NCBI GenBank assembly: GCA_949825065.1
Contig: OX463856.1
Coordinates: 16,390,095 to 16,454,094, forward strand
Direction: 5' to 3'
Source: Odontocerum albicorne
Lineage: Eukaryota; Arthropoda; Insecta; Trichoptera; Odontoceridae
Length of the DNA: 64,000 nucleotides
The stretch's first letter is position 1. Every line of letters starts with the position of its first letter. Below the pieces are notes generated by a model. That model ran no database searches. It saw only the letters and a program-made list of their open reading frames with translations, and was not told the DNA's origin. Positions 1-64,000 of this stretch are shown one piece after another. The translations under genes were made by a program, and so were the position numbers.

Positions 1-63
1 TTTACAAAAGTTTATGCATTTATTTTGACTTCAGTTTAGAAGATTTTATTGAAAGTTTCCAAA

Positions 64-140
64 ATGGTCAAAACGGACCAGTTTCCACCCTTGGTCTTCA
101 TCTTGCTCATCTCAGTGAACATCACAGTGTGCAGTTGGTG
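64..140 (+). CDS. Candidate first coding exon of a secreted protein (signal peptide), partial
   Basis: Seen: an ATG in a good context (CAAAATGG) opens a 26-codon frame. It begins MVKTDQFPP, runs through a hydrophobic core LVFILLISVNITV and ends CSWW. A consensus splice donor GTAAGT follows at 141-146; unspliced, the frame stops at 142. Donor at 141 leaves the last Trp codon split after TG. A possible acceptor (TTTTGACTTCAG) ends near 35, so 36-63 may be 5' UTR. Known: an N-terminal secretion signal ending in SWW just before a splice junction occurs in Wnt5-type proteins. Inference: this may be exon 1 of a Wnt-like ligand, with the following DNA as intron 1. No later exon confirming this was recognised, so identity is weak while the exon itself is plausible. 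Confidence 0.45.
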
Positions 141-146
141 GTAAGT

Positions 147-1065
147 TTTATTTGTGTTATTTAGGTATATGCATCTAAAAACTAGATAAATTTTAGATTA
201 AAGTTATGTATTAAAAAAAAACAAAATAGATTTTTTTCAAAGTTGTCATCAACTTGCATAAGTTTAGTTTTCCTTTTAGAGTATTTTTTAAATACATCTG
301 CGACTTTCATTTTCATTCTGTATTCTTACCTATAAATATAATTGTTCGTAAACAATCAATAACTTTATTTACAAAAATATAAGAACATACCAGCATAAAC
401 AATTTTCGGTTCGACGATTATTTCATTGGTAAAATAATATTTTCAATTTATTTATTATGATCTTTTCCTAGATTTATATTTAAAAACATAAAAGCGAAAA
501 ACTATAAAATTTTCTGCCTAAAATTTTATTGATCAACGATATTTTCATGTATTTATTTCTGGGGAAACATAAACAGTAATTTGGTCGATTTCCATTAAAC
601 TTATTAGATTTTAAAGGCTTTTTTATATAAATATTGATGAATGTGTTAAATGTGTAAGAATATTTTTGTTCGTATTTATTTAACACTTTGTTGTAACAAT
701 TTGCAGGGGAATTTTGTCAAGTGGCAATGTCTTCCTACCAACCAAATTGAAGTAAATTAAATACGTTACAAGGTCCCAAAAAATTTTCAAATAATTATTT
801 ATTTGTACAAAACTCATGAATAATATACATAATAAAAACAAAAGTAATATATCATCAATCTAAGGAAAAAGAAAACGATAATGGAAAGGAAAAGACAATC
901 GGGAATTATGTGAAATGAAAAACGGTTTAGATATCGATTTTAATGATTGATTTCTAAAATTACATGCTAGATTTTATATCTACGAATATATTATAGTAGA
1001 TTGAATAGTATGTTTTAACAGGAATGTAAGTTTTTAAGTAAAAATAAAGCCTGTCTGAATTAAAA
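147..1065. other. AT-rich stretch without recognised gene
   Basis: Very A/T-rich with short stop-riddled frames. No motif, inverted repeat or repeat-family member was recognised. If the exon at 64-140 is real this is intronic. Confidence 0.5.
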
Positions 1066-1071
1066 AAATTC

Positions 1072-1245
1072 AAGGTGGCTGTGGTTTCGATTCCCGTTGA
1101 AATCCAGATTTTAAAAAAGGAATTCCCTCTCGTCTCTTCAAGACATTTCAACATCTTTATGCTTGGTTGGAAGATGGCAATAAGCCCACCTGGTTGCACT
1201 ATATATAACGAAAGTTTAATACAATACAATAAGTATATCACATTA
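1072..1245 (+). mobile_element. tRNA-derived SINE, family 1, 5'-truncated
   Basis: Starts near box B (GGTTTCGATTCCC) and continues with the family body (ATCCAGATTTT, then GGTTGGAAGATGGCAATAA). It ends in the family tail (CACCTGGTTGCACT, AACGAAAGT, ATACAATACAATAA). The box A half is missing or unrecognisable. Confidence 0.7.
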
Positions 1246-1433
1246 TTTAATTACAATATATTTCAATATACTCACGCCTGTTAGACAAGACGAAATATAC
1301 AATAATAACGAAATATAAAATTTATATTTTAACTCTTAATATGGGTGAATAATGAAAAATTTAGTTACGAGAGATATCGAACGCTGAGCAGCGATAGGAA
1401 ACTAAGTCAATGGGGAACTAAAACGTATATATG

Positions 1434-1735
1434 CAGAGATGACAGTGCCGGAATTTCCTATCTCGTCATCATCCCTAACTTCTTCTAGACTCATAACCCT
1501 TCTCGTACAACTTTTGCTGTTTCTCTGAATTTCTACGTTTCCTTCTTTCGGAATATTATTAGCTTAATCTAATCTTACTTTCCTTGGTTTTCTTCTCACA
1601 CGTCTTCCACTTACATTTGCACTATATATGTGATTTGTTAATATTTCTTCATTCATTCGTTCTACATGCACAAATCATCTCAGCGTGCTCTTATTTATCT
1701 CACTAAATACATCAGCCTTAAATTCACATTTATAA
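1434..1735 (-). mobile_element. LINE family A, 3'-terminal fragment
   Basis: On the - strand this is the degenerate end of a non-LTR reverse-transcriptase ORF plus its 3' end. It contains the family markers read on + as TTTCCTTGG, CACTTACATTTGCACTATAT, TTCATTCATTCGTTCTACATG and ATCAGCCTTAAATTCACATT. The same order recurs in many copies in this window. Frames are broken. Confidence 0.7.
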
Positions 1736-1904
1736 AAACAAATTTAAATAAAATATTATAATCTAGTATATTTTATCATATAAAAAATATTACATAGATC
1801 TCCGTGTGCTCAGTGCTTAGCGTTGTGGTCCGCTGCTATGTATCGAACTCAGCGCACCGCCTGTCTCAATCCCTCCCGGTCCTGAACCATGTTGAATGCT
1901 GCAC

Positions 1905-2340
1905 TTAAAGAAGATCCTTTATTTGACCTGTTCATCTCATAGGACACCTTCCTTTTTCTAGCTTTCCCTCTACTGTCCCCGAGATCACCAGACTTCTATA
2001 TTTTTTTCTAGGATGCCCAACGTACGTTATCATTATTTTTCTGAATGTCGTCAAAAGTTTTTCTGTAATCTCCAATTCTTGGATGACAGATGTGAGCCTT
2101 GCGGTCCATGGGATACGGAGCATCCACCTCCAACACCACATCCCGAAGGCTTCTATCATTTTTATTTCTTTCTTCATATCGTCTGTCTATGTTTCCACTC
2201 CATAAAGTGTGATGGAGACTTAACCAGATGGATTTTGGTTCTTCTCAGTATAAACTGATTAGTTCATATCTTTATCAAACTTGCCATTGCTACTTTTGCC
2301 ATTCCATTTCGTTTTTGAATCTTTGCTTCACATCCTCCAT
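1905..2340 (-). pseudogene. LINE reverse-transcriptase C-terminus remnant (family D)
   Basis: The - strand frame at 2177-1932 reads EAFGMWCWRWMLRIPWTAR followed by a GHPRKKYRSLVISGTVEGK-like run. These are the hallmarks of the C-terminal extension of insect RTE/Jockey-like LINE polymerases (W-RRML-IPWTAR ... GHI-R ... GK-EGKR-RGR-PMRW). Sequence up to about 2340 looks like the degenerate upstream continuation. Single degraded copy, not functional. Confidence 0.7.
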
Positions 2341-2689
2341 TCTTTGTTATATACTCGTATATACATTGTTGTGTAATCTTAAAAAGTTCAATATTTATTA
2401 AATTATTTTTTAAAATGCTGTATTATCTTTGTTATTCTTTTTTGTTTCTGTTAATTCATAAAGTTATAGGTACAGAAGTATCATGTCGGTTTCCCGGCGG
2501 AAAAAAAATGAAGCAGTGTCTGTTTTGAGTTTAAGTTAAAAAATATATTAAAATATTGGAACTCATTGAACTAATTTGAAATATTCATTATTAATATTAT
2601 AGTTTATTTTTTATTGTTAGTCTAGAAAAAATATTACATTTATAGATAATTAATTACTCTTAGAATTTACTTATTGCAAAGTCAAAAGG

Positions 2690-3300
2690 TGTAAAACGGT
2701 GAAATTATAAGTATTTTGTAATTTACAAAGTTAGTTGTTAGAATTGTTATCTAGTTATAAGTTGGTATGTAACTGTTAACTATTTATAAGAAATTAAATA
2801 TGAGGATTATTAAAAATAACAATTACATGAAGGATATTAAAATTAAGTTCCTTCATAGTTATAATACCGTGTGTTTCCTCATATAGACGTATTTCAGGTA
2901 TCGCTCAGCTCCTTCAAGAATTATCTCTTAAATTTAGTATCATATAATACTTGAAATAATTTCATTTTTTATATTATTTAAGATGTTATAATTTGTCATA
3001 ATGTTTTAGTGTAACAAAAACATTTAAAGTATTTTTTTATCAAATAATCTTTGAATATTTGAACTGTTTTATAGATTTAAAAAAATTATAATTTTTTTTA
3101 GTTCTTGGTATGTTTGGTTCTTGTATGAGTTAGGGAAACCTGTAATGCGCGAAGGACCTGAATTTTTTTAAAAATTAATAAATGGACGTAATATATAAAA
3201 CTGATATATTCTTAAGATTAAAATGTGTATATATGTGTAGGTATAACCTTTGGCAAATGTTTGTAATGTAGGTTAATTTATCAAATAAAAAAAAACAAAC
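2690..3300 (+). repeat. Dispersed AT-rich repeat (family R5), split copy
   Basis: Segments 2750-2890 and 3180-3300 match, in order, 9540-9780 and 25385-25570. Shared blocks are AACTATTTATRAGAAATTAA, AAAATTAAGTT, TTCATAGTTAT, ATTCTTAAGAT, CCTTTGGCAAAT and a terminal TTTATCAAATAAAAA. The middle (2890-3180) is not shared and may be an insertion. It may be a LINE 3' UTR; no coding part was seen. Confidence 0.45.
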
Positions 3301-3584
3301 TTGTCTAAAACTATAACATTTACTTTAGATTCTTCCTTGTTTCGATTCAATGTGTTTTTAAGAAACCTGAATAAGTTTAAAAAATGTTTTCGAAAATGAT
3401 AAACTAGTGTTGCTCTGTGTTATAATTGTACCAATTTATTTATTTTGCATAATAATTATTTATAATATGTATTAATAATTTATAAAAAAAATATTTCAGA
3501 CTGAAAGCAGGAATTTTAAGAGGACACTATAACACTTTATAGGTCTGGATTTGTTGCTTGTCATTTATCGTAAACTAGGCATCG

Positions 3585-3720
3585 CCTGTATCTTATCACG
3601 TCATGTCCTTTTTGGGGTAGGTAGATATGACAAATTTCTATACCTCTCTATCCATGTACACATCTCTCGCCTTGACCACATTCATACATCTTATTAAAAA
3701 TGCTCCCCGCTTAACATGTA
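3585..3720 (-). mobile_element. LINE family A, 3' terminus
   Basis: Read on +, it carries the family 3'-end order: ATCACGTCATG, GGGTAGGTAGATATGA, then ACACATCTCTCGCCTT and ACATTCATACATC. It is about 135 bp, so strongly 5'-truncated. Confidence 0.55.
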
Positions 3721-3974
3721 CCATAATTAATATATTAAAACTAAAACTTCAAACAATGCTAGGGATTTAGAATATTTTTATAATATTGAAAATTTCAGAT
3801 GTGACCAGTATTCGAAATTTTATGTTAAAAATTCGTAATTCTTCTTTCGATTTATGAAACCATTGCAATTTACGAACCATACGTATACGAGTACCACTTT
3901 CTTTCATTCTATTTTGTGGGGTTTATTAACATTGATTAGAAATTCATCGCGTTTTAATGTGAATAGTATATATT

Positions 3975-4170
3975 GTATTTTATTACTTAAGTTGCACACA
4001 TTACAACCAGGAGGACTTATTGTCATATGATAATCTCTTCAAAGCAATCAAAAAGATGTTAAACAGAGGGAACCAGACTGAAATTGGGTTCCAACAGGAA
4101 TTTATTCCGCAACCCCATGAAAGCGTCTTACGAGTACCAACTAGAAACTAGACCAGCTCCTTGAATATTA
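3975..4170 (-). mobile_element. SINE family 1 copy carrying a TACGAGTA insertion
   Basis: Read on +, the tail-to-head order is ACAACCAGGAGGACTTATTG, ATCTCTTCAAAGCAATC, AGACTGAAATTGGGTTCC, then CGCAACCCC and AAGCGTCTTACGAGTACCAA. Sister copies have CGTCTTACCAA or CGTCTTATCAA at the last point, so this copy has six extra bases (see 4129). Confidence 0.7.
4129..4136. repeat. TA-CGAG-TA insertion in a SINE
   Basis: TACGAGTA interrupts the SINE where sister copies at 49571, 50793 and 57178 have a plain TA (CTTACCAA/CTTATCAA). The change equals TA becoming TA-CGAG-TA. Confidence 0.8.
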
Positions 4171-4314
4171 ATACAAGTTTAAAAAAATCTTTTTGCCATA
4201 ATTATATCAGTCTCCGAAATATACTGAAGATGTGTTGCCTATATTTATGGTTTTATCTAATAAGTTGAGGTGGCCATTTTTCTCTAATGAAGAATTAAAC
4301 CAAACTTATGAAAA

Positions 4315-5594
4315 TATTAGGTCCCCACATACGAAACCGGCGTTTTGCCGTACTGACAACTTTGATCTCAAATATCTTCTCTTTGGTTAAGAATTTCAAA
4401 TTCAAATTTATACAGCTATTTACTCAAGTATTTGTGTTTCGAAAATTATAATTCATTTGTTTTTTCCTCAATTGTTTTTTTTCTTTGCGTCACTCAGTTT
4501 ACAAAATGGAAAACTTGAAATATCGCGTTATTTACGAGTACGAGTTCCACCGTGGCACCAGTGCTGCAGAAAGGGCTCGAAGGATTAATGATGTGTATGG
4601 CGACGGTGCCGCAAAAGAAAACACAGTGCGTTTTTGGTTCCAACGTTTTCGTTCTGGAAATTTCGACCTGCAGAACAAGCCCCGTGGAGAAAGTTGATAA
4701 TGAAGAATTGAAGGCTATTGTGGAAGCGGATCCATCGCAAACCACGTCCGAGTTAGCTGCAGGCTGCGGTGTTAGTGATAAAACTGTTTTAATCCACTTG
4801 AAGCAAATTGGGAAGGTGAAAAAGCTTGAAAGGTGGGTACCTCACGAATTGAGTGAAGCAAATCAACGAACGCGCGTTGACTGCTGCGTTGCATTACTCA
4901 ACCGGTACAATAATGAAGGGATTTTGAATCGAATCATTACCTGTGATGAAAAGTGGATCCTGTATGATAATCGGAAGCGCTCATCGCAATGGCTGAACCC
5001 TGCCGAACCAGCCAAACCATGCCCCAAGCGAAAATTGACTCCAAAAAAGTTACTTGTGAGCGTTTGGTGGACTAGTGCTGGTGTCGTTCACTACAGCTTT
5101 CTTAAATCTGGCCAGACGATTACGGCAGATGTCTATTGTCAGCAACTGCAAACCATGATGGAAAAGCTAGCTGCTAAACAACCGAGGCTGGTTAATCGCT
5201 CTAGGCCACTGCTGCTTCATGATAACGCTAGACCACACATTGCACAACAGACGGCTACCAAATTAGAAGAGCTTCAATTGGAATGTCTAAGACATCCACC
5301 GTACTCTCCGGACCTTGCCCCAACAGATTACTATTTTTTTCGAAATTTGGATAACTTCTTGCAAGGGAAAAAATTCAACTCCGATGGGGCAGTCCAAACC
5401 GACTTCAAAGATTTTATTGATTCCCGTCCGAATGGTTTTTTTAGTAAAGGGATCGATGAACTACCTATGAGATGGCAAAAGTGCATAGATAGCAATGGTA
5501 CATACTTTGATTAAATAAATATATTATATTAAAAAAAAATCAACTTTATGTTCCTCCCAAACAAAACGCCAATTTCACATGTAAGGACCCAATA
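4315..5594 (+). mobile_element. Mariner transposon, nearly full length
   Basis: Element 4317-5592 (1276 bp) is bounded by a TA target duplication (4315-4316 and 5593-5594). The inverted repeats match over about 30 bp with a few mismatches: left starts TTAGGTCCCCACATACGAAA, right (reverse complement) starts TTGGGTCCTTACATGTGAAA, and both run on to GGCGTTTTG. Length, ends and a single D34D transposase ORF fit the mariner family, probably the mellifera-type branch. The left repeat is more diverged than the right. An AATAAA-like signal (AAATAAATATAT) follows the stop. Confidence 0.95.
4506..5514 (+). pseudogene. Mariner transposase, interrupted by one frame change
   Basis: Cut-and-paste DDE/D transposase acting on its own terminal repeats. 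It starts MENLKYRVIYEYEF with the family's N-terminal HTH region (RGTSAAERARRINDVYG). This frame stops at 4697 just after NKPRG. The rest is open in another frame from about 4680 to 5514, beginning KVDNEELKAIVEADPSQTT, so a short indel near 4675-4695 removes a few residues and changes frame. The catalytic triad is intact: Asp at 4945 (TCDEKW), 5221 (LLHDNARPH) and 5326 (YSPDLAPTDYYFF), with 34 residues between the last two (D34D). The WVPHELSEANQ linker motif is present. Apart from this break the body has no internal stop, so the copy is fairly young. As it stands it should not make active protein. Confidence 0.92.
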
Positions 5595-5711
5595 TGTTGA
5601 AAATCAAATTGTTTCGTATTGTTTGCAACAATAAATTAAAATTCACTAATCAGTAGGAAACTAAAACATATATACATATTAGAACCGGGCTGTATCAACA
5701 GTTTTTTTAGA

Positions 5712-6336
5712 AGAGGTGCGTGCCGTACGGTACCTCTGGATTTCCATGTGGAAGGTCGCCTGTTCGAACCCCGCGCTGTGCTACTTCTTTCTACCATATG
5801 TATTTTTTTTAACCTGGCGAGTTTATTGCCATGTGGCAATCTCTTCCAACCAACCAGAAAGATGTTTATTTTTTATAGGCCCTAAGTGTTAACCAGACTG
5901 GAATCGTATTTTTTTTTAAAAACTCTGGGTTCCAGCGGGGATCGAACCCGCAACCTCCGGATCAGCAGACAAGTGTTTTACCACCAGGCCACGGAGGTCG
6001 TCACTACTTCCTTCAAATGACACAGGCATTTTTTGACGCTTAGTATTATCACGTCATGTCACGATACTTATAACTTCGATCATATCTATTTTTTCGAAAA
6101 AAAAAAAAAAAGATAAAAAACTTGCCGGTGTGGTCCGATCATTTCACTTCGGTGTGCCATCGGATCCGGTACAGCGGTGTATGCTGGTGTGCCTCACTCA
6201 TTTAATGATTCACTCATTTAAAGAAGATAAAAGAAGAATGAAAAAAAAAAACTCCACGTCTTAGCGTCACTTACCAACTGAATTGAAGTTGAAATGGCGG
6301 GGAGATCCTTGACTATGAGGCCCAGTAACGACGATG
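5712..6336 (+). mobile_element. SINE family 2 (tRNA-derived), split by a SINE 1 insertion
   Basis: The head (5712-5791) has a tRNA-like promoter ending GGTCGCCTGTTCGAACCCCG (box B). The body resumes at 6004 after the nested SINE, with TCGATCATATCTATT, an A-rich tract, TTGCCGGTGTGGTCCGATCA, CGGTGTGCCATCGGATCC, and ends CCCAGTAACGACGATG. The order matches copies at 16555, 28141 and 39605. Imperfect TTTTTAGAA / ATTTTAGTA flanks may be its own target duplication. Confidence 0.8.
5792..6003 (-). mobile_element. SINE family 1, full-length-like, nested in SINE 2
   Basis: One of the best copies. Read on + it runs AACCTGGCGAGTTTATTGCC, ATCTCTTCCAACCAACCAG, AACCAGACTGGAATC, GGGTTCCAGCGGGGATCGAA (box B complement), then GGCCACGGAGGTCGTC. 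On - the promoter boxes are TGGCCTGGTGG (A) and GGTTCGATCCC (B), close to the Pol III consensus. Target duplications CTACTTCTTTC (5781-5791) and CTACTTCCTTC (6004-6014) flank it. Confidence 0.88.
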
Positions 6337-6340
6337 ATTT

Positions 6341-6830
6341 TAGTATTAATTTTAATGTAGCGAAGTGAAACGTGAATGAGGAAAAATAATAAAAAGAGTG
6401 GAATAAATGCGTGCAAAGAATATATGGGATGACGATATATGACAGTATATGGAATGAGGTGATTAGGGATGAATATCAGCTGATATTCATCCCTAATCAT
6501 CCAAAAAAAGGATATATTGAGATGTTTGGGACACGTGGAATGGATGAATGAAAAAATAATAACAAAATATTAAATAAACAGTGCTAATGAGCAGAGAAGG
6601 CGTGGTAGCGAAATATAAATGAAAGTGTGGTTGGATCAAGTGAATGATATTTTGAAAGAAGGAAATTTAATATAAATCGCAGGTACTGTATGTTATGAGA
6701 ATATGTTATGGATGAAGTGAGGCGAGATATGTGTGTCGAAAAAGGAAAGCCTGGCGCTCTGTCTTTTCTGCCTATTCCAGCAGGGAAACAGGAATGTATG
6801 AAACAACATAATGTTGTAATTATAAAATAA
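6341..6830 (+). mobile_element. LINE family A 3' part, internally rearranged
   Basis: The + strand carries the degenerate RT C-terminus: GAAGTGAAACGTGAATGAGG, then ATATATGGGATGACGATATA, GGAATGAGGTGATTAGGGAT, a perfect palindrome, GGGACACGTGGAATGGATGA, AGAAGGCGTGGTAGCG, GTGTGGTTGGATCAAGTGAA and GGCGCTCTGTCTTTTCTGCC at the 3' end. The part that should follow GGGATGAATGTGAAC is missing, replaced by the inverted copy described at 6460. Confidence 0.75.
6460..6499. repeat. Perfect 40-bp palindrome
   Basis: Arms of 20 bp (left TGATTAGGGATGAATATCAG) meet with no spacer at 6479/6480. The left arm is ordinary LINE family A sequence; the right arm is its exact reverse complement. Confidence 0.97.
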
Positions 6831-7099
6831 AAGGCGACGTGTACTATGTTATTTTATACTTGTGTTTTTATCTAGAGTACGAAAACTTGGTCAAACAATT
6901 GTTTGAAACCCTAGATGTGTCTTTTAATTAGAAGCATTTTACGTACAGCTTCACAAAATACTAGGATGTATGACAAACATCTATAAAGACTTAATATATG
7001 TGTCAAGATATAAATTCGATTGTGAGTGTTACAGATGAATGTTTAAGTATTTAAGACTATAAAATATAAAATTAATAAGAATTTGAATTTGAATATAAA

Positions 7100-7165
7100 A
7101 TTTGTGATTAAGGAACGAAACCACTTCGTCATAGGCCTTGCCTAGTCAAGGCAATTGCCTTGCCT
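7100..7165. repeat. Dispersed repeat R7, left part, with local duplication
   Basis: CCACTTCGTCATAGGCCTTG matches 47931-47950. The 15-mer GCCTTGCCTAGTCAA occurs twice (7135-7149, 7157-7171), joined by the palindrome AAGGCAATTGCCTT. The repeat continues after the LINE at 7682. Confidence 0.6.
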
Positions 7166-7687
7166 AGTCAATAAAATGAAAAATCTTCTCTGCAACGATA
7201 ATGTAAATTTGAAGCTCAGACAAAGAATGATCAAGTGCTATGTGTGGTCGGTTTTGCTTTATGGTGTCGAGGCATGGACCCTCAAAGTTAATATCATTAA
7301 CCGCTTGGAGGCTTTTGAAATGTGGATCCACCGAAGGATGCTAAGAATATCCTGGACTGACATGATTAGCAACGTTGAAGTATTGCGTAGAGCAAATACA
7401 CAGAGAGAATTGTTCACAACAATCAAGCTCCGTAAGACTTCATATTTTGGCCACATAATGAGAGATGAAAAGTATGCAATCCTACAACTTGTCATAAAGG
7501 GGAAGATTGAGGGTCGTAGAGGAGTTGGAAGAAGGCAGCACTCCTGGCTTCGGAACATTAGAGAATGGACCGGGATGAGAGGTGTGGAGGAGCTGTTCCG
7601 TGCTGCCCAGGACAGACAAGGTTTCTCCCAAGTGATCGTCAACGTCGGGGGGACCCGGCAGGACACATGAAGAAGAAGAAGAGTCAA
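7166..7687 (+). mobile_element. RTE-like LINE (family B), 5'-truncated, with target duplication
   Basis: Flanked by AGTCAA at 7166-7171 and 7682-7687. The 3' end has a short GAA-type tail (AAGAAGAAGAAGAG) just before the right duplication. The sister repeat at 47951 lacks the insertion and shows the joined flanks in diverged form. Confidence 0.8.
7184..7670 (+). pseudogene. C-terminal part of LINE reverse transcriptase (family B)
   Basis: The frame is open to the stop at 7668-7670. It shows the order typical of the RTE-type polymerase C-terminus: LLYGVEAWTLK, RLEAFEMWIHRRMLRISWTD, EVLRRANTQRELFTTIK, YFGHIMRDEKYAILQLVIKG, KIEGRRGVGRRQHSWLRN. Only the end of the protein is present; the YADD catalytic domain and endonuclease are missing, so it cannot be active. 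The intact frame over about 160 codons indicates recent insertion. A second copy lies at 32736-33121 on the - strand. Confidence 0.88.
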
Positions 7688-7790
7688 GTGGTGCTCTATA
7701 TTCACAAAATGCGGACTTTTTTGCATTGTTATGTATATTTACTCTTCGGTCTACTTTATATTAAAACGCGTTGAATCGTTAATTATTATT
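7688..7790. repeat. Dispersed repeat R7, right part
   Basis: GTGGTGCTCTATATTCACAA, TTGCATTGTTATGTATA and TTCGGTCTACTTTATATT follow the order of 47955-48050, so this is the other half of the repeat interrupted by the LINE. Confidence 0.55.
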
Positions 7791-7799
7791 GCAGATAGT

Positions 7800-8690
7800 A
7801 AAAAAATATAAAAAAAGGCATTCAGATTGTTTGAAAATTGAGATGAAAACGTTTTGTCTAAGATTTATTTTTAATCTGAGAAAGTATGATTACGTCACTT
7901 CATCCCAGAAGGAGCTGAACAAGTTGAAGTGAAAAATAGATACAAAATCCACGTACTTTCACTATTTTCTTATATTCTTAACTGCCCCCCTTAATTCTTA
8001 TTCTTAGGTTCTATTTGGAATCTAGCCCGAAACCCTTGAGTGGTCTTAACAAATAGGGTAAAGAGATCGCTAACTATTTACTAAAATTATTATATATTCG
8101 CAAGTACACACATTCATATCGTCAAATCGTTTTTCCGTCGGGTTAGGTACAGAAAAGAGAACTCCAAATTTTTATTCCATTATCTTCTTGGTGCAGTTTC
8201 CTGGAAATTCCTTTTTTATTTTGGAGCAATCATCATTTGGAGCAATAATCCAAAAAAACTTCTATTAAAATGCATTTCTTTCACTTGATACTTATAGACA
8301 GGGATGCTTACCATTATTTTTGTACCGGTTCGGATGAATTGATTGATAAAATTAGCAATCTAACGCCGAACCGGTTGATTTATTTAAAAAAAATATTGAA
8401 AAAAATGTCCTTTTTTCAGCTGTATCATTGAGAACACATATCAAATGTAAATAAAAGATAATACGAGTATTTATTGTGTTTTTTTAAAGATTTTTGTATT
8501 TACTAATGATAATGTATAATTATTAGTTTTAAAACTACTTTAACAAGAATAATTTTGTAAGATATTTAGTTCAATTTATTATTAATCAATGAGATAGGTA
8601 ATTATTTTCCCAAAAAAAGTTTATATTTTTGGATTACTCAGCACTCCTTTGTAACATTTTTTCTTGAGATATTTTTACCTAGTTTACAAG
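7800..8690. other. No recognised feature
   Basis: AT-rich, unique-looking sequence with stop-dense frames. One TACGAGTA motif lies at 8462-8469. Confidence 0.5.
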
Positions 8691-8694
8691 AATG

Positions 8695-8875
8695 CATTTG
8701 ACGATCTCTGTGGCCTGGTTGGTAAGACGTCTGTCTTCGGACCCGGAGTTTGCGACCTCGATTCCCTGATTAACAAAAAAGGGGGTATCAGTTTAGTTTA
8801 AACATCTTTTGATTGATTGGAAGAAATTGCCACTTACTTCCATGAGGTTGTACTGTATAAGAATATAGAAAGTGT
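8695..8875 (+). mobile_element. SINE family 1
   Basis: CTGTGGCCTGGTTGGTAAGA (box A region), CCGGAGTTTGCGACCTCGAT (box B, degenerate), TTGATTGATTGGAAGAAATT and the tail GGTTGTACTGTATA with AAAGTGTTTTATA are in family order. Confidence 0.8.
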
Positions 8876-8879
8876 TTTA

Positions 8880-9010
8880 TATGATTCGGTTGGGCGCTGC
8901 GATAGTTTGCCAGACGCGATTTGTTCAATAATAGTGGGTTCGAGTCCCGAGTTGAAACGCCCTTGAGAAGAGTTTGCTCTCTAAACGACGCTATGTAAAA
9001 TTGTTATTTG
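8880..9010 (+). repeat. Repeat family H, 3' end
   Basis: CAATAATAGTGGGTTCGAGT, CCCGAGTTGAA, GAGAAGAGTTTGCTCTCTAA and CGACGCTATGTAAAATTGTT match the ends of the copies at 15790 and 31960. Those copies show the AGCGCTATATAAATT-type ending known from some L2/CR1-group LINEs. Confidence 0.6.
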
Positions 9011-9044
9011 AACTTGGATTAGAATGTATTCAATTAAACTTAAA

Positions 9045-9220
9045 TTCAGTACAATCTTGTACCATGCGGCAATATCTTCCAGCCAACCAGAAATATGTTA
9101 CAGAGGTCTCTAGTGAAAACTAGACTGAATCCTTTAAAAAAACTGGGGTCCAACGAGAAATGAAACCTGAAACCCCAGAAGACAGGTGTTTTAATAACTA
9201 GTCCACGGAGGTCGTCGTGT
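9045..9220 (-). mobile_element. SINE family 1
   Basis: Read on +: ACCATGCGGCAATATCTTCC, AGCCAACCAGAAATATGTTA, AAAACTAGACTGAATCC, then AGTCCACGGAGGTCGTCG. The box B area (CAACGAGAAATGAAACC) is mutated. Confidence 0.8.
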
Positions 9221-9539
9221 ATATACGTGTATGTGCTTACCATCATTTTCGTGAAAGGAAATAATTAGGAACTGAAAGAAAACTATATTCAAACATACGT
9301 AGACACTAAAATTAGGAGAATTGTGTTTAGCGAACCGGTGACAAAGATAAGAAAAAAATCCCGTGATGAAAAATTTAACTTAACTAATTTTAAGTGTAGT
9401 AGATGCATATACAAATGTACAAAAAAGATCTAGCTAGTAAAATATTACTTTAGCGTTTATCTTAAAATATCGGGTAAATATACAGAATTTATATGCGTAT
9501 ATGTAAAAACATTCATTTTACGTTTTGTCTCAAATAAAA

Positions 9540-9780
9540 ATAAATTGTAATCATGTTAGTATGTAAGTGTTAACTATTTATGAGAAATTAAATATTAATA
9601 TTATTCAAAATAAAAGTTAATTGTAGGAAATTAAAATGAGGTTAGTTTGTAGTTATAATATATAGAAATAAGATTAGTATTTAATTCTTAAGTAATGAAT
9701 TTGTGTACGGGTATAGTCCTTGGCAAATCTGTATATCATTGAGTACATTGTCGACAAAACAAAACCCATTCCAAGCAAAC
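9540..9780 (+). repeat. Dispersed AT-rich repeat (family R5)
   Basis: Continuous version of the repeat seen at 2690-3300 and 25385-25570: AACTATTTATGAGAAATTAA, GTTAGTTTGTAGTTATAA, TAATTCTTAAGTAATGAATT, TAGTCCTTGGCAAATCTGTA, with an A-rich end. Confidence 0.5.
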
Positions 9781-9784
9781 CCAT

Positions 9785-11030
9785 ACGTTCAAAAAAATCC
9801 CGTACGAATCAAACCAGTGACGTGTTATACTCGTATATGATTAAATTCTAAAGAGAATCTACGATTTTCGATAATTTCAAAACAGGTAAAATGTAGATTA
9901 GACTCTTTGCTTATATACATCGGTTAATTTGTTCGTCATACTAACCCTCCAGTAAGCAACAGGGGTATAAACTAGCTGTCAACAATATAAATACGAAATA
10001 AGCCCCGGGCTGTTTTGAAACACAATTATCTCAAAAGGGTGCATTGTTCAACCCTCAAACATCTACGAATGTAATTTTTTAGATAGACGGAGATTGAAAA
10101 CGCCCATGGCGATCTATTTTAATTACATCATGCCAGGGAGAAGATATTAGATAATTAGGATGCATTCCTAAAATGAAAAGATTTATTTAACGAACAAACA
10201 AACAAATTAACTGATTACCTTTTCTATTAAATGAAATAATCAATGTGAGGAATTCGTTCAAGGATAAGAAATTAGGATAAATGGATATTCTGACTTATTT
10301 AATACTTTTTCAATTCAATGTAAATAGAGATGATGCACATCTGTGCCGAGCTTCATCGTAAATTAATATGTGTAAAATAAAGTTTGGTGTGTTTTTATAA
10401 AAACGAGACATTTTATAGTCTTAATGGTAATTTTAATTGTATTTTTATTGTTCTTAAAAATACACATTTAAAAATATTTTTTCACCAAATTATTTTTCCC
10501 TGTTTCTGTTACCCTCTACTGAGGTCGAGGCAATAGACTAATCAACTGCACCGATTTTAAACAGACCTTAATATCTGTTTATGGGATTAGCATACGTATT
10601 TACATCGGTTTATTTGTCACATGGGGTGGCTTTTCAGCTTTTGCCTCGAGTAGCCCCGAGTGGAGACTGGCTGAACATTGCCAACACGCGACGTGCATGG
10701 GTTATTATTTAATGGCACAGGAGGGGAGTGCCACAAGGTCGGTTTCGAGGACCAAATGTATTTTATTGGTGCTTCGATATTTAATATTTTTGGAGTGTTA
10801 GTCTTTTTCAACAAATGTTATAATGAAGTAATGGATACACTTAATTTTAGAGAATTATTGTACTCAATTTTTAGACATATTGAATCTAATTGAAAATGGA
10901 CGTAGAATTTTTAATACGTGAATAAATTAATATGCAACTATAAATTGAACCAGTAAAGAGTTTTTAAAACATTTGTTATGAGAATACGCTAATTGACATA
11001 CAATTAACTATACCAGGATGATCATTATGG
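9785..11030. other. No recognised gene; GC-richer patch at about 10620-10770
   Basis: Mostly unique AT-rich DNA. A patch at 10620-10770 (GTAGCCCCGAGTGGAGACTG, AACACGCGACGTGCATGGG, AGGAGGGGAGTGCCACAAGG) stands out by base composition. It has short open frames on both strands but no protein motif I recognise. Confidence 0.4.
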
Positions 11031-11034
11031 TTTT

Positions 11035-11555
11035 TCAACATATTAATTGATTTTTAGCGCTTTATTGTATAATATCTGGACATGTAATAATGGTAATATT
11101 ATCTAACCGACTAGAAAATAGTCGCGTTTAATGACTGGATACTATCATTTTGAGAATTAATGTGACTATCGTAAGACAAGTTTTGTTTGTCTCAGTGTTG
11201 CAGTGAGACTCTGGAACCAGTTACAAACCAATATTAGACTCGCTCCGTTCTTGGCATGCTTTAAGATGCGACTGTAAAAAATCTCATGTTCTAGTCAGTA
11301 ATATATCGTGTTTCATTCCTGTTTTTTCTTTCCTCTTCATTTTTATTTGATTGATGATGTTTCACTTTCACTTTAATGTGTTTATGTCCATAAATTTCAT
11401 AAATATGAATAATATTTTAAATCCTTTTTTTGCGTCCATGTAAGTTGCTTTATTAATATTAGTCTAATTGGTTAAAAGAGACTGCCGCCTGGCAATAAAC
11501 CTACCAGATTGTATTTACAATGAAATGTTAAATAAATATTCTATCAATCACACTT
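11035..11555 (+). mobile_element. LINE family E, 3' end of ORF and 3' UTR
   Basis: GTGAGACTCTGGAACCAGTT and TTGGCATGCTTTAAGATGCG encode the W-NQL ... LACFK motif typical of LINE polymerase C-termini. The 3' UTR follows (TTTCATTCCTG, TTTATTTGATTGATG) and ends ATTGGTTAAAAGAGACTGCC, GGCAATAAACCTACCAGATT, GTATTTACAATGAAATGTTA. The first ~150 bp also match 14697-14850. The 3' end shares sequence with the SINE 1 tail. Confidence 0.75.
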
Positions 11556-11559
11556 TTGT

Positions 11560-11690
11560 ATGTAATACAACCTGGCAGATGTATTGCTATGTGGTAATCT
11601 CTTTCAATCAATAAGAAATATGTAAAAACTAGACTGGAACCAATTTAAAAAAAAATCTAAATACCAAAGAAATACTTCGATAGCACATAT
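11560..11690 (-). mobile_element. SINE family 1, 3' half
   Basis: Read on +: AATACAACCTGGCAGATG, ATGTGGTAATCTCTTTCAAT, AAACTAGACTGGAACC. It stops before box B. Confidence 0.65.
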
Positions 11691-11769
11691 CAAAAGCTTC
11701 AAGCTTGTTTATAACGGTCTCTAAAAAAGTCTATGTTTATACCCGTGTAGAAGATTGGACTAAACATAA

Positions 11770-11985
11770 CACCACCTCTGTAGCCTAGTTAGTAAAATTC
11801 CTATCTCCAGTCCGGAGTTGCCGGGTTCGATTCTCATTAGTACCCTGATTTTTTAAAAAGGTTTCAGCCTACTTAAGGCTTATTTAACACCTTTCTGGAT
11901 GGTTAAAGGAGATTACCATATCACAATAAACTAACCAAGTTTTACTGTATTCAACAAATTACATACAATACAATATAATATCAAG
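11770..11985 (+). mobile_element. SINE family 1
   Basis: CACCTCTGTAGCCTAGTTAG (box A), GGAGTTGCCGGGTTCGATTC (box B intact: GGTTCGATTC), GGTTTCAGCC, CTTTCTGGATGGTTAAAGG, ACAATAAACTAACC and the tail TACATACAATACAATATAA are in order. Confidence 0.85.
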
Positions 11986-11989
11986 AAGA

Positions 11990-13180
11990 GTAAATTCAAT
12001 GCATCTTGTTAAATTAGAAAACTATCGATTTTTTTATTCCCTAAGCCCACCCTGCCATCGCAGTGGTTGCATCAAATGCATATCCCGAACTAGCCAGCCT
12101 GTAAGCTACCCCATTGCCTTGATTATTCGAGGGGAGGTCGGGCCCATGTTCATTTTCGGACAGATTTACTTTATCTTGCTTAAGCACGCCTACACTGGTT
12201 TGAAATAAAAAAGCTAATTAAATTATTATTCCTCACTTGCCATGCATATACCCTTTAAAAACTTATCTTTTTTTTTTTTTTTTTGAGTTTTGGTTTTTTT
12301 ATGCCGTGATTGGTCCCCTTGATGTTAGAGATCACTCTTGAGAAAATATCTATCTTTGGTGGTACGAAACAGCGCATAATTTGTTTGGATACTTGTCCAT
12401 TCGCGAATGCTGTATAACCAAGACAGTCGCCATCTACAGATTCCGCGTCCCCTCAATTTTGCCCATCGATATTAGTTGTATATGTTTCCCCTCTCAATAT
12501 ATGACACAGATAGACAATTTTTCGGTATTTTATGGTACTTAAAAGATTTCGTTCTACACCTGCTCGATGTAGCACCTCGGTGTTTGAGAAAACCGCAGAA
12601 AACTTACCAAAGGCAGACGAACCTTTAACCTTTCCCTTCCTGTGCTTAAAAAATCCGCGCGTTCCGGTGCTGTGTATTCAATACACATCAATACACATGT
12701 TAAAATGAACGATTTAAAATCGAAAAAAAAGAATATTCATAGCCAATCGCTTAAATTAATTAAATTTGAAGTCAAAAGTGATAATAATTGAACTTTAATT
12801 GCTGAAAATATGAAAAAAAAACATCGGCCGAAGCCACCACCTGAAATGGATGCCCGAAAGCTACTGAAGAGAGCGAACTGAGATTCTATTTCTTGCGTTC
12901 CCATATACCGAAGTAGAGTGAGAGTGAGCTTCTTCACCCATAGCGGTTTTTTTAGAATGAATATATCTACATCACACAATGGCACACGTTTGATTGTATT
13001 GGTGAATTTATTCCCGATTTTCACAAAATATCTCTGATGTGGCCGATAAGTGCTAATTATTATTGATATTTTTTTTCATTCAATGCGTAAATGTATTACG
13101 GAGGAATACCTAAAATCTGAACCCAGTATTTAATATATTGATATTTCAGTTTTTAGAAGCAATGTATACTAGTTACACAT
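11990..13180. other. No recognised gene
   Basis: Contains a 16-18 T run near 12270 and a moderately GC-rich block at 12560-12680. A 95-codon - strand open frame (13024-12737) has no recognisable motif and contains a hydrophobic stretch; it may be chance. No repeat family was identified. Confidence 0.4.
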
Positions 13181-13184
13181 CACA

Positions 13185-13270
13185 GGGAAGGAAGGGTTAA
13201 TTAAACCTTTGTAGATCTTCCGATATGTGACATTAGCATTCAGCTTTAGGTGGAGTATGGTGTATATGTG
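13185..13270 (-). repeat. Repeat family H fragment
   Basis: The reverse complement of AACCTTTGTAGATCTTCCGA and GCATTCAGCTTTAGG matches CTAAAGCCGAACG ... TCGGAAAATTCTACAAAGG at 31985-32035 and the related block at 15940-15975. Confidence 0.5.
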
Positions 13271-13274
13271 TAGT

Positions 13275-14635
13275 GTTCATGTATAATCATAAATTTTGAT
13301 AAGAGTCTCCAAAAATGGTTGTTTTCAAATGCTTCCTAAAGCTATGCACGCCACTCATATTTCGAACACTTTGAGGCAGATAAAGATTCACCCAATTGAA
13401 ATATTACTAGAAAATAAACGTTAACCGAAAATAAAGATTATTAAATATTATGAAAAAAAAACCAATATGACTATAGCAATACCAAACAAACACTTTAAAT
13501 GACAAAAAATATACTGTTATCGACTACAATCAATCAAGAAATAGACTATAAATATTATATAATATAATAGAATGTTATATACAGCTTCAGGAATGCTAAA
13601 ATAATTGTAGTCAAACAAATCAAAATTTATTTTGAAAAATTTAATGGAGAAGAACAAATCACGTTTGATAGCTAGAGTATCGCCCAAGTCTTATTTGTTT
13701 TATATACTCGTACGTACATGTATCACGATAGAGAGATTTGTAATTTGGCCTAACGTGACAGTACGGGGAGAGCCGGGCTTCGGACTGATCTGGACAAAAG
13801 TATTTTGAGGAAAATTAAGGATGCTGTTGGATGAATTTATCCGTCTTAAACATTCTCCATGATATCATTGATTGCTTATCTTACTTTAGCCCCGTCGTGA
13901 TTACCCGTTCTTCCTACTGTCCTGCCAACTCCTCGCTCTCTCGCCATTAGTCCAACACTTAACTGTTGTCCAGAGTGATTAAGAAAGAATTAACGTATTA
14001 ATTGGGTGGCATTGTAATAAAATTCAGTTTTAATTGCGACCCACGTTGACTACGGGATGGCTATTCAAATAATTCTCTTTGGATATTTGTACATGCTGTT
14101 GCGATTATGACAACCATAAATACCTGGCGAATGGTTATAGATGGTCTGCTTTTTTAAAGAATATTTTATTATAAACCGGGTGATATGAGTCAAAAGGAAA
14201 ATTTAATTAACGTATTAATTTCAGATATGTTGATTCCATGTTAATTGATTTTTGATACCTACGCAATTTACGAATAATTATTATCGAAGTGCATCAAGTA
14301 TTCATATAAAGACGTACGCATCACACACATATCATAAGGTCGTGTCCCTTGCAGGGTATGCAGAGAGATATATCTCCAAACTTTTCTATCCAAACACACA
14401 ACTTTCATGTTCTCGACGTTCAGTCATGCATAATTATCTATACTTCTCACTTTACATATATACATACCAACACACTATTTACCTGTCGGGTTACACATAC
14501 TATCTCTACTGTTCAATATCCTTAACTGTTCAGCTACCCCCTCCAATCTAGCCGAAAATCTTTAGCAACTTTCCGATCGTGGACTTGCACTACGCTCAAA
14601 CAAACATTGTTTATTGACCTTCCGAGTTCCGCTCT
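13275..14635. other. No recognised gene; GC-richer block at about 13740-13950
   Basis: Includes TACTCGTA at 13705-13712. The block CAGTACGGGGAGAGCCGGGC and neighbours up to about 13950 is less AT-rich than its surroundings but shows no recognised domain. The 99-codon + frame at 14252-14551 is low-complexity and looks like chance. Confidence 0.4.
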
Positions 14636-14639
14636 TCTT

Positions 14640-15182
14640 TTTTTACGTCGTCCTTTACTGCCCATGCAGTGAGACTCTGGAACCAGTTAAGCAATGTTTT
14701 TTTTTAACATATTAATTGATTTTAATATCTTATGGTAATTATATCCAACCGACCAGAAAACAACCGCGTTTAATGACTGGATACTATCATTTCGTGAATT
14801 AATGTTATCATCGTAGGGCAAGTTTTGTTTATCTCAGTATTGCAGTGAGACTCTGGAACCAGTTACAAACCAATGTTAGATTCGCTCCATCCTTGGCATG
14901 CTTTAAGAGGCGACTGAAAAAAAATATTAATTTCTAGTCAGTAATATAACGTGTTTCATTCCTGATTTTTATTTCCTCTCCACCATCCCTTTCTTTTCCT
15001 TTGGTTGATACTTTCTCACTTTTACTTTCATTTTTATATGTTATGTTAATAAAAATGAATATTATTTGAACATTTTATGCGACTATGTAACTTCCTATAT
15101 TTACTTTTATCTGGTTGGTTGGAAGAGATTGCCGCAATAAGTCCACCAGATTGTTTTTTACAATAAAGTGTTATAAAAAAAA
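14640..15182 (+). mobile_element. LINE family E, two adjoining 3' fragments
   Basis: A short piece (14655-14690: TTACGTCGTCC, GTGAGACTCTGGAACCAGTT) directly abuts a longer copy (14697-15182). The longer copy repeats the same motif at 14844-14863, then TTGGCATGCTTTAAGAGGCG, the 3' UTR, and ends CTGGTTGGTTGGAAGAGATT, GCCGCAATAAGTCCACCAGA, AATAAAGTGTTATAAAAA. Confidence 0.75.
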
Positions 15183-15184
15183 CA

Positions 15185-15570
15185 TAATAGAGAGGACAGG
15201 GGGCCATCTCGCCACACATATCCTTCGGTTCTTCTACGTGCATACAATTACTACGATTTCTCTGACTTGAACGTTTACTTTATTTAAAAATATCACTCAC
15301 ATGATCCAACCATACTTTCCTTGGTATTCCACTACCTGCCTATATATATATTTGTTATTTTGCTCCAATTTCTTTGAATTAACCTATACACCGCACACAC
15401 TTTTTACACCTTTTCCTAAAACCAGAACCTTTGATTTCGCTACATTAATTTTTAACAATTTTACTAGGCATCTCCCATACAGCTCATTTATCCATATGAG
15501 CTATTTAACCATATTATTCTCACAATCTCTATTTTTTAAGCATTTAAAGACAACTCAATTAAACTGTCTG
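15185..15570 (-). mobile_element. LINE family A, 3' end joined to a more upstream part
   Basis: Read on +: AGAGAGGACAGGGGGCC, ACACATATCCTTCGG, GATCCAACCATACTTTCCTT, then an abrupt change near 15345. From there it matches 18900-19090: CTCCAATTTCTTTGAATTAA, ACACTTTTTACACCTTTTCC, TTTGATTTCGCTACATTAAT, CCCATACAGCTCATTTATCC. The ending CATTAATAGATTAA is the uninterrupted form of the site that holds TACTCGTA at 19114. Confidence 0.65.
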
Positions 15571-15789
15571 TCATTAATAGATTAATTAACTCATGTCAGG
15601 AATTTTGATGGCTCAATTGAGGTCATAACTTGTAGTAGGAAGTCAACAGGCAATTTGCTATTTCGCAGTTTACCACTCTATTGTAAATTGCGCATTGGAA
15701 TGCAAAATTAAAAACATTGGGCGCATCCCAACCTGAAGAATTTCGATATTTTAACATAATAAATTTATTTTAAATTACATTTTGTAAGT

Positions 15790-16185
15790 CTTGTTTTGTT
15801 GATATATTTTATGGTATTGTTGGATTAGTATGTATCCTGCATGCAGCTTTGGGAAACACTTAAGGACATCCGTTTTTGGGAGGTTTTATCAAAATGTATA
15901 ATTGTATATGAACACTACACACTTATACTAAACTACACCTTAAACCGAATGTCGGAAGATCTGCAAAGGTTTATTTTTCTCAACATATGGAGATGCGGGG
16001 AAGTAGCTTATATTATGATAGCCACTAGTACATTCCTACCCTTGCATTCAACTTATATATATTTATATTGTATTATTTTTAATCTGTCAATAATAGTGAG
16101 TTCTAGTCCCGAGTTGGTGTACCATGAGGAGAGTCTCCTCTATTAATGGCGCTATATAAATTATCTTATTATTATTATTAACCCC
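15790..16185 (+). repeat. Repeat family H with (TTA)n tail
   Basis: Shares with 31960-32300: TCGGAAGATCTGCAAAGG, GAGATGCGGGGAAGTAGC, TACATTCCTACCCTTGCATT, CAATAATAGTGAGTTCTAGT and AGGAGAGTCTCCTC. It ends GGCGCTATATAAATT plus TTATTATTATTATTA. The ending resembles those of L2/CR1-group LINEs and the SINEs they mobilise. The coding part was not identified. Confidence 0.65.
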
Positions 16186-16554
16186 TGTAGGCCCAATGCG
16201 CTGATTTATCGTCGTTCAAGTATGTTAAATGCTTATATCGTCGATGTGTTGTGCACTTGTGATTTTTTTGGTCAATGCTATTTTTTAAACTAATAATTTT
16301 TTTATAATATTTAAACGTAGTCATATCATAATACACCCGAATACTAGACGGAAAAATTTATTTAATGAAGTAATCTGTAATACAAACATTTGTCAAAGGC
16401 TGTACTTACCTATATATAAATTTATATCAAAATAACTAATCTAATTTATATTTTATAACTATGAGCCAACTTAATTTTAATATCCAAAATATGATTTTTA
16501 TTTTTAATAATTTTAATTTAATAATTAACAATTACTTATAAATTGTTAACACCT

Positions 16555-16955
16555 ACATTCTCGTCGTCATTGCTGGGCCTCGTAGTCGAGGATCCCCTCG
16601 CCATTCCAACTGATATGTTGGAAAGTGACGCTGTGCCGTGGAGTTGTCGTCCCTTTCTTCTTAGTTCTCCTCTATAAGTGAGTGAACCGTTGCATACCAG
16701 CAAACTCACCAATCATACCGCTGTACGTACTGAATCCGATGGCACATCTGAAATTAAACGATCGGAGTACACCGGCATGTTTTTTTCTCTTTCTTTTTTT
16801 GAAAAAATATATTTAACCAAAATCATAGGTAACCCTAATGCTAGACGAAATAAATGCCTGTATCATTCGAGGGGAGTAGCACAGTGGGGGAATCGAACCG
16901 GCGACCTTCTGCACGGAAGTCCAGTGCGTTACCGCGCCGCCATGCACCTCAAAAT
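16555..16955 (-). mobile_element. SINE family 2
   Basis: Read on +: CGTCGTCATTGCTGGGCCTC, GAGGATCCCCTCGCCATTCC, CAGCAAACTCACCAATCATA, GATCGGAGTACACCGGCATG, GGGGAATCGAACCGGCGACC (box B complement), GGAAGTCCAGTGCGTTACCG. On - the promoter head reads GTAACGCACTGGACTTCC ... GGTTCGATTCCCC. It is the best-preserved head of this family here. Confidence 0.88.
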
Positions 16956-17049
16956 ACCTATTAAAACAGTTGAAGTAAAAAGAGTTAATTATATTTAAGT
17001 CTTTTTTTTTCTCTTTGGAAACAACAGCGTATCTTTTCCACGCAGCAAT

Positions 17050-17140
17050 CGGTGCGAATCAAGATAACTCTTGCCTGATGAGAAGAGGTTGCCAATAAAC
17101 TTGCCAATTGCATATTTTACAATCAAGTGTATAAATACAT
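17050..17140 (+). mobile_element. LINE E / SINE 1-type 3' tail fragment
   Basis: TTGCCTGATGAGAAGAGGTT, GCCAATAAACTTGCCAATTG and TTTACAATCAAGTGTATAAA match the shared tail. It is too short to assign between the two families. Confidence 0.5.
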
Positions 17141-17144
17141 AAAT

Positions 17145-18650
17145 AATGCGTTGTAGCATATAAGATATAAAATTAAATAAATAAAGCTATAGCTAGACTA
17201 TAAAACTAACGTGTGAATATCGGCAGATCTCGACCAGACGTGTGAATGCACCTTAAATCTGCATCCTTTTCCTTCAAACGGTTCTTAACAATACGCCGCT
17301 GCAGTCGCAAAACATTAAATAAAACTGTAAAAACGCTTTATTCTTTAAACTTTTCTTTACGCGGTTCTATAAAAATGCAGTCACACTATTCACAGAGGGG
17401 ACGCAAGAATTTTACCGCCCAATTTACGCTTTTTTTGTAACTAATAAATCCGCCAGGTTTTACACTATACAACAAAAGCGCTATACATAAGAGTACAAAT
17501 ATATTAGTTGATTATTGCGCTGACTTGCAAAATTTTGAACGAAAGGTGATGATGATAAAAGGTGATGTAATTTATATTAGCTGATAAATAAAATTCAATT
17601 TGTAATGAAATAATTTATTTCAATGGCTAAGAAATACAACAGTCATTGGACAATAAAATCAAATTAACTGTGTAGTTATAATTTTTTGATCATATTGAAT
17701 TTCTCTTTTCGTTGATAGAACTGATGACAGCGTGAGATTGATACGATTAATATCTATATCATTATTTTTTTTAAATACAAAATTGTAATGTTTCATACAC
17801 AAAGGTTTAAAAATATTTCAATTAGATTTATTTTTGTTATGTTTTGTATTTTTGTTAAGGTTTCATCCCTACTTTAAAAGGGTTTTTCGGATTTGTTGCC
17901 TTGTTGAATTTCGGAGTTGTTTCCGTAGCTATAATAATGGTTAACGTTTCAAGGCGTTGCGGACTTAATCCTATGGGCAATCTCAAATAATATAGTATAT
18001 TAGGTATTTTTTTAGACAAATGGTGCACCCAGTTCTTGTCATATCAGAGCACCATTACGTTCAGCATTAAACACGAAATGAAAAATAGGGATTGAGATAG
18101 CAAGGAACTGCATAAAAAGTTAATACTCGTACTGAATCGAATCACGCCCAAAAACTAATTTGCGATCGGGATTTTCGATCGATTACATGTTCACAATTTT
18201 GCCAGTTTTATTTACTGTAACAAATATGTTTAGCCAATTTAATTATCTGGTATATATTATGTAGACAAACTTTTTTCACATTTTGAACAATGTTTTGCAA
18301 TGTTATTGAACAAATTATTTACTGCCCTTATTGGTCTTACTAAGTACTATTTACCCTGTATAGATGTAGATTGTTTATTGGTAGATGTTTTGTGACTTTA
18401 TTTGATGGATGTAACATATTGTGACTTATGTCACTTTAAATTTGTATTAATTTTTTATTTCTTTTTCCTAAAAATATTTTTTTAAATACTTTAAACCTTT
18501 TTTATTGTTTTGGTATTTATATTGTAGAACCCCTTTTATAAACACTATGATTTAAACCAATGGGAAAAAAATCTACACAATAAATTTCAATTAAATGGGC
18601 GAACTATTTTCAATTAGCAAAAGCATTGTCGCACTGTTTGAAAAAAAGAG
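17145..18650. other. No recognised gene or repeat
   Basis: AT-rich, stop-dense. TACTCGTA lies at 18124-18131. Nothing else stands out. Confidence 0.45.
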
Positions 18651-18654
18651 ATTG

Positions 18655-19125
18655 AGATGGCGTTAATCTTACTTGTATCTTTCTTCTACCAAATCTAACT
18701 TTCACCTTGGTGTGTTAAGCTGGACACCAGCACACTATAATGCACTGTCATTTATCCTACTTTAGATATAGCGTGGTTGTATATTTCGTAAGTGATCAGT
18801 TTACCTTCTTCCCTGTCGCTACACCTCTTAATTTATTTTCTTTTAATTAGCCCATCATATGTTAGCATACTGCTAAGATAACAGTACTCATCAATCTGCT
18901 CCAGTTTCTTTGAATCAACCCATACATCGCATACACTTTTTACACCTTTTTCTTAAACCAGAACTTTTGATTTCGCTACATTCATTTTCAACCATTTTAC
19001 TAGGCTATCTCCCATACAGCTCATTTATCCATATGAGCTACTTAACCATATTATTCTCTCAATCTCTATTTCTAAGCGTTAAAAGACAACTCAATTAAAC
19101 TGTATGTCATTAATACTCGTAGATT
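18655..19125 (-). mobile_element. LINE family A, part upstream of the 3' end
   Basis: Read on +: TGTATCTTTCTTCTACCAAA, GGTGTGTTAAGCTGGACACC, TCCCTGTCGCTACACCTCTT, CAGTACTCATCAATCTGCTCC, TTTCTTTGAATCAACCCATA, CTTTTTACACCTTTTTC, CCCATACAGCTCATTTATCC. On - this is the RT segment before the GSETWTW motif. It is degenerate and truncated at both ends. Confidence 0.65.
19114..19121. repeat. TA-CTCG-TA insertion in a LINE A copy
   Basis: This copy reads CATTAATACTCGTAGATTAA; the sister copy near 15571 reads CATTAATAGATTAA. The difference is exactly CTCG plus a second TA. Confidence 0.85.
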
Positions 19126-19214
19126 AAGTTTGTTAATTAACACACTTCAAATAGCGCACTTCATCTAAGCACTCCTTAGAGTAGCTGTAAAGTAGTGCCG
19201 TTCCTACAATTTAA

Positions 19215-19455
19215 AAAAACTTCTCGAGTTGTGTGCTACTTTTGATTGTTGCAGCATTGAGATTCTGTTGTCGGATGCCCGTCTGCGCTGGTCAATGGAG
19301 CTCGCATGTCTGAATCTAGGCTCCTTCTTTGGTAACCTGACGGAAGGCAGGAGAAAGCAAGGTGGACAAAGCAAGAGATCTTATAAGGATATACTGCATG
19401 AAATGTTAAAACATATAAATGCTTTACAACTGGGAGCAAACAGCGGCAGATCAAG
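19215..19455 (+). pseudogene. LINE polymerase C-terminus remnant
   Basis: Open for about 75 codons: SIEILLSDARLRWSMELAC, GSFFGNLTEGRRKQGGQSK, RSYKDILHEMLKHIN. This follows the plan of CR1-like/insect LINE C-termini (LRW-GHV-RM, L-GEL--G-R--GG, KRYKD-LK). The GHV motif is mutated (SMEL). It is a dead fragment. Confidence 0.6.
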
Positions 19456-19459
19456 TAAA

Positions 19460-20695
19460 ATAGCGTAGAATTGTTGCTAGTTATTAGGGAGCTAATGAGA
19501 AAAGCAGACACAGGCAAGCTGCAAGTACTGAAGCTCCTTGCTCTTTATACGACATATGTCAATCACAAATTGGCTTATAAAGTCGTCTCTGGTAGCGTCA
19601 ACGACAAGTACCCTAATTTCCCATTTTGTACTGAACTTTCTGTTATACTCATCACGGTTAACGAGATTTCATTCATATATTCATTTGAAATTAAATTAAA
19701 GATTTAATAAGAATGGGACTTTTACAAACTAGTCTTAAGCACTTTGCTCATTTAAGATTTGATTAAGCCAAACAATTTTCGATAAGCGCGCCCATCATAG
19801 ACGAGCTCAAGTGCTGAACTCAAATATATCACCACTTGAAACGGCCGAATGTTTTAAACAAAATACAATAACTTTTGAGAAACCAGAAATATAAAATTTA
19901 TGTTTTTATCTCCATTTGCGGTCGTCAGCACAGCTTTACAAGTTGTAAAAAGTGCACATTTTTTCAACGTATAGAGCAATCAAAAACTTAAAATTCTTTT
20001 CACTCACTATTATACCAGCCCGTTCAAAGATATTAAACAAAATAAATGTTTTAATTTGGGACTTTATAGAATATTTAAACTGAGTTTATCATTGTGTTTC
20101 ATAAGACATTTTAGCGCTTCACTGATTGGATAATGTTTTGGAGGCTGAATTCGACATGAATTATTGACTCAACAGTTCAAAGTTAGAACATATCGAGTGT
20201 CAATATTTTGGGGAAGCTTCGGCTTCATTAAAATGATTGAATACAAAAAAATTTATTGGAGTGATTTTTTAAAATACATTCAATTTGGAAATTCTTGGAG
20301 AGCTAGAACTGAGAGCTTGCCGACATTGATGCAGTCGTAGGAGTGCTTGCCGGGGGGATACCACCTACCATCGGGTGTACGAAGGTCTCTTAATCGCCTT
20401 GCGCCTTCATGTGGGTAGATCAAGAGAAAATCTCCTCAAATGGAAGATTGGTACCGAGCATGCCACCACTATGCATGTTTTGTGGCATTCGATCAATGCC
20501 AAACCTGATGTAGTGGATGTCATACTTAAACATTTGCTGCGCCACTCATTCGTTTTTAGCTTTCAGTAGTTCCACTCTCGTCCGCAGCACCCATCACTCA
20601 GAGAACAAACACCGCTTTACTTCCCACGTTCTAGGGCTGCCTGCTCTTAGTCATCAGGCACCGCATATAAGTTCAACGATTCCTAGAGATAATAC
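19460..20695. other. No recognised gene
   Basis: AT-rich, with a moderately GC-richer stretch at 20330-20480 (GTGCTTGCCGGGGGGATACC). A 64-codon + frame there has no recognised motif. Confidence 0.4.
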
Positions 20696-20699
20696 TAAT

Positions 20700-20835
20700 A
20701 ACTTTTTCTCTGGCCTCAAATATATCGTCTTGCCAGCACTAGCCTATACAAGACACGCTTTGGTAGCCTATGGTTGCCCATACTGATCAGGCCTGTCCAT
20801 CTCAACCACATCTCTTCGAGCATGTCCTCTATTAG
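20700..20835 (-). pseudogene. LINE polymerase C-terminus remnant
   Basis: On - the sequence reads EMWLRWTGLISMGNHRLPK then RVLYRLVLARR, matching the LRWTGHV-RM-NHRLPK-VLYGEL motif of LINE C-termini. It has no long open frame because of stops. Confidence 0.55.
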
Positions 20836-20839
20836 TCTG

Positions 20840-21720
20840 CAATCAGAATGCTGTAGAATTAATAAAGTTGTGATGCGGTAACTCCGGTAAAATTTAAAAC
20901 ATTAACAGACATCTTTTAAAACATTGTTGCATCTCCTGACAGTTATAGGAAAAGTTTAAGGAGTAGGGCCGGAATCGTTGAGCTGCATCTTAATTAAATA
21001 GCTGAATGTCTTATTCTTATTTGTTGGTGTTGCCATCCTATGGGTTTCACAAAAAAAGGAATTGAAAGTTCTTTGGATTAAACGCAGAGATTAGCATTTC
21101 ATTAAGACTCAACAATTAGAAATAATTAACCTTCAATTTTATTGGTAGACACGAAACAACATTTTTCGCTGTATGTTCTCGTGTAAATTAAACGTTTTAT
21201 TTTTCAATTTTATTCGCCATGCCGATGGGAAAACATACAGTTAATGTAAATTTACTGCTTGGAATTTGCTGATTTACGTTTTTCTGCAAGCGTCATTGGA
21301 AAATGTTGGCGGTAGGTAAAAGGCCCATCGAATTGAGATATCAAAAGCTACAGGCGATTTCATTAAGGGAATTAAATATATTTTTAATTGAGACTTAATA
21401 AAGTTGTTGTCTTATGAAAGTATTTTCTTGTTACTTATCAACTTGTACACGGTTGGATCGGTCGTTTGAACACTGCATAGTTAATATCAGTCTCTTACCA
21501 GCTTTCTATTGAACATGTATATTACAACTTTGTGTAATATACTCGTACATTAAAATATAATTAAATATACATGGATAAAATTTTTAGGTATTCGTCTTAT
21601 TGCAAAATATAAAAAGTTTTTTTTATTTTTTGATGGAGGAAAATAATAATTGTTTAAATAACTCTAGCGTCACTTTGTGGAACTCTATAATTAATATATA
21701 ATTAAAATACGGTTACGTGG
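20840..21720. other. No recognised feature
   Basis: AT-rich unique sequence. TACTCGTA at 21540-21547. Confidence 0.45.
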
Positions 21721-21724
21721 TTTC

Positions 21725-21800
21725 ATTCTGCTTTATTTATTGCAAACCACAATGCATTTCAAACACTTGCTGTGTCATCATCAGGTGAGTTTTTAAGAAC
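21725..21800 (-). repeat. Penelope-like terminal motif (putative)
   Basis: On - the order is CACCTGATGATGACACAGCA, AGTGTTTGAAATGCATTG, GGTTTGCAATAAATAAAG. A CTGATGA ... GAAA pair around a small stem (ACAC/GTGT) is typical of the conserved end of Penelope-like retroelements, some of which carry hammerhead motifs. Stem I of a hammerhead could not be formed. Assignment is tentative. Confidence 0.3.
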
Positions 21801-22015
21801 TTAAGTGTAAGTTAATTACACCATGTGTGTTGTTCACGATAAAGTAGAGTAAACGTGTCCACACTATTTGTTGTTTATGATACTAAGGGAGAATGGGGCT
21901 AGAAGCGGAGAACAGAATAAATTTAATTGATTATTTATGATATTTTTGTTTATTTGGTTTACGTATTTCAATAGTTTCTAGACTTTTTACAGTGTAATAT
22001 GTGTTATATTTTTGT

Positions 22016-22380
22016 ATTGGGTGTTGACATAAGTTGTGTCAGTTTTTTTTCAATTTAAAAATGAGCACCAAAAGTAAAACAAAATGGTAAAGGTTATACG
22101 TCATTCAAAAGAAAATATTCTGCTCTACAAGATATTGTGTTTGCTTTTACGTTACATATATTATTTTATTTGATTACAAGCATTCAAAATGGAATGTCAA
22201 GTAGACTAAAGAACGCGAACAGAAGGAGGTGTCGAAAATGCTCACTTTCGTCTACTTGACATTCCATTTTTAAGGCTTGTAATCAAATAAAATAATACTT
22301 TACCATTTTGTTTTACTTTTGGTGCTCATTTTTAAATTTGGAAAAAAACGGACACAACTTATGTTAACACCTAATACTTA
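22016..22380. mobile_element. Hairpin MITE with long inverted repeats, TA-flanked
   Basis: Left end TTGGGTGTTGACATAAGTTG and right end (reverse complement) TTAGGTGTTAACATAAGTTG, each preceded by TA. The arms pair through AAAATGAGCACCAAAAGTAA to ACAAAATGGTAAAG, then again at TTTGATTACAAGC ... AATGGAATGTCAAGTAGAC. The left arm has about 80 extra bases (22090-22170) absent from the right. Centre loop about 22211-22245. TA flanks and the TTRGGTG start fit a Tc1/mariner-type MITE. Confidence 0.8.
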
Positions 22381-22699
22381 TTTATTTATTTTCTAAAATT
22401 TTACGTTATTTATTGAAACGTTACAAAACTGTCTATTTAATACTTACTCTTCTTTACATTTTTTTATTTTAAGCTGTTATTAACATCCGAGCAGACAGTT
22501 TCAAGGGAAAAAAGTGTCGCAGTGTTGAGTTTGTTTTCCAGACTTAAAACCCTGAGAGTTTCCAGTTAAGAAGACATTTGACGAAAAAATGTTTGACAAC
22601 CCATTCCAGCGTGACAGTCAAGTCCTCAAGTTACTTTGAAATTAATGCACTAACATTGAAAGGGTTTATACAGGGGTATTACATTTTTCTGATATAAAA

Positions 22700-23015
22700 G
22701 ATTGGAGCAAGTTGAGGAATTCTGCTATTTAGGTAGTATTTTCTCAGACGATGGAAGAGTTACGAGAGATTTTGAATATCGTCTAGCGATGGGATACAAA
22801 GTCAACGGGGCACTAAAACTATACTCTAAATGGATAGTAGCAAAATCTTCTTAGATGATAGTCCACAACAGTATTTTTGTTCCAACTTTGATGTATTGGA
22901 GTGAAACGTGAACGTACAAAAATGTGCGTGCACTGATGAGAATATATAGGATGACAATGTATCACAGAATACGGAATGAAGTGATTACGGATGAATGATA
23001 ACTTAAGTCTAATGT
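22700..23015 (+). mobile_element. LINE family A, upstream segment
   Basis: GAGCAAGTTGAGGAATTCTG, GTATTTTCTCAGACGATGGA, GCGATGGGATACAAAGTCAA, GTTCCAACTTTGATGTATTG, GAGTGAAACGTGAACG, TATAGGATGACAATGTATCA, GGAATGAAGTGATTACGGAT. It corresponds to the region before and through the GSETWTW motif; frames are disrupted. The copy stops at the point where LINE A usually continues GAATGTGAAC. Confidence 0.7.
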
Positions 23016-23256
23016 ATTTAAAGGTAAAATTGTCTGCAAAAATATTTACTAGATGCGAGATATATGACTTTTTTATAAGGGGTATCGATCGCGTGAAATC
23101 ACGGGATCGATACTCAATGAAAATCTAGTTTATCACGTAAAAACACGGAATCCGGTTACAAAGTTTTAAGAAAATTTAAAATATTATCTTCACTGGTTGA
23201 TTGAAGGAAAAAGTGAGCTATAATATAACGTTTTCTCCCTTAACTGTCTTCTTTTC

Positions 23257-23356
23257 ATAATTTCTACTGATTTCATCACATTTGTGTGAAGAAAACATTA
23301 CACTTTCGTTACACTCGGTTTTTTCACACACCGAGGGTGAAATCAGTAGAAATTAT
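23257..23356. repeat. Stem-loop with 19-bp perfect arms
   Basis: ATAATTTCTACTGATTTCA (23257-23275) is exactly inverted at 23338-23356. A second, inner pairing (TGTGTGAA with TTCACACA) extends the stem. It could be a small MITE; no duplication was found at its edges. A separate 9-bp inverted repeat GTATCGATC/GATCGATAC lies at 23082-23113. Confidence 0.7.
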
Positions 23357-23359
23357 ATG

Positions 23360-24055
23360 CAGATTGCAGCATCAGTATTCTGTTTATTGTAGGAATCGTA
23401 AAAAAATCGAAGGAATCTGAGAAGGAAGGCACGGTTATGGAGACGAAATGTATTATATTAAATATGCTACCTTATAAAGTGGACGAAAAATATAAATACA
23501 TAATATTTTACCGAACAATAAACATTTTTTGTTGTTCCAATATAGTATTGTGGAAATAAAATGCATTCCATGTTTTGCAATATTGCGTTAAGTTGCTGTT
23601 GGTTTTTGAATAGTGCAATAAATCCTGGCGATATGGGAGGTATCGCCGGAGGTAACTGCAATCTGCAAACTGCGAACTGCACACTGACTTCCCACTTCTG
23701 CGAAGGAATTCGCTACAGCCAGATAATTCAGGGGAAGATTGAATCTGCTGCAGTTGCAAATACTTGCATTAGGTGGTCTGTTGAGTTGCCAGTCATTACC
23801 TTTTATTAACTGGATCCTGCTTATTTTATTGCTATATTTTGCTCATGATTTCGTTACATTGATACATGTTCAACCCTTTATATAGGACAAAACCGATAAT
23901 TTTATAAATAACTTTATATGATTATAGTTAATACACAGTTAACTACAATTATATTAAGTCCTAATATGTAGTTAATAAATGGGTCCGAAGCATGGGTTTA
24001 TGATGACACTCAAAGACCAAAAAATTACTTAGCCTTCATACCCGAGTGCTACGAA
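23360..24055. other. No recognised gene
   Basis: Includes a block at 23620-23770 with open frames on both strands (AACTGCAATCTGCAAACTGC repeats the CTGCAAACTGCGAACTGC type of short motif). No protein signature was recognised. Confidence 0.4.
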
Positions 24056-24059
24056 ACTA

Positions 24060-24300
24060 ATTGGGTTGACCAAAAAGTAATTTCGTATTTTCAGGTCATA
24101 TTCAAACCCAAAATTATACCAAATGGTCGTGGACTGTGGTTTTCGATATTTTCTGTATCTAAGCAGTATCCCGTGTCGTAGAACGCCTGTTTTTTTTATC
24201 AATGTCATGATTTAGTCGTCATGAATAGTAATCAGAACGGATACCATTTTCGAGTGTCGAATCAACATAACGGATTTTTAAAAAACTAAATTTGACACAC
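24060..24300 (+). mobile_element. Mariner-like 5' end remnant
   Basis: TTGGGTTGACCAAAAAGTAA followed by TTTCGTATTTTCAGG is a typical mariner inverted repeat start. The body beyond is too degraded for a frame and no matching right end was found before the LINE at 24560. Confidence 0.6.
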
Positions 24301-24559
24301 ACCATCAGCACCATACATTTTATTTTTTTGGTTTGTGTCGCAATTTTTCATTAGCGGTAGTAAAAAGGCAGTAACTAAGCACCGAAAAAAACAACTTACA
24401 TTTTGTTGCATCCTCAAAATGACGCCAAAAATCTACGTAACATTTATCTGGGTAGTTGAAACAGATTACTGTATGATAATAAACTCGCTATTTGTTTGCT
24501 TTTCAATAAAGAATTCGAAATTAGTAAATATATTTACAAATATTTTTTTTACAATAATG

Positions 24560-24880
24560 ACCGAATAAATGCTGTGAAAATGCACGCACAGGAAATAATA
24601 CGTGAGTTGAATCTCTGAGATGTATATACATGCATAACAAATGAATGAAGAAACATAAACAAAACAAATATATAGTGCAACTATGACTGTAATGCGTGGT
24701 ATAGGAAGATTAAGGAAAGTATAGTTGAATCAAGTGAATTATATTTTGAAACGTCGAATTCTGAAAAATCGTAGGAGTTGAATGAGGAGGTGTATGGATG
24801 TAGAACAGGCGAAAGATGTGTATTGAGATGGGAAAATCTGGTGCTCTGTCCACTCTGCCTATGTATGTGTATATTCTTTT
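24560..24880 (+). mobile_element. LINE family A, 3' end
   Basis: AACAAATGAATGAAGAAACA, AAACAAATATATAGTGCAAC, ATGCGTGGTATAGGAAGATT, AGTTGAATCAAGTGAATTAT, AGGAGGTGTATGGATGTAGA, ATCTGGTGCTCTGTCCACTC and TGCCTATG follow the family order (R-TKQIY-AN, GRGRPRK, LDQVNDIL, RCMDV-EA, WRSVLSAY in translation), with frames broken. Confidence 0.7.
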
Positions 24881-24929
24881 TTTATTTTATGTTGCATACA
24901 GATATTCTGCCATCCTTTTGTAAATACAT

Positions 24930-25365
24930 GTCCCCATCTTCATCGTCAATCAGGGTCGAACTACTGCTGGATGAAGATCTCCACAAGTTGTCGCCAAATA
25001 GATGCTGCCATATTTCCTGATTTCATATATCCAGCATACCTTCGGTCTTCTTCTGGATCTCTTTTAGTCTCTTGGGTACCATTGGATTATTTCGGACCTC
25101 CATCGGAAATTTCACATTCTGGCAACGTTTCCTGCCCATTGCCAGTTTATTTTCTTGCAAACTTTTATTACATATTCAACCTTTGTTTTGTTGCAAATCC
25201 AGGTGTTTCGTTTACGGTATCTTTTAGTATATCCCAACATGCATCTCTCCATGCTCCTTTGTGCGGTCTGGAGCTTTTTTGTGTTCTTTGCTATGAGCGT
25301 CCATGTTTCACTGCCATACGTAAGTACTGGGAGAATATATTGGTTTTAGACCTTTTGCTTCAAAG
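24930..25365 (-). pseudogene. LINE family C reverse-transcriptase C-terminus
   Basis: Read on +: CATCTTCATCGTCAATCAGG (tail complement), GAAGATCTCCACAAGTTGTC, ATCCAGCATACCTTCGGTCT, CTTGGGTACCATTGGATTAT, TCTGGCAACGTTTCCTGCCC, ATTGCC. On - this is the RQWAGHVARM ... HPRG-KR ... W-DEIKK ... R---RT-WR-L-E motif series. Its partner copy is at 55150-55465. It extends through CCATGTTTCACTGCCATACG, the antisense of the YGSETW region. Confidence 0.7.
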
Positions 25366-25384
25366 ATATTGAGAGATTATATAC

Positions 25385-25570
25385 ATGTAAAGGGGATTAA
25401 ATATTAAGATTATTATAAATAAAATTAAATGAAAGAAATGAAAATTAAGTTAGTTCATAGTTATGTCATGTAATTAGATTAATTCTTAAGATATAAACTT
25501 ATGCATAGCCTTTGGCCAATTTTTATGTTATATATTACTTTATTATATAATAAAAATAAACATGTAAAGG
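25385..25570 (+). repeat. Dispersed AT-rich repeat (family R5)
   Basis: ATTAAATATTAAGATTATTA, AAATTAAGTTAGTTCATAGT, AGATTAATTCTTAAGATATA, GCATAGCCTTTGGCCAATTT and an A-rich end match 2750-3300 and 9540-9780 in order. Confidence 0.5.
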
Positions 25571-25574
25571 GCTC

Positions 25575-26145
25575 TTAAGTTTATCATTTCATAAAAGAAT
25601 AAAGTATTTTGCTGAAATAAAAAAAACAAGAAATGGAAGACATTTCGTGAAGTCAATGGGTTAAATGCATTTCGGTGATGCATTTAGAAAAAAAGAAGAA
25701 TAAATTATTACGTGTCCCTTGGGTTTATGGTACGCAGGATTTTTCCGTTTTTTTATGCGGACCAGCGATATATCACTACGCTTTTTCGCTAGAGGTTGAT
25801 AAAGAATGAGATTTTATCTTTATTTAAGATCACTGGTAATTGTGAACATATCGCATTGCAAACTACTTTATTTCAGTTTACGTGACTCCTTTACAGGAGA
25901 GCGTTTGTAAAATGTTTTGTAAATTTGAATAAAAATATTTATAATCGTTGCAATATATGTTTTATTACTTTTTGGAACATTGACAACCTTATTAACAATG
26001 TACATATATCAAATCTGGGACAAGGACGGGACAACCGGGCCACACTGTACTGAGGCGCGATATCCGAGGGCGCTAAAATCGATTAACAAAAAAGGATAAT
26101 AGCATAAAATAATAAAAAAAAAAAACTCATGTCTATGAACGTCAG
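25575..26145. other. No recognised feature
   Basis: AT-rich, stop-dense on both strands. No motif was recognised. Confidence 0.45.
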
Positions 26146-26149
26146 AAAA

Positions 26150-26455
26150 CAGTTCTCGGTATGCCCCTGTTTGTTAAAAAAATGACAGAATTTCGTAAGG
26201 CCGTGTTTTTGACCAAGCGAGTATACATGTATAAGTCAGAAGCGCAAGGTGTGCGTGGAAGGGGTAAGGCGAGGAAAACGTGGCTGGACCAAATCAACGG
26301 GATTTCGAAAGAAGGTAAGGTGAGAAAAAATTGAATAATATAAGATTGTACGTGATGAGATATATGACTGTGGATGCGAAAGTTGTGTCTTCGGATAGAA
26401 AAGATTTGAGATCTGTTATCTCTGTCTAATCCGCAAGGGACACGACGTGATATGT
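26150..26455 (+). mobile_element. LINE family A, 3' end
   Basis: GTGCGTGGAAGGGGTAAGGC, GGAAAACGTGGCTGGACCAA, ATCAACGGGATTTCGAAAGA, GATGAGATATATGACTGTGG and TCTGTTATCTCTGTCTAATC match the family. The 168-codon open frame on the opposite strand is a by-product of this copy. Confidence 0.6.
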
Positions 26456-26469
26456 ACATGTGTTTTCGA

Positions 26470-26640
26470 ATGGTATACTTTTCCCACCCTATTTTCCTTT
26501 CTGAGGTAGGCAGAGAGTACAAAGCGCATAACTTTCCTATCACGATACACTTCTTTCGCCCCACCCCGACCAATACATTTCTCATAGAATACATTTTGTT
26601 TCTGTTGTTCTTTGCCTTTTCTTTTTTTTCAAAATTTGAA
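26470..26640 (-). mobile_element. LINE family A, 3' end, inverted next to the previous copy
   Basis: Read on +: CTGAGGTAGGCAGAGAGTAC, GCGCATAACTTTCCTATCAC, GATACACTTCTTTCGCC. The two 3' ends face each other across about 20 bp. Confidence 0.55.
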
Positions 26641-26649
26641 AATTTCATT

Positions 26650-26965
26650 CAATTTCGATAGTGTGATGGAATGTAATATTTTAAACCTCCACAATCTCCT
26701 CCGTGACAACCTCCGTGGCCTGGTGTTAAGACACTTGTCTGCAGATCCGGAGGTTGCGGGTTCGATCCCCGCTGGAATCCAGATTTTTTTAAATAGGATT
26801 CCAGTCTGGTTTTCACTTAGGACCTATAAAACATATTTCTGGTTGGTTGGAAGAAATTGTCACATGAGAATAAACTCGCCAGGTTAAAAAAAAAATCTCA
26901 AATCCTTAACTATAAATAATATGAAAAGTTATAATAAAACTTTAATTAATATGTACAAAGTTATG
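26650..26965. mobile_element. MITE family M right arm, interrupted by a SINE
   Basis: TTTTAAACCTCCACAATCTCC (from 26678) and, after the SINE, CCTTAACTATAAATAATATG (from about 26906) match the right flank of the hairpin elements at 35440 (CTTTAAACCTCCACAACGTG, CCTTAACTATAAAC) and 50035. The hairpin part itself is not visible here. Confidence 0.5.
26693..26895 (+). mobile_element. SINE family 1, well preserved
   Basis: CCTCCGTGGCCTGGTGTTAA (box A), GGAGGTTGCGGGTTCGATCC (box B perfect: GGTTCGATCCC), CGCTGGAATCCAG, GGATTCCAGTCTGGTTTTCA, TTTCTGGTTGGTTGGAAGAA, AATAAACTCGCCAGG. It ends in an A10 tract instead of the longer tail. Confidence 0.9.
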
Positions 26966-27009
26966 TGGGTATCAAACTATTAAACACTTAACTGTCTAAT
27001 GTATAACTT

Positions 27010-27550
27010 GTCGACTTTATTACCAAATGGTGATTCTTCCAACCAAATAAGACATTATAATTATTTTGGAGAGTATTTGCAGCCTAAAGTAAATATACCA
27101 CATTAATGTCTTTTATATACTAATATTATTTTTATACTTAGAGGAAACAGTGTGACGCCATTTATCAGGAAGATTATTCTCCCTTCTGAGTCCGGATTCT
27201 TGTTAGGGACAAGTTGCGAGCTCACCCGCCCACGTGATCTCTCCACAGGTGTCCATAAAGCCAATATATGCGTGTATTCAACCAGAAATGTTATAATTGA
27301 GACCTTCAAATTAAGAATTTTCCACTTTAACATTGATTATTAATTTTATATTAATAATCCGATGAAACTTTAGTATGATTTATTTATTTACTGTCGTCTT
27401 CGATTATATAAAATGTTTACAATACACGATTAAAATTCAGAGTGCGAGTGAATTAAAAAAATACATGATGTTACAATAAAGCAATAAATATTTAAAAAAC
27501 ACTTCCATGGCTTTTATGGTTTGTAGTAAAAAGGAAGTACACACATTCTA
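27010..27550. other. No recognised gene; tail fragment at about 27010-27050
   Basis: CGACTTTATTACCAAATGGT and TTCTTCCAACCAAATAAG resemble an antisense SINE 1/LINE E tail. The rest is unassigned, with a slightly GC-richer patch at 27190-27260. Confidence 0.4.
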
Positions 27551-27554
27551 CCGC

Positions 27555-28140
27555 ATCATAATTATTCTTATCAACGAGAAATTCAAATGAAAATGTTTTT
27601 TCGATGAAGAAATAGAAATAAGTTGTTTTTATTTTACATACGGCTTCCTAGAAAATACATACATAACATACCTCCACGAAGTTTTTCTGCTGGAGTAGGC
27701 AGAAATAAGATAACTCCAGACTTTCCTATTTCGCCACACATATTTCGCTTCTCCCACATTTATGCACCATCTCATACAGCTCCTACGATTTCTATTATTT
27801 TTTTACTTTTCCTTCTTTAAAAATATCATTCACTTGATAATTATCCTCATCAATGTGAAATCCAAATAAAATAATATTTCGGTAAAGAAGAAAATATAAA
27901 TTAGGTGTTATTTTTTACATACAATTTCCTAGAAAATACCAACCTTCACATAGTTTCCCTGCTGGAGTAGGCAGAGAGGAGGGAACCCCAGAGTTTTCTA
28001 TATCACCACACATATTTCGCCTCTTTCACATTCATACATCTTACGATTTATCTTATTTTTCTTTCTTTTAAAATAACATCACTCACTTGCTCCAACCATA
28101 CTTTCCTTAGTCTACCTGTGACGCCTTCCACTCACATTTG
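27555..28140 (-). mobile_element. LINE family A 3' end, tandemly duplicated
   Basis: Two units of about 275 bp start ATAATTATTCTTATCAACG (near 27559) and ATAATTATCCTCATCAATG (near 27837). They continue TTACATACGGCTTCCTAGAA / TTACATACAATTTCCTAGAA, CTGCTGGAGTAGGCAGA, then the LINE A 3' end (CACCACACATATTTCGCCTC type). The second unit runs on into CCAACCATACTTTCCTTAGT and CTTCCACTCACATTTG, where a SINE is inserted. Confidence 0.65.
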
Positions 28141-28504
28141 GAAAGCGTCAAAGCTAGTCCAGCGGTAATGCACTGGACATCCATTCTGAAGGTCACCGGT
28201 TTGATTCCCGCGCAGTGCTGTTTTTTTCCGCCTAGTATTCGGAGGTAAAAGGATGCCGAAGACTTTGGTCATATCTATTCTTTCAAAAAACAGAAAAAAA
28301 AATAAACATGCCGTTGTGTTCCGATCGTCTCATTTCGGTGTCGCATCGGGATCCAGTACAGTGGTATGGCTGATGAGTTTGCTGACGTGCAACAACTCAC
28401 TCAAAAATTAAAAATCTCCACTGCACAACTTTGCTTTCCAAATGGATTGACGTTGAAATACCGAGGAGATCGTTAACTACGAGGCCCAGCAACGACGATG
28501 ACGA
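28141..28504 (+). mobile_element. SINE family 2 inserted into LINE A, with target duplication
   Basis: Head CTAGTCCAGCGGTAATGCAC (box A region), GGTCACCGGTTTGATTCCCG (box B), TTGGTCATATCTATTC, GTTCCGATCGTCTCATTTCG, GCATCGGGATCCAGTACAGT, end GGCCCAGCAACGACGATG. The flanks CCACTCACATTTG (28128-28140) and CCGCTCACATTTG (28505-28517) are LINE A sequence duplicated on insertion. Confidence 0.9.
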
Positions 28505-28517
28505 CCGCTCACATTTG

Positions 28518-28640
28518 CACGGTATATTTGTTTTGTTAGTATTTCTTTATTTATTCGTTCTATGAGGCCAAACCATCTTAGAGTGCTCTTCCTTATCTTA
28601 TTTAACACATTAGTCTTCAATTAATATCAGTCTCCAAACA
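28518..28640 (-). mobile_element. LINE family A, continuation after the nested SINE
   Basis: CACGGTATATTTGTTTTGTT, TATTCGTTCTATGAGGCCAA, ACCATCTTAGAGTGCTCTTC and ACACATTAGTCTTCAATTA continue exactly where 28140 left off. Confidence 0.75.
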
Positions 28641-28679
28641 TTTCATTGCGTTATCTGCCCGGGAATCGGATATACATAG

Positions 28680-28970
28680 AAATGAAAGATAAAAAATCGA
28701 GTGTGTTTGGACGTACCGAAATACCAAGTACTAAAAAATCTTACAAAACAAATATCTAGAATGAATGAATAAGAGGTAAAACTAAGAAAGAATTGAAGGA
28801 TATTGTTGGATACATTTTGACGGAGGGAAGGGCTAGAAGTTTGAGAAATAAGCGAGCATTTTTAAAGAGATGTAAGAGTGTGGATGAGGCAAAGGCTTGA
28901 AGTGTGAATATGAGGGTGTGAACATCTGTCATCTCTGCCTACCCCCAAAAAATATATTGCAAAATAGTAT
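28680..28970 (+). mobile_element. LINE family A, degraded 3' end
   Basis: GAATGAATAAGAGGTAAAAC, AAGAGTGTGGATGAGGCAAA and CATCTGTCATCTCTGCCTAC follow the family order but are strongly diverged. Confidence 0.5.
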
Positions 28971-29189
28971 GTATTTATCATATGTAATTATTCGCCTTTG
29001 AGTAAACAGCAAAGCATTGAAGACAAAAGGTGGAGCATGAATCGTGTTAAAAATTCATTTAAATTTAAACTTAAATTGAAAAATTTCATTAAATGATATT
29101 TTTAAATTAAAAAAAAACCTTCTTGAAAAAAATTATACACCGTATATTATTTTGATAACTCATTTTTTTAAATAATTAAATTTCATTGT

Positions 29190-29700
29190 CACCCTCACAC
29201 ATTGACAGCTTATTTTATACACTTCCTGTTTGCAATAACCCCATAAATAGTAATCCGGAGCAGTGAGATCTGGTGACCTTGGAGGCCAAGGGTGCGTGCT
29301 GTTGCGTGAGATTATTTTTTACCAAAATTTCTACGTAAATTATCCATTACGGGTTTTGTAATGTGGCGAGTGGTCCCATGTATGTCCCATGTTCCACACC
29401 ATACATATTTAATGCAATCATTTATTGGCCCAATTACTGAAGAAAAATTGCTCTAACATATCTAAATAACGTTCGCCATATACTATTATGGTGGCACCAT
29501 TTCGATAGGGCAGTTTTGCTTGTTAACATTGCCATTAGGATCGAAATGGACCTCGTGTGACATAAACTGTTTCGTTCAAAATAAATATGGACAAATCTTG
29601 CCAATACCGCACACCATACAGTGACTCAAAGAATCTATTGTAGATGACCTTCGTCAAGGTATACCAGCAAAACGATTTACTCCAGATTAATTTATTATTA
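29190..29700 (-). pseudogene. Tc1/mariner-type transposase remnant
   Basis: On -, the segment complementary to 29230-29310 translates as LASKVTRSHCSGLLFMGLL in one frame and SPDLTAPDYYLWGY in another, the motif around the last catalytic acid of IS630/Tc1/mariner-type transposases of the WPPRSPDLTPLDFFLWGYLK group. Upstream pieces encode a FDPNGNVNKQNC-like run (the usual FHLNGYVNKQN block). Multiple frame changes and stops make it dead. The ends were not located. Confidence 0.65.
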
Positions 29701-29704
29701 TTAT

Positions 29705-30260
29705 TTACATGTAAAAATGTATCTATAACATACAGGATGACGATATTAAATAATATTTTATTGTTTCATTCTGTCATATTTTTTATGTCCCTGGTTTGGA
29801 AACTTTTGGAACTTAGAAGTTAAATAAAACATTTTGAAAGAGATAGTGGTTCATTATCATATTTTGGATGGCTTAACGAAGTATCTTAAATTAAAATAAG
29901 GGTCATGTATCACTAAAATAGGAAGGCGACAATTCCCGCTTATGAACTAAAATTCACATCATTATTTTGAATTGCGAAAAAATGGAGTGATTATGCAAAT
30001 TTCAACATATATGGAGATGTCAAGAGACAGGCGGCACCCCCGCACTCCACTCCCTGCGCCCCTTGCTGAGAACCAATGCCTCCCAAATTATTGTAGCTGT
30101 AAAAAAAAAGAATTAATTTGCACGATATATGGTTGATTTCGTCCATTGAAATTTTTACAACATATAAAATAAAATAAATTATAGTGTATATGAACATTTT
30201 TTATTTAGATGTTGCAAATATTGTAAACATTAACATAACGACACCCGATGCAAACAAATC
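29705..30260. other. No recognised gene
   Basis: AT-rich, except GC-rich 30010-30080 (AGGCGGCACCCCCGCACTCC). No motif was recognised. Confidence 0.4.
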
Positions 30261-30264
30261 AAGA

Positions 30265-30430
30265 CAAGTGTCTTCCGACCAAGGTGTTACGAGTGTGATT
30301 TCCTTTGGACTCCAGATTTTTTTTAGAAAAAGTATTCAACTCTGGTATTCACATTAGCCTTCTTAAAAATCTCTGGTTGGCTGGAAGAGATTGCCATATT
30401 CAACAAAAGTGCAATACAATAAAATACAAC
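30265..30430 (+). mobile_element. SINE family 1
   Basis: AAGTGTCTTCCGACCAAGGT, GAGTGTGATTTCC (box B mutated), GGACTCCAGATTTTTTTTAG, TCTCTGGTTGGCTGGAAGAG, ATTGCCATA and CAATACAATAAAATACAAC are in order. Box A is missing or mutated. Confidence 0.75.
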
Positions 30431-30499
30431 ATTACTGTTTTCCACAGTATAATTCTGATTGGGTTGATATTAAAAATGTAAACTGCATATCGAACATTA

Positions 30500-30940
30500 T
30501 CAATATCTGCTATCTCTCCCAAAAATGTCTTGCACTTCTTATTTTATACTAGCTTAGTCATTCTTTCATCATTCATTCTCTCCACATGGCCAAACCACCT
30601 TAAAGCCCCTTTCTTCATCTTACTTAAAACATCCATTTTATCTTTGCTTTCATTTCTGACATCTCCTTTCGAACATTGAAAATTCACAAATTTTCCTTAG
30701 TGCACATATCTCCACGCATTAATTTTACTCTTATCCTTCTTCTGCCAAGTCCAAGTTTCACTTCCATACATCAAGGTGGACACCAACACATTTTTATGTA
30801 TTGTCATTATTGCTACTGTTGATATTGCGCGGTTGTTGTACATAAAATTCAGCGCTCGGTCCACCTTGTTTCCCGTCACTACCCTTTTTTCAATGTTTCT
30901 TTCAACTCGCCCTTCCCAGATAACAGAAATCATAAAAACA
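30500..30940 (-). pseudogene. LINE family A reverse-transcriptase segment
   Basis: On -, the frame 30933-30697 contains RNIEKRVVTGNKVDRAL, VLVSTLMYGSETWTWQKKD and KSKINAWRYVH, the diagnostic GSETWTW block of this LINE. The segment toward 30500 holds the more C-terminal part (RMNDERMTK-type, read on + as TTCATCATTCATTCTCTCCA, CATGGCCAAACCACCTTAAA). No catalytic core. Confidence 0.8.
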
Positions 30941-31262
30941 AAAGTAAGACACCATCATTCAAAGGATAAAGAAGGGTTGGTGGAGAGGAAAGGAAAATTG
31001 GGAATCAAACACATTACATTACTGACAGTTACCATTTGATCACTGACGCAGAGTCAAATTACTTATGTACGGAATTTCAAATTAATTTATTTAGCTTATA
31101 TATTTTGAAAATACAATGTTAATAATACTTGTTCCCAGTTATACCCCAAGGCTAAAACATAATTAGTTTTTAAAGGTCTGTGTAAGTTTAGAGTTAAACA
31201 TGTCAATATTCATAAATTAATTTACAACACAGCCGTCAGGTATTAATGGATTTTATCTAAAG

Positions 31263-31480
31263 CAGGGACGGCCAACCTTTTTGGGTCACGATTCAAAACC
31301 AGCGTTGTGCCAATTGTTGAGGGCTACTGGTGTATTTTTTTTAATCAATTGATATATTAAAATTTAAATGCCTGAAAACAAGGTGACGTGCTCCAAACGG
31401 TGCTCTAGAATCCAACGCCTTGTTACAGAACCCAGCGGTAAGTAATACACATCGGGCTTAACACTTGCCACCCTATGATG
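31263..31480 (+). mobile_element. hAT-like terminal fragment (putative)
   Basis: CAGGGACGGCCAACCTTTTT then GGGTCACGATTCAAA resembles the CAGGG-GGCCAACCTTTTTGG-TC-CGGGCC start of many non-autonomous hAT elements. No partner end or 8-bp duplication was found, so the right boundary is arbitrary. Confidence 0.4.
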
Positions 31481-31959
31481 GATAGTCAGTGACCAGGACT
31501 TACATAATAAAATAATTTTATAGCTAATTACAAAAAATAACCTAGCAGATTTTGCATTATTTTAATTTAAAACATACATTTTTCACTGGATGCTGAGCGT
31601 CCAGCACAGTGGCTGGCGGAATTGTTTAGCACAGTAAGGCAAGTGTTAAGAAAGAGACTGTCGGCCATAATCGGCTAACTTCGGTATTGTAGAGCGTCGT
31701 CTCTGTCACACGATGCGCTAACAGTTCGGTACCTAGAAAGAGCTGTTAGGTATAAAGACTGGCAAATCGAGACACAACACGTGTATGAATGACTTACCGA
31801 TGTGTATTATTTACCGCCGGGTACTGTACCTAAGCTACCACCAACTGTTGATTACAAGAAATAATAATTATTCTTTCTCTTTGATTAAAAAATGTACATT
31901 TTTTTAAAAATATTTTTAATAATTATAATGATAAATATTTTATGAGACTGTTTCTGATT

Positions 31960-32300
31960 TGACCATGCCTGCGTTACACTACATCTAAAGCCGAACGTGC
32001 CGTTTATCATATATCGGAAAATTCTACAAAGGTTTCTTTTCAGTTCGTCTTCCCTTAATAAGTTCTCTGCGGTTTTTTTACCAAATATGTTTTTCTGAAT
32101 ATACGCAGATGCGCGAAGTATCTAATCTACTGGTCGCAGCCGCTACATTCCTATCCTTACACTTAAGTTTTATACTCGTACATTTATTTTGTTATTTTTT
32201 TAATAAGTCAATAATATTAGGTTAGACTCCAGAGCTGAAGTGCTCCAGGAGAGAGTTTGCTCTCTAAAGAGCGCTATATAAATTGTATTTTTATTACTAT
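31960..32300 (+). repeat. Repeat family H
   Basis: ACATCTAAAGCCGAACGTGC, TATCGGAAAATTCTACAAAG, GCAGATGCGCGAAGTATC, GCTACATTCCTATCCTTACA, AAGTCAATAATATTAGG, GGAGAGAGTTTGCTCTCTAA and AGAGCGCTATATAAATTG parallel 15790-16185. TACTCGTA at 32173-32180 lies in a stretch where the sister copy has a run of TA. Confidence 0.65.
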
Positions 32301-32735
32301 GAATACTGATTGAGTATTTTTCTTCAAAACTTTTGTGTATTGCTGTTGCATTCGGTAAGCGTTGTTATGTACGTGTTTATTTTAAAAGGGACACTTTGAG
32401 AACGTTTGGAAGAGGTGATTTTTATTGAAGAGGGCGACTTCGCTAATGTATGCGAAACATTCATTTGCAGGGTTCAGATTCGACTCTTAAGTGTGTTTCC
32501 AGATTATTTCTTAATTGACAACCCGAATCTTCACCATAAAATGACAATAAAAAGAAATCAACTTTGGGTATACTACAACCAGAGAATGCATTAAATTAAA
32601 CAAATCAAAATTAACGCACCTCTAAGTAGATTTTGTTACTTCTCAATTTAGAATCAACAAGAAAAGAAATAGTTTTCCTCTCACACTGGTTTTTAATAAA
32701 TTGAGATACAAGGAAGATAATTGATGACTGCTTAT

Positions 32736-33121
32736 AGTTTTCTTCTTCTTCCTAGTGTCATATCAGGTCCCCCCAACGTTGACTATCACCTGAGAGTAGA
32801 CATCTTTGTCCCCGGCAGACCGAAAAAGATCCTCGACGCTCGTTATACCAGTCCAATCACGTATATTGCGGAGCCAGGAGATTTGCCTCCTGCCAACACC
32901 TCTTCGACTCTCTATTTTACCTTGGATGATCAGGTGCAGTAATTTGTATTTTGCTCCTCTAAGTACATGACCGAAATAGGACACCTTTCGGATTTTAATA
33001 TTAGTCAGCAACTCTCTATCAACTTTGGCTCTTTGAAGAACCCTTGTGTTGCTGACCATATCCGTCCAGGGTATCCGTAGCATTCTCCGGTACATCCACG
33101 TTTCGAATGCTTCCAGTCGGT
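32736..33121 (-). pseudogene. RTE-like LINE (family B), 5'-truncated copy
   Basis: On - the frame 33095-32763 reads MYRRMLRIPWTDMVSNTR, AKVDRELLTNIKIRKVSYFG, HVLRGAKYKLLHLIIQGKIE, RRGVGRRQISWLRNIRDWTG. The stop and a GAA-type tail (read on + as CTTCTTCTTCC) follow. TGCTTAT at 32729-32735 and 33122-33128 may be its target duplication. Same family as 7166-7687, slightly shorter; its open frame suggests recent activity. Confidence 0.85.
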
Positions 33122-33129
33122 TGCTTATT

Positions 33130-33990
33130 TATTGTATTTTTTTTTAAATTTACATATACAAGGGTGTTGGCTGAAAAACATCTGATGTCCTCGCGGCTGG
33201 TCTCTCCTTCTATTGGTGGGACTGTATCTCGACTGGATGGATGTTATGAGATAAGCCCCAGACCTTTGATAAGTTTTTCTCTAAAATGTATTTTCTTCGA
33301 CATTGTCCTGAGATGTATTATATATGCTATTTGAAGACCTACTTGTATGTATAACATATATGAACATACTTCTCGTATGTTGCTATAAATAAACCTATAT
33401 TTATTTGTTTAAATGATCTAGGTTTTTGCCAACCAGATTTCGGTCTAATTATATGATAACTAATAAATGCAAAAAATATAAATAAAATATAAATGTAATG
33501 AAAATGTGGATAAGGGTGGGAATTCCTGTAGTTGATTTTGTAATTTTGTGTATGCAAATCTCACCTTTATCTAGATGTTGTTTTTTTTATGTTCTTTCAG
33601 TGATGAGAAAATTTAATTGACACATATGATAAGCTGTTTTACTTAAAACAGGAATTTCTAGATAGTCAGCACATCTACGGTATCTGAACATAGGAATTAA
33701 GCATGGTGGGAGAAGGGGATGTTGTTTCGATGATTATCAAAATGTATGTCCTGTGACGTTCTTACTGTATCTTTCCTTGTCATATATACTATATAAATCT
33801 TGGTGTGTTATTACTGCATATTTCTTTGGCATGTACAATATAATATATAAATACAATTTTATGCGAGTTAAAGACGCATAATATTGTGAGATAATTTTGC
33901 TTTATTAGTTATTTTCTTGGATTCACTAAAGATTTATGACATCTGATTAAGACAGGAACATCATTCCAAAATCGTGCCGAGTAAATTATG
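33130..33990. other. No recognised gene
   Basis: Contains a less AT-rich block at 33160-33290 (CTCGCGGCTGGTCTCTCCTT) with no recognised motif. The rest is AT-rich. Confidence 0.4.
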
Positions 33991-33992
33991 TG

Positions 33993-34000
33993 TACGAGTA
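33993..34000. repeat. TA-CGAG-TA insertion in a tandem unit
   Basis: TGTGTACGAGTATATCAC here against GTGTGTATATCAC in the neighbouring unit (about 34069); the difference is CGAG plus TA. Confidence 0.75.
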
Positions 34001-34312
34001 TATCACGATGAATAACATTGATGAAATTGTGTGAATATCACCGTATCACGGTGGATAGTCGAGATAGAATTGTGTGTATATCACCGTATCACGGTGGATA
34101 TTCGAGATATAATTGTGTATATAACACCGTATCACGATGGATAGCCTAAAAAGAATCGTATGTATTTCATTGTGGTATGATGGATAGCCTAGATAGAATT
34201 GTGTGTATCACCGTATCACGATGAATAGCCTAGTTAAAATTGTGTATCACCGTATCACGATGGATAGCCTAGTTAAAATTGTGTATCACCGTATCACGAT
34301 GGATAGCCTATC
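33993..34312. repeat. Tandem repeat, units about 43-57 bp, seven copies
   Basis: Each unit carries TATCACCGTATCACGATGGA, TAGCCTAGATAGAATTGTGT or a close variant. Early units are longer and more diverged (GGTGGATAGTCGAGATAGAA), while the last two are nearly identical (GCCTAGTTAAAATTGTGTAT). The first unit begins with TACGAGTA, where later units read plain TA. Confidence 0.85.
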
Positions 34313-34339
34313 ATATTCAATACGATAGTCTATTAATCG

Positions 34340-34425
34340 TGATCGAATATGATTGAGAGTATAAGGATACCTATGACTTTGGTCATATCTATTTAAAAAA
34401 AAGAATTCCGATGGCAAGGAGATCA
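34340..34425 (+). mobile_element. SINE family 2 fragment
   Basis: AAGGATACCTATGACTTTGG, TCATATCTATTTAAAAAAAA and GATGGCAAGGAGATCATAGT resemble the body and end of family 2 with an internal deletion. Confidence 0.45.
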
Positions 34426-34439
34426 TAGTTCCAAGACAA

Positions 34440-34680
34440 TCAGCAGGTCAAATCTAGTGCAGCCTTTTATTTAACAAAGTTTTTTTGGCACAGTGATAAG
34501 TTTGCGTTGTTTAGTAAGCGCGTAAAGAATTTATTATATGTAGCATAAAAGCTCCAGAAAAATGTAAAACGGTCTATGATTAAAACCAGTCCGGAAGTTA
34601 ATTCGCCAGGAATCGGTCCTGGAGCGCTTGCTTGCTTAGCATGAATGCTAACCATTAGAACACGGCCCCCGACAGTTGTA
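34440..34680 (-). mobile_element. Third tRNA-like SINE (family 3)
   Basis: On -: GGGGGCCGTGTTCTAATGGT, TAGCATTCATGCTAAGCA (box A-like), CCAGGACCGATTCCTGG (box B-like), then the body and a tail ACGCGCTTACTAAACAACGC, AAACTTATCACTGTGCC, AAAAAAACTTTG. The tail recurs in diverged form at 55510-55575. Head order fits a tRNA-derived SINE. Confidence 0.55.
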
Positions 34681-34699
34681 TTTTATTATATCGCACCGT

Positions 34700-34905
34700 A
34701 TAACACTTTTGATACAGTACAACCTGGTGGGCTTATGCCATGTGACAATATCTGCGAATCAATCTGAAAGGTGTAAAAGAGATCTCAAGTGAAAAACAGA
34801 CTGGAATTCTTTTAAAAAAATCTGGGACCCACGGGATTCGAACCCACAACCTCCGGGTTGAAAGACAAACGTCATATCAACAAAGTCATAGAGGTCATCA
34901 ATGTG
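34700..34905 (-). mobile_element. SINE family 1
   Basis: Read on +: ACAGTACAACCTGGTGGGCT, TATGCCATGTGACAATATCT, AACAGACTGGAATTC, GGGATTCGAACCCACAACCT (box B complement), AAGTCATAGAGGTCATC. Confidence 0.85.
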
Positions 34906-34909
34906 TGGT

Positions 34910-35435
34910 GTATTGGTGTATAAAGAGTTCTGCTGTCACCAGATTGAAGGGACAGGTAATGCTCAGTGAGAAAATCGATTTTTTTCAGACAGATACAGAT
35001 TGCTTAACAATTCAAAGAGAGGTTATCGTTCGATTCAGGGACTATCAAAAAATCCATCCAGGTTGATATTCCACGTTCTTCTGTATCTGCCTGCAAATAT
35101 AGTATCTCTATTCAACACTGGAGTATTGTGTCTGGTGGACGTTTAATTCCTTAAGTCTCTTGTGGGCGATAAAACACACCAGATCTTGGCTAGTTTACAC
35201 GTGGTATTCTTAATGCGTGTTTTAAACACTTAGAAAGCCTCACGAATTCACTGTAGTGGTTTTAGAATGCTGCTATGTATGAAGATGAATCGTTTCATTC
35301 GCCACGTGATTGTACCACTTAACACGCAATAATTCTTCTAATGAATCCGTTATCAAAACTGATAAGTCTTGATTTAAGACCGTGAAGTAAAACAAGCATG
35401 AAGCAAGTGCTAAACCGAAGACTTTCATTACGAGA
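34910..35435. other. No recognised feature
   Basis: Moderately AT-rich unique sequence. A 68-codon - frame at 35479-35273 has a hydrophobic segment but no recognised motif. Confidence 0.4.
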
Positions 35436-35439
35436 CTAA

Positions 35440-35590
35440 ACGTAATCAAATATATTTTATTGTAATTTATTTTTATCAAATACTGTTTATTCCACTTTTT
35501 TCAAAAAGTGGAATAAACAGTGTTTGATAAAAATAAATTACAATGTCTTTAAACCTCCACAACGTGCCTTAACTATAAACAACAAATATA
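35440..35590. mobile_element. MITE family M, hairpin copy
   Basis: Near-perfect inverted repeat: ATTGTAATTTATTTTTATCA ... ACTGTTTATTCCACTTTTT pairs with AAAAAGTGGAATAAACAGTG ... TGATAAAAATAAATTACAAT, almost no loop (centre near 35502). It is followed by TGTCTTTAAACCTCCACAAC as in the 50035 copy. Confidence 0.8.
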
Positions 35591-35599
35591 TTTTACATT

Positions 35600-36480
35600 G
35601 CCATATGTCAACAAATCCGCCAAGTTATACAGTATAAACAAATACATTTCAATAATACCATATCCAAAATATGCTATTTCGACTGATCATAGAGTTAAAT
35701 AAAAAGTGCGATATATTTGACCACAACTTTTGCTTTTTCTAAAGATTTCGATAGATATACTATACTACCTATTTCAGAGTTAAGTGTCTTAATTTCAGGG
35801 AATATTTCAACGTTCTTTCTTCAATGATGACCAGGAGACTCCGAAACAACTCTTTGTTAAAAAGTGTATTTATATATTTCCAGCGTATAATGAAATTAAT
35901 AAATTTTTGGCGTATATCAAATATGTAATACAGTTATTCAAAAATTAATTAGTAAAATTTAATCACTAAGATTGGCAAAAAATATTCGATGAAAATTGTA
36001 TAAAAGGCATCGGTGTGGCTAAACCCTTAATTGTAATTCCAGTATACTCGTGGTATTAGATAATTCTGGGCATATGAGAAAGGTTCTACATGTCGTAAAA
36101 TAAAACTTGTTTTTGATTTAAAAACAAATTTGCAAACACGACTAATAATATGATTAGCAAAATTATGTAATGCGATAAGAACATCACTCAGAGATGGTTT
36201 GGGGATTTGGAACGAATGAATGAAAAAAATACTTAAAACAAATATACAGTTCAAATGTGAATGAAATGCGTGGTAGAGGAAGGTCAAGGAAAGTATGGTT
36301 GGATCAAGTATATGATATTTTGAAATATGTAAATATATCATAGAAAGGCAGATAAATCGTGGCAGTTCTACGGATGAAGAAGAGGCGAAGGATTTGTTTA
36401 CAAAATTAAAACCGATATGAAAGTATGGCGCTCTGTCCTCTCTACCTACCCCAGTAGCAAAATTGTGTGCTGATGTATGT
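35600..36480 (+). repeat. Left arm of a ~0.87 kb inverted duplication
   Basis: Matches 40255-41135 in reverse complement, including unique-looking blocks (CATATCCAAAATATGCTATT, TTCAATGATGACCAGGAGAC, GATTGGCAAAAAATATTCGA) and a LINE A fragment with the same 5' junction. See findings. Confidence 0.75.
36150..36480 (+). mobile_element. LINE family A, 3' end (in inverted arm)
   Basis: ATCACTCAGAGATGGTTTGG, GGAACGAATGAATGAAAAAA, ATGCGTGGTAGAGGAAGGTC, AGGAAAGTATGGTTGGATCA, GGCGCTCTGTCCTCTCTACC, TACCCCAGTAG. Frames are broken. Confidence 0.75.
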
Positions 36481-36970
36481 ATAATGAAATATTTTCAATA
36501 AGACAACAATTTGTACGTGAGAAATGGTCAAGTATCTAGAGGGTACCATAAAATGGGAATTAACCTTCCATTTTACACGTAAATTAATCTACTTGATTTT
36601 GCGTCCAGCGCCGAAAGATCTTTTTGTACCAATCGATTCGTGTTCCATGCCTTCCATCTACTTTATAAACACGTCTAGAAACTAGTATATCTCAAGTCTT
36701 TCCAACTGTCACTTAGAAAGCGTTGTCAAATAAATTTGTATTAAGAGATAAGTAAATTAAAATGGTGAAATGACCCAGTGCCCATTTCTTAACCCATGAA
36801 CCGTGCAGTGTGTGAATGGTATCATTAGGTCTGGTGTACCCAGTACCCGATGTTCAGACCACTCATTCCGCTTATTTGTGGACACTCACTACCACTTTAC
36901 GTTATTTATTAACACCAAGTTTCTATAGACTGTTTCACATTTATTTATTATTGTATTGTTTATTATTTTT
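36480..36970. other. No recognised feature
   Basis: AT-rich, contains no recognised motif; leads directly into the 74-bp array. Confidence 0.4.
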
Positions 36971-36972
36971 TA

Positions 36973-37428
36973 TTTTTACAATGAAATATATAAAGCACTC
37001 CTCTGTCTAACTAGGCGTATGTTTATTCTAAGGCAGGTAGGTTTAATTTTTACAATGAAATATACTCGTATAAAGCACTCCTCTGTCTAACTAGGTGTAT
37101 GTTTATTCTAAGGCAGGTAGGTTTAATTTTTACAATGAAATATATAAAGCACTCCTCTGTCTAGCTAGGCGTAAGTTTATTCTAAGGCAGGTAGGTTTAA
37201 TTTTTACAATGAAATATATAAAGCACTCCTCTGTCTAACTAGGCGTATGTTTATTCTAAGGCAGGTAGGTTTAATTTTTACAATGAAATATACTCGTATA
37301 AAGCACTCCTCTGTCTAACTAGGTGTATGTTTATTCTAAGGCAGGTAGGTTTAATTTTTACAATGAAATATATAAAGCACTCCTCTGTCTAACTAGGCGT
37401 ATGTTTATTCTAAGGCAGGTAGGTTTTA
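36973..37428. repeat. Tandem array of six 74/80-bp units with higher-order pattern
   Basis: Units start TTTTTACAATGAAATATA at 36973, 37047, 37127, 37201, 37275 and 37355. Units 1, 3, 4 and 6 are 74 bp; units 2 and 5 are 80 bp because they hold TACTCGTA and also share the variant AGGTGTATG. The array is therefore two copies of a 228-bp three-unit block. A diverged single unit lies at 38007-38085. Confidence 0.97.
37063..37070. repeat. TA-CTCG-TA insertion in tandem unit 2
   Basis: GAAATATACTCGTATAAAG here (and at 37291-37298 in unit 5) against GAAATATATAAAG in four sister units. Confidence 0.95.
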
Positions 37429-37549
37429 CAAAACAAACATAAAAAAAGCTTACATCGGATGGCTGCTTGAGATATTGAAAAAATAAAAATTGCAGGCAAT
37501 ACAGTAGCGAATGGTGGGTTTATAATATGTTTTCTAGACGCACTACTTT

Positions 37550-37985
37550 TAGAGAAGCAAAGCTAGCAGGCCATTATGGAGTCTTGCTCCAAAATTAGTA
37601 TATGGGAGTGAAATTTGGACGTGGCCAAAATGATGAAAGTAAGATAAAAACGGTAGAAATGAAAACGTTGCGTAGAATGTGTGAAAAACAACATTTGACA
37701 GAATAAGGAAGGATGATATTAAAATTGAACGCAGATTCAAACATGTAGTGTTTTAGTTAAAAAAAGAACATTAATATGGTTAGGCCACACAGAAAGAACG
37801 AATGATGAAAGATTTATTACAATATATTATATAAAAGTAATAAAGAAGGAACGAGAAAATTAGGTCGATTTTGAGAATATGGTACGATTAAATTTATCAA
37901 ATACTGACAGAGAGAAGAGTGAAAAGCCTTTATAACAAGAAAGTGTGCATGACGAGGTGTATGGACGTGGCAGAGGCAAGTTTTA
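37550..37985 (+). pseudogene. LINE family A reverse-transcriptase C-terminus
   Basis: TATATGGGAGTGAAATTTGG, ACGTGGCCAAAATGATGAAA (YGSEIWTWP), AACGTTGCGTAGAATGTGTG (TLRRMC), ATATGGTTAGGCCACACAGA, ACGAATGATGAAAG, GAGGTGTATGGACGTGGCAG. It is frame-broken throughout and lacks the final WRSVLSAY block. Confidence 0.7.
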
Positions 37986-38006
37986 AAAATTAGTTTATAG
38001 TTTTTA

Positions 38007-38085
38007 ATTTTTACAATGAAATTATATATCATATAGCACTCACACGATTAATTAGGCGTATGACCGACCGAAGGCAGGAAGGTTT
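38007..38085. repeat. Single diverged unit of the 74-bp array
   Basis: TTTTTACAATGAAATTATAT, ATAGCACTCACACGATTAAT, TAGGCGTATGACCGACCGAA, GGCAGGAAGGTTTAAC align with the array unit. It is followed by two copies of AACAAATAAATATTCAATA (38088 and 38119). Confidence 0.75.
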
Positions 38086-38159
38086 AACAAATAAATATTC
38101 AATAAAAATAAAAAGAACAGTTAACAAATAAATATTCAATAAAAATAAAAAAAAACACT

Positions 38160-38730
38160 TAAGCAGATGACATACTATATTATATCAGCATCACATTACT
38201 CGAAGGAAATTGATTGAAATCAAAAACATTAAATTTACAAAAGATCTTCGCAGATTTGTACACACAAAATCATTCATAAATCCTTAGAAATCAAGGAATA
38301 GGGATGTACTTTTTTATTTACCCATGAAACACTTTTTGTTCCAATTATTGTCATTAGATACGATACTACAGTGTATCGTTCGTGATCGTTCGTTTCGCCT
38401 TTCATTTTGTGGAACTCCATATTAGAATATTATAACAATAAATTTTATTTGTTATTCCACTAGTTATGTTGATCCCCGCTACACGTGTGTCTACCTCCAA
38501 TCCCGAGGCTCTTTCCGAGTGGAATGGCGGCTTAGGATACGATGCAGAATCAGGAAGTTATGTTATTTGTGGAATAACAATGCAATTAATTGTAAAATGT
38601 TCAGAAATGTTTAATTCCAACCTATCATTAACTAATTTATAGACGACAATAATCACTCCACTTGAAATAAACGGGAAATGAACTGTACTCGAAATACGTG
38701 TGAAATACTATATAATATGAGTGCCAAGAT
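38160..38730. other. No recognised gene
   Basis: Contains two TAT/GTTATTTGTGGAATAAC-type short repeats (38450 and 38560: TTATTTGTTATTCCACTAG, GTTATTTGTGGAATAAC) that form a weak inverted pair, otherwise unassigned. Confidence 0.4.
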
Positions 38731-38737
38731 AGAATGA

Positions 38738-39190
38738 AGTGGAGATCTTTCATATCTACAAGTGGATATCTGTCATATCTACAAGTGGAGATCTGTCATA
38801 TCTACAAGTGGGATCTGCCATATCTACAAGTGGAGATCTGTCATATCTACAAGTGGAGATCTGTCATATCTACAAGTGGGATCTGTCATATCTACAAGTG
38901 GAGATCTGTCATATCTACAAGTGGAAAACTGTCATATTTACAAGTGGAGATCTGTCATACCTACAAGTGGAGATCTGTCATATCTATAAGTGGAGATCTG
39001 TCATATCTAATAGTGGAGATCTGTCATATCTACAAGTGGAGATATGTCATATCCACAAATGGGATCTGTCATATCTACAAGTGGAGATCTGTCATATCTA
39101 CAAGATGATCTGTCAGATCTACAAGTGGAGATCTGTCATATCTACAAGTGGGATCTGTCATGTCTACAACTGGAGATCTGTCAGATACAA
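38738..39190. repeat. 23-bp minisatellite, about 20 units, open in all three + frames
   Basis: The unit is CTGTCATATCTACAAGTGGAGAT with 22-bp variants lacking one base of the GGAGA part. Because 23 is not a multiple of three and no unit holds a stop in any + frame, three overlapping frames are open (up to 154 codons), each reading YLQVEICHIYKWRSVIST in rotation. These are not genes. Confidence 0.95.
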
Positions 39191-39194
39191 ATTG

Positions 39195-39600
39195 GGGCCA
39201 TGAAAATTGGATTAACACAGTTTAAAAAAACAAAATGAATAACATCGTTTTTGGAACAACCTGTCTAGTCTCGTCTGCAACAAACAGATGTCAGATTTTA
39301 TTACAGCGTATGAAATTTAATGCGCTCAGATTCTATTATTGCATTAAACATACACTAGGTGACAGCGTTTTACCGAGAGCGAATAATGAAAATGTTCCAC
39401 GTTAAATTGTCATATTTATACGCGACACTGCGTGTGGGTGCGGGTCTTCGTCCACCGTCCTCGAGCTCAGGACCGTAATCCGGGGTAGTGGGCCACCGGG
39501 CCCAGTAGTCCAAACAGAACATATAATGACACTCAAAATACACTCACGATTGATTAGTTCTTAACCAGTGGTGCGCATACCACTGGTTGTAAGTGAGAGA
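39195..39600. other. No recognised gene; GC-rich patch 39425-39510
   Basis: The patch (GTGTGGGTGCGGGTCTTCGT, TGGGCCACCGGGCCCAG) is strikingly GC-rich for this window; no family was recognised. Confidence 0.4.
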
Positions 39601-39604
39601 TGAC

Positions 39605-39935
39605 CGGTGGTACATTCGTCGTTGCTGGGTCTCGTAGTTGAGGATCGTCTCCTCGCCATTCCAACGTCAATTCAGATGGAAAGCAAACTCACCATCCACG
39701 CCGCTGTACTGGATTCGATGGCACACCGAAGTGAGACGATCGGAGCATACCGGCAAGTTCTTCCTTTTTTTGTAAGATTCGATATGACCGAAGACATAGG
39801 TATGCTTATACCTCCAAATACTAGGTGGAAAGAATGCCTGTGTCATTAGATGTAAATAGCACAGCGCGAGGTTCGAACCGACGACCTTCCGCACGAAAGT
39901 CCAGTGCGTTCCCTCGCGACTATGCAACTTGACGG
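39605..39935 (-). mobile_element. SINE family 2, full-length-like
   Basis: Read on +: CGTCGTTGCTGGGTCTCGTA, GTCTCCTCGCCATTCCAACG, AGCAAACTCACCATCCACGC, GCACACCGAAGTGAGACGAT, GGTTCGAACCGACGACCTTC (box B complement), AAGTCCAGTGCGTTCCCTCG. Confidence 0.88.
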
Positions 39936-39994
39936 TACATTGATACTTAGGGTAATATTTAGTATACATTTTTTACTTAAAGAAATATGATACA

Positions 39995-40175
39995 TTCATA
40001 CCATCACGCCATTTCCTAGGCAAGCAGACAGGACAAAGCGCCAGACTTTCCTATTTCGCAACACATCCTATGTCTCCTTCACACCGATACAACTTTTACG
40101 ATATATCTGACTTTTTAAGTTTCCTTCTTTCAAAATACCACTCACTCGATTCAATCATACTTTTCTTGGTACCAA
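39995..40175 (-). mobile_element. LINE family A, 3' end
   Basis: Read on +: CATACCATCACGCCATTTCC, GACAGGACAAAGCGCCAGAC, TTTCCTATTTCGCAACACAT, TCGATTCAATCATACTTTTC. Well-conserved 3' terminus. Confidence 0.75.
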
Positions 40176-40254
40176 TTTTATGTTTAAAATTAAGTAAAAC
40201 AGAACCAGATAAAAAAAACTAATTTCGTTCGAATAAGCAAAAGTATCGTTTTAC

Positions 40255-41135
40255 ATTCATACGTACCCTCACGTCGTGTCACCGTCGTGGTAGGCAGAAA
40301 GGAGAAAACTCAGACTTTCCTATCGTAACACACATCTTCCGCCTCTTCTTCATCCATACAGTTACGTTTCCTTCATTCAAAATATCAGTCACTTGATCCA
40401 GAACCAAACAATCCATGATCTTTCTCTACCACACCTTCCACTCACATTTGCTCTATATATGGTATGGTATATGTGTTTTAAACCTTTCTTCATACATTCG
40501 TTCCACATGCCCAAACCATCTCTGATAGATGCTTTCATCGTATTTCATATTTTTTCTAATATTTATAATTGTGTTTGGAAATTTGTTTTTTTTTATATAA
40601 ATGAGAAATGGGACGGTCAAATTATTTTATTTTCCAGCATGTAGACCTCTTATGCCCACAATTCTCTAATACCGCGAGTATGTAGGAGTTACAATTGAGG
40701 GTTTAACCCCACGGATGCCTTTTATACAAATTTCATCGAATATTTTTTACCAATCTTAGTGATTAAATTTTTCTATTATAATTAATTATTGTATTATATA
40801 TTTGTTATACGCTAAAACTTAATTAATTTCATTATCCGCTGGAAATATATAAATATGTAGATACACTTTTTAACAGAGGATAGTTTCGGCTTCTTCTGGT
40901 CATCATTGAAGAAAGAGCGTCGAAATTTTCCCAGAAATTGCGACACTTAACACTGAAATAGGTAGTATTTCAATCGAAATCTATGTAAAAGCAAAAGATG
41001 TAGTCAAATATATCGCACTTTTTATTTAAGTCTATCGTAAGTCGAAGTAGCATATTTTGGATATGGTATTATTGAAATGTATTACACTTTCGTTGTATAC
41101 AGTATAACTTGACGGATTTGTTGACATATGAGGGT
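40255..41135 (-). repeat. Right arm of the ~0.87 kb inverted duplication
   Basis: Contains a LINE A 3' end (40255-40550: AGGCAGAAAGGAGAAAACTC, CACACATCTTCCGCCTCTTC, CCACACCTTCCACTCACATT) and then the same non-LINE sequence as 35600-36110 in reverse, e.g. AATATTTTTTACCAATCTTA, GGTCATCATTGAAGAAAGAG, AGCATATTTTGGATATGGTA. Confidence 0.75.
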
Positions 41136-41147
41136 TAAGCCAAATCG

Positions 41148-41262
41148 ATGCTGTTCATAAGGGGTTAAGCTAAATTAAGGGTTAAGCCAAATCGATGCTG
41201 TTCATACGATTTTCATAGAAATCTCTTTTAAATTAATCTTAGTGACAACATTTTACTAGTGC
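41148..41262. repeat. Direct repeat derived from the end of the inverted arm
   Basis: GGTTAAGCCAAATCGATGCT plus GTTCATA occurs twice (about 41149 and 41190). The second runs into TTTTCATAGAAATCTC and AATCTTAGTGACAACATTTT, similar to 40690-40770 in the right arm, so it is a third, partial copy of that repeat. Confidence 0.55.
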
Positions 41263-41384
41263 ATTTTCAAGTTCATTTTTGTTCTTAACATTTTTTATTT
41301 TTATGTCTTATTTCTCATCCCCGAAGTTCGATCCTTTGGCATACTTTATGAAGTTACTGAAAAAAAACTGTAAATTTCAAGTTA

Positions 41385-41605
41385 GTGATAGAACGTGTTT
41401 CATTCCTGATTTTTCTTCCTTCTCCACCATTTCTTCCTTTTCCTTTGATTGATATTTCACTTTTAATTTTACTATTTAGTGTTCATAAATGTTCTCAAGT
41501 AAATAACCATTATAATGTTTTTGAGACCATGTAACTTTTTTTTTACTCCTGTCTGTTTAGTTGATATAATTTGGAACTTTATTATTGTTTTTTTTTATAA
41601 ATATT
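41385..41605 (+). mobile_element. LINE family E 3' UTR fragment
   Basis: AGAACGTGTTTCATTCCTGA, TCTCCACCATTTCTTCCTTT, TCCTTTGATTGATATTTCAC, CATGTAAC and the degenerate tail CTGTCTGTTTAGTTGATA. The tail is poorly preserved. Confidence 0.6.
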
Positions 41606-41974
41606 ATACTTTACTTATTAATTATGTTGTACTTTTAAGTAATTTAATGGAATTGAAAACAAAAATCTTATTTCCATTATGTAGCCTGTGAATATGCAGA
41701 TTGACATAAGTTTTAACTCTTGCGGCGGCACCTTGACTCACGCCACTACTGGTTACGATTGTAACCTACAAAAAGAAATAATGACAATGCAACATGTACT
41801 AAATCTTATAAAGTATCGATACTGTCTTCGGATTAAGCATGATAAACGAACTTGTTCCATGACTGGGATGATATTATTTTTAAGTTATTTTTTTTATAAA
41901 TCATTCCACCTTTTGTTAATATCATTGATAGTGATGACAATTTGAATATTAACAGTTTTTCCAACAACAATAGA

Positions 41975-42065
41975 CAACCTCCGTGACTTGATTGGCAAGA
42001 TGCTTGAATTCCACACAGGGGTGATCGGGTTCGATTGCAAAATATTATAAGTAAAAGGGTCCTTT
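41975..42065 (+). mobile_element. SINE family 1, 5' half
   Basis: ACCTCCGTGACTTGATTGGC (box A region), GGTGATCGGGTTCGATTGCA (box B) and GGGTCCTTTAAAAG are recognisable; the 3' half is lost. Confidence 0.65.
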
Positions 42066-42069
42066 AAAA

Positions 42070-42745
42070 GAGTTCGTCAGGTAACAATTATCTCATGCAC
42101 CAAGTACGTGTGCGAGTGTTCTTGTCTCTTGACGTGCGATAGTATTGCCAATACGTGTAATAACGAACCACGAGCTATTAAATAAAGTTATTTAGAATGA
42201 TGTTAGATTTTATTAATGATACAGTTAAAATGAGTATTTACTACTGACACTTTTAATGATAAGAAACCTGTGACTTAAATAGTAGACCTTTTGAGCAAAC
42301 CATATAATAAGAATAACACTAAATCTAAGCCGATTGAAAATTATATGTCAAATTGTATAAATTTCAAAATTGACAATTTTCGTTGAGTACGCATTAATTC
42401 ATCCTCTTTTTATAACCAATGAAATTGAAGTACATTATTTAAAATGGGTTCTAAATTATTTCTACCTCAGTGTTGATTCAATCAAATACCATGTCCCGAA
42501 TTCATTTTCCGACCTCAATATTAAGTACTTACTAACTTCTAACCTTAAATTGTCGTGAGTTGTTCTCAAGTTGAACCTTGTACTCTTTAAACTTCGCGGT
42601 GAGGTAATGAAACCACGTGACTGCCTTTTTTTAAAATATGCAATCCACCCAAACTAGGATGATCTGTGCCACCAAATAAAAGACATTATGAAATTATATG
42701 AATCAATATAATACAATCAATGTTAAGAATTTACAATTCTAGATA
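42070..42745. other. No recognised gene
   Basis: AT-rich, unassigned. A short GC-richer piece lies at 42100-42175. Confidence 0.4.
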
Positions 42746-42747
42746 AT

Positions 42748-43323
42748 TCAAAGTTTCAACTGATTAAGATTAAAAAATTTAACAATCGATCTATAAATTA
42801 AAAAGTTCCTCGAAGAAAGAAGAAACGCAATATTCATTGAACGCGGCAAAGATATGGCTTTTAAATCAAATTTATCTCGCAAAGGACAATTGAAAAATAC
42901 ATGGTCTTTAGTTTCATTATCCAGACCACACTCGAAGCCGAGATTCTCCACAATGCGCATTCTGTAAAGGTGACTAGCCACCACGTAGTGGCCCGTCCGC
43001 AAACGACAAACAGACACTTACATTTTATTCATTCTTATTATATTAAACCATGGTTTCAAAGGGATTGATTTATATCTAGAGCCCTTATTTATACCAGTTA
43101 TATCCCAATCCAACGCCCATCGGTGCCAAGTATCATGCTTCATTTTATTCAAAAGATCAGTTACTGGCAGTGAAAAATCAGATAGGGGACAACCGGTAGA
43201 ACATGCTTCCTTTGCCAAGGAATCAGCGCATTCATTACCAGTGATACCACATGACTCACTTATACATATAATATATGTATACGATGACTCCCTTATATAG
43301 TATCTACAAGAAAGTATCGACAA
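42748..43323 (-). pseudogene. LINE RNase H domain end and C-terminus (family G)
   Basis: Reading down the - strand: ESCGITGNECADSLAKEAC (the GNE-AD--AK block with the last RNase H acidic residue), PLSDFSLPVTDLLNKMKHDT, LKPWFNIIRMNKM, then an in-frame TAA at 43018-43020, then CRLRTGHYVVASHLYRMRI and CGLDNETKDHVFFNCPLRD, a C-C-H-C cluster usual at the end of I/R1/Jockey-type polymerases. One stop aside the frame is continuous. RNase H cleaves the RNA of RNA/DNA hybrids in retrotransposition. The copy is 5'-truncated. Confidence 0.85.
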
Positions 43324-43329
43324 ATTTGT

Positions 43330-43900
43330 ACGAAATTAAACTTTAAGTACTAATTTCTTCAGTAAAAAAATAGTTCAGATTTGGTGTTAATAAAGTCGGA
43401 CCATGAATTCAGATCTATATCACATTCAGTGAACAACCATTGTTCAACAAGTGAAGTGCTTTTACAAATGAGTTCGCTCTTTTCTGAAGAACGAAATGTC
43501 TACAAAACTTATATTTTACTATCACAGAAATAAACAACTTGTAGAACTATGTACGAGTAGACAAGTAATGATCAAAAAAACTTTCAGTATGACAAGTGAC
43601 AGTACGAAATTAATTCATAGGGACAATATTTTGTTTTCTGACTTGAATTGCTGAATTTTTAAATTAACATCCTTCATTTAATGATTTTCAAACGGGAAAT
43701 TATTATTAGTGTTTTGTGCCAATTTTGGTTTTTAACTTTTTTCCATGAAATTCGTCATGTTGAATTTAAAATTCTGTCATGTCTGATGGCCTTTAGTTAA
43801 AACTGAGAAAGTTCAGACACATTTCAATGAATTTTTAACTCAAACGGTATGTTCGATTTGTGAATAAATCAATTATTTAATTGAGAGAGGATGTGACGGT
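43330..43900. other. No recognised gene
   Basis: AT-rich. The first 120 bp may be diverged upstream LINE G sequence (read on -), but no motif was certain. TACGAGTA at 43552-43559. Confidence 0.4.
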
Positions 43901-43904
43901 GTCC

Positions 43905-44800
43905 GGAACATTCTTAACCCACAATTCTTCGCGGTCATAAATCTTCACTGTAACAAACCTTCTCAGTCACAAATCGTCCCGGTCACAAATCTTTCCGGTC
44001 ACAAATCTTCCCGGTCATAATTCTTCTCGGCCACTATTCTTCCCGGTCATAATTCTTCTCGGCCACTATTCTTCCCGGTCACAATTCTTCTCGGCCACAA
44101 TTCTTCTTGATTATAATTCTTCTCATGGAAAAGTTTTCGCCGCATACATTGAACATTTGTTTTTTGATAAATGTAATTTTTTGATAAAGTGATTACTTCT
44201 ATATTTACTTATCAATTTATTAAAAAAAGTGGCTCAGAAGTATGGCCTTTGAAATAAAACAACTATTAATTAAACAATGTTTACAAAAAAAGAAGTTTTT
44301 TGTGTATGCAATATATTAATCTAGTTTGGAAAACTATTACGATCAAACTAACATTTGTTGAATAATTCACCACCCCAAGGGCTAACATGTATACAAGAGG
44401 TTTTATTTCCACTTTCTGTCAACTTCCCTTAACTTTCACAAAACATTTTTGACATAACAATCGCAATTTCTTTCAATAAAGACAATCAATTTAATTTTTA
44501 TTTTTTATTAGATAAGAACGAGGATAAACCATATCAAAATGCAGTTTATGTAACAATTTTTGTAAATCATAGAAAAATAAAAAAAATAAATGTACACGAA
44601 ACGGCTTTGGACAAATGTAAAACAATCCGTTAAAATGTCATTATAAATTAGAACAATCATATGTATCAAATATATTTTTTTTCATGAAATAGAAATTTCG
44701 TGACGAAGAGTTATGGTCAGGAAGATTTGTACCCGGGAAGAATTGTGGCCGGGAACAATTGTGACTGGGAAGAATTGTGATCTAGACCCGAATATGATAT
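43905..44800. mobile_element. Foldback-like element with inverted 16-bp tandem repeats
   Basis: Left arm (about 43915-44135): about 13 copies of a 16-bp unit (GGTCACAAATCTTCCC, with GGCCACTATTCTTCCC variants). Right arm (about 44700-44785): about five copies in inverse orientation (GGGAAGAATTGTGGCC). The middle (44135-44695) is AT-rich with no long frame. Inverted subterminal satellite arms are the hallmark of foldback transposons. No target duplication was identified. Confidence 0.65.
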
Positions 44801-45475
44801 ATAAACATGAAGGTATGTTATTGAGGTAAACGTAAAATAATACATACACTACGCAAATGGCACTCGAATAACACATGGTCAACGAATTTTTCGTTGCCAC
44901 TTACGTACACATTGGACAGTCTTTTACGTGAATTTTGTTGAGGTGGGAAGCTATCAAGTAGTGGCTAATTCTCAATTCGTATATGTAAAACACACATTAT
45001 GATTATTTTTTTATTTACCAGAATTTCCGTTTCATCCGACCAGATCTCGCATCACTAGAAAGTTTTATGGAGAGAGTAAAATAAAAAAATATATTTATTA
45101 TTTTTTCAACTCGCATGGTTCTCGGAAGTAATTCCCTAATGAGTGGGCTGTTAAATGTGTGAAGCCGCATTTTACGACTTGATTTTATAGTTTAATATGG
45201 ACTTAATCGCAGCTTCAAAGTACGCCATAAAAACTCCATAGATTAATCATCTTCGATAAGTGTCTGCTGAGTCAAAACAGATTTTTTTCGTTTGATGCAC
45301 TCTGATCTTTAGATTTTATTTAAGTGATGGTTAGTTTTAAGCTTTAAAACATTTTTTATTTAAAATGAAATAAATGTTTATTTTTCCAATACTGTCTGGT
45401 TAATAAGGAGTTAGGCACATCTACAGGGTTTTTTTTAACATGCCAATGTTTTTAAAGTGTCGCTGCTAATATCTT
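44800..45475. other. No recognised gene
   Basis: AT-rich, unassigned. Confidence 0.4.
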
Positions 45476-45479
45476 GAAA

Positions 45480-45722
45480 TGTCACTGAAAAATATATTTG
45501 GTTTGAATGGTTTGCAATATGCAGACGGAATGGTGACAAAGGCAGAAAATAGTGGAGTGGATGGCAAACTTAATAAACCTACGAGTATCACGTTTATGTA
45601 TGAGGAAAGCACGTCAGATGAAAAGTGAGTAAATTGATAGCTGAATGATTTTAGATAAAGAAAGGTGTCAAACAAGGATGCGTATTGTCTCAATGGCTCT
45701 ACAATATTTATATTGAGGTATG
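45480..45722 (+). pseudogene. LINE reverse-transcriptase core fragment
   Basis: The + strand ends with KKGVKQGCVLSQWLYNIYIE (45660-45719), the conserved RT block before the YADD motif (G--QGC-LSP-LFN-Y). Upstream ATGGTGACAAAGGCAGAAAA and TTTATGTATGAGGAAAGCAC are in a disrupted frame. It is the only piece of RT core seen in the window; all other LINE copies start downstream of it. Confidence 0.7.
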
Positions 45723-45724
45723 TG

Positions 45725-46770
45725 TAAACTAGACGAGGAGTAAAACGAGAGGTTTCACAATTTCCTCATATTCTAATCTTACCATATACTCTTATCCACT
45801 TCCAATAAATATTATAAGCTATCATGCAAACCAATGTTAAGCTTATCGATGTTAACCATATCTGTGCTATGTTATCTAGAACCTATAAATATTGGTGTTA
45901 TTACGCGTATGTCAAACTTAACTCAATGTATTATGTTTAAATTTATTATCTTGTTGGCGGTTCACTATCCAAATTCAATAAAGATTTGGTATCACTAAAT
46001 GGAAGTAAACTGCGAACGAGATAAATCGCCTGATATCGATTTGACCTTAAGGGCAACGATAACATACCCGAAAAAATCCTTCTTAATCTATCAAAGGGTC
46101 GTGAGTATGGTTATCTTTGCTTTAAATAGGACGTCATATCAAAGGCAGCGATCATTATTCTTAAAGCCACTACGATATTAACATCATCGTTATTATTACT
46201 TCTATAATACTGTTAATATTATACTTCAATTCAACGATTATACAAATAAAATTACACAGTTGAAATTCTAAAAGTGTTTTCGTTGCAAAAGGCCATAACA
46301 GAGAAATTATCGTTTATATAGTCAATAAACAAATATTTTGCGCAAAATCGTTCAATTATTGATAAAAATATTTTGATTAAAAATTGACTTGTGCGAGCAA
46401 TTGTTTTGAAAACATTTTTATGTATCGAAAAGCTGTCCTTAGCAGAAATAAAAGCTAAAGAAAGTGCGAGTAAGTGAGGAGTAAATAATCTGTCTGTTGT
46501 TGGGAGTCCCCAATAAAGCGGATTGGTGCATTATTGCGTTCTCTCTGAATGCACTCGTATAACTACCCTGCACTCTGCGTGATTGGATTATCGCCTTGAA
46601 CTTCTCCATTTTATTTCCACCATCACAAGGCAATGGGTAGCCTGTATAAGGATACTATATTGATTGCAAAGAGAATTAATAAACTAAAGTGTTATGTTTT
46701 TAACTTACACATTTAGCTTTTTTGGGCTTTTCACAAATAAAAAAACATGTGCAGAGCTCAAAGAGTTGAC
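45725..46770. other. No recognised gene
   Basis: AT-rich. A GC-richer block at 46500-46640 ends CCACCATCACAAGG; its - strand frame has no recognised motif. Confidence 0.4.
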
Positions 46771-46774
46771 TATG

Positions 46775-47140
46775 ATTGTTTTTACGTCGTCCTTAACTGT
46801 TCATGAAGTGATACTCTAGAATCAGTTACAAACGAACGTTAGACTCGCTCCGTCCATGGCATGCTTTAAGAAACAACGGAAAAAACTCTTAATTTCTATC
46901 CAGCAATATAATGTTTTCATTCCTGATTTTTATTTCCTCTCCACCATTTTTTCCTTTTCCTTTTACTTTAATGTTTATGCCCATAGATTGCATAAATACG
47001 TGTATGAATAAACTTCTGAATATTTTTTACGATCATGTAACTTGCTTCATTTACTTTTGTCCGGTTGGTTGGAAGATATTTCCACCTGACATTACGCCCG
47101 CCAGATTATATTTATAATGAAGTGTTAAATAAATATGAAT
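46775..47140 (+). mobile_element. LINE family E, 3' end
   Basis: TTACGTCGTCCTTAACTGTT, ATACTCTAGAATCAGTTACA, CTCCGTCCATGGCATGCTTT (LACFK), TTCCTCTCCACCATTTTTTC, TTTGTCCGGTTGGTTGGAAG, CCGCCAGATTATATTTATAA, TGAAGTGTTAAATAAATA. Confidence 0.75.
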
Positions 47141-47164
47141 GTTTGAGCTAAATGTTTTAGTGTT

Positions 47165-47894
47165 TTTTAGGTTGTTGCTTAATTAACGATCATTTTACCG
47201 GTGCTCTTTGAATCTGTCAAATTTGTCGTTTTGTATATTTTTTACTTATACATTTCTTACTATTTAGGTGGTAAAAATACATGTCGATAACCATATTCAT
47301 ATTCGGCGTATTAGACTTAATCGTTCCACTATCATCAGGCACCTCTAAAAGCTAGGTAAGGTATGGCAATGGCTGAATGGGCTCCTCATGAGCTCTCCGA
47401 CAACAATCAGGCCAACCGAGTCCGCACGTTTATCCAATTGTTTCAGCAAAATCCTTTTCTTCAACATCTGGTGACCAATGAGTCATGGTTACTCTTTAAA
47501 AATGTCAAAGGAAATAAGGTGTGCGTTGATCTAGGCCTGACTTCGAAAATAATTCCAAAGGTCGTCCATTGCAAAAAGGCTATGAAGTGTGTTTGAAAGG
47601 ACCGCTTTGGTATAATTCACTGGTAAACGGCCTCTGCTGTTGGTGGAATGACAAATATGTGAAACGTGAATTCGTTGAGATCGCGAAATTACTGTGCTGC
47701 CGGCCGCCAGTTTTCGAAGTGATAAAGCATGATATGACGAATACACGGGTAGTTGTTATAAGTATGTATTCCTTACTACTCGTATATGTGAAATAGTAAG
47801 GAAAATATTTGTTAATTTTTTTAAACAAAATGACAAATTTGACAGATTCGAAGGGCACCGGTAAAACGATCGTTGATTATGCACCAACCTAAAA
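47165..47894 (+). mobile_element. Mariner-like element, internally deleted, with ~65-bp inverted repeats
   Basis: Left end TTTTAGGTTGTTGCTTAATT and right end (reverse complement) TTTTAGGTTGGTGCATAATC. Both continue AACGATC-TTTTACCGGTGC, TCTGTCAAATTTGTC and TTTTGT with few mismatches. The core AGGTTGGTGCATAA is typical of cecropia-like mariners, though these repeats are longer than usual. Total about 730 bp, so more than a third of an autonomous element is missing. Confidence 0.85.
47363..47740 (+). pseudogene. Mariner-like transposase fragment
   Basis: The frame from 47363 reads EWAPHELSDNNQANRVRT, FLQHLVTNESWLLFKNVKG, the WVPHEL linker and the TGDESW block. The catalytic Asp of the latter is lost (TNES). 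After a frame change near 47560 it reads KGYEVCLKGPLWYNSLVNG, the degenerate segment after that block. The N-terminus and the second and third catalytic residues are absent. Confidence 0.8.
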
Positions 47895-47914
47895 CGATTA
47901 ATATATGAAATGCG

Positions 47915-48065
47915 ATGAACGAATGAGACCACTTCGTCACAGGCCTTGCCTAGCGAAGTGGTTCTCTATATCTACAAAGTGATGTTGTTTTTGTATTGTT
48001 GTATACTGGCGTTCTACGGTTCGCCTTTCCATTTATATTATGTAATTTTTTTTATGGATAGTAAA
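47915..48065. repeat. Dispersed repeat R7, uninterrupted copy
   Basis: AGACCACTTCGTCACAGGCC, TTGCCTAGCGAAGTGGTTCT, CTATATCTACAAAGTG, GTTCTACGGTTCGCCTTTCC. CCACTTCG and CGAAGTGG form a short hairpin. It shows the site without the LINE that splits the copy at 7100-7790. Confidence 0.55.
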
Positions 48066-48259
48066 AAAATATGGTCGACTTGAAGCAGAATTTGTTATTA
48101 CTTAAAAAAATGTTTATTCTAGTGGAGTTATTGCTTTTTTGACAATACTTTACCAACAAACTAGAGCCATTCAATTTTCATTTTCTCTCTTTCTTATTTA
48201 TTAGGGTTCGAATGCAATGATGTCTCCCGGACACGCTATTTAATATGTCCGAATACGAA

Positions 48260-48605
48260 TGGAAGAAAAGCACCTAGTGGTCTACTTGATAAGACGCCTG
48301 TATTCCGTACTGGGGTTTGCATCTTCGATTCCCTTTGGTCCATTCCGCTTATTTAAAAAAGAGTTTTTGTCTGATTTTTTCTTAAGGCCTCATTGACATA
48401 TTTCTGGTTGATTGGAATATATTGTTACATGGCAATAAATCCACCAGATTTTACCGCATAAAACGGAAGTGTTATATAATATAATACAACATTCCAGGTA
48501 TCACTTTTTTTACCAGAATAACATTAAGATATTGCCACATGGTAATAAGCTCACCAGGTTGTACTGAATACAACGAAAGTGTTATACAATAGTACAACAT
48601 TTATG
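48260..48605 (+). mobile_element. SINE family 1 with a second tail
   Basis: First copy 48260-48490: TCTACTTGATAAGACGCCTG, GGTTTGCATCTTCGATTCCC, TTTCTGGTTGATTGGAATAT, ATGGCAATAAATCCACCAGA, GGAAGTGTTATATAATATAA. A second tail (48520-48605: ATATTGCCACATGGTAATAA, TCACCAGGTTGTACTGAATA, AACGAAAGTGTTATACAATA) follows. Confidence 0.75.
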
Positions 48606-48609
48606 CTAT

Positions 48610-49060
48610 CAAAGTCGCTGGGAAAGCTACTAATAAATATAACTTTAAATAATATTTTTGGATTTCATAATTTAATCAACATTTCGTATCATTTAATTTC
48701 AAATTAAGCTTGGATACAACTTCATAAATTGCGTCAATACGAAAGAGTTGAACGTATCACGAAGCGATTCAATTAACGGAGACAACCGAATTCTTCCATT
48801 TCCGATTTCCTTTCGATTGTCTCTGGCAAAATTCTAATCAAAAATCTTCCCGTTTTGGGACCGCCCGTTTTGAATTTGAAATGACACCGATTGTCAATGA
48901 ACGAGATTAGAGTAGAATCGGAAGACTGTGCAAGTACCAAGAAATTTAAGTTCACTTTAATTTATTTACTTAGATCCAGTTCGTGTGTGGTTTTGCAAGA
49001 AAATTATCATATGTAAGTATATAATTTTACTCAATATGTTGAATATATCATATGATATAT
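48610..49060. other. No recognised gene
   Basis: A less AT-rich block at 48770-48930 has a 60-codon - frame (LVLAQSSDSTLISFIDNR...) without recognised family. It could be a diverged exon or chance. Confidence 0.35.
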
Positions 49061-49064
49061 ACAA

Positions 49065-49345
49065 ACATGCCATCACGCCATATTCCTGAGAAGGTTGTCG
49101 GGGAACACTGAGTGCCAGACTTTCCTGTCGTGATATCTTTTCGTCTTTAAATCTTTTTCGTTCTTTAAATCTATACATACAACTACGATTTCTTTGACTA
49201 GATATTTTATTTCCTTCTTTTAAAATATCTTTCCCTTGGTTAAACCATGTATTCCTTAAGAGACTACCACGCATTTTACTCACATTTGCACGGTATATTT
49301 ATATTGTTAAACTTTCTTCATTCATTCATTTTACATGGCCAAACT
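49065..49345 (-). mobile_element. LINE family A, 3' end
   Basis: Read on +: CATGCCATCACGCCATATTC, GAGTGCCAGACTTTCCTGTC, ACAACTACGATTTCTTTGAC, TCACATTTGCACGGTATATT, TTCATTCATTCATTTTACAT. On - a 105-codon frame KMRGSLLRN... to RKRFKDEKI is a frameshifted relic of the C-terminus. Confidence 0.7.
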
Positions 49346-49404
49346 TAGAACAAATGAAAACTAACAAAACAACTAACTAGACAGTGTAATATATTGCATT
49401 GTAT

Positions 49405-49605
49405 TACATTATTAACTCCTGGCATGTTTGCTGTCATGTGGTAATTTCTTAGAACTTACCAGATAGATGTTAAAGAGGTCTCAAATTAAAATTAGACTGA
49501 TTCCCTTTTTACAAAAAAGGGAATTGAGATACAAAAAAGAGAATCAAACAGTAATCTCCGGGTCAATATATAGGCATCTTACCAAATAGGCCACGGAGGT
49601 CGTTA
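49405..49605 (-). mobile_element. SINE family 1
   Basis: Read on +: GTCATGTGGTAATTTCTTAG, AAAATTAGACTGATTCCC, a duplicated AAAAAGGGAATTGAGAT / AAAAAGAGAATC stretch, CAGTAATCTCCGGGTC, ATAGGCCACGGAGGTCGTTA. TACGAGTA (49606-49613) abuts its 5' end. Confidence 0.78.
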
Positions 49606-50034
49606 TACGAGTATATATAGTATGTTGAACTAAAATATGATTCGTACAAAATACATTGGAGTAATATTATCGTAATGATAACGAGATCCATGTAGCGAGC
49701 TATTAGGATTTTCTAAAATACCAAAACAATACCTGGAATTATTTATTTTTATGAAATAATCACTACGGAGAAACAACGCCACTGGTATAATCCCTAGAAT
49801 TTTGAATAAAATACCTTCTGATTTATTTGGGAAATAGGAAATACTTTGTTTTTTTTTCACTTATTTGTTTTATAATACTACCATATTGAAAAATTGTTAG
49901 TTAAATTTCTAAATTGTTAAAAATATATTATATACTCGTATATTAGAAGTCATTCGCACTGGTAACGGAATCTCACTATTAAATATTATTTAATAATATG
50001 TAAAAAATAAAATTAATTTAACAAAATTAATATT

Positions 50035-50290
50035 ATAATTTGTTTCTTTAAACACTGTTTATTCCACTTTATATAACAGTACAAACTCACCGGTTTTAAG
50101 GTTGTCACCTCACCATCTCGGGAGCACAAACAAGAATCTTCTTTGTGCTCCCCTGATAATGAAGTGAAAACCTTGAAGCCAGTAGGGTTATACTGTTATA
50201 TAAAGCGAAATAAACGGTGTTTAACTAAATAAATTACAATGTCTTTAAACCTCCACAGTATTAATATGTCTAAACTATAAATAATATAAT
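50035..50290. mobile_element. MITE family M, copy with intact centre
   Basis: Inverted ends AAACACTGTTTATTCCACTT and (reverse complement of right) AAACACCGTTTATTTCGCTT, then TATATAACAGTA on both sides, then an inner pair GGGAGCACAAA/TTTGTGCTCCC. Right flank TGTCTTTAAACCTCCACAGT and CTAAACTATAAATAATATAA is shared with 35520-35590 and 26678-26930. Confidence 0.75.
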
Positions 50291-50369
50291 TTTTATAACT
50301 CCAACTAAAATTGTTCATACACATACACTTTTTTACTCTTTTTTATGATTTTAAATATCGCCACTCTTC

Positions 50370-50645
50370 TCACGCTGAGATGGTTTGAACATATGGAACG
50401 AATAAACGAACAAATACTAACAACTCCGATATATACTATAGTGTAAATATGAGCGGATGGCGTCTGAGAGGAAGGTCTAGGAAAGTATGATGGATTAAAT
50501 GAATTATATTCTGAAAGAAAGAAATCCATAAAGTCAGAGAAATAGAAGGTGTATGAATGTGAAAGAGGCTAAGGATGTGCGTCGAAATAGGTTGATCTGT
50601 CTTCTCTGCCTTCCCCGACTGGTAGATGACGTGATGGTATGTACC
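50370..50645 (+). mobile_element. LINE family A, 3' end
   Basis: CACGCTGAGATGGTTTGAAC, ATATGGAACGAATAAACGAA, GGCGTCTGAGAGGAAGGTCT, AGGTGTATGAATGTGAAAGA, CTGTCTTCTCTGCCTTCCCC, GATGACGTGATGGTATGTAC. The terminal GATGGTATGTA-type ending is clear. Confidence 0.75.
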
Positions 50646-50734
50646 TGTATGTAACACTGTTATTTAGTCTAATGCACATACACTTTAATATACATCTACT
50701 GAAATGCATATTATCAATAACAAATTCGATTTTT

Positions 50735-50825
50735 TCTGAGAAGTCTCGGGGCAAGGGGATAAATGTAACCCAATACTTCCGGGTAGAAATCAAACGTCTT
50801 ACCAAAATGGCCAAGGAGTTCGTCA
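50735..50825 (-). mobile_element. SINE family 1, 5' part
   Basis: Read on +: CAATACTTCCGGGTAGAAAT, CAAACGTCTTACCAAAATGG, CCAAGGAGTTCGTCACG. Only the promoter half is recognisable. Confidence 0.55.
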
Positions 50826-51164
50826 CGTCAGTTAGCAGGCTGTTTTTCTTAATTTTTATTTCTCATTTATATGATTCCCTTCAACATATATAAATTGGTG
50901 ATTCTGATATATAGATTAACGGGGCCGGGAGACCACGTTGTATTCAGCCCTAGTAATATAGCCTTCATGCTTTGAACCATTGAAGTCGGCATGGAACTCG
51001 CGGTTCGTTATTACACGTGTTGGTAACACTACAGTACGTGAAAATGCAGCAACACTTGCACATGTACTCGACGAGAACGAATATTGATACCAAATTTACT
51101 TTTATTATCAGACTAGGATTCGTGTTTTTCTCCAATTGGTATTGTATTGTATATTTTGCTTGGT

Positions 51165-51600
51165 TCTTCTTTAATCAATTTGGTTTTTTCAATTATTTAT
51201 TCTTTAATCAATTTTCTTTAATCGATTCGGTATTTTGGTCATTTTCTTGATTAATTCGGCTATTTTGGTTAATTTTTCTTTTATAAATTCGGTTGTTTTG
51301 GTTGATTCTTTTCATGTGAACTTAAAGCTTATATGTTGAGTAAGATGAAAAAAGACATTCTAATATGTTTTGGGCATCTATGGGTTAGATCAAATAAATG
51401 ATATTTTGAAAGAAAGAAACGTAAAAGTCAGAGAAATCGTATTAGTTATATAGATGTGGAAGAGGTAGAAAAAGCTAGCGCTCTGTCGTCTCTGCCTACC
51501 CGACAGGAAAATGGCATATATCTATGTATAACATTTGGATGATCCATTTTAAATAAATTCGGTTGACTCTTCTTTTATAAATACGGTTATTTTTGCACTT
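51165..51600. repeat. Imperfect AT-rich tandem repeat split by a LINE A 3' end
   Basis: Units of roughly 30-40 bp share TTTTTTAATCAATTTGGTT, TTAATCGATTCGGTATTTTG and TATAAATTCGGTTGTTTTGG (51165-51320), resuming as AATAAATTCGGTTGACTC and TATAAATACGGTTATTTT at 51550-51595. Confidence 0.55.
51330..51535 (+). mobile_element. LINE family A, 3' end
   Basis: TGGGTTAGATCAAATAAATG, ATATTTTGAAAGAAAGAAAC, GTAAAAGTCAGAGAAATCG, GATGTGGAAGAGGTAGAAAA, AGCGCTCTGTCGTCTCTGCC. It is inserted within the AT-rich tandem repeat. Confidence 0.7.
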
Positions 51601-51619
51601 TTATCGTTTTTCATCGTTT

Positions 51620-51885
51620 ACGTTGTTGAACTGTTTCTCCGTCCGAAATTTGCGGGCTAAATTAAACTTAAACGGTGGATCCCACACAAGACAAATATGA
51701 TAATAGTGTTTCGGCGGGGTGTTTAAATTCACAATGCCACTCGCGTTTAATAGAATAGACAACAGATCTGAATGCCATTTTCTTATCAGCCATTCGCAGC
51801 GTCGCAGACATTCGGCTATTATAGCGGCTGCCGCCAGTGGCGGCAAGCGACAAGCGGCTGGTGATAGATAATTTACCAATGAGAG
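51620..51885. promoter_or_regulatory. GC-richer non-repetitive island, possible conserved regulatory element
   Basis: Base composition is clearly higher in GC than its surroundings. It contains CTTATCAG (51782) and GATAGATAA (51863-51871), both GATA-factor-like, and a GCCGCC-AGT-GGCGGC inverted repeat (51830-51844). The 92-codon open frame on - has no recognised motif. It has no sister copy in the window. Function is a guess; an unrecognised exon is the alternative. Confidence 0.25.
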
Positions 51886-51889
51886 GTCA

Positions 51890-53635
51890 ATTAAACTTTT
51901 TGACGCTTAGCAAAAAAATACTTTGTTGAGCATTTTTACATCAAATTATATACAAAGTATTGAAAACGATCGCTCGAGTTTTCCAAAAATTTTAAACGTT
52001 TTTAAAAATATGTTTAACCTTATTGTCAAAGTTTTCATTGAAAAGTATCTTAAACCTTATTGTCAAAGTTTTCATCAAAATTCAATTTTAACTTTTAATT
52101 TAAAATTTTGTAGTTTTTTAAATGTTTCAGACCTTAATTTATAATCCAGCACGAGTTTTGTATGAAAGCTTTCCTATAATGTTAATATTCAATACAGAGA
52201 TTTAGTAAAAATATCCCCTCAGACATCTCCAAATTAATACCAAAGGTTAATACATCCACGTGTTTATGAAATATAACTTTTATGTGCTAGTGCCAAGAAA
52301 TACACAATAGCTATCGGGAATTAGGATAAGAGTTTGAACGGGCGGGGATATTCTATCCTAAGAATTTTATGGATTCTAACAAAAGAATATGCAAAGAATA
52401 CATATCTAAATATACTCGTATCTTAGTATGAATCTTAAATTATCAAGTAAACAAAAACTTTATCAGAAATGGTACATTTTGGAGACACTCAAAGGGCATT
52501 TTACACCAGAACTACCCAAAGACAAAGTGTATTCTATTAAGAAATCAAGATATAAGCAGGATTTTTAATAGCGATCTTCAATTACTAGTATTTTTTATTG
52601 CCTGATTATTAATTTTAATTTTATTAATTGGTTTATGCAATTCCACTTTTTGATCATTCCTTCAATTCTGTTCACTTTGGTCAAAACCAACCAGCATTTT
52701 GGTCATAAACCAAGTATCTCGAGCACAAGCGATATCTTCTCTTATGTAACGCCTCCTAAAATAAGCACCCCACAGGTTTTTCTACTTGGTCATTCGATCG
52801 AATAGGTGTATAGTCTCTGGTCCCTTTGCCATTGACACTTCCCACTAGAATTGACCATTCAAGGGTTTCGATCTCTCTTTGTGCTATGTGTTCCAAATAT
52901 CGTGAGATATTGTCGCACATAGAATGTGAGATGCACACATCACAGCATAAAAATGTGTCTCAGCTCAGAGTTCTTTAATAATTGTGGCAGTCTCGGGCAT
53001 AGAATACGCAAGAAGCACCTCCAAAGTTTAACTTTTTAGTTATGAATATGTTCTTTTTATTACTATTGTTCAATATGATAATTGCTGGACCGGCGCCACT
53101 GGGCGCACGTGTGCAAATAGTACGAGGGAGCAGCACTGACTGGTAGACACCTATTTTATTAATAATATGCACCCGAACCCTTAATACACCTACCTTTCTT
53201 GGTAGATATATTAAAAACTCTTGCCTGAGGAGTTCGTGTTATTGTATTCCGCTTTAGCATAACCATGAAGACGAGTTTATAAGAAGATTTCGCCAAAATA
53301 CGCGGACAATGCAGACACTGTTTTCTGTCTCTTCATTTCTCCTCCTCTTGATGTGACGATACAGTCCAAGTCAGACTCTGACCTCCTTAAGTAACTCCAG
53401 TCTAGATATAGTGCCTTCATCAGCCCAGTCTGCAGTGCATTCGGTGTTATTTCATACTTCTTTAACCTGCATTCTTTTAGAAATATTCTGCCCATGAAAT
53501 ACTCTTCAGCCTCATGTGTGTGGAGGGTTTGGATTCTTCGTGGAGATTATTTTTCATTTTCTAGGTCATGTTAAATTTTTACTAGCCACAACACATCATT
53601 CAAAATTTTCTTCGTTTTAATGGAAAGTCGAATCT
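51890..53635. other. No recognised gene
   Basis: AT-rich to 52700. Then two blocks with mixed composition (52740-52940 and 53060-53130, plus 53290-53520) hold short frames on - without recognised motif. TACTCGTA at 52413-52420. Confidence 0.35.
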
Positions 53636-53639
53636 TGGA

Positions 53640-54035
53640 GTATATGGACATAATAACGCTAAAACTCTCCATTTTATGAATTTAGAGAACCGCTTTACTA
53701 GGCAATACTGCAATGAAGTGATAAGGGATGAATGTGAACTTAAGGCTGATGACTTAATTAAGACGAATACGAGCATTCTGAGATGGTTTAGACACGTGGA
53801 ACAAATGAATGAAGAAAGACTAACAAAACAGATATATAGAGCAAATATGAGTAGAAGGCGTTGTAGAGGAAGAACAATGACAGTATGGTTGAATCAAATT
53901 CATTATATTCTGGAATAAGGAAATGTAGAAGGTATGTCGGTGTGAGACTAAGGATGTGTATCAAGATAGGAAAGTCTTGCGCTCTGTTCTCTCTGCCTAC
54001 CCTGATAGGGAGATGGCGTGATGGTACGAATGTAT
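53640..54035 (+). pseudogene. LINE family A, C-terminus and 3' end
   Basis: The frame 53676-53918 reads FTRQYCNEVIRDECELKAD, SILRWFRHVEQMNEERLTKQ, IYRANMSRRRCRGRTMTVWL, NQIHYILE, the best-preserved C-terminal stretch of this family. It is followed after a frame break by CGCTCTGTTCTCTCTGCCTA (WRSVLSAY) and the 3' end GATGGCGTGATGGTACGA. Confidence 0.85.
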
Positions 54036-54269
54036 ATAAAAATATATATCTTTGAAATTCCGCTGTTGTAAACCCGAGTCATCCCCTTCATTCCCAAGTT
54101 CGGGGCTAGAGTCATTAGACTAGCACGCGCCTTCGCATCGGACCAGTCGCATTAGTAGCAACTAACCGCCCCCACGTTATATCAGAGTGGGGAAGTATCC
54201 ACTCCATGCACCAACTCATTCATGATACACTCGCTGTTATTGTTAAACCTTCGAAGGGTGCCTCACTCG

Positions 54270-54400
54270 ATGCATGTTTTGTATTATTGTATTGTATTAC
54301 AGTTTCGCTGTATACAGTTCAACCTGACATGTTTATCGCTAGGTTGTATTGTATCAATGTGGCAATATCTTTCAGCCTACGAGAAAGACGTTAAATAATC
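54270..54400 (-). mobile_element. SINE family 1, 3' part
   Basis: Read on +: ATTACAGTTTCGCTGTATAC, AGTTCAACCTGACATGTTTA, AATGTGGCAATATCTTTCAG. An extra ATCGCTAGGTTGTATTGTA is inserted within the tail. Confidence 0.6.
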
Positions 54401-54664
54401 ATGCATACATATTTCAATTGAAGATATTTTTGCAAGCTAGTAAGTTGATCTAATATAACTTATTTGCTTGCTATTCGGCATATTGCGAAAAAACGTTATA
54501 GGAAGATGGTAGCGTATGAACCAACAGGTGAGTGGCGAATGTTTTCAAATCATGCATGATGATCCCAGGCTAGCAGACATCACTCGCTAGTTTCTTCATC
54601 AGAATATCGGGAGTTATTTCAACAGAAGTCCCTTGGGACACCCTTCTATCTATCTATTTTTGTT

Positions 54665-55150
54665 TTATGCATACCATCACACCATTTCCCTATCTGGATA
54701 GGCTGAGAGGACAGATCACCAGCCTTTCTCTTATCACCCATCCTTCTCCTCTTCGACGCCCATAAGTTTCCTTCTTTCAAACTACTATTCACTTCATCCA
54801 ACCACACTTCCCAGGGTCATTGTTTACCACATCCTTCAGCAATGCTTGCACAATATATATGTTTTGTTAGTCTTTCTTCATTCATTTGCCCTTAATCCCC
54901 AAACAATATCAAAGTGCTCTTCTTTCTGCTCATCACATGTCTTAATTTCAAATTCAACCCTAATTACTTTATTCCTAATTCTGTTATATATTGTCACCAT
55001 TTATACAGCATTCATTCGGTTTCTTTAAGTTTTTTCTATGTCCACGTTTCACTCCCATGCATCAAAGTTGGTAATAAACTACTGTTGTGGACTATCATCT
55101 TAGAAGACTTTGATACTGTCCGGCCCGAGTATATATGTTTCAGTACCCCA
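54665..55150 (-). mobile_element. LINE family A, long 3' fragment
   Basis: Read on +: CATACCATCACACCATTTCC, TTCATCCAACCACACTTCCC, GTTTTGTTAGTCTTTCTTCA, AAAGTGCTCTTCTTTCTGCT, TTCTGTTATATATTGTCACC, TCCACGTTTCACTCCCATGC (antisense of GSETWTW), CTACTGTTGTGGACTATCAT. It joins a family C copy at 55150. Confidence 0.75.
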
Positions 55151-55465
55151 TTGACACCTGGATTAGCAATATAACAAAGGTAGAATACGTCATAAAGGTG
55201 TGCAAAATAATGAAGAGGCAATGGGCAGGACACGTAGCTAGAATGTCAGACTCCCGATGAACATCCGAAATAATCCAATGGCACCCAAGAGGCATAAAGA
55301 GTCCCAGAAGAAGACCGAAAGTACGCTGGATAGATGAAATTAAGAAGCGTGGCAGCATCACAATCAGGCATCAACGCGCAAAAAACCGAACTATTTGGAG
55401 TCAACTTGGGGAGACCTTCATTCAGCAGTGGATCGACCCTGGTTGACAATGATGATGATGACTCC
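55150..55465 (+). pseudogene. LINE family C, C-terminus with GAT tail
   Basis: AGAGGCAATGGGCAGGACAC, GTAGCTAGAATGTCAGACTC (RQWAGHVARMSDS), GGCACCCAAGAGGCATAAAG (HPRGIK), CGCTGGATAGATGAAATTAA (RWIDEIK), TTTGGAGTCAACTTGGGGAG, ATCGACCCTGGTTGA stop and tail CAATGATGATGATGAC. The tail of trinucleotide repeats is typical of RTE-type LINEs. Frame breaks occur in the middle. Confidence 0.8.
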
Positions 55466-55509
55466 ATTGACATTGAGAAAATTGGGTTTCCTATAGCTTA
55501 CATGCTGTG

Positions 55510-55575
55510 TATTATATTTTTATAGCGCTTTTAAACGACGCCAAACTATCACAATGTAAAAAAAATATGATCTCT
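55510..55575 (+). mobile_element. SINE family 3 tail fragment
   Basis: TAGCGCTTTTAAACGACGCC, AAACTATCACAATGT and AAAAAAAA resemble the tail of the family 3 copy at 34440 (read on -). Confidence 0.45.
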
Positions 55576-55579
55576 TCAC

Positions 55580-56380
55580 AGTCAGAACTGTTGGTATGTG
55601 CTAAGACTGTGTGCTTGCTGAAATGCTTGAATAACCACATAATCTTCCAGGTGTCTTCTATCTACAGTAAGACCAACCGTGATCCTCAATCATTTTAGAG
55701 ATGAGGATAAGGATTGTCAGGATATAGAAACATCCATCCTCCAATGGGAGATGGCACCTCAAGAAGAAGAAGAAAACAATATTTATTACTTAAAAATATA
55801 CAAGTAGAGAGTAAAGTTTCGCAATGAAATACCCACACGTAAATGAGTTAATCCTAAACTGTTCTGTCTCCCCCTTATCTGGGATCTCGCCCAATTTACA
55901 CGCGTTCTTATCACCGATAAATCCCACACTTACCTGGAATAATAATTTGTACGGCACCAATCTGATATCCATATAATAATTACAATAAATAACATATCAG
56001 GTAATTGTTACCTTCTTTGCATGATTACTATTATGAATTGCATCATGATTTTAATACTTCTCGTAAAATAACATAAAGAAAACGTGATTGAATGTTGAAA
56101 AATGTGTAATCCATAATTAAATTCTGATATAATTTTTATTAATTATAATAATAAAAATTGTAACATAACTTAATCATATGTTTTTGGTTGCTCTTGAAGT
56201 GGCATATTTGATTTACTATATGCTATATCTTTTTTCCGCGTCCAATGAATGTTGCATTTCTTCTTTCTTCGAATAACATTTCCACTTATATATTAGTTTG
56301 ATTGTTAAACTTTTAATATTGAATCGGTTCATGTATTAAATTGTCCATAGTTGTTTTTTTATAATTATATTTACTAATCA
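55580..56380. other. No recognised gene
   Basis: A possible LINE end near 55680-55765 (tail AAGAAGAAGAAGAAA) precedes AT-rich unassigned sequence. Confidence 0.35.
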
Positions 56381-56381
56381 A

Positions 56382-56998
56382 AATATTGTAATAGTGTTTT
56401 AGCTTTGATGTAGTGGCACTTTGATGTGGCAGATTGCCTGTTTAAAAATCTATGTGATAGGAGAATCTACCAACCAAATTAATGAAAATGGCATTAAAAG
56501 AGGCTAACTTTGTACGCATGATAGAGATGGTAACGGTATTGTGATTGACAATAAAATTAAAATATTGTAATAGCGTTTTGCCTTTGATGTAGTGGCACTT
56601 TGATGTGGTAGATTGCCTGTTTAACCTCTAAGCGAGTGAGATTTTGTAAGTAAAATACAAAAAATGATTTTGTAAGTAAGTAAGTATATAAATAACATAA
56701 TTGCAGCCGCCATATACAAAATAATTGAATATATGAAACATTTGAGCCATGCCCGTTTTATGGATAAATTCACGTATTCGGGAATAAAAACATTAAGCGT
56801 ACCGTGTACGTGTACGTCCATACTCCCTTGAGGTACAAATTCGCTCACCTTACGCCGTACGGACATACTCGTTTAGAGGTTAAAAATCTATGTGATAGGA
56901 GAATCCACCAGCCAAATTATTGAAAATTGCATTAAAAAAGGCTAACTTTGCACGCCTAATAGAGATGGTAACGGTATTGATATTGAAAATAAAATTAA
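56382..56998. repeat. 179-bp tandem duplication, second unit split by a MITE
   Basis: Unit 1 (56382-56560) and unit 2 (56561-56998) share AATATTGTAATAGTGTTTT, GCTTTGATGTAGTGGCACTT, TGATGTGGCAGATTGCCTGT, AATCTATGTGATAGGAGAAT, TAGAGATGGTAACGGTATTG. Removing the 259-bp MITE plus one TTAA makes unit 2 also 179 bp. Confidence 0.92.
56621..56883. mobile_element. piggyBac-type MITE with TTAA duplication
   Basis: The element 56625-56879 (255 bp) is flanked by TTAA (56621-56624, 56880-56883). Its ends are CCTCTAAGCGAGT and (inverted) CCTCTAAACGAGT. Unit 1 of the surrounding tandem repeat preserves the empty site (GCCTGTTTAAAAATC, single TTAA). TTAA duplication with CC... ends is diagnostic of the piggyBac superfamily. 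An 81-codon - frame inside has no recognised transposase motif. Confidence 0.92.
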
Positions 56999-56999
56999 T

Positions 57000-57215
57000 T
57001 GTATTGTATTATACTTTTCCTGTGTACAGTACCACCGTGAGGGCTTATTGATATGTGGGAATCCCTTTTTACCAATCAGAAATATGTTAAAGAGGTCTTA
57101 ACTGTCAAAACCAAGTATGGTATCTTAAAAAAATCAGAATTACAATGAAAAGCGAACCCGTGGTCTTCGGGATCAAGACAGACGTCTTATCAACTAGGCC
57201 ACGGAGCAATCCCTC
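57000..57215 (-). mobile_element. SINE family 1
   Basis: Read on +: CTGTGTACAGTACCACCGTG, AGGGCTTATTGATATGTGGG, ACCAATCAGAAATATGTTAA, AAGCGAACCCGTGGTCTTCG (box B complement mutated), AGACGTCTTATCAACTAGGC, CACGGAGC. Confidence 0.82.
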
Positions 57216-57219
57216 TTTA

Positions 57220-58100
57220 TTGAATTTGGTGGTCAGCATGATAATTCTGGACGGAAGTGGTATAGTGCCTTTGAAAATAAAATAAAAAGATTCGTTAATT
57301 CCAATTAGAGTAGAATTAGCCAAATTCTACGACTGTGTTTGACGAGAAGTTTGTTACCCTTTGTCCAGCAAACATCACATTACTATGTTTGAAAGTTGAT
57401 AAAAAGGAACCCTGTTACCAATGTATTTGACAGAATTGGCTCCTGGGCCCAATCTTTACAATAATTTTCCATCATAGTCAATCAGCTACAGTATTAGTAC
57501 TAGTTTTTAAAAAATTCTTAGTAATCTTTAGTTGTTATTTTTACAAGACAGAAACTCGTGAGAGGAAATGAGGCACATACTTGTACTCGTACATAGCACG
57601 GGCGCACCCATCTCGAAGATTGAGTTTGATTGACTCATTACACGAGATCAGATTTGGTGTCAGGTATGGGATAATTATATGGCGATAGGATCACCTATTA
57701 AACCAGCGCACAGTGTGTGGAATAGCCATAAGCAAAGGGGAAAAAACTTTACTGATGAATATATTAAGTTTATGGAAAATAAAGCATCTATTCTATCTTC
57801 AGATTAACTGTTACTTCCAACTATGTAGCAATATCTAAGTTATTTTATTTCTAATTGTTTTATAGTGTTGTCAAAGTTACTTTGAATAAGTAACACGGTG
57901 ACAAGTATTTTTCAATCTTAAGTAGCATACACACATACATACCGTCTGCCGTGTCTTATTTCTAGTTGTAACATTTGTCTCTAAGAAACAGTTATTCTTT
58001 CTTTATCTCATCATTTCTCATCATATCTCATCATTAGACAACACAGTAATTATTAAAAAAAACTGATTTAAAGTTCTATATATCTATTTCCTGCAACTTA
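57220..58100. other. No recognised gene
   Basis: AT-rich; TACTCGTA at 57584-57591. No other motif. Confidence 0.4.
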
Positions 58101-58104
58101 TGTT

Positions 58105-58235
58105 AACTACCCTTAATAACTGCCTTTCGCGTCGCGGAGTGTAGGGATAGATGGAGAGGTGTCGTAAGAGGCTATCGTGGGAATCACGATGCTAAGTCGT
58201 GAGCTACACGACAGGATGATGATGATATCTATTTC
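58105..58235 (+). pseudogene. LINE 3' terminus with GAT tail
   Basis: GATAGATGGAGAGGTGTCGT encodes DRWRGVVRG, the last block of several insect LINE polymerases (R-RWR-VVR). A stop and the tail GACAGGATGATGATGATAT follow. Confidence 0.55.
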
Positions 58236-58587
58236 CACTATTTGGAAGTACATTTAGGCTTAATAAGCGTTAATCAACATTGTTTTAAGTTTTTTAATTT
58301 ATGTTATATACGAGTATTTCACAGTTATCTTTCATCCAATTATTTCTAGCTCTATCAAACATTGTAATGCCGGATATTCTTCAATTTTTATGCTTTTATC
58401 ATACCTTTTCAAAACCAAGGCTTCGTTTGCATATATCAAGGCTAGCACTAACACTATTGTGCACTGTAATTTTGGAAGATTTAAAAATAATTAGTGTACC
58501 GTTGTCCTTGTTACCTGCAGCAAGAAACCTTTCATCACGCCATGTGTTTTATAGTGTAGACAAAAAAACATATATTTTAACAGAATG

Positions 58588-58760
58588 ACTTCCGTGGCCT
58601 TAGAGTAGTGCCCTTGTCTTCGCCCAGAAGTTAAGGGCTCGATTTCCAAAGGGTTAAAAAAATCCAGTCTGTTTTTGATATTCATGAGATAAAAAATTCA
58701 ACCGATTGGATTAAATTGTCATATGGCATTAACCCCATTAAGTTGTTTCATATGTACAAT
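58588..58760 (+). mobile_element. SINE family 1
   Basis: TGACTTCCGTGGCCTTAGAG (box A), TTAAGGGCTCGATTTCC (box B), AAAATCCAGTCTG, CCGATTGGATTAAATTGTCA, TATGGCATTAACCCCATTAA. Confidence 0.75.
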
Positions 58761-58764
58761 CAAA

Positions 58765-59345
58765 ATATATAACTTTCAATTCTTACTACGTGTATCTGGA
58801 CTGCAAGAAATTTTGAGTATATGCCATGATAAACAATTATTGTCGCCGGTTACTTTTGTTCTAATGAAGAATGAAAGAACTACTATTTGTTAGATTTAAA
58901 TTGAAATTACCACCATCGTCTAACAGTTCTTGTGTTATTGTATTTATTTTAGTTTGAATTGTGAAATATGTAAATACTTGCGATTGTGAAGTGATAATTT
59001 AAAACGTACATGACAGGTGGAGTTTGTTAATTTTATATTTGTTGCACCGCGGCGTGTGGACTTATACATAGATGCTCTTTTTCATAGCAACATTTCGACT
59101 AATTGAGTTTGATCTAAATATGTCTAGCTTAAGGATGTTTCAATGAAATTGTGCGAATACATATTATTTTGTTGATAGTTATATCTCATGAGTGGCTACA
59201 GCTCGGATTTGTCACATTGTTAATTTGTGTTTATGCGTAAATTTTGAAGGTGCAACTTACTGTGTCAGGTTATGACCCTAGTGAGACTGCTAATAAAGAT
59301 CGCTTATCTTGTGTCGAGTAGAGTTATGTAAATATTTATTTGAAT
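58765..59345. other. No recognised feature
   Basis: AT-rich, unassigned. Confidence 0.4.
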
Positions 59346-59349
59346 AAAA

Positions 59350-59945
59350 AAATGACGGTTGGCGTCGCCATGAACGAAACCAGGAGGATAATAACAGGAT
59401 GCTTAAAACCAATTTCAGTGGAGAATATTTACATAATAATCTTTATTACCTCACCTTATAATAAATACATTAAAGTTCTTCACCTGGCCTAGAAAGAACG
59501 TATCAAATTTAAGACCCAAGACAATCCATATATGGTCACCAGCTAGCTAGCAATATCTAGATTGAAATCAAGGAATATTTTCATAAAGAAGTGGAAAGAA
59601 AAAAACACCTGATTACTGGATCGAGTGTTCAAGAAAAATGGCATTAGCAGCCCAGTGCCTTGGCCTACTTGTAGAGCCCTGAATATTCTCCCAGTAGGGG
59701 TTACTGTTTGCAAGGTAAACATGCAGAGATGAGGTATTGAAAGAAAGTAACACTGTATGTAATTGTGAGGCTATACGGGACTTACAACATATGTTAACTT
59801 GTCCGAACATCGAGACTATGTGCTTGGTGCATGACTTGATTGATGCGAATGATAGGCAAATTTTTATTACTTCCTACAGGGAACACGTGGCAAAATTAAG
59901 TACAGACGGTCCAGACACGGAAATGAATGCATAAAATAATATAAA
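59350..59945 (+). pseudogene. Jockey-like LINE, C-terminal region (family F)
   Basis: GGCGTCGCCATGAACGAAAC through AATTTCAGTGGAG encodes VAMNETRRIITGCLKPISVE, a signature of Jockey-type polymerases after the thumb. Later the frame to 59934 reads CNCEAIRDLQHMLTCPNIET, a C-C-H-C cluster, then HVAKLSTDGPDTEMNA and a stop. About 600 bp covering what would be the protein's last third, with frame breaks between the two blocks. Confidence 0.8.
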
Positions 59946-59954
59946 TAAACATAC

Positions 59955-60690
59955 ATTTATTCATACTATCACGCCATTTCCCTGTCGGGGTTAAATTGAG
60001 AGGACAGAGCACCAGACTTTCCTAACTCGACACACATCCTTAGCCTCTTCTACATCCATACAACTACAATTTCGAAACGATTTCTCTGTCTTTCAACGTT
60101 TCATTGTTTTAAAATATTCAATTGATCCAACCACACTTTCCTTGGTCTTCCTCTACCACTATTGATATTTAAACTATGTATTTGTTTTATTGGCCTTTCA
60201 TTATTCATTCTTTTACGTGCCCAAACCATCTCAGAGTGATCTTCTTTATATTTTCAAATATATCAGGCCTTAAATTCACATTCACCCCTAATCTAATTAT
60301 TCCGTATTTCGTCATACATTGTCACCCTATGTATTCGTCTTCTCTGTATACGCATTTCTACAACATTTATTTGGCTCCTACAGTCTTTTTCCATGTCCAC
60401 GTTTCTCTCCATACATAATATTTGGTATTAAAATACTATTGTGAACTAACATTTGGGCTGATTTTGATAACTGTCTGGTTTGAGTATACGTATTTTAGTG
60501 CCCCATTAACGTTGTTTCCTATCGCTACACCCCGTTTGATACCCCTCTAATTCTACTATAATCTGAAAAAAATACTATCCAAATAACAAAATTCCACAAC
60601 TTGCTCCAATCTTGCATTGTTTACCCCTATATCTCATTTACTTATACTCTTTTTACGCTTAAAATAACCATAATTACATGTCTTAAAGAA
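59955..60690 (-). mobile_element. LINE family A, longest copy in the window
   Basis: Read on +, it runs uninterrupted from CATACTATCACGCCATTTCC (3' end) through CCAACCACACTTTCCTTGGT, CCCAAACCATCTCAGAGTGA, TCATACATTGTCACCCTATG, CATGTCCACGTTTCTCTCC, GTGCCCCATTAACGTTGTTT, CTATCGCTACACCCC, AACTTGCTCCAATCTTGC to CCCCTATATCTCATTTACTT. It gives the backbone order against which the shorter copies can be placed. No long open frame remains. Confidence 0.8.
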
Positions 60691-60694
60691 TTGT

Positions 60695-61140
60695 CAACGA
60701 GCGCGTAATGCAGTAATAAAACTTTGTACCATTATAACATTTCAAGAATTCGTTCATTTTTAGATCATTCCTTGAATTTTGATTTACGTCATATGGCCCA
60801 ATGGTGAAATCATCGATTGAGAAAATAAATATTCAGAAGAAATTGGGTGGAGCATCTCCCACCAACTGAAAACTGCAATATTTGTCTAAATGCTATCAAA
60901 CGTCGATTCAAGGTCCGAACAATTTGTTGCATTGGCCTGCAGAAGCGATCGATTAAAGTTTTTTTAACGATTCACCGACCAATGTTTATCGGAGAATCAG
61001 TGTTTAGAATATTGGGCAGGTGTTACCAACTAATGGGCCGAATGTTTTTTTAAATCCATGCAAATAAGAAATTTTGGCATAAATTTGTTGTATTGAATTG
61101 TAAAACTCTACGGTTCACGCATTAATATAATACAAGTATT
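60695..61140. other. No recognised gene
   Basis: A 68-codon + frame (60847-61053) starting MEHLPPTENCNICLNAIKRR contains a C--C pair but no recognised domain. Confidence 0.35.
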
Positions 61141-61144
61141 AAAC

Positions 61145-61345
61145 GCTTTCTTTCCAGTACATGTCCGGCTTATTGCTATGTTGAAATATTTTATAGCCAA
61201 CCAGAAAGATTTTAAGCATGCCTTAAGTAAAAAAAAACAGACGAAATGACCTTAAAAAATTTGATACCAGTGGGAATCAAATTCGCAACCTCCAGGTTGG
61301 AAGACAGATGTCACACTAGGTCAAGGAGGTCATTTAGTTCAAATT
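61145..61345 (-). mobile_element. SINE family 1
   Basis: Read on +: GTACATGTCCGGCTTATTGC, ATAGCCAACCAGAAAGATTT, CCAGTGGGAATCAAATTCGC, AACCTCCAGGTTGG, AGGTCAAGGAGGTCAT. Confidence 0.8.
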
Positions 61346-61364
61346 ATTAATAAATTAATTATAC

Positions 61365-61570
61365 GTAACATCATACTCTTTTCTCGTCAGTATAGGCAGA
61401 GAGGACAATGCGCCAGATTTTCCTGTCATAACACACCTTTTGCTTTCTCTTCATCTGTATACTTTCTCATAGAAATCTTTCGATTTATCCGACTTTTTAC
61501 GATTCCTTTTTTTCAAAATATCATTCGCTTGATACAATCATACTTGGTTTTCTTTTAACATAATTAATCA
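61365..61570 (-). mobile_element. LINE family A, 3' end
   Basis: Read on +: GGCAGAGAGGACAATGCGCC, AGATTTTCCTGTCATAACAC, ATCATTCGCTTGATACAATC, ATACTTGGTTTTC. Confidence 0.7.
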
Positions 61571-61794
61571 AGTTTATATTTTCTTAAAATTTCTTTGCGT
61601 ATAAATGTTACCAAACAAGATTAAGTACGATAAAAACTGAGATGTTATCAATTAACACATTTTTTTCTATTTACCCTTGATGCTCGCAAATTGAATCGAT
61701 ATATTGAGGGTTAATTATGATAAGTTCGATGTGGCTTATTTAGAAACTCCTAGGTATCTTCGTGAGAGAAATATAAAGCTAGTTAAATAAATAT

Positions 61795-62630
61795 TAAATG
61801 GTTAAATTCCATCGTAGCAATATTATTTTATATAAGTTTATTAAAAGTGACGACATGCTTAATAAAATATCTCAATGCAGACAAAGTGAGGGCAATTATA
61901 AGAAAAATATCAAAGGAATAAAATGTGAATTTATTGATTAAATTCTACCTTGAAATAATTTTATTGCAAGCTTGTTAAAGAAGATGACATGCTTGTTAAA
62001 ATATCTGAACACAGTTAAAATGTGAGCAATTATGCCAAAAATATCGAGTCAGTAAAACGTATATTACGTGGTTAAATTCTGTCTCAACAAAATGATTCCA
62101 TAAAAAAAAAATTTCAAAACTATCTCAATGAAGAATAAAATATGGGCAATCATGAGAAAATATCATGTCAGTAAAATCTCTATTTAATGGTTAAGTTCTG
62201 TCTCAGAAAAATAATTTCGATGAAATAAGGAAATAAGAAGCGTACCGTCGTTGCAAATAATACAAGATTGTTCAAAACGATGATATATGTGTATATAGTA
62301 TATTTAAATAACCTAACGCAGGTAAAATTAAGAAAATTATGAGAAAAATACGAGTATCTAGCCAGTAAAATCTGTATTAAATTATTCAATTCTGTCTCAC
62401 CAAAATAATTTCAACGTAATAAGGATATAGGAAGCATATTATCCTTTCGAATGATACAAGACTATTCAAAACGATGATAATATATGTTTCCTAAAATAAC
62501 ATAATGCAGGTAAAATGACGAAAATTAGGTTTAAAATATCAACCCAGTAAAAACATGTGTATGTCTTATAGTTAAATTATGCCTTAACAATATCAATCCA
62601 CACAAGCTTATTACAAAACCATGATATGCT
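61795..62630. repeat. Degenerate tandem array, six units of about 118-192 bp
   Basis: The anchor GGTTAAATTCYGTCTC recurs near 61801, 61936, 62071, 62189, 62381 and 62571. A second anchor (ATGAGAAAAATATC ... CAGTAAAATCT) precedes each. Units 4 and 5 hold an extra block (AAATAAGAAGCGTACCGTCG / GATATAGGAAGCATATTATC, then AATAATACAAGATTGTTCAA). Confidence 0.7.
62349..62356. repeat. TA-CGAG-TA insertion in a tandem unit
   Basis: GAGAAAAATACGAGTATC here against GAGAAAATATC and AAAAATATC at the same point of sister units. Confidence 0.8.
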
Positions 62631-62685
62631 TCCTTGAATATATCAATGTCTGTTGATTATAAGAATATCTAGGTTTATTTCTAAG

Positions 62686-62843
62686 AGTTGCAAACTCCTG
62701 CTAGTACGGCATTGCCCCTCAAATGGGCGTGTCGTGCTACACGGGATTCCGGCTCACCAGCGCTCTCGCAGGACCGCTGTCCGTCCCAACTCTGCCCGCC
62801 ATAAACCATTGGCAGGCATCATCACTGCGTCTGTATTCATCAG
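62686..62843 (+). CDS. GC-rich exon candidate, unknown protein
   Basis: About 155 bp near 58% GC in a sea of 30% GC, ending CATCAG before a donor GTAAAA (62844-62849). Two acceptors are possible: after CTAAG (62685) or after CTGCTAG (62704). From the first, the frame reads SCKLLLVRHCPSNGRVVLHG ... ITASVFIR. From the second, it reads YGIAPQMGVSCYTGFRLTS, ALAGPLSVPTLPAINHWQAS, SLRLYSS. Neither is a family I recognise. It lies on the same strand as the exon at 64-140 and could belong to the same gene, or be a non-coding exon or an unrecognised repeat. Confidence 0.3.
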
Positions 62844-62954
62844 GTAAAATAATAACTTATTCATATTTTTAAAGTTAATAAATCATTTTATAAGTAAACG
62901 TTTCTTAAATTGACACTTTTTATTAGTTAAGTTGTTATTTTATTTGTATATACG

Positions 62955-63100
62955 ATCTGTTACAACCAATTGGAACGATATTACAGAGGTCTATTGAAAA
63001 CCAGACTTATTATTTTTTTTATAAAATGTGGGAATCGAATCTGTAGGTAATCTCTGAGTTGGAAGTTAGGCGTCTTACTTGGTCACGGATGTCGGATGAT
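62955..63100 (-). mobile_element. SINE family 1
   Basis: Read on +: GTTACAACCAATTGGAACGA, TATTACAGAGGTCTATTGAA, AACCAGACTTATT, GTGGGAATCGAATCTGTAGG (box B complement), AGGCGTCTTACTTGGTCACG, GATGTCGG. Confidence 0.78.
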
Positions 63101-63164
63101 GTGTGCTTTTAGAGTAACTTCAGGCATTGAACGAGATTATAGAAATACATTTAAGATGTCTTAT

Positions 63165-63355
63165 CGAGTTGAGTTTAGGGAAGTAATGCTCTTATCTCCA
63201 CTTTTCACACTATGGTTGACACTAACACACCACTGTGCACAATCATTTTTTAATTTATTGACAAAAACAGTACTAAGACTTGACTTTGTTACTTACAGTA
63301 ACACACCTTTCAATATCTCTCTCTACCATACCATCTCTTGTAAAGCTGTTCGCCA
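63165..63355 (-). mobile_element. LINE family A, segment upstream of GSETWTW
   Basis: Read on +: CACTATGGTTGACACTAACA, CACCACTGTGCACAATCA, CTTGACTTTGTTACTTACAG, TAACACACCTTTCAATATCT, parallel to 30770-30920 and 18720-18840. Confidence 0.55.
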
Positions 63356-63699
63356 ATTATAAAAAAAAATCGGTTTAAAAATAATAAAAATATTAATTTT
63401 GAAAATAAATATATTTGAAAAAAAAAGTTGATAAATTGAAACAGCCTCGTTTTGAGTTTCTCGTAAATGTAGTCCGTCTTCTATCATAATTGTATTTAAC
63501 AAGATTACTTCTCTTACTTTTTGCAACAAAAAAATAGATAAACTCGCTTTTGAGTAGTGGTTAAATATGTAAGTGATTAAGAACGTGTAAATTGATTCTG
63601 CAAATTGCAGTTTCACCATATGCCTGATCACGCACGTTTCCAATATTCCCGTATAATTTTTGCTGTCAACTTTTCTCGTTTCTCATATATCTTATGCAG

Positions 63700-63868
63700 G
63701 GATTATTCTTCGTGATGAAGAGTTTCAACACGATGTATTTATTACTTTGCCCCTCCTCAAATACCGAGCGAAACCCAACCAACACAACTCTTCAGTTAAC
63801 ATGTTAAAGAAAACCCCATTCTCAGAGATATTATTGCAAGATCGATGCCTTTTTGTTGAAGATTTAGC
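63700..63868 (+). CDS. Weak exon candidate, unknown protein
   Basis: A good acceptor (pyrimidine-rich TTTTCTCGTTTCTCAT then ATGCAG ending 63699) opens a frame GIILRDEEFQHDVFITLPL, LKYRAKPNQHNSSVNMLKK, TPFSEILLQDRCLFVEDLA. It could end at a GTAGGT donor (63869) or run open to 63965. Composition is coding-like but no domain was recognised, and such frames arise by chance in 64 kb. Confidence 0.2.
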
Positions 63869-64000
63869 TGTAGGTTGCTTTTCGAAGAATCAAGAAAATA
63901 TGATGTATGATGTTAGGTTGTTTAAAATTATAGGTGTTATATGGAGGGTTCAATTCGATATTTAGTTTATTGATTATTAAACAATCTTCTGTCAGCAAGA

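Follow-up and report, generated by a model that had tools for sequence, protein, structure and literature searches.

What has scattered one 8-mer, TACTCGTA or TACGAGTA, over a single stretch of the Odontocerum albicorne genome? In the window, by which we mean the whole 64-kb stretch of DNA analyzed, this word occurs 23 times against a mean of 1.41 expected, a count of at least 23 being reached in none of 100 dinucleotide shuffles, and the only commoner words of the form TA-NNNN-TA are those made of A and T alone (AAAA, AAAT, TAAA, AATA and their complements). A 204-kb sample, which combines the window with 14 stretches of 10 kb, holds 82 copies, against 5.05 or 3.86 expected from second- or third-order Markov models computed with the motif masked. 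Across the whole assembly (1.287 Gb), there are 381,502 copies versus 30,151 of the reversed word used as a control, a more than 12-fold difference that leaves an excess of approximately 350,000 marks, or roughly one per 3.7 kb. The near-equal strand counts (190,749 forward and 190,753 reverse; 15,070 and 15,081 for the reversed word) are no evidence for footprints, since strand symmetry gives such equality for any word, the control included. A first-pass annotation of the window had thus rightly judged the 8-mer to be above chance, and the genome-wide comparison with a control that it proposed also revealed enrichment. All 22 sites that it listed are exact copies of TACTCGTA or TACGAGTA with correctly placed starts (Table 1), and its omission of the copy at 4533 was justified. 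Indeed, the reading frame there (ATG GAA AAC TTG AAA TAT CGC GTT ATT TAC GAG TAC GAG TTC) places TAC GAG TAC GAG in the mariner N-terminus MENLKYRVIYEYEFHRG, as native coding sequence.

Table 1. Copies of the 8-mer in the window, with the comparison available for each (positions are those of the window).
Feature	Position	Strand	Evidence
Candidate footprint, TACTCGTA	2352..2359	+	Exact motif; no spanning sister
Candidate footprint	3886..3893	-	Exact motif; no spanning sister
Candidate footprint (first-pass 'SINE' case)	4129..4136	-	Exact motif; no sister across site
8-mer, not a footprint: native Tyr-Glu-Tyr codons at mariner transposase start	4533..4540	-	Reading frame
Candidate footprint	8462..8469	-	Exact motif; no spanning sister
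Candidate footprint	9828..9835	+	Exact motif; no spanning sister
Candidate footprint	13705..13712	+	Exact motif; no spanning sister
Candidate footprint	18124..18131	+	Exact motif; no spanning sister
Footprint in repeat	19114..19121	+	Sister near 15571 with plain TA; TTAA[TACTCG]TAGATTAA versus TTAATAGATTAA, pairwise alignment
Candidate footprint	21540..21547	+	Exact motif; no spanning sister
Footprint	32173..32180	+	Absent from sister repeat 15974-16181; 6-bp gap, BLASTN alignment, 71% identity
Candidate footprint, edge of 43-bp tandem array	33993..34000	-	Exact motif; ambiguous sister comparison
Footprint in tandem-array unit	37063..37070	+	Adjoining units plain TATA; 6-bp gap versus four sister stretches
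Footprint of 37063 copied with tandem unit, not an independent event	37291..37298	+	231-bp copy, 98.7% identity
Candidate footprint	43552..43559	-	Exact motif; no spanning sister
Candidate footprint	45580..45587	-	Exact motif; no spanning sister
Candidate footprint	47777..47784	+	Exact motif; no spanning sister
Candidate footprint	49606..49613	-	Exact motif; no spanning sister
Candidate footprint	49933..49940	+	Exact motif; no spanning sister
Candidate footprint	52413..52420	+	Exact motif; no spanning sister
Candidate footprint	57584..57591	+	Exact motif; no spanning sister
Candidate footprint	58309..58316	-	Exact motif; no spanning sister
Footprint in tandem unit	62349..62356	-	At TA, gaps of 6 bp (two sister units) and 7 bp (one sister unit); excised form matches gap-free

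Wherever a sister copy of the surrounding repeat can be cleanly aligned, the mark proves to be a short insertion with a duplicated TA, and the empty sister has a single TA. An alignable sister spans 21 of the 82 sample sites. The alignment of repeat copies in search of 6-bp gaps, also proposed in the first-pass annotation, was informative for part of them: ten fit the excised form gap-free (nine events, one of them weak), four are array copies whose sisters are all filled, and for seven the alignments gave no clear filled or empty call. Beyond these ten sites, pairwise alignment of 19114 with 15571 provides another clean insertion, uncounted in the sample tally because similarity stops 8 bases past the gap. 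Among the five sister comparisons originally put forward, those at 19114, 37063 and 62349 stand, with gaps at TA; for 4129, a sister across the site was sought by alignment and none was found, and at 33993 the differences between the sister units go beyond a clean 6-bp gap. Of note, at one further locus (L003), the mark lies in frame inside a FADD-IVIF motif, which we take to be reverse-transcriptase-like, and adds the two residues TR.

The marked sites differ from TA dinucleotides at large. When the 82 sites, array copies and 4533 included, are compared with 38,226 TA positions on both strands, the reconstructed empty site prefers A-T-A-TA-T-A-T, with preferred-base frequencies of 0.55, 0.65 and 0.67 at positions -3 to -1 and 0.46, 0.55 and 0.52 at +1 to +3 (0.36 each for the all-TA background). 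Such a palindromic, TA-rich target is of the kind used by Tc1 and Sleeping Beauty. The excess does not extend to the mixed tetramers. TACKMGTA totals 406,280 in the assembly, leaving 24,778 copies for the mixed forms CGCG and CTAG together, which is no excess over the ~24,500 predicted by scaling the 3.9 sites per 204 kb expected under the sample's second-order Markov model.

A single mechanism could produce both forms. The element would have CGAG...CTCG (or CTCG...CGAG) termini and target TA, which would be duplicated on insertion. On excision, its transposase would cut flush at the 3' ends and four bases into the element at the 5' ends, leaving TA and a four-base 3' tail on each flank. The tails of the two inverted-repeat ends would pair at their outer bases only (C:G and G:C); repair that copies both mismatched pairs in the middle as a block, from either strand, would yield CGAG or CTCG and never CGCG or CTAG. 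The two scar forms of Sleeping Beauty likewise arise from a mismatched overhang; its stagger is of three bases with one mismatched pair, whereas four bases and two mismatched pairs are inferred here. We consider it probable that the cleanly aligned marks, which are six-base insertions at TA, are the excision scars of a Minos-type Tc1/mariner transposon that is absent from our finds so far, and it is likely that most of the ~380,000 marks were left by a Minos-like element that landed at TA and was then excised. The first-pass reading of a TA-targeting Tc1/mariner footprint with CTCG/CGAG ends fits the clean insertions, the target preference, the lack of an excess of mixed tetramers and the enrichment, its source element being the part that was not found; there is no need to invoke the alternative offered with it, a 4-bp unit that spreads in some unknown way.

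Which known element would leave such a mark? The first-pass statement that no such named element is known does not hold in light of Minos, a Tc1-like element of Drosophila hydei that, like the source postulated here, belongs to Tc1/mariner and targets TA. A Minos end primer starts with TACGAG, the primer reading TACGAGCCCCAACC... (PMC3680223), excision leaves a "characteristic six bp footprint" (PMC3386967), and one sequenced 6-bp excision allele adds Thr-Arg (PMC6980720), which fits the mark because ACTCGT encodes Thr-Arg, the pair of residues also added by the mark in L003. Minos and the mark share a footprint made of TA and four terminal bases as well as a CGAG end. Similarly, Sleeping Beauty has two consensus footprints, TACAGTA and TACTGTA (PMC4378557), i.e., two scar forms flanked by TA on both sides as in our case. 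Minos excisions in Drosophila are also described as yielding 4- and 8-bp insertions and deletions (PMC3386967, PMC6980720). Here, in contrast, the scars number hundreds of thousands, and neither deletion variants nor one-base-insertion variants are clearly in excess in the 204-kb sample, the largest counts being those of TACTTA (209 versus 159-169 expected) and TACTGTA (44 versus 33-34), with one-base insertions at 11 versus 20 expected.

A further difference from Minos is that no element with Minos inverted repeats could be established. Among the 113 of 30,650 candidates that were scored, the best matches align with the Minos transposase at 34% identity across 245 residues or at 43% across 144; the search listed 119 matches, and ten places were fetched. 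With at most one mismatch allowed, the inverted-repeat start TACGAGCCCCAACC has 78 matches against 25 for its control, none of them exact. The commonest variant (21 of 78) was rejected as a resident element, being internal to a repeat and conserved on both sides in nine of ten fetched loci, and no exact inverted partner lies within the stretches fetched at these ten loci, which represent this variant only (L023-L030, with other variants, were left out). The 88 half-sites TACGAG/TACTCG of the 204-kb sample have no common inverted-repeat-like continuation, a result that excludes only a very abundant element. Elements with termini CTCG...CGAG or CGAG...CTCG, whose search had been suggested at the outset, were not found either: the fetched loci contain no pair TACTCG..CGAGTA or TACGAG..CTCGTA at 20-3000 bp with at least six of eight further inverted bases. 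One locus, L021, contains a short palindrome with the motif at both its start and its end.

The genome does harbor three resident Tc1-like families with Tc1-type transposase similarity, which, together with a nested element, resemble the inferred source in having TA-flanked inverted repeats. None qualifies as the source. The intact-looking L041-L044 end in CACTAGCGG (also written TACACTAGCGG), L046 and L049 in CAGTACTG or CAGTATTG (also written TACAGTACTG or TACAGTATTG), the outer element of L045, L047, L048 and L050 in CAGTCTGTTTGA (for L047 and L048 also written TACAGTCTG), and the element nested in L045 in TTGGGAGTACAAATTAG. By the same footprint logic, these ends would leave no CTCG or CGAG.

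Could the 8-mer have arisen without any insertion? Twenty-three copies per 64 kb could in principle stem from one dispersed repeat, the 8-mer being then an old motif that a repeat family, selection or point mutation has maintained or propagated. This is hardly credible: sister copies lack the six bases, the flanks of the marks, array copies aside, share little beyond approximately three bases, and a motif created by point mutation would be surrounded by many near matches, whereas the 24 one-base neighbors total 127 in the 204-kb sample versus 123-137 expected. As these neighbors show no overall enrichment, the scars look young. The tandem arrays bear on two other explanations. In C1:24114-24699, 12 copies of TACGAGTA are spaced by multiples of 45 bp, and one TACTAGTA comes next at 24744; in C1:51271-51601, six copies of TACTCGTA follow one another at 66-bp steps; and L015 has one orientation in four of four marks. 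The first two are the arrays for which copies of both forms were tabulated. In each case, the units share one orientation, and independent repair would mix CTCG and CGAG; the scar therefore most likely predates unit duplication and was inherited. Some marks being duplicated in this way, events are fewer than marks. An assembly or basecalling artefact has next to no chance of being the cause, as the six bases are present in some array units only, were copied with them and obey a target preference; moreover, no type of sequencing error known to us adds a fixed hexamer at TA. Massive or programmed somatic excision, with elements kept in the germline and an assembly from body tissue displaying only their scars, would account for many scars and hardly any resident element, and it has a parallel in the TA-bounded internal eliminated sequences of ciliates. 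We nevertheless regard it as very improbable, the uniform orientation within arrays indicating a scar that was apparently inherited.

The most serious competitor, although unlikely, is a TA-targeting element outside Tc1/mariner, or else a transposase that has been domesticated, in either case with a four-base stagger and CTCG/CGAG ends. Indeed, a scar tells the cut geometry and the four terminal bases and not the family, and a Minos-like transposase above 43% identity is missing among the 113 candidates scored. Against it, a short scar flanked by TA on either side follows the Tc1/mariner pattern, and among the documented footprints that we found, that of Minos has the length, the terminal bases and the coding effect of the mark.

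We give about even chances to a broader proposal, namely that one Minos-type "hit-and-run" element, so prone to excision that it has almost no copies left, was the main generator of small-insertion mutations in this lineage, its inherited, young and almost unmutated scars making up the whole excess. To our knowledge, excision scars are known mainly from laboratory mobilization and single loci, and we found no published account of such scars on a genome-wide scale in the open-licence literature; what is new here is the scale. If true, a genome with hundreds of thousands of scars of one type would record excision and repair as they occur in nature and in a form that can be counted, giving access to insertion preference, to the repair outcome (a two-base mismatch copied as a block, with mixed products not in excess) and, through relatives, to timing. 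Resident copy number could then badly understate the past activity of DNA transposons, and genes in this lineage may often carry in-frame insertions of two residues (in one frame, Thr-Arg or Thr-Ser). Under the broader proposal, the genome of O. albicorne would preserve the insertion sites as a kind of fossil record, the transposon itself being gone or nearly so.

Regarding its abundance, the mark (TACTCGTA/TACGAGTA, i.e., CTCG or CGAG between two TAs) is present at all 22 sites listed by the first-pass annotation, while 100 dinucleotide-preserving shuffles of the window yield 1.41 on average and never more than 5. One additional copy, at 4533, had been rightly left out, as it lies at the beginning of a gene for a mariner transposase, where TAC GAG TAC GAG is read as Tyr-Glu-Tyr-Glu. 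The enrichment extends to the whole assembly (1,287,057,991 bases in 1241 contigs, the window being C24:16390095-16454094), where the two strands carry 190,749 and 190,753 marks vs 15,070 and 15,081 copies of the reversed word; the near-equality between strands, expected for any word, proves nothing. In a 204-kb sample, made up of the window and 14 10-kb stretches taken at round coordinates, 82 marks occur vs 3.9-5.1 predicted by a Markov model with the motif masked. Scaled up, this prediction gives a genome background of ~24,000-32,000 marks and thus an excess of ~350,000 copies. Events are fewer than marks, since some marks are copies made by tandem duplication: near the start of contig C1, for example, 12 are spaced in multiples of 45 bp, 6 in 66-bp steps and 6 in multiples of 99 bp, the last six from a listing covering one form only. 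The deviating word in the last listed unit of the 45-bp array would reflect either mutation of that copy or a mixed outcome of repair.

At the sites where the test is possible, the marks are insertions. At 19114, TTAA[TACTCG]TAGATTAA stands against TTAATAGATTAA in the sister near 15571 (repeat ~92% alike), 62349 and 32173 each have sister copies without the six bases, and units with and without them are intermixed in the array around 37063. Among the five sister-copy comparisons proposed earlier, those for 19114, 62349 and this array are thus borne out, whereas the comparison at 33993 is ambiguous and no sister spans 4129. Across the sample, an alignable copy spans 21 of the 82 sites, leaving 61 without a spanning sister. 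Ten of the 21 match the reconstructed empty site without gaps (37063 and 37291 being one event, and L014_4410 weak), four are units of an array at locus L015 of the sample whose sisters are all filled, and seven gave no clear result. An all-against-all comparison of the sample returned 75 filled 6-bp gap rows, 10 of which are the mark (at nine sites, one of them appearing in two rows); of the 65 others, 33 come from one L015 satellite array.

Such a mark has a named precedent. Tc1/mariner transposons are described as inserting at TA and leaving, upon excision, a few terminal bases between two TAs (passages of PMC3878927 and PMC2874221). For Minos, an element of Drosophila hydei, excerpts of three papers give an end beginning TACGAGCCCCAACC in a primer (PMC3680223), excision that leaves either a deletion or a "characteristic six bp footprint" (PMC3386967, with reference to Arca et al., 1997) and, in the fly gene osy, a 6-bp excision allele adding Thr-Arg (PMC6980720). 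ACTCGT codes for Thr-Arg, and the osy allele would consist of exactly these letters. End, footprint and allele, as these excerpts present them, all agree with the mark, and the earlier statement that no named element leaves it therefore fails. In the reverse-transcriptase-like sequence of L003, an in-frame mark likewise adds Thr-Arg (F-A-D-D-[T-R]-I-V-I-F), within what we take to be the catalytic motif.

We thus favor footprints of a Minos-type transposon, cut out after landing at TA. Four-base tails from its inverted ends would pair at their outer bases only, and the middle two bases could be resolved to either GA or TC. Taken together, the mixed products, CGCG and CTAG, number 24,778 in the whole genome (406,280 minus 381,502), about equal to the ~24,500 expected from sample base statistics, and each occurs once in the sample; being at background level, they imply, on this reading, that the two middle bases are fixed as one block. 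The reconstructed target favors ATA-TA-TAT on both sides, and scar variants that lost or gained a base are not clearly in excess. Regarding age, the 24 one-base neighbors of the mark occur 127 times in the sample vs 123-137 expected. Allowing two standard deviations on this count, mutated scars would make up at most about a quarter of all, and the mean scar age would lie roughly below 3-4% divergence. Three neighbors look raised, TACTTGTA (20 vs 10.4 expected), TACACGTA (15 vs 7.0) and CACTCGTA (9 vs 4.1), the first of which could reflect CpG decay.

Coordinates of features in the window, on contig C1 and at loci fetched from the rest of the genome (L-numbers)
Position	Feature	Details
window 4506-5514	mariner transposase gene copy	Transposase_1 domain
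window 36962-37428	tandem array, 74-80-bp units	holds duplicated scar
window 38714-39193	tandem array, ~23-bp units	
window 43920-44143	tandem array, ~16-bp units	
G000:C1:24744	final listed unit of 45-bp array	TACTAGTA in place of TACGAGTA
L003:1065-1072 (C1)	mark in frame	
L015:6997-9714	satellite array	units ~69 bp (from copy spacing)
L021:2309-2337	short palindrome TACTCGCAC...GTGCGAGTA	starts and ends like the mark
L031, L032, L034-L040	dispersed repeat	TACGAGCCCAAACC in interior, conserved on either side
L041-L044	resident Tc1-like family, ~1.6 kb	34-bp ends CACTAGCGGTCATTGAAATG; 94-96% similarity between copies, of which some have long open frames
L045:56-1350	1.3-kb TA-flanked element within a Tc1-like element	inverted ends TTGGGAGTACAAATTAG / TTGGATGTACAAATTAG

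The mariner gene copy of the window begins MENLKYRVIYEYEFHRG, but the frame that contains its domain has a different start; the reading frame of the copy is therefore broken. The L041-L044 family was possibly active recently, and the Tc1-like host of the L045 insert aligns uninterrupted in L047, L048 and L050. For one resident transposase, 120 of 574 relatives are listed, and the caddisfly Arctopsyche grandis (58%) is the sole insect named there.

In the search for a source element, the 88 half-sites of the 204-kb sample share no common inverted-repeat-like continuation; elements with such ends are therefore not very abundant, and thousands of them could escape the sample. Searched with the Minos transposase, the whole genome gave a best match of 34% identity and a short one of 43% (119 matches listed; 113 of 30,650 candidates scored). 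Ten fetched loci hold members of three Tc1-like families as well as one nested element flanked by TA, all rejected as sources by their other ends. Matches to the Minos repeat start led to a repeat that, in 9 of another 10 loci, carries the motif internally. The L021 palindrome may be either a relic that keeps both ends or a chance occurrence.

Finally, neutral reasoning has marks becoming fixed as fast as they originate in the germline, so that a small number of very active copies could be enough, given a long time. If the reading is right, the marks are ordinary in kind, as excision footprints, and extraordinary in number.
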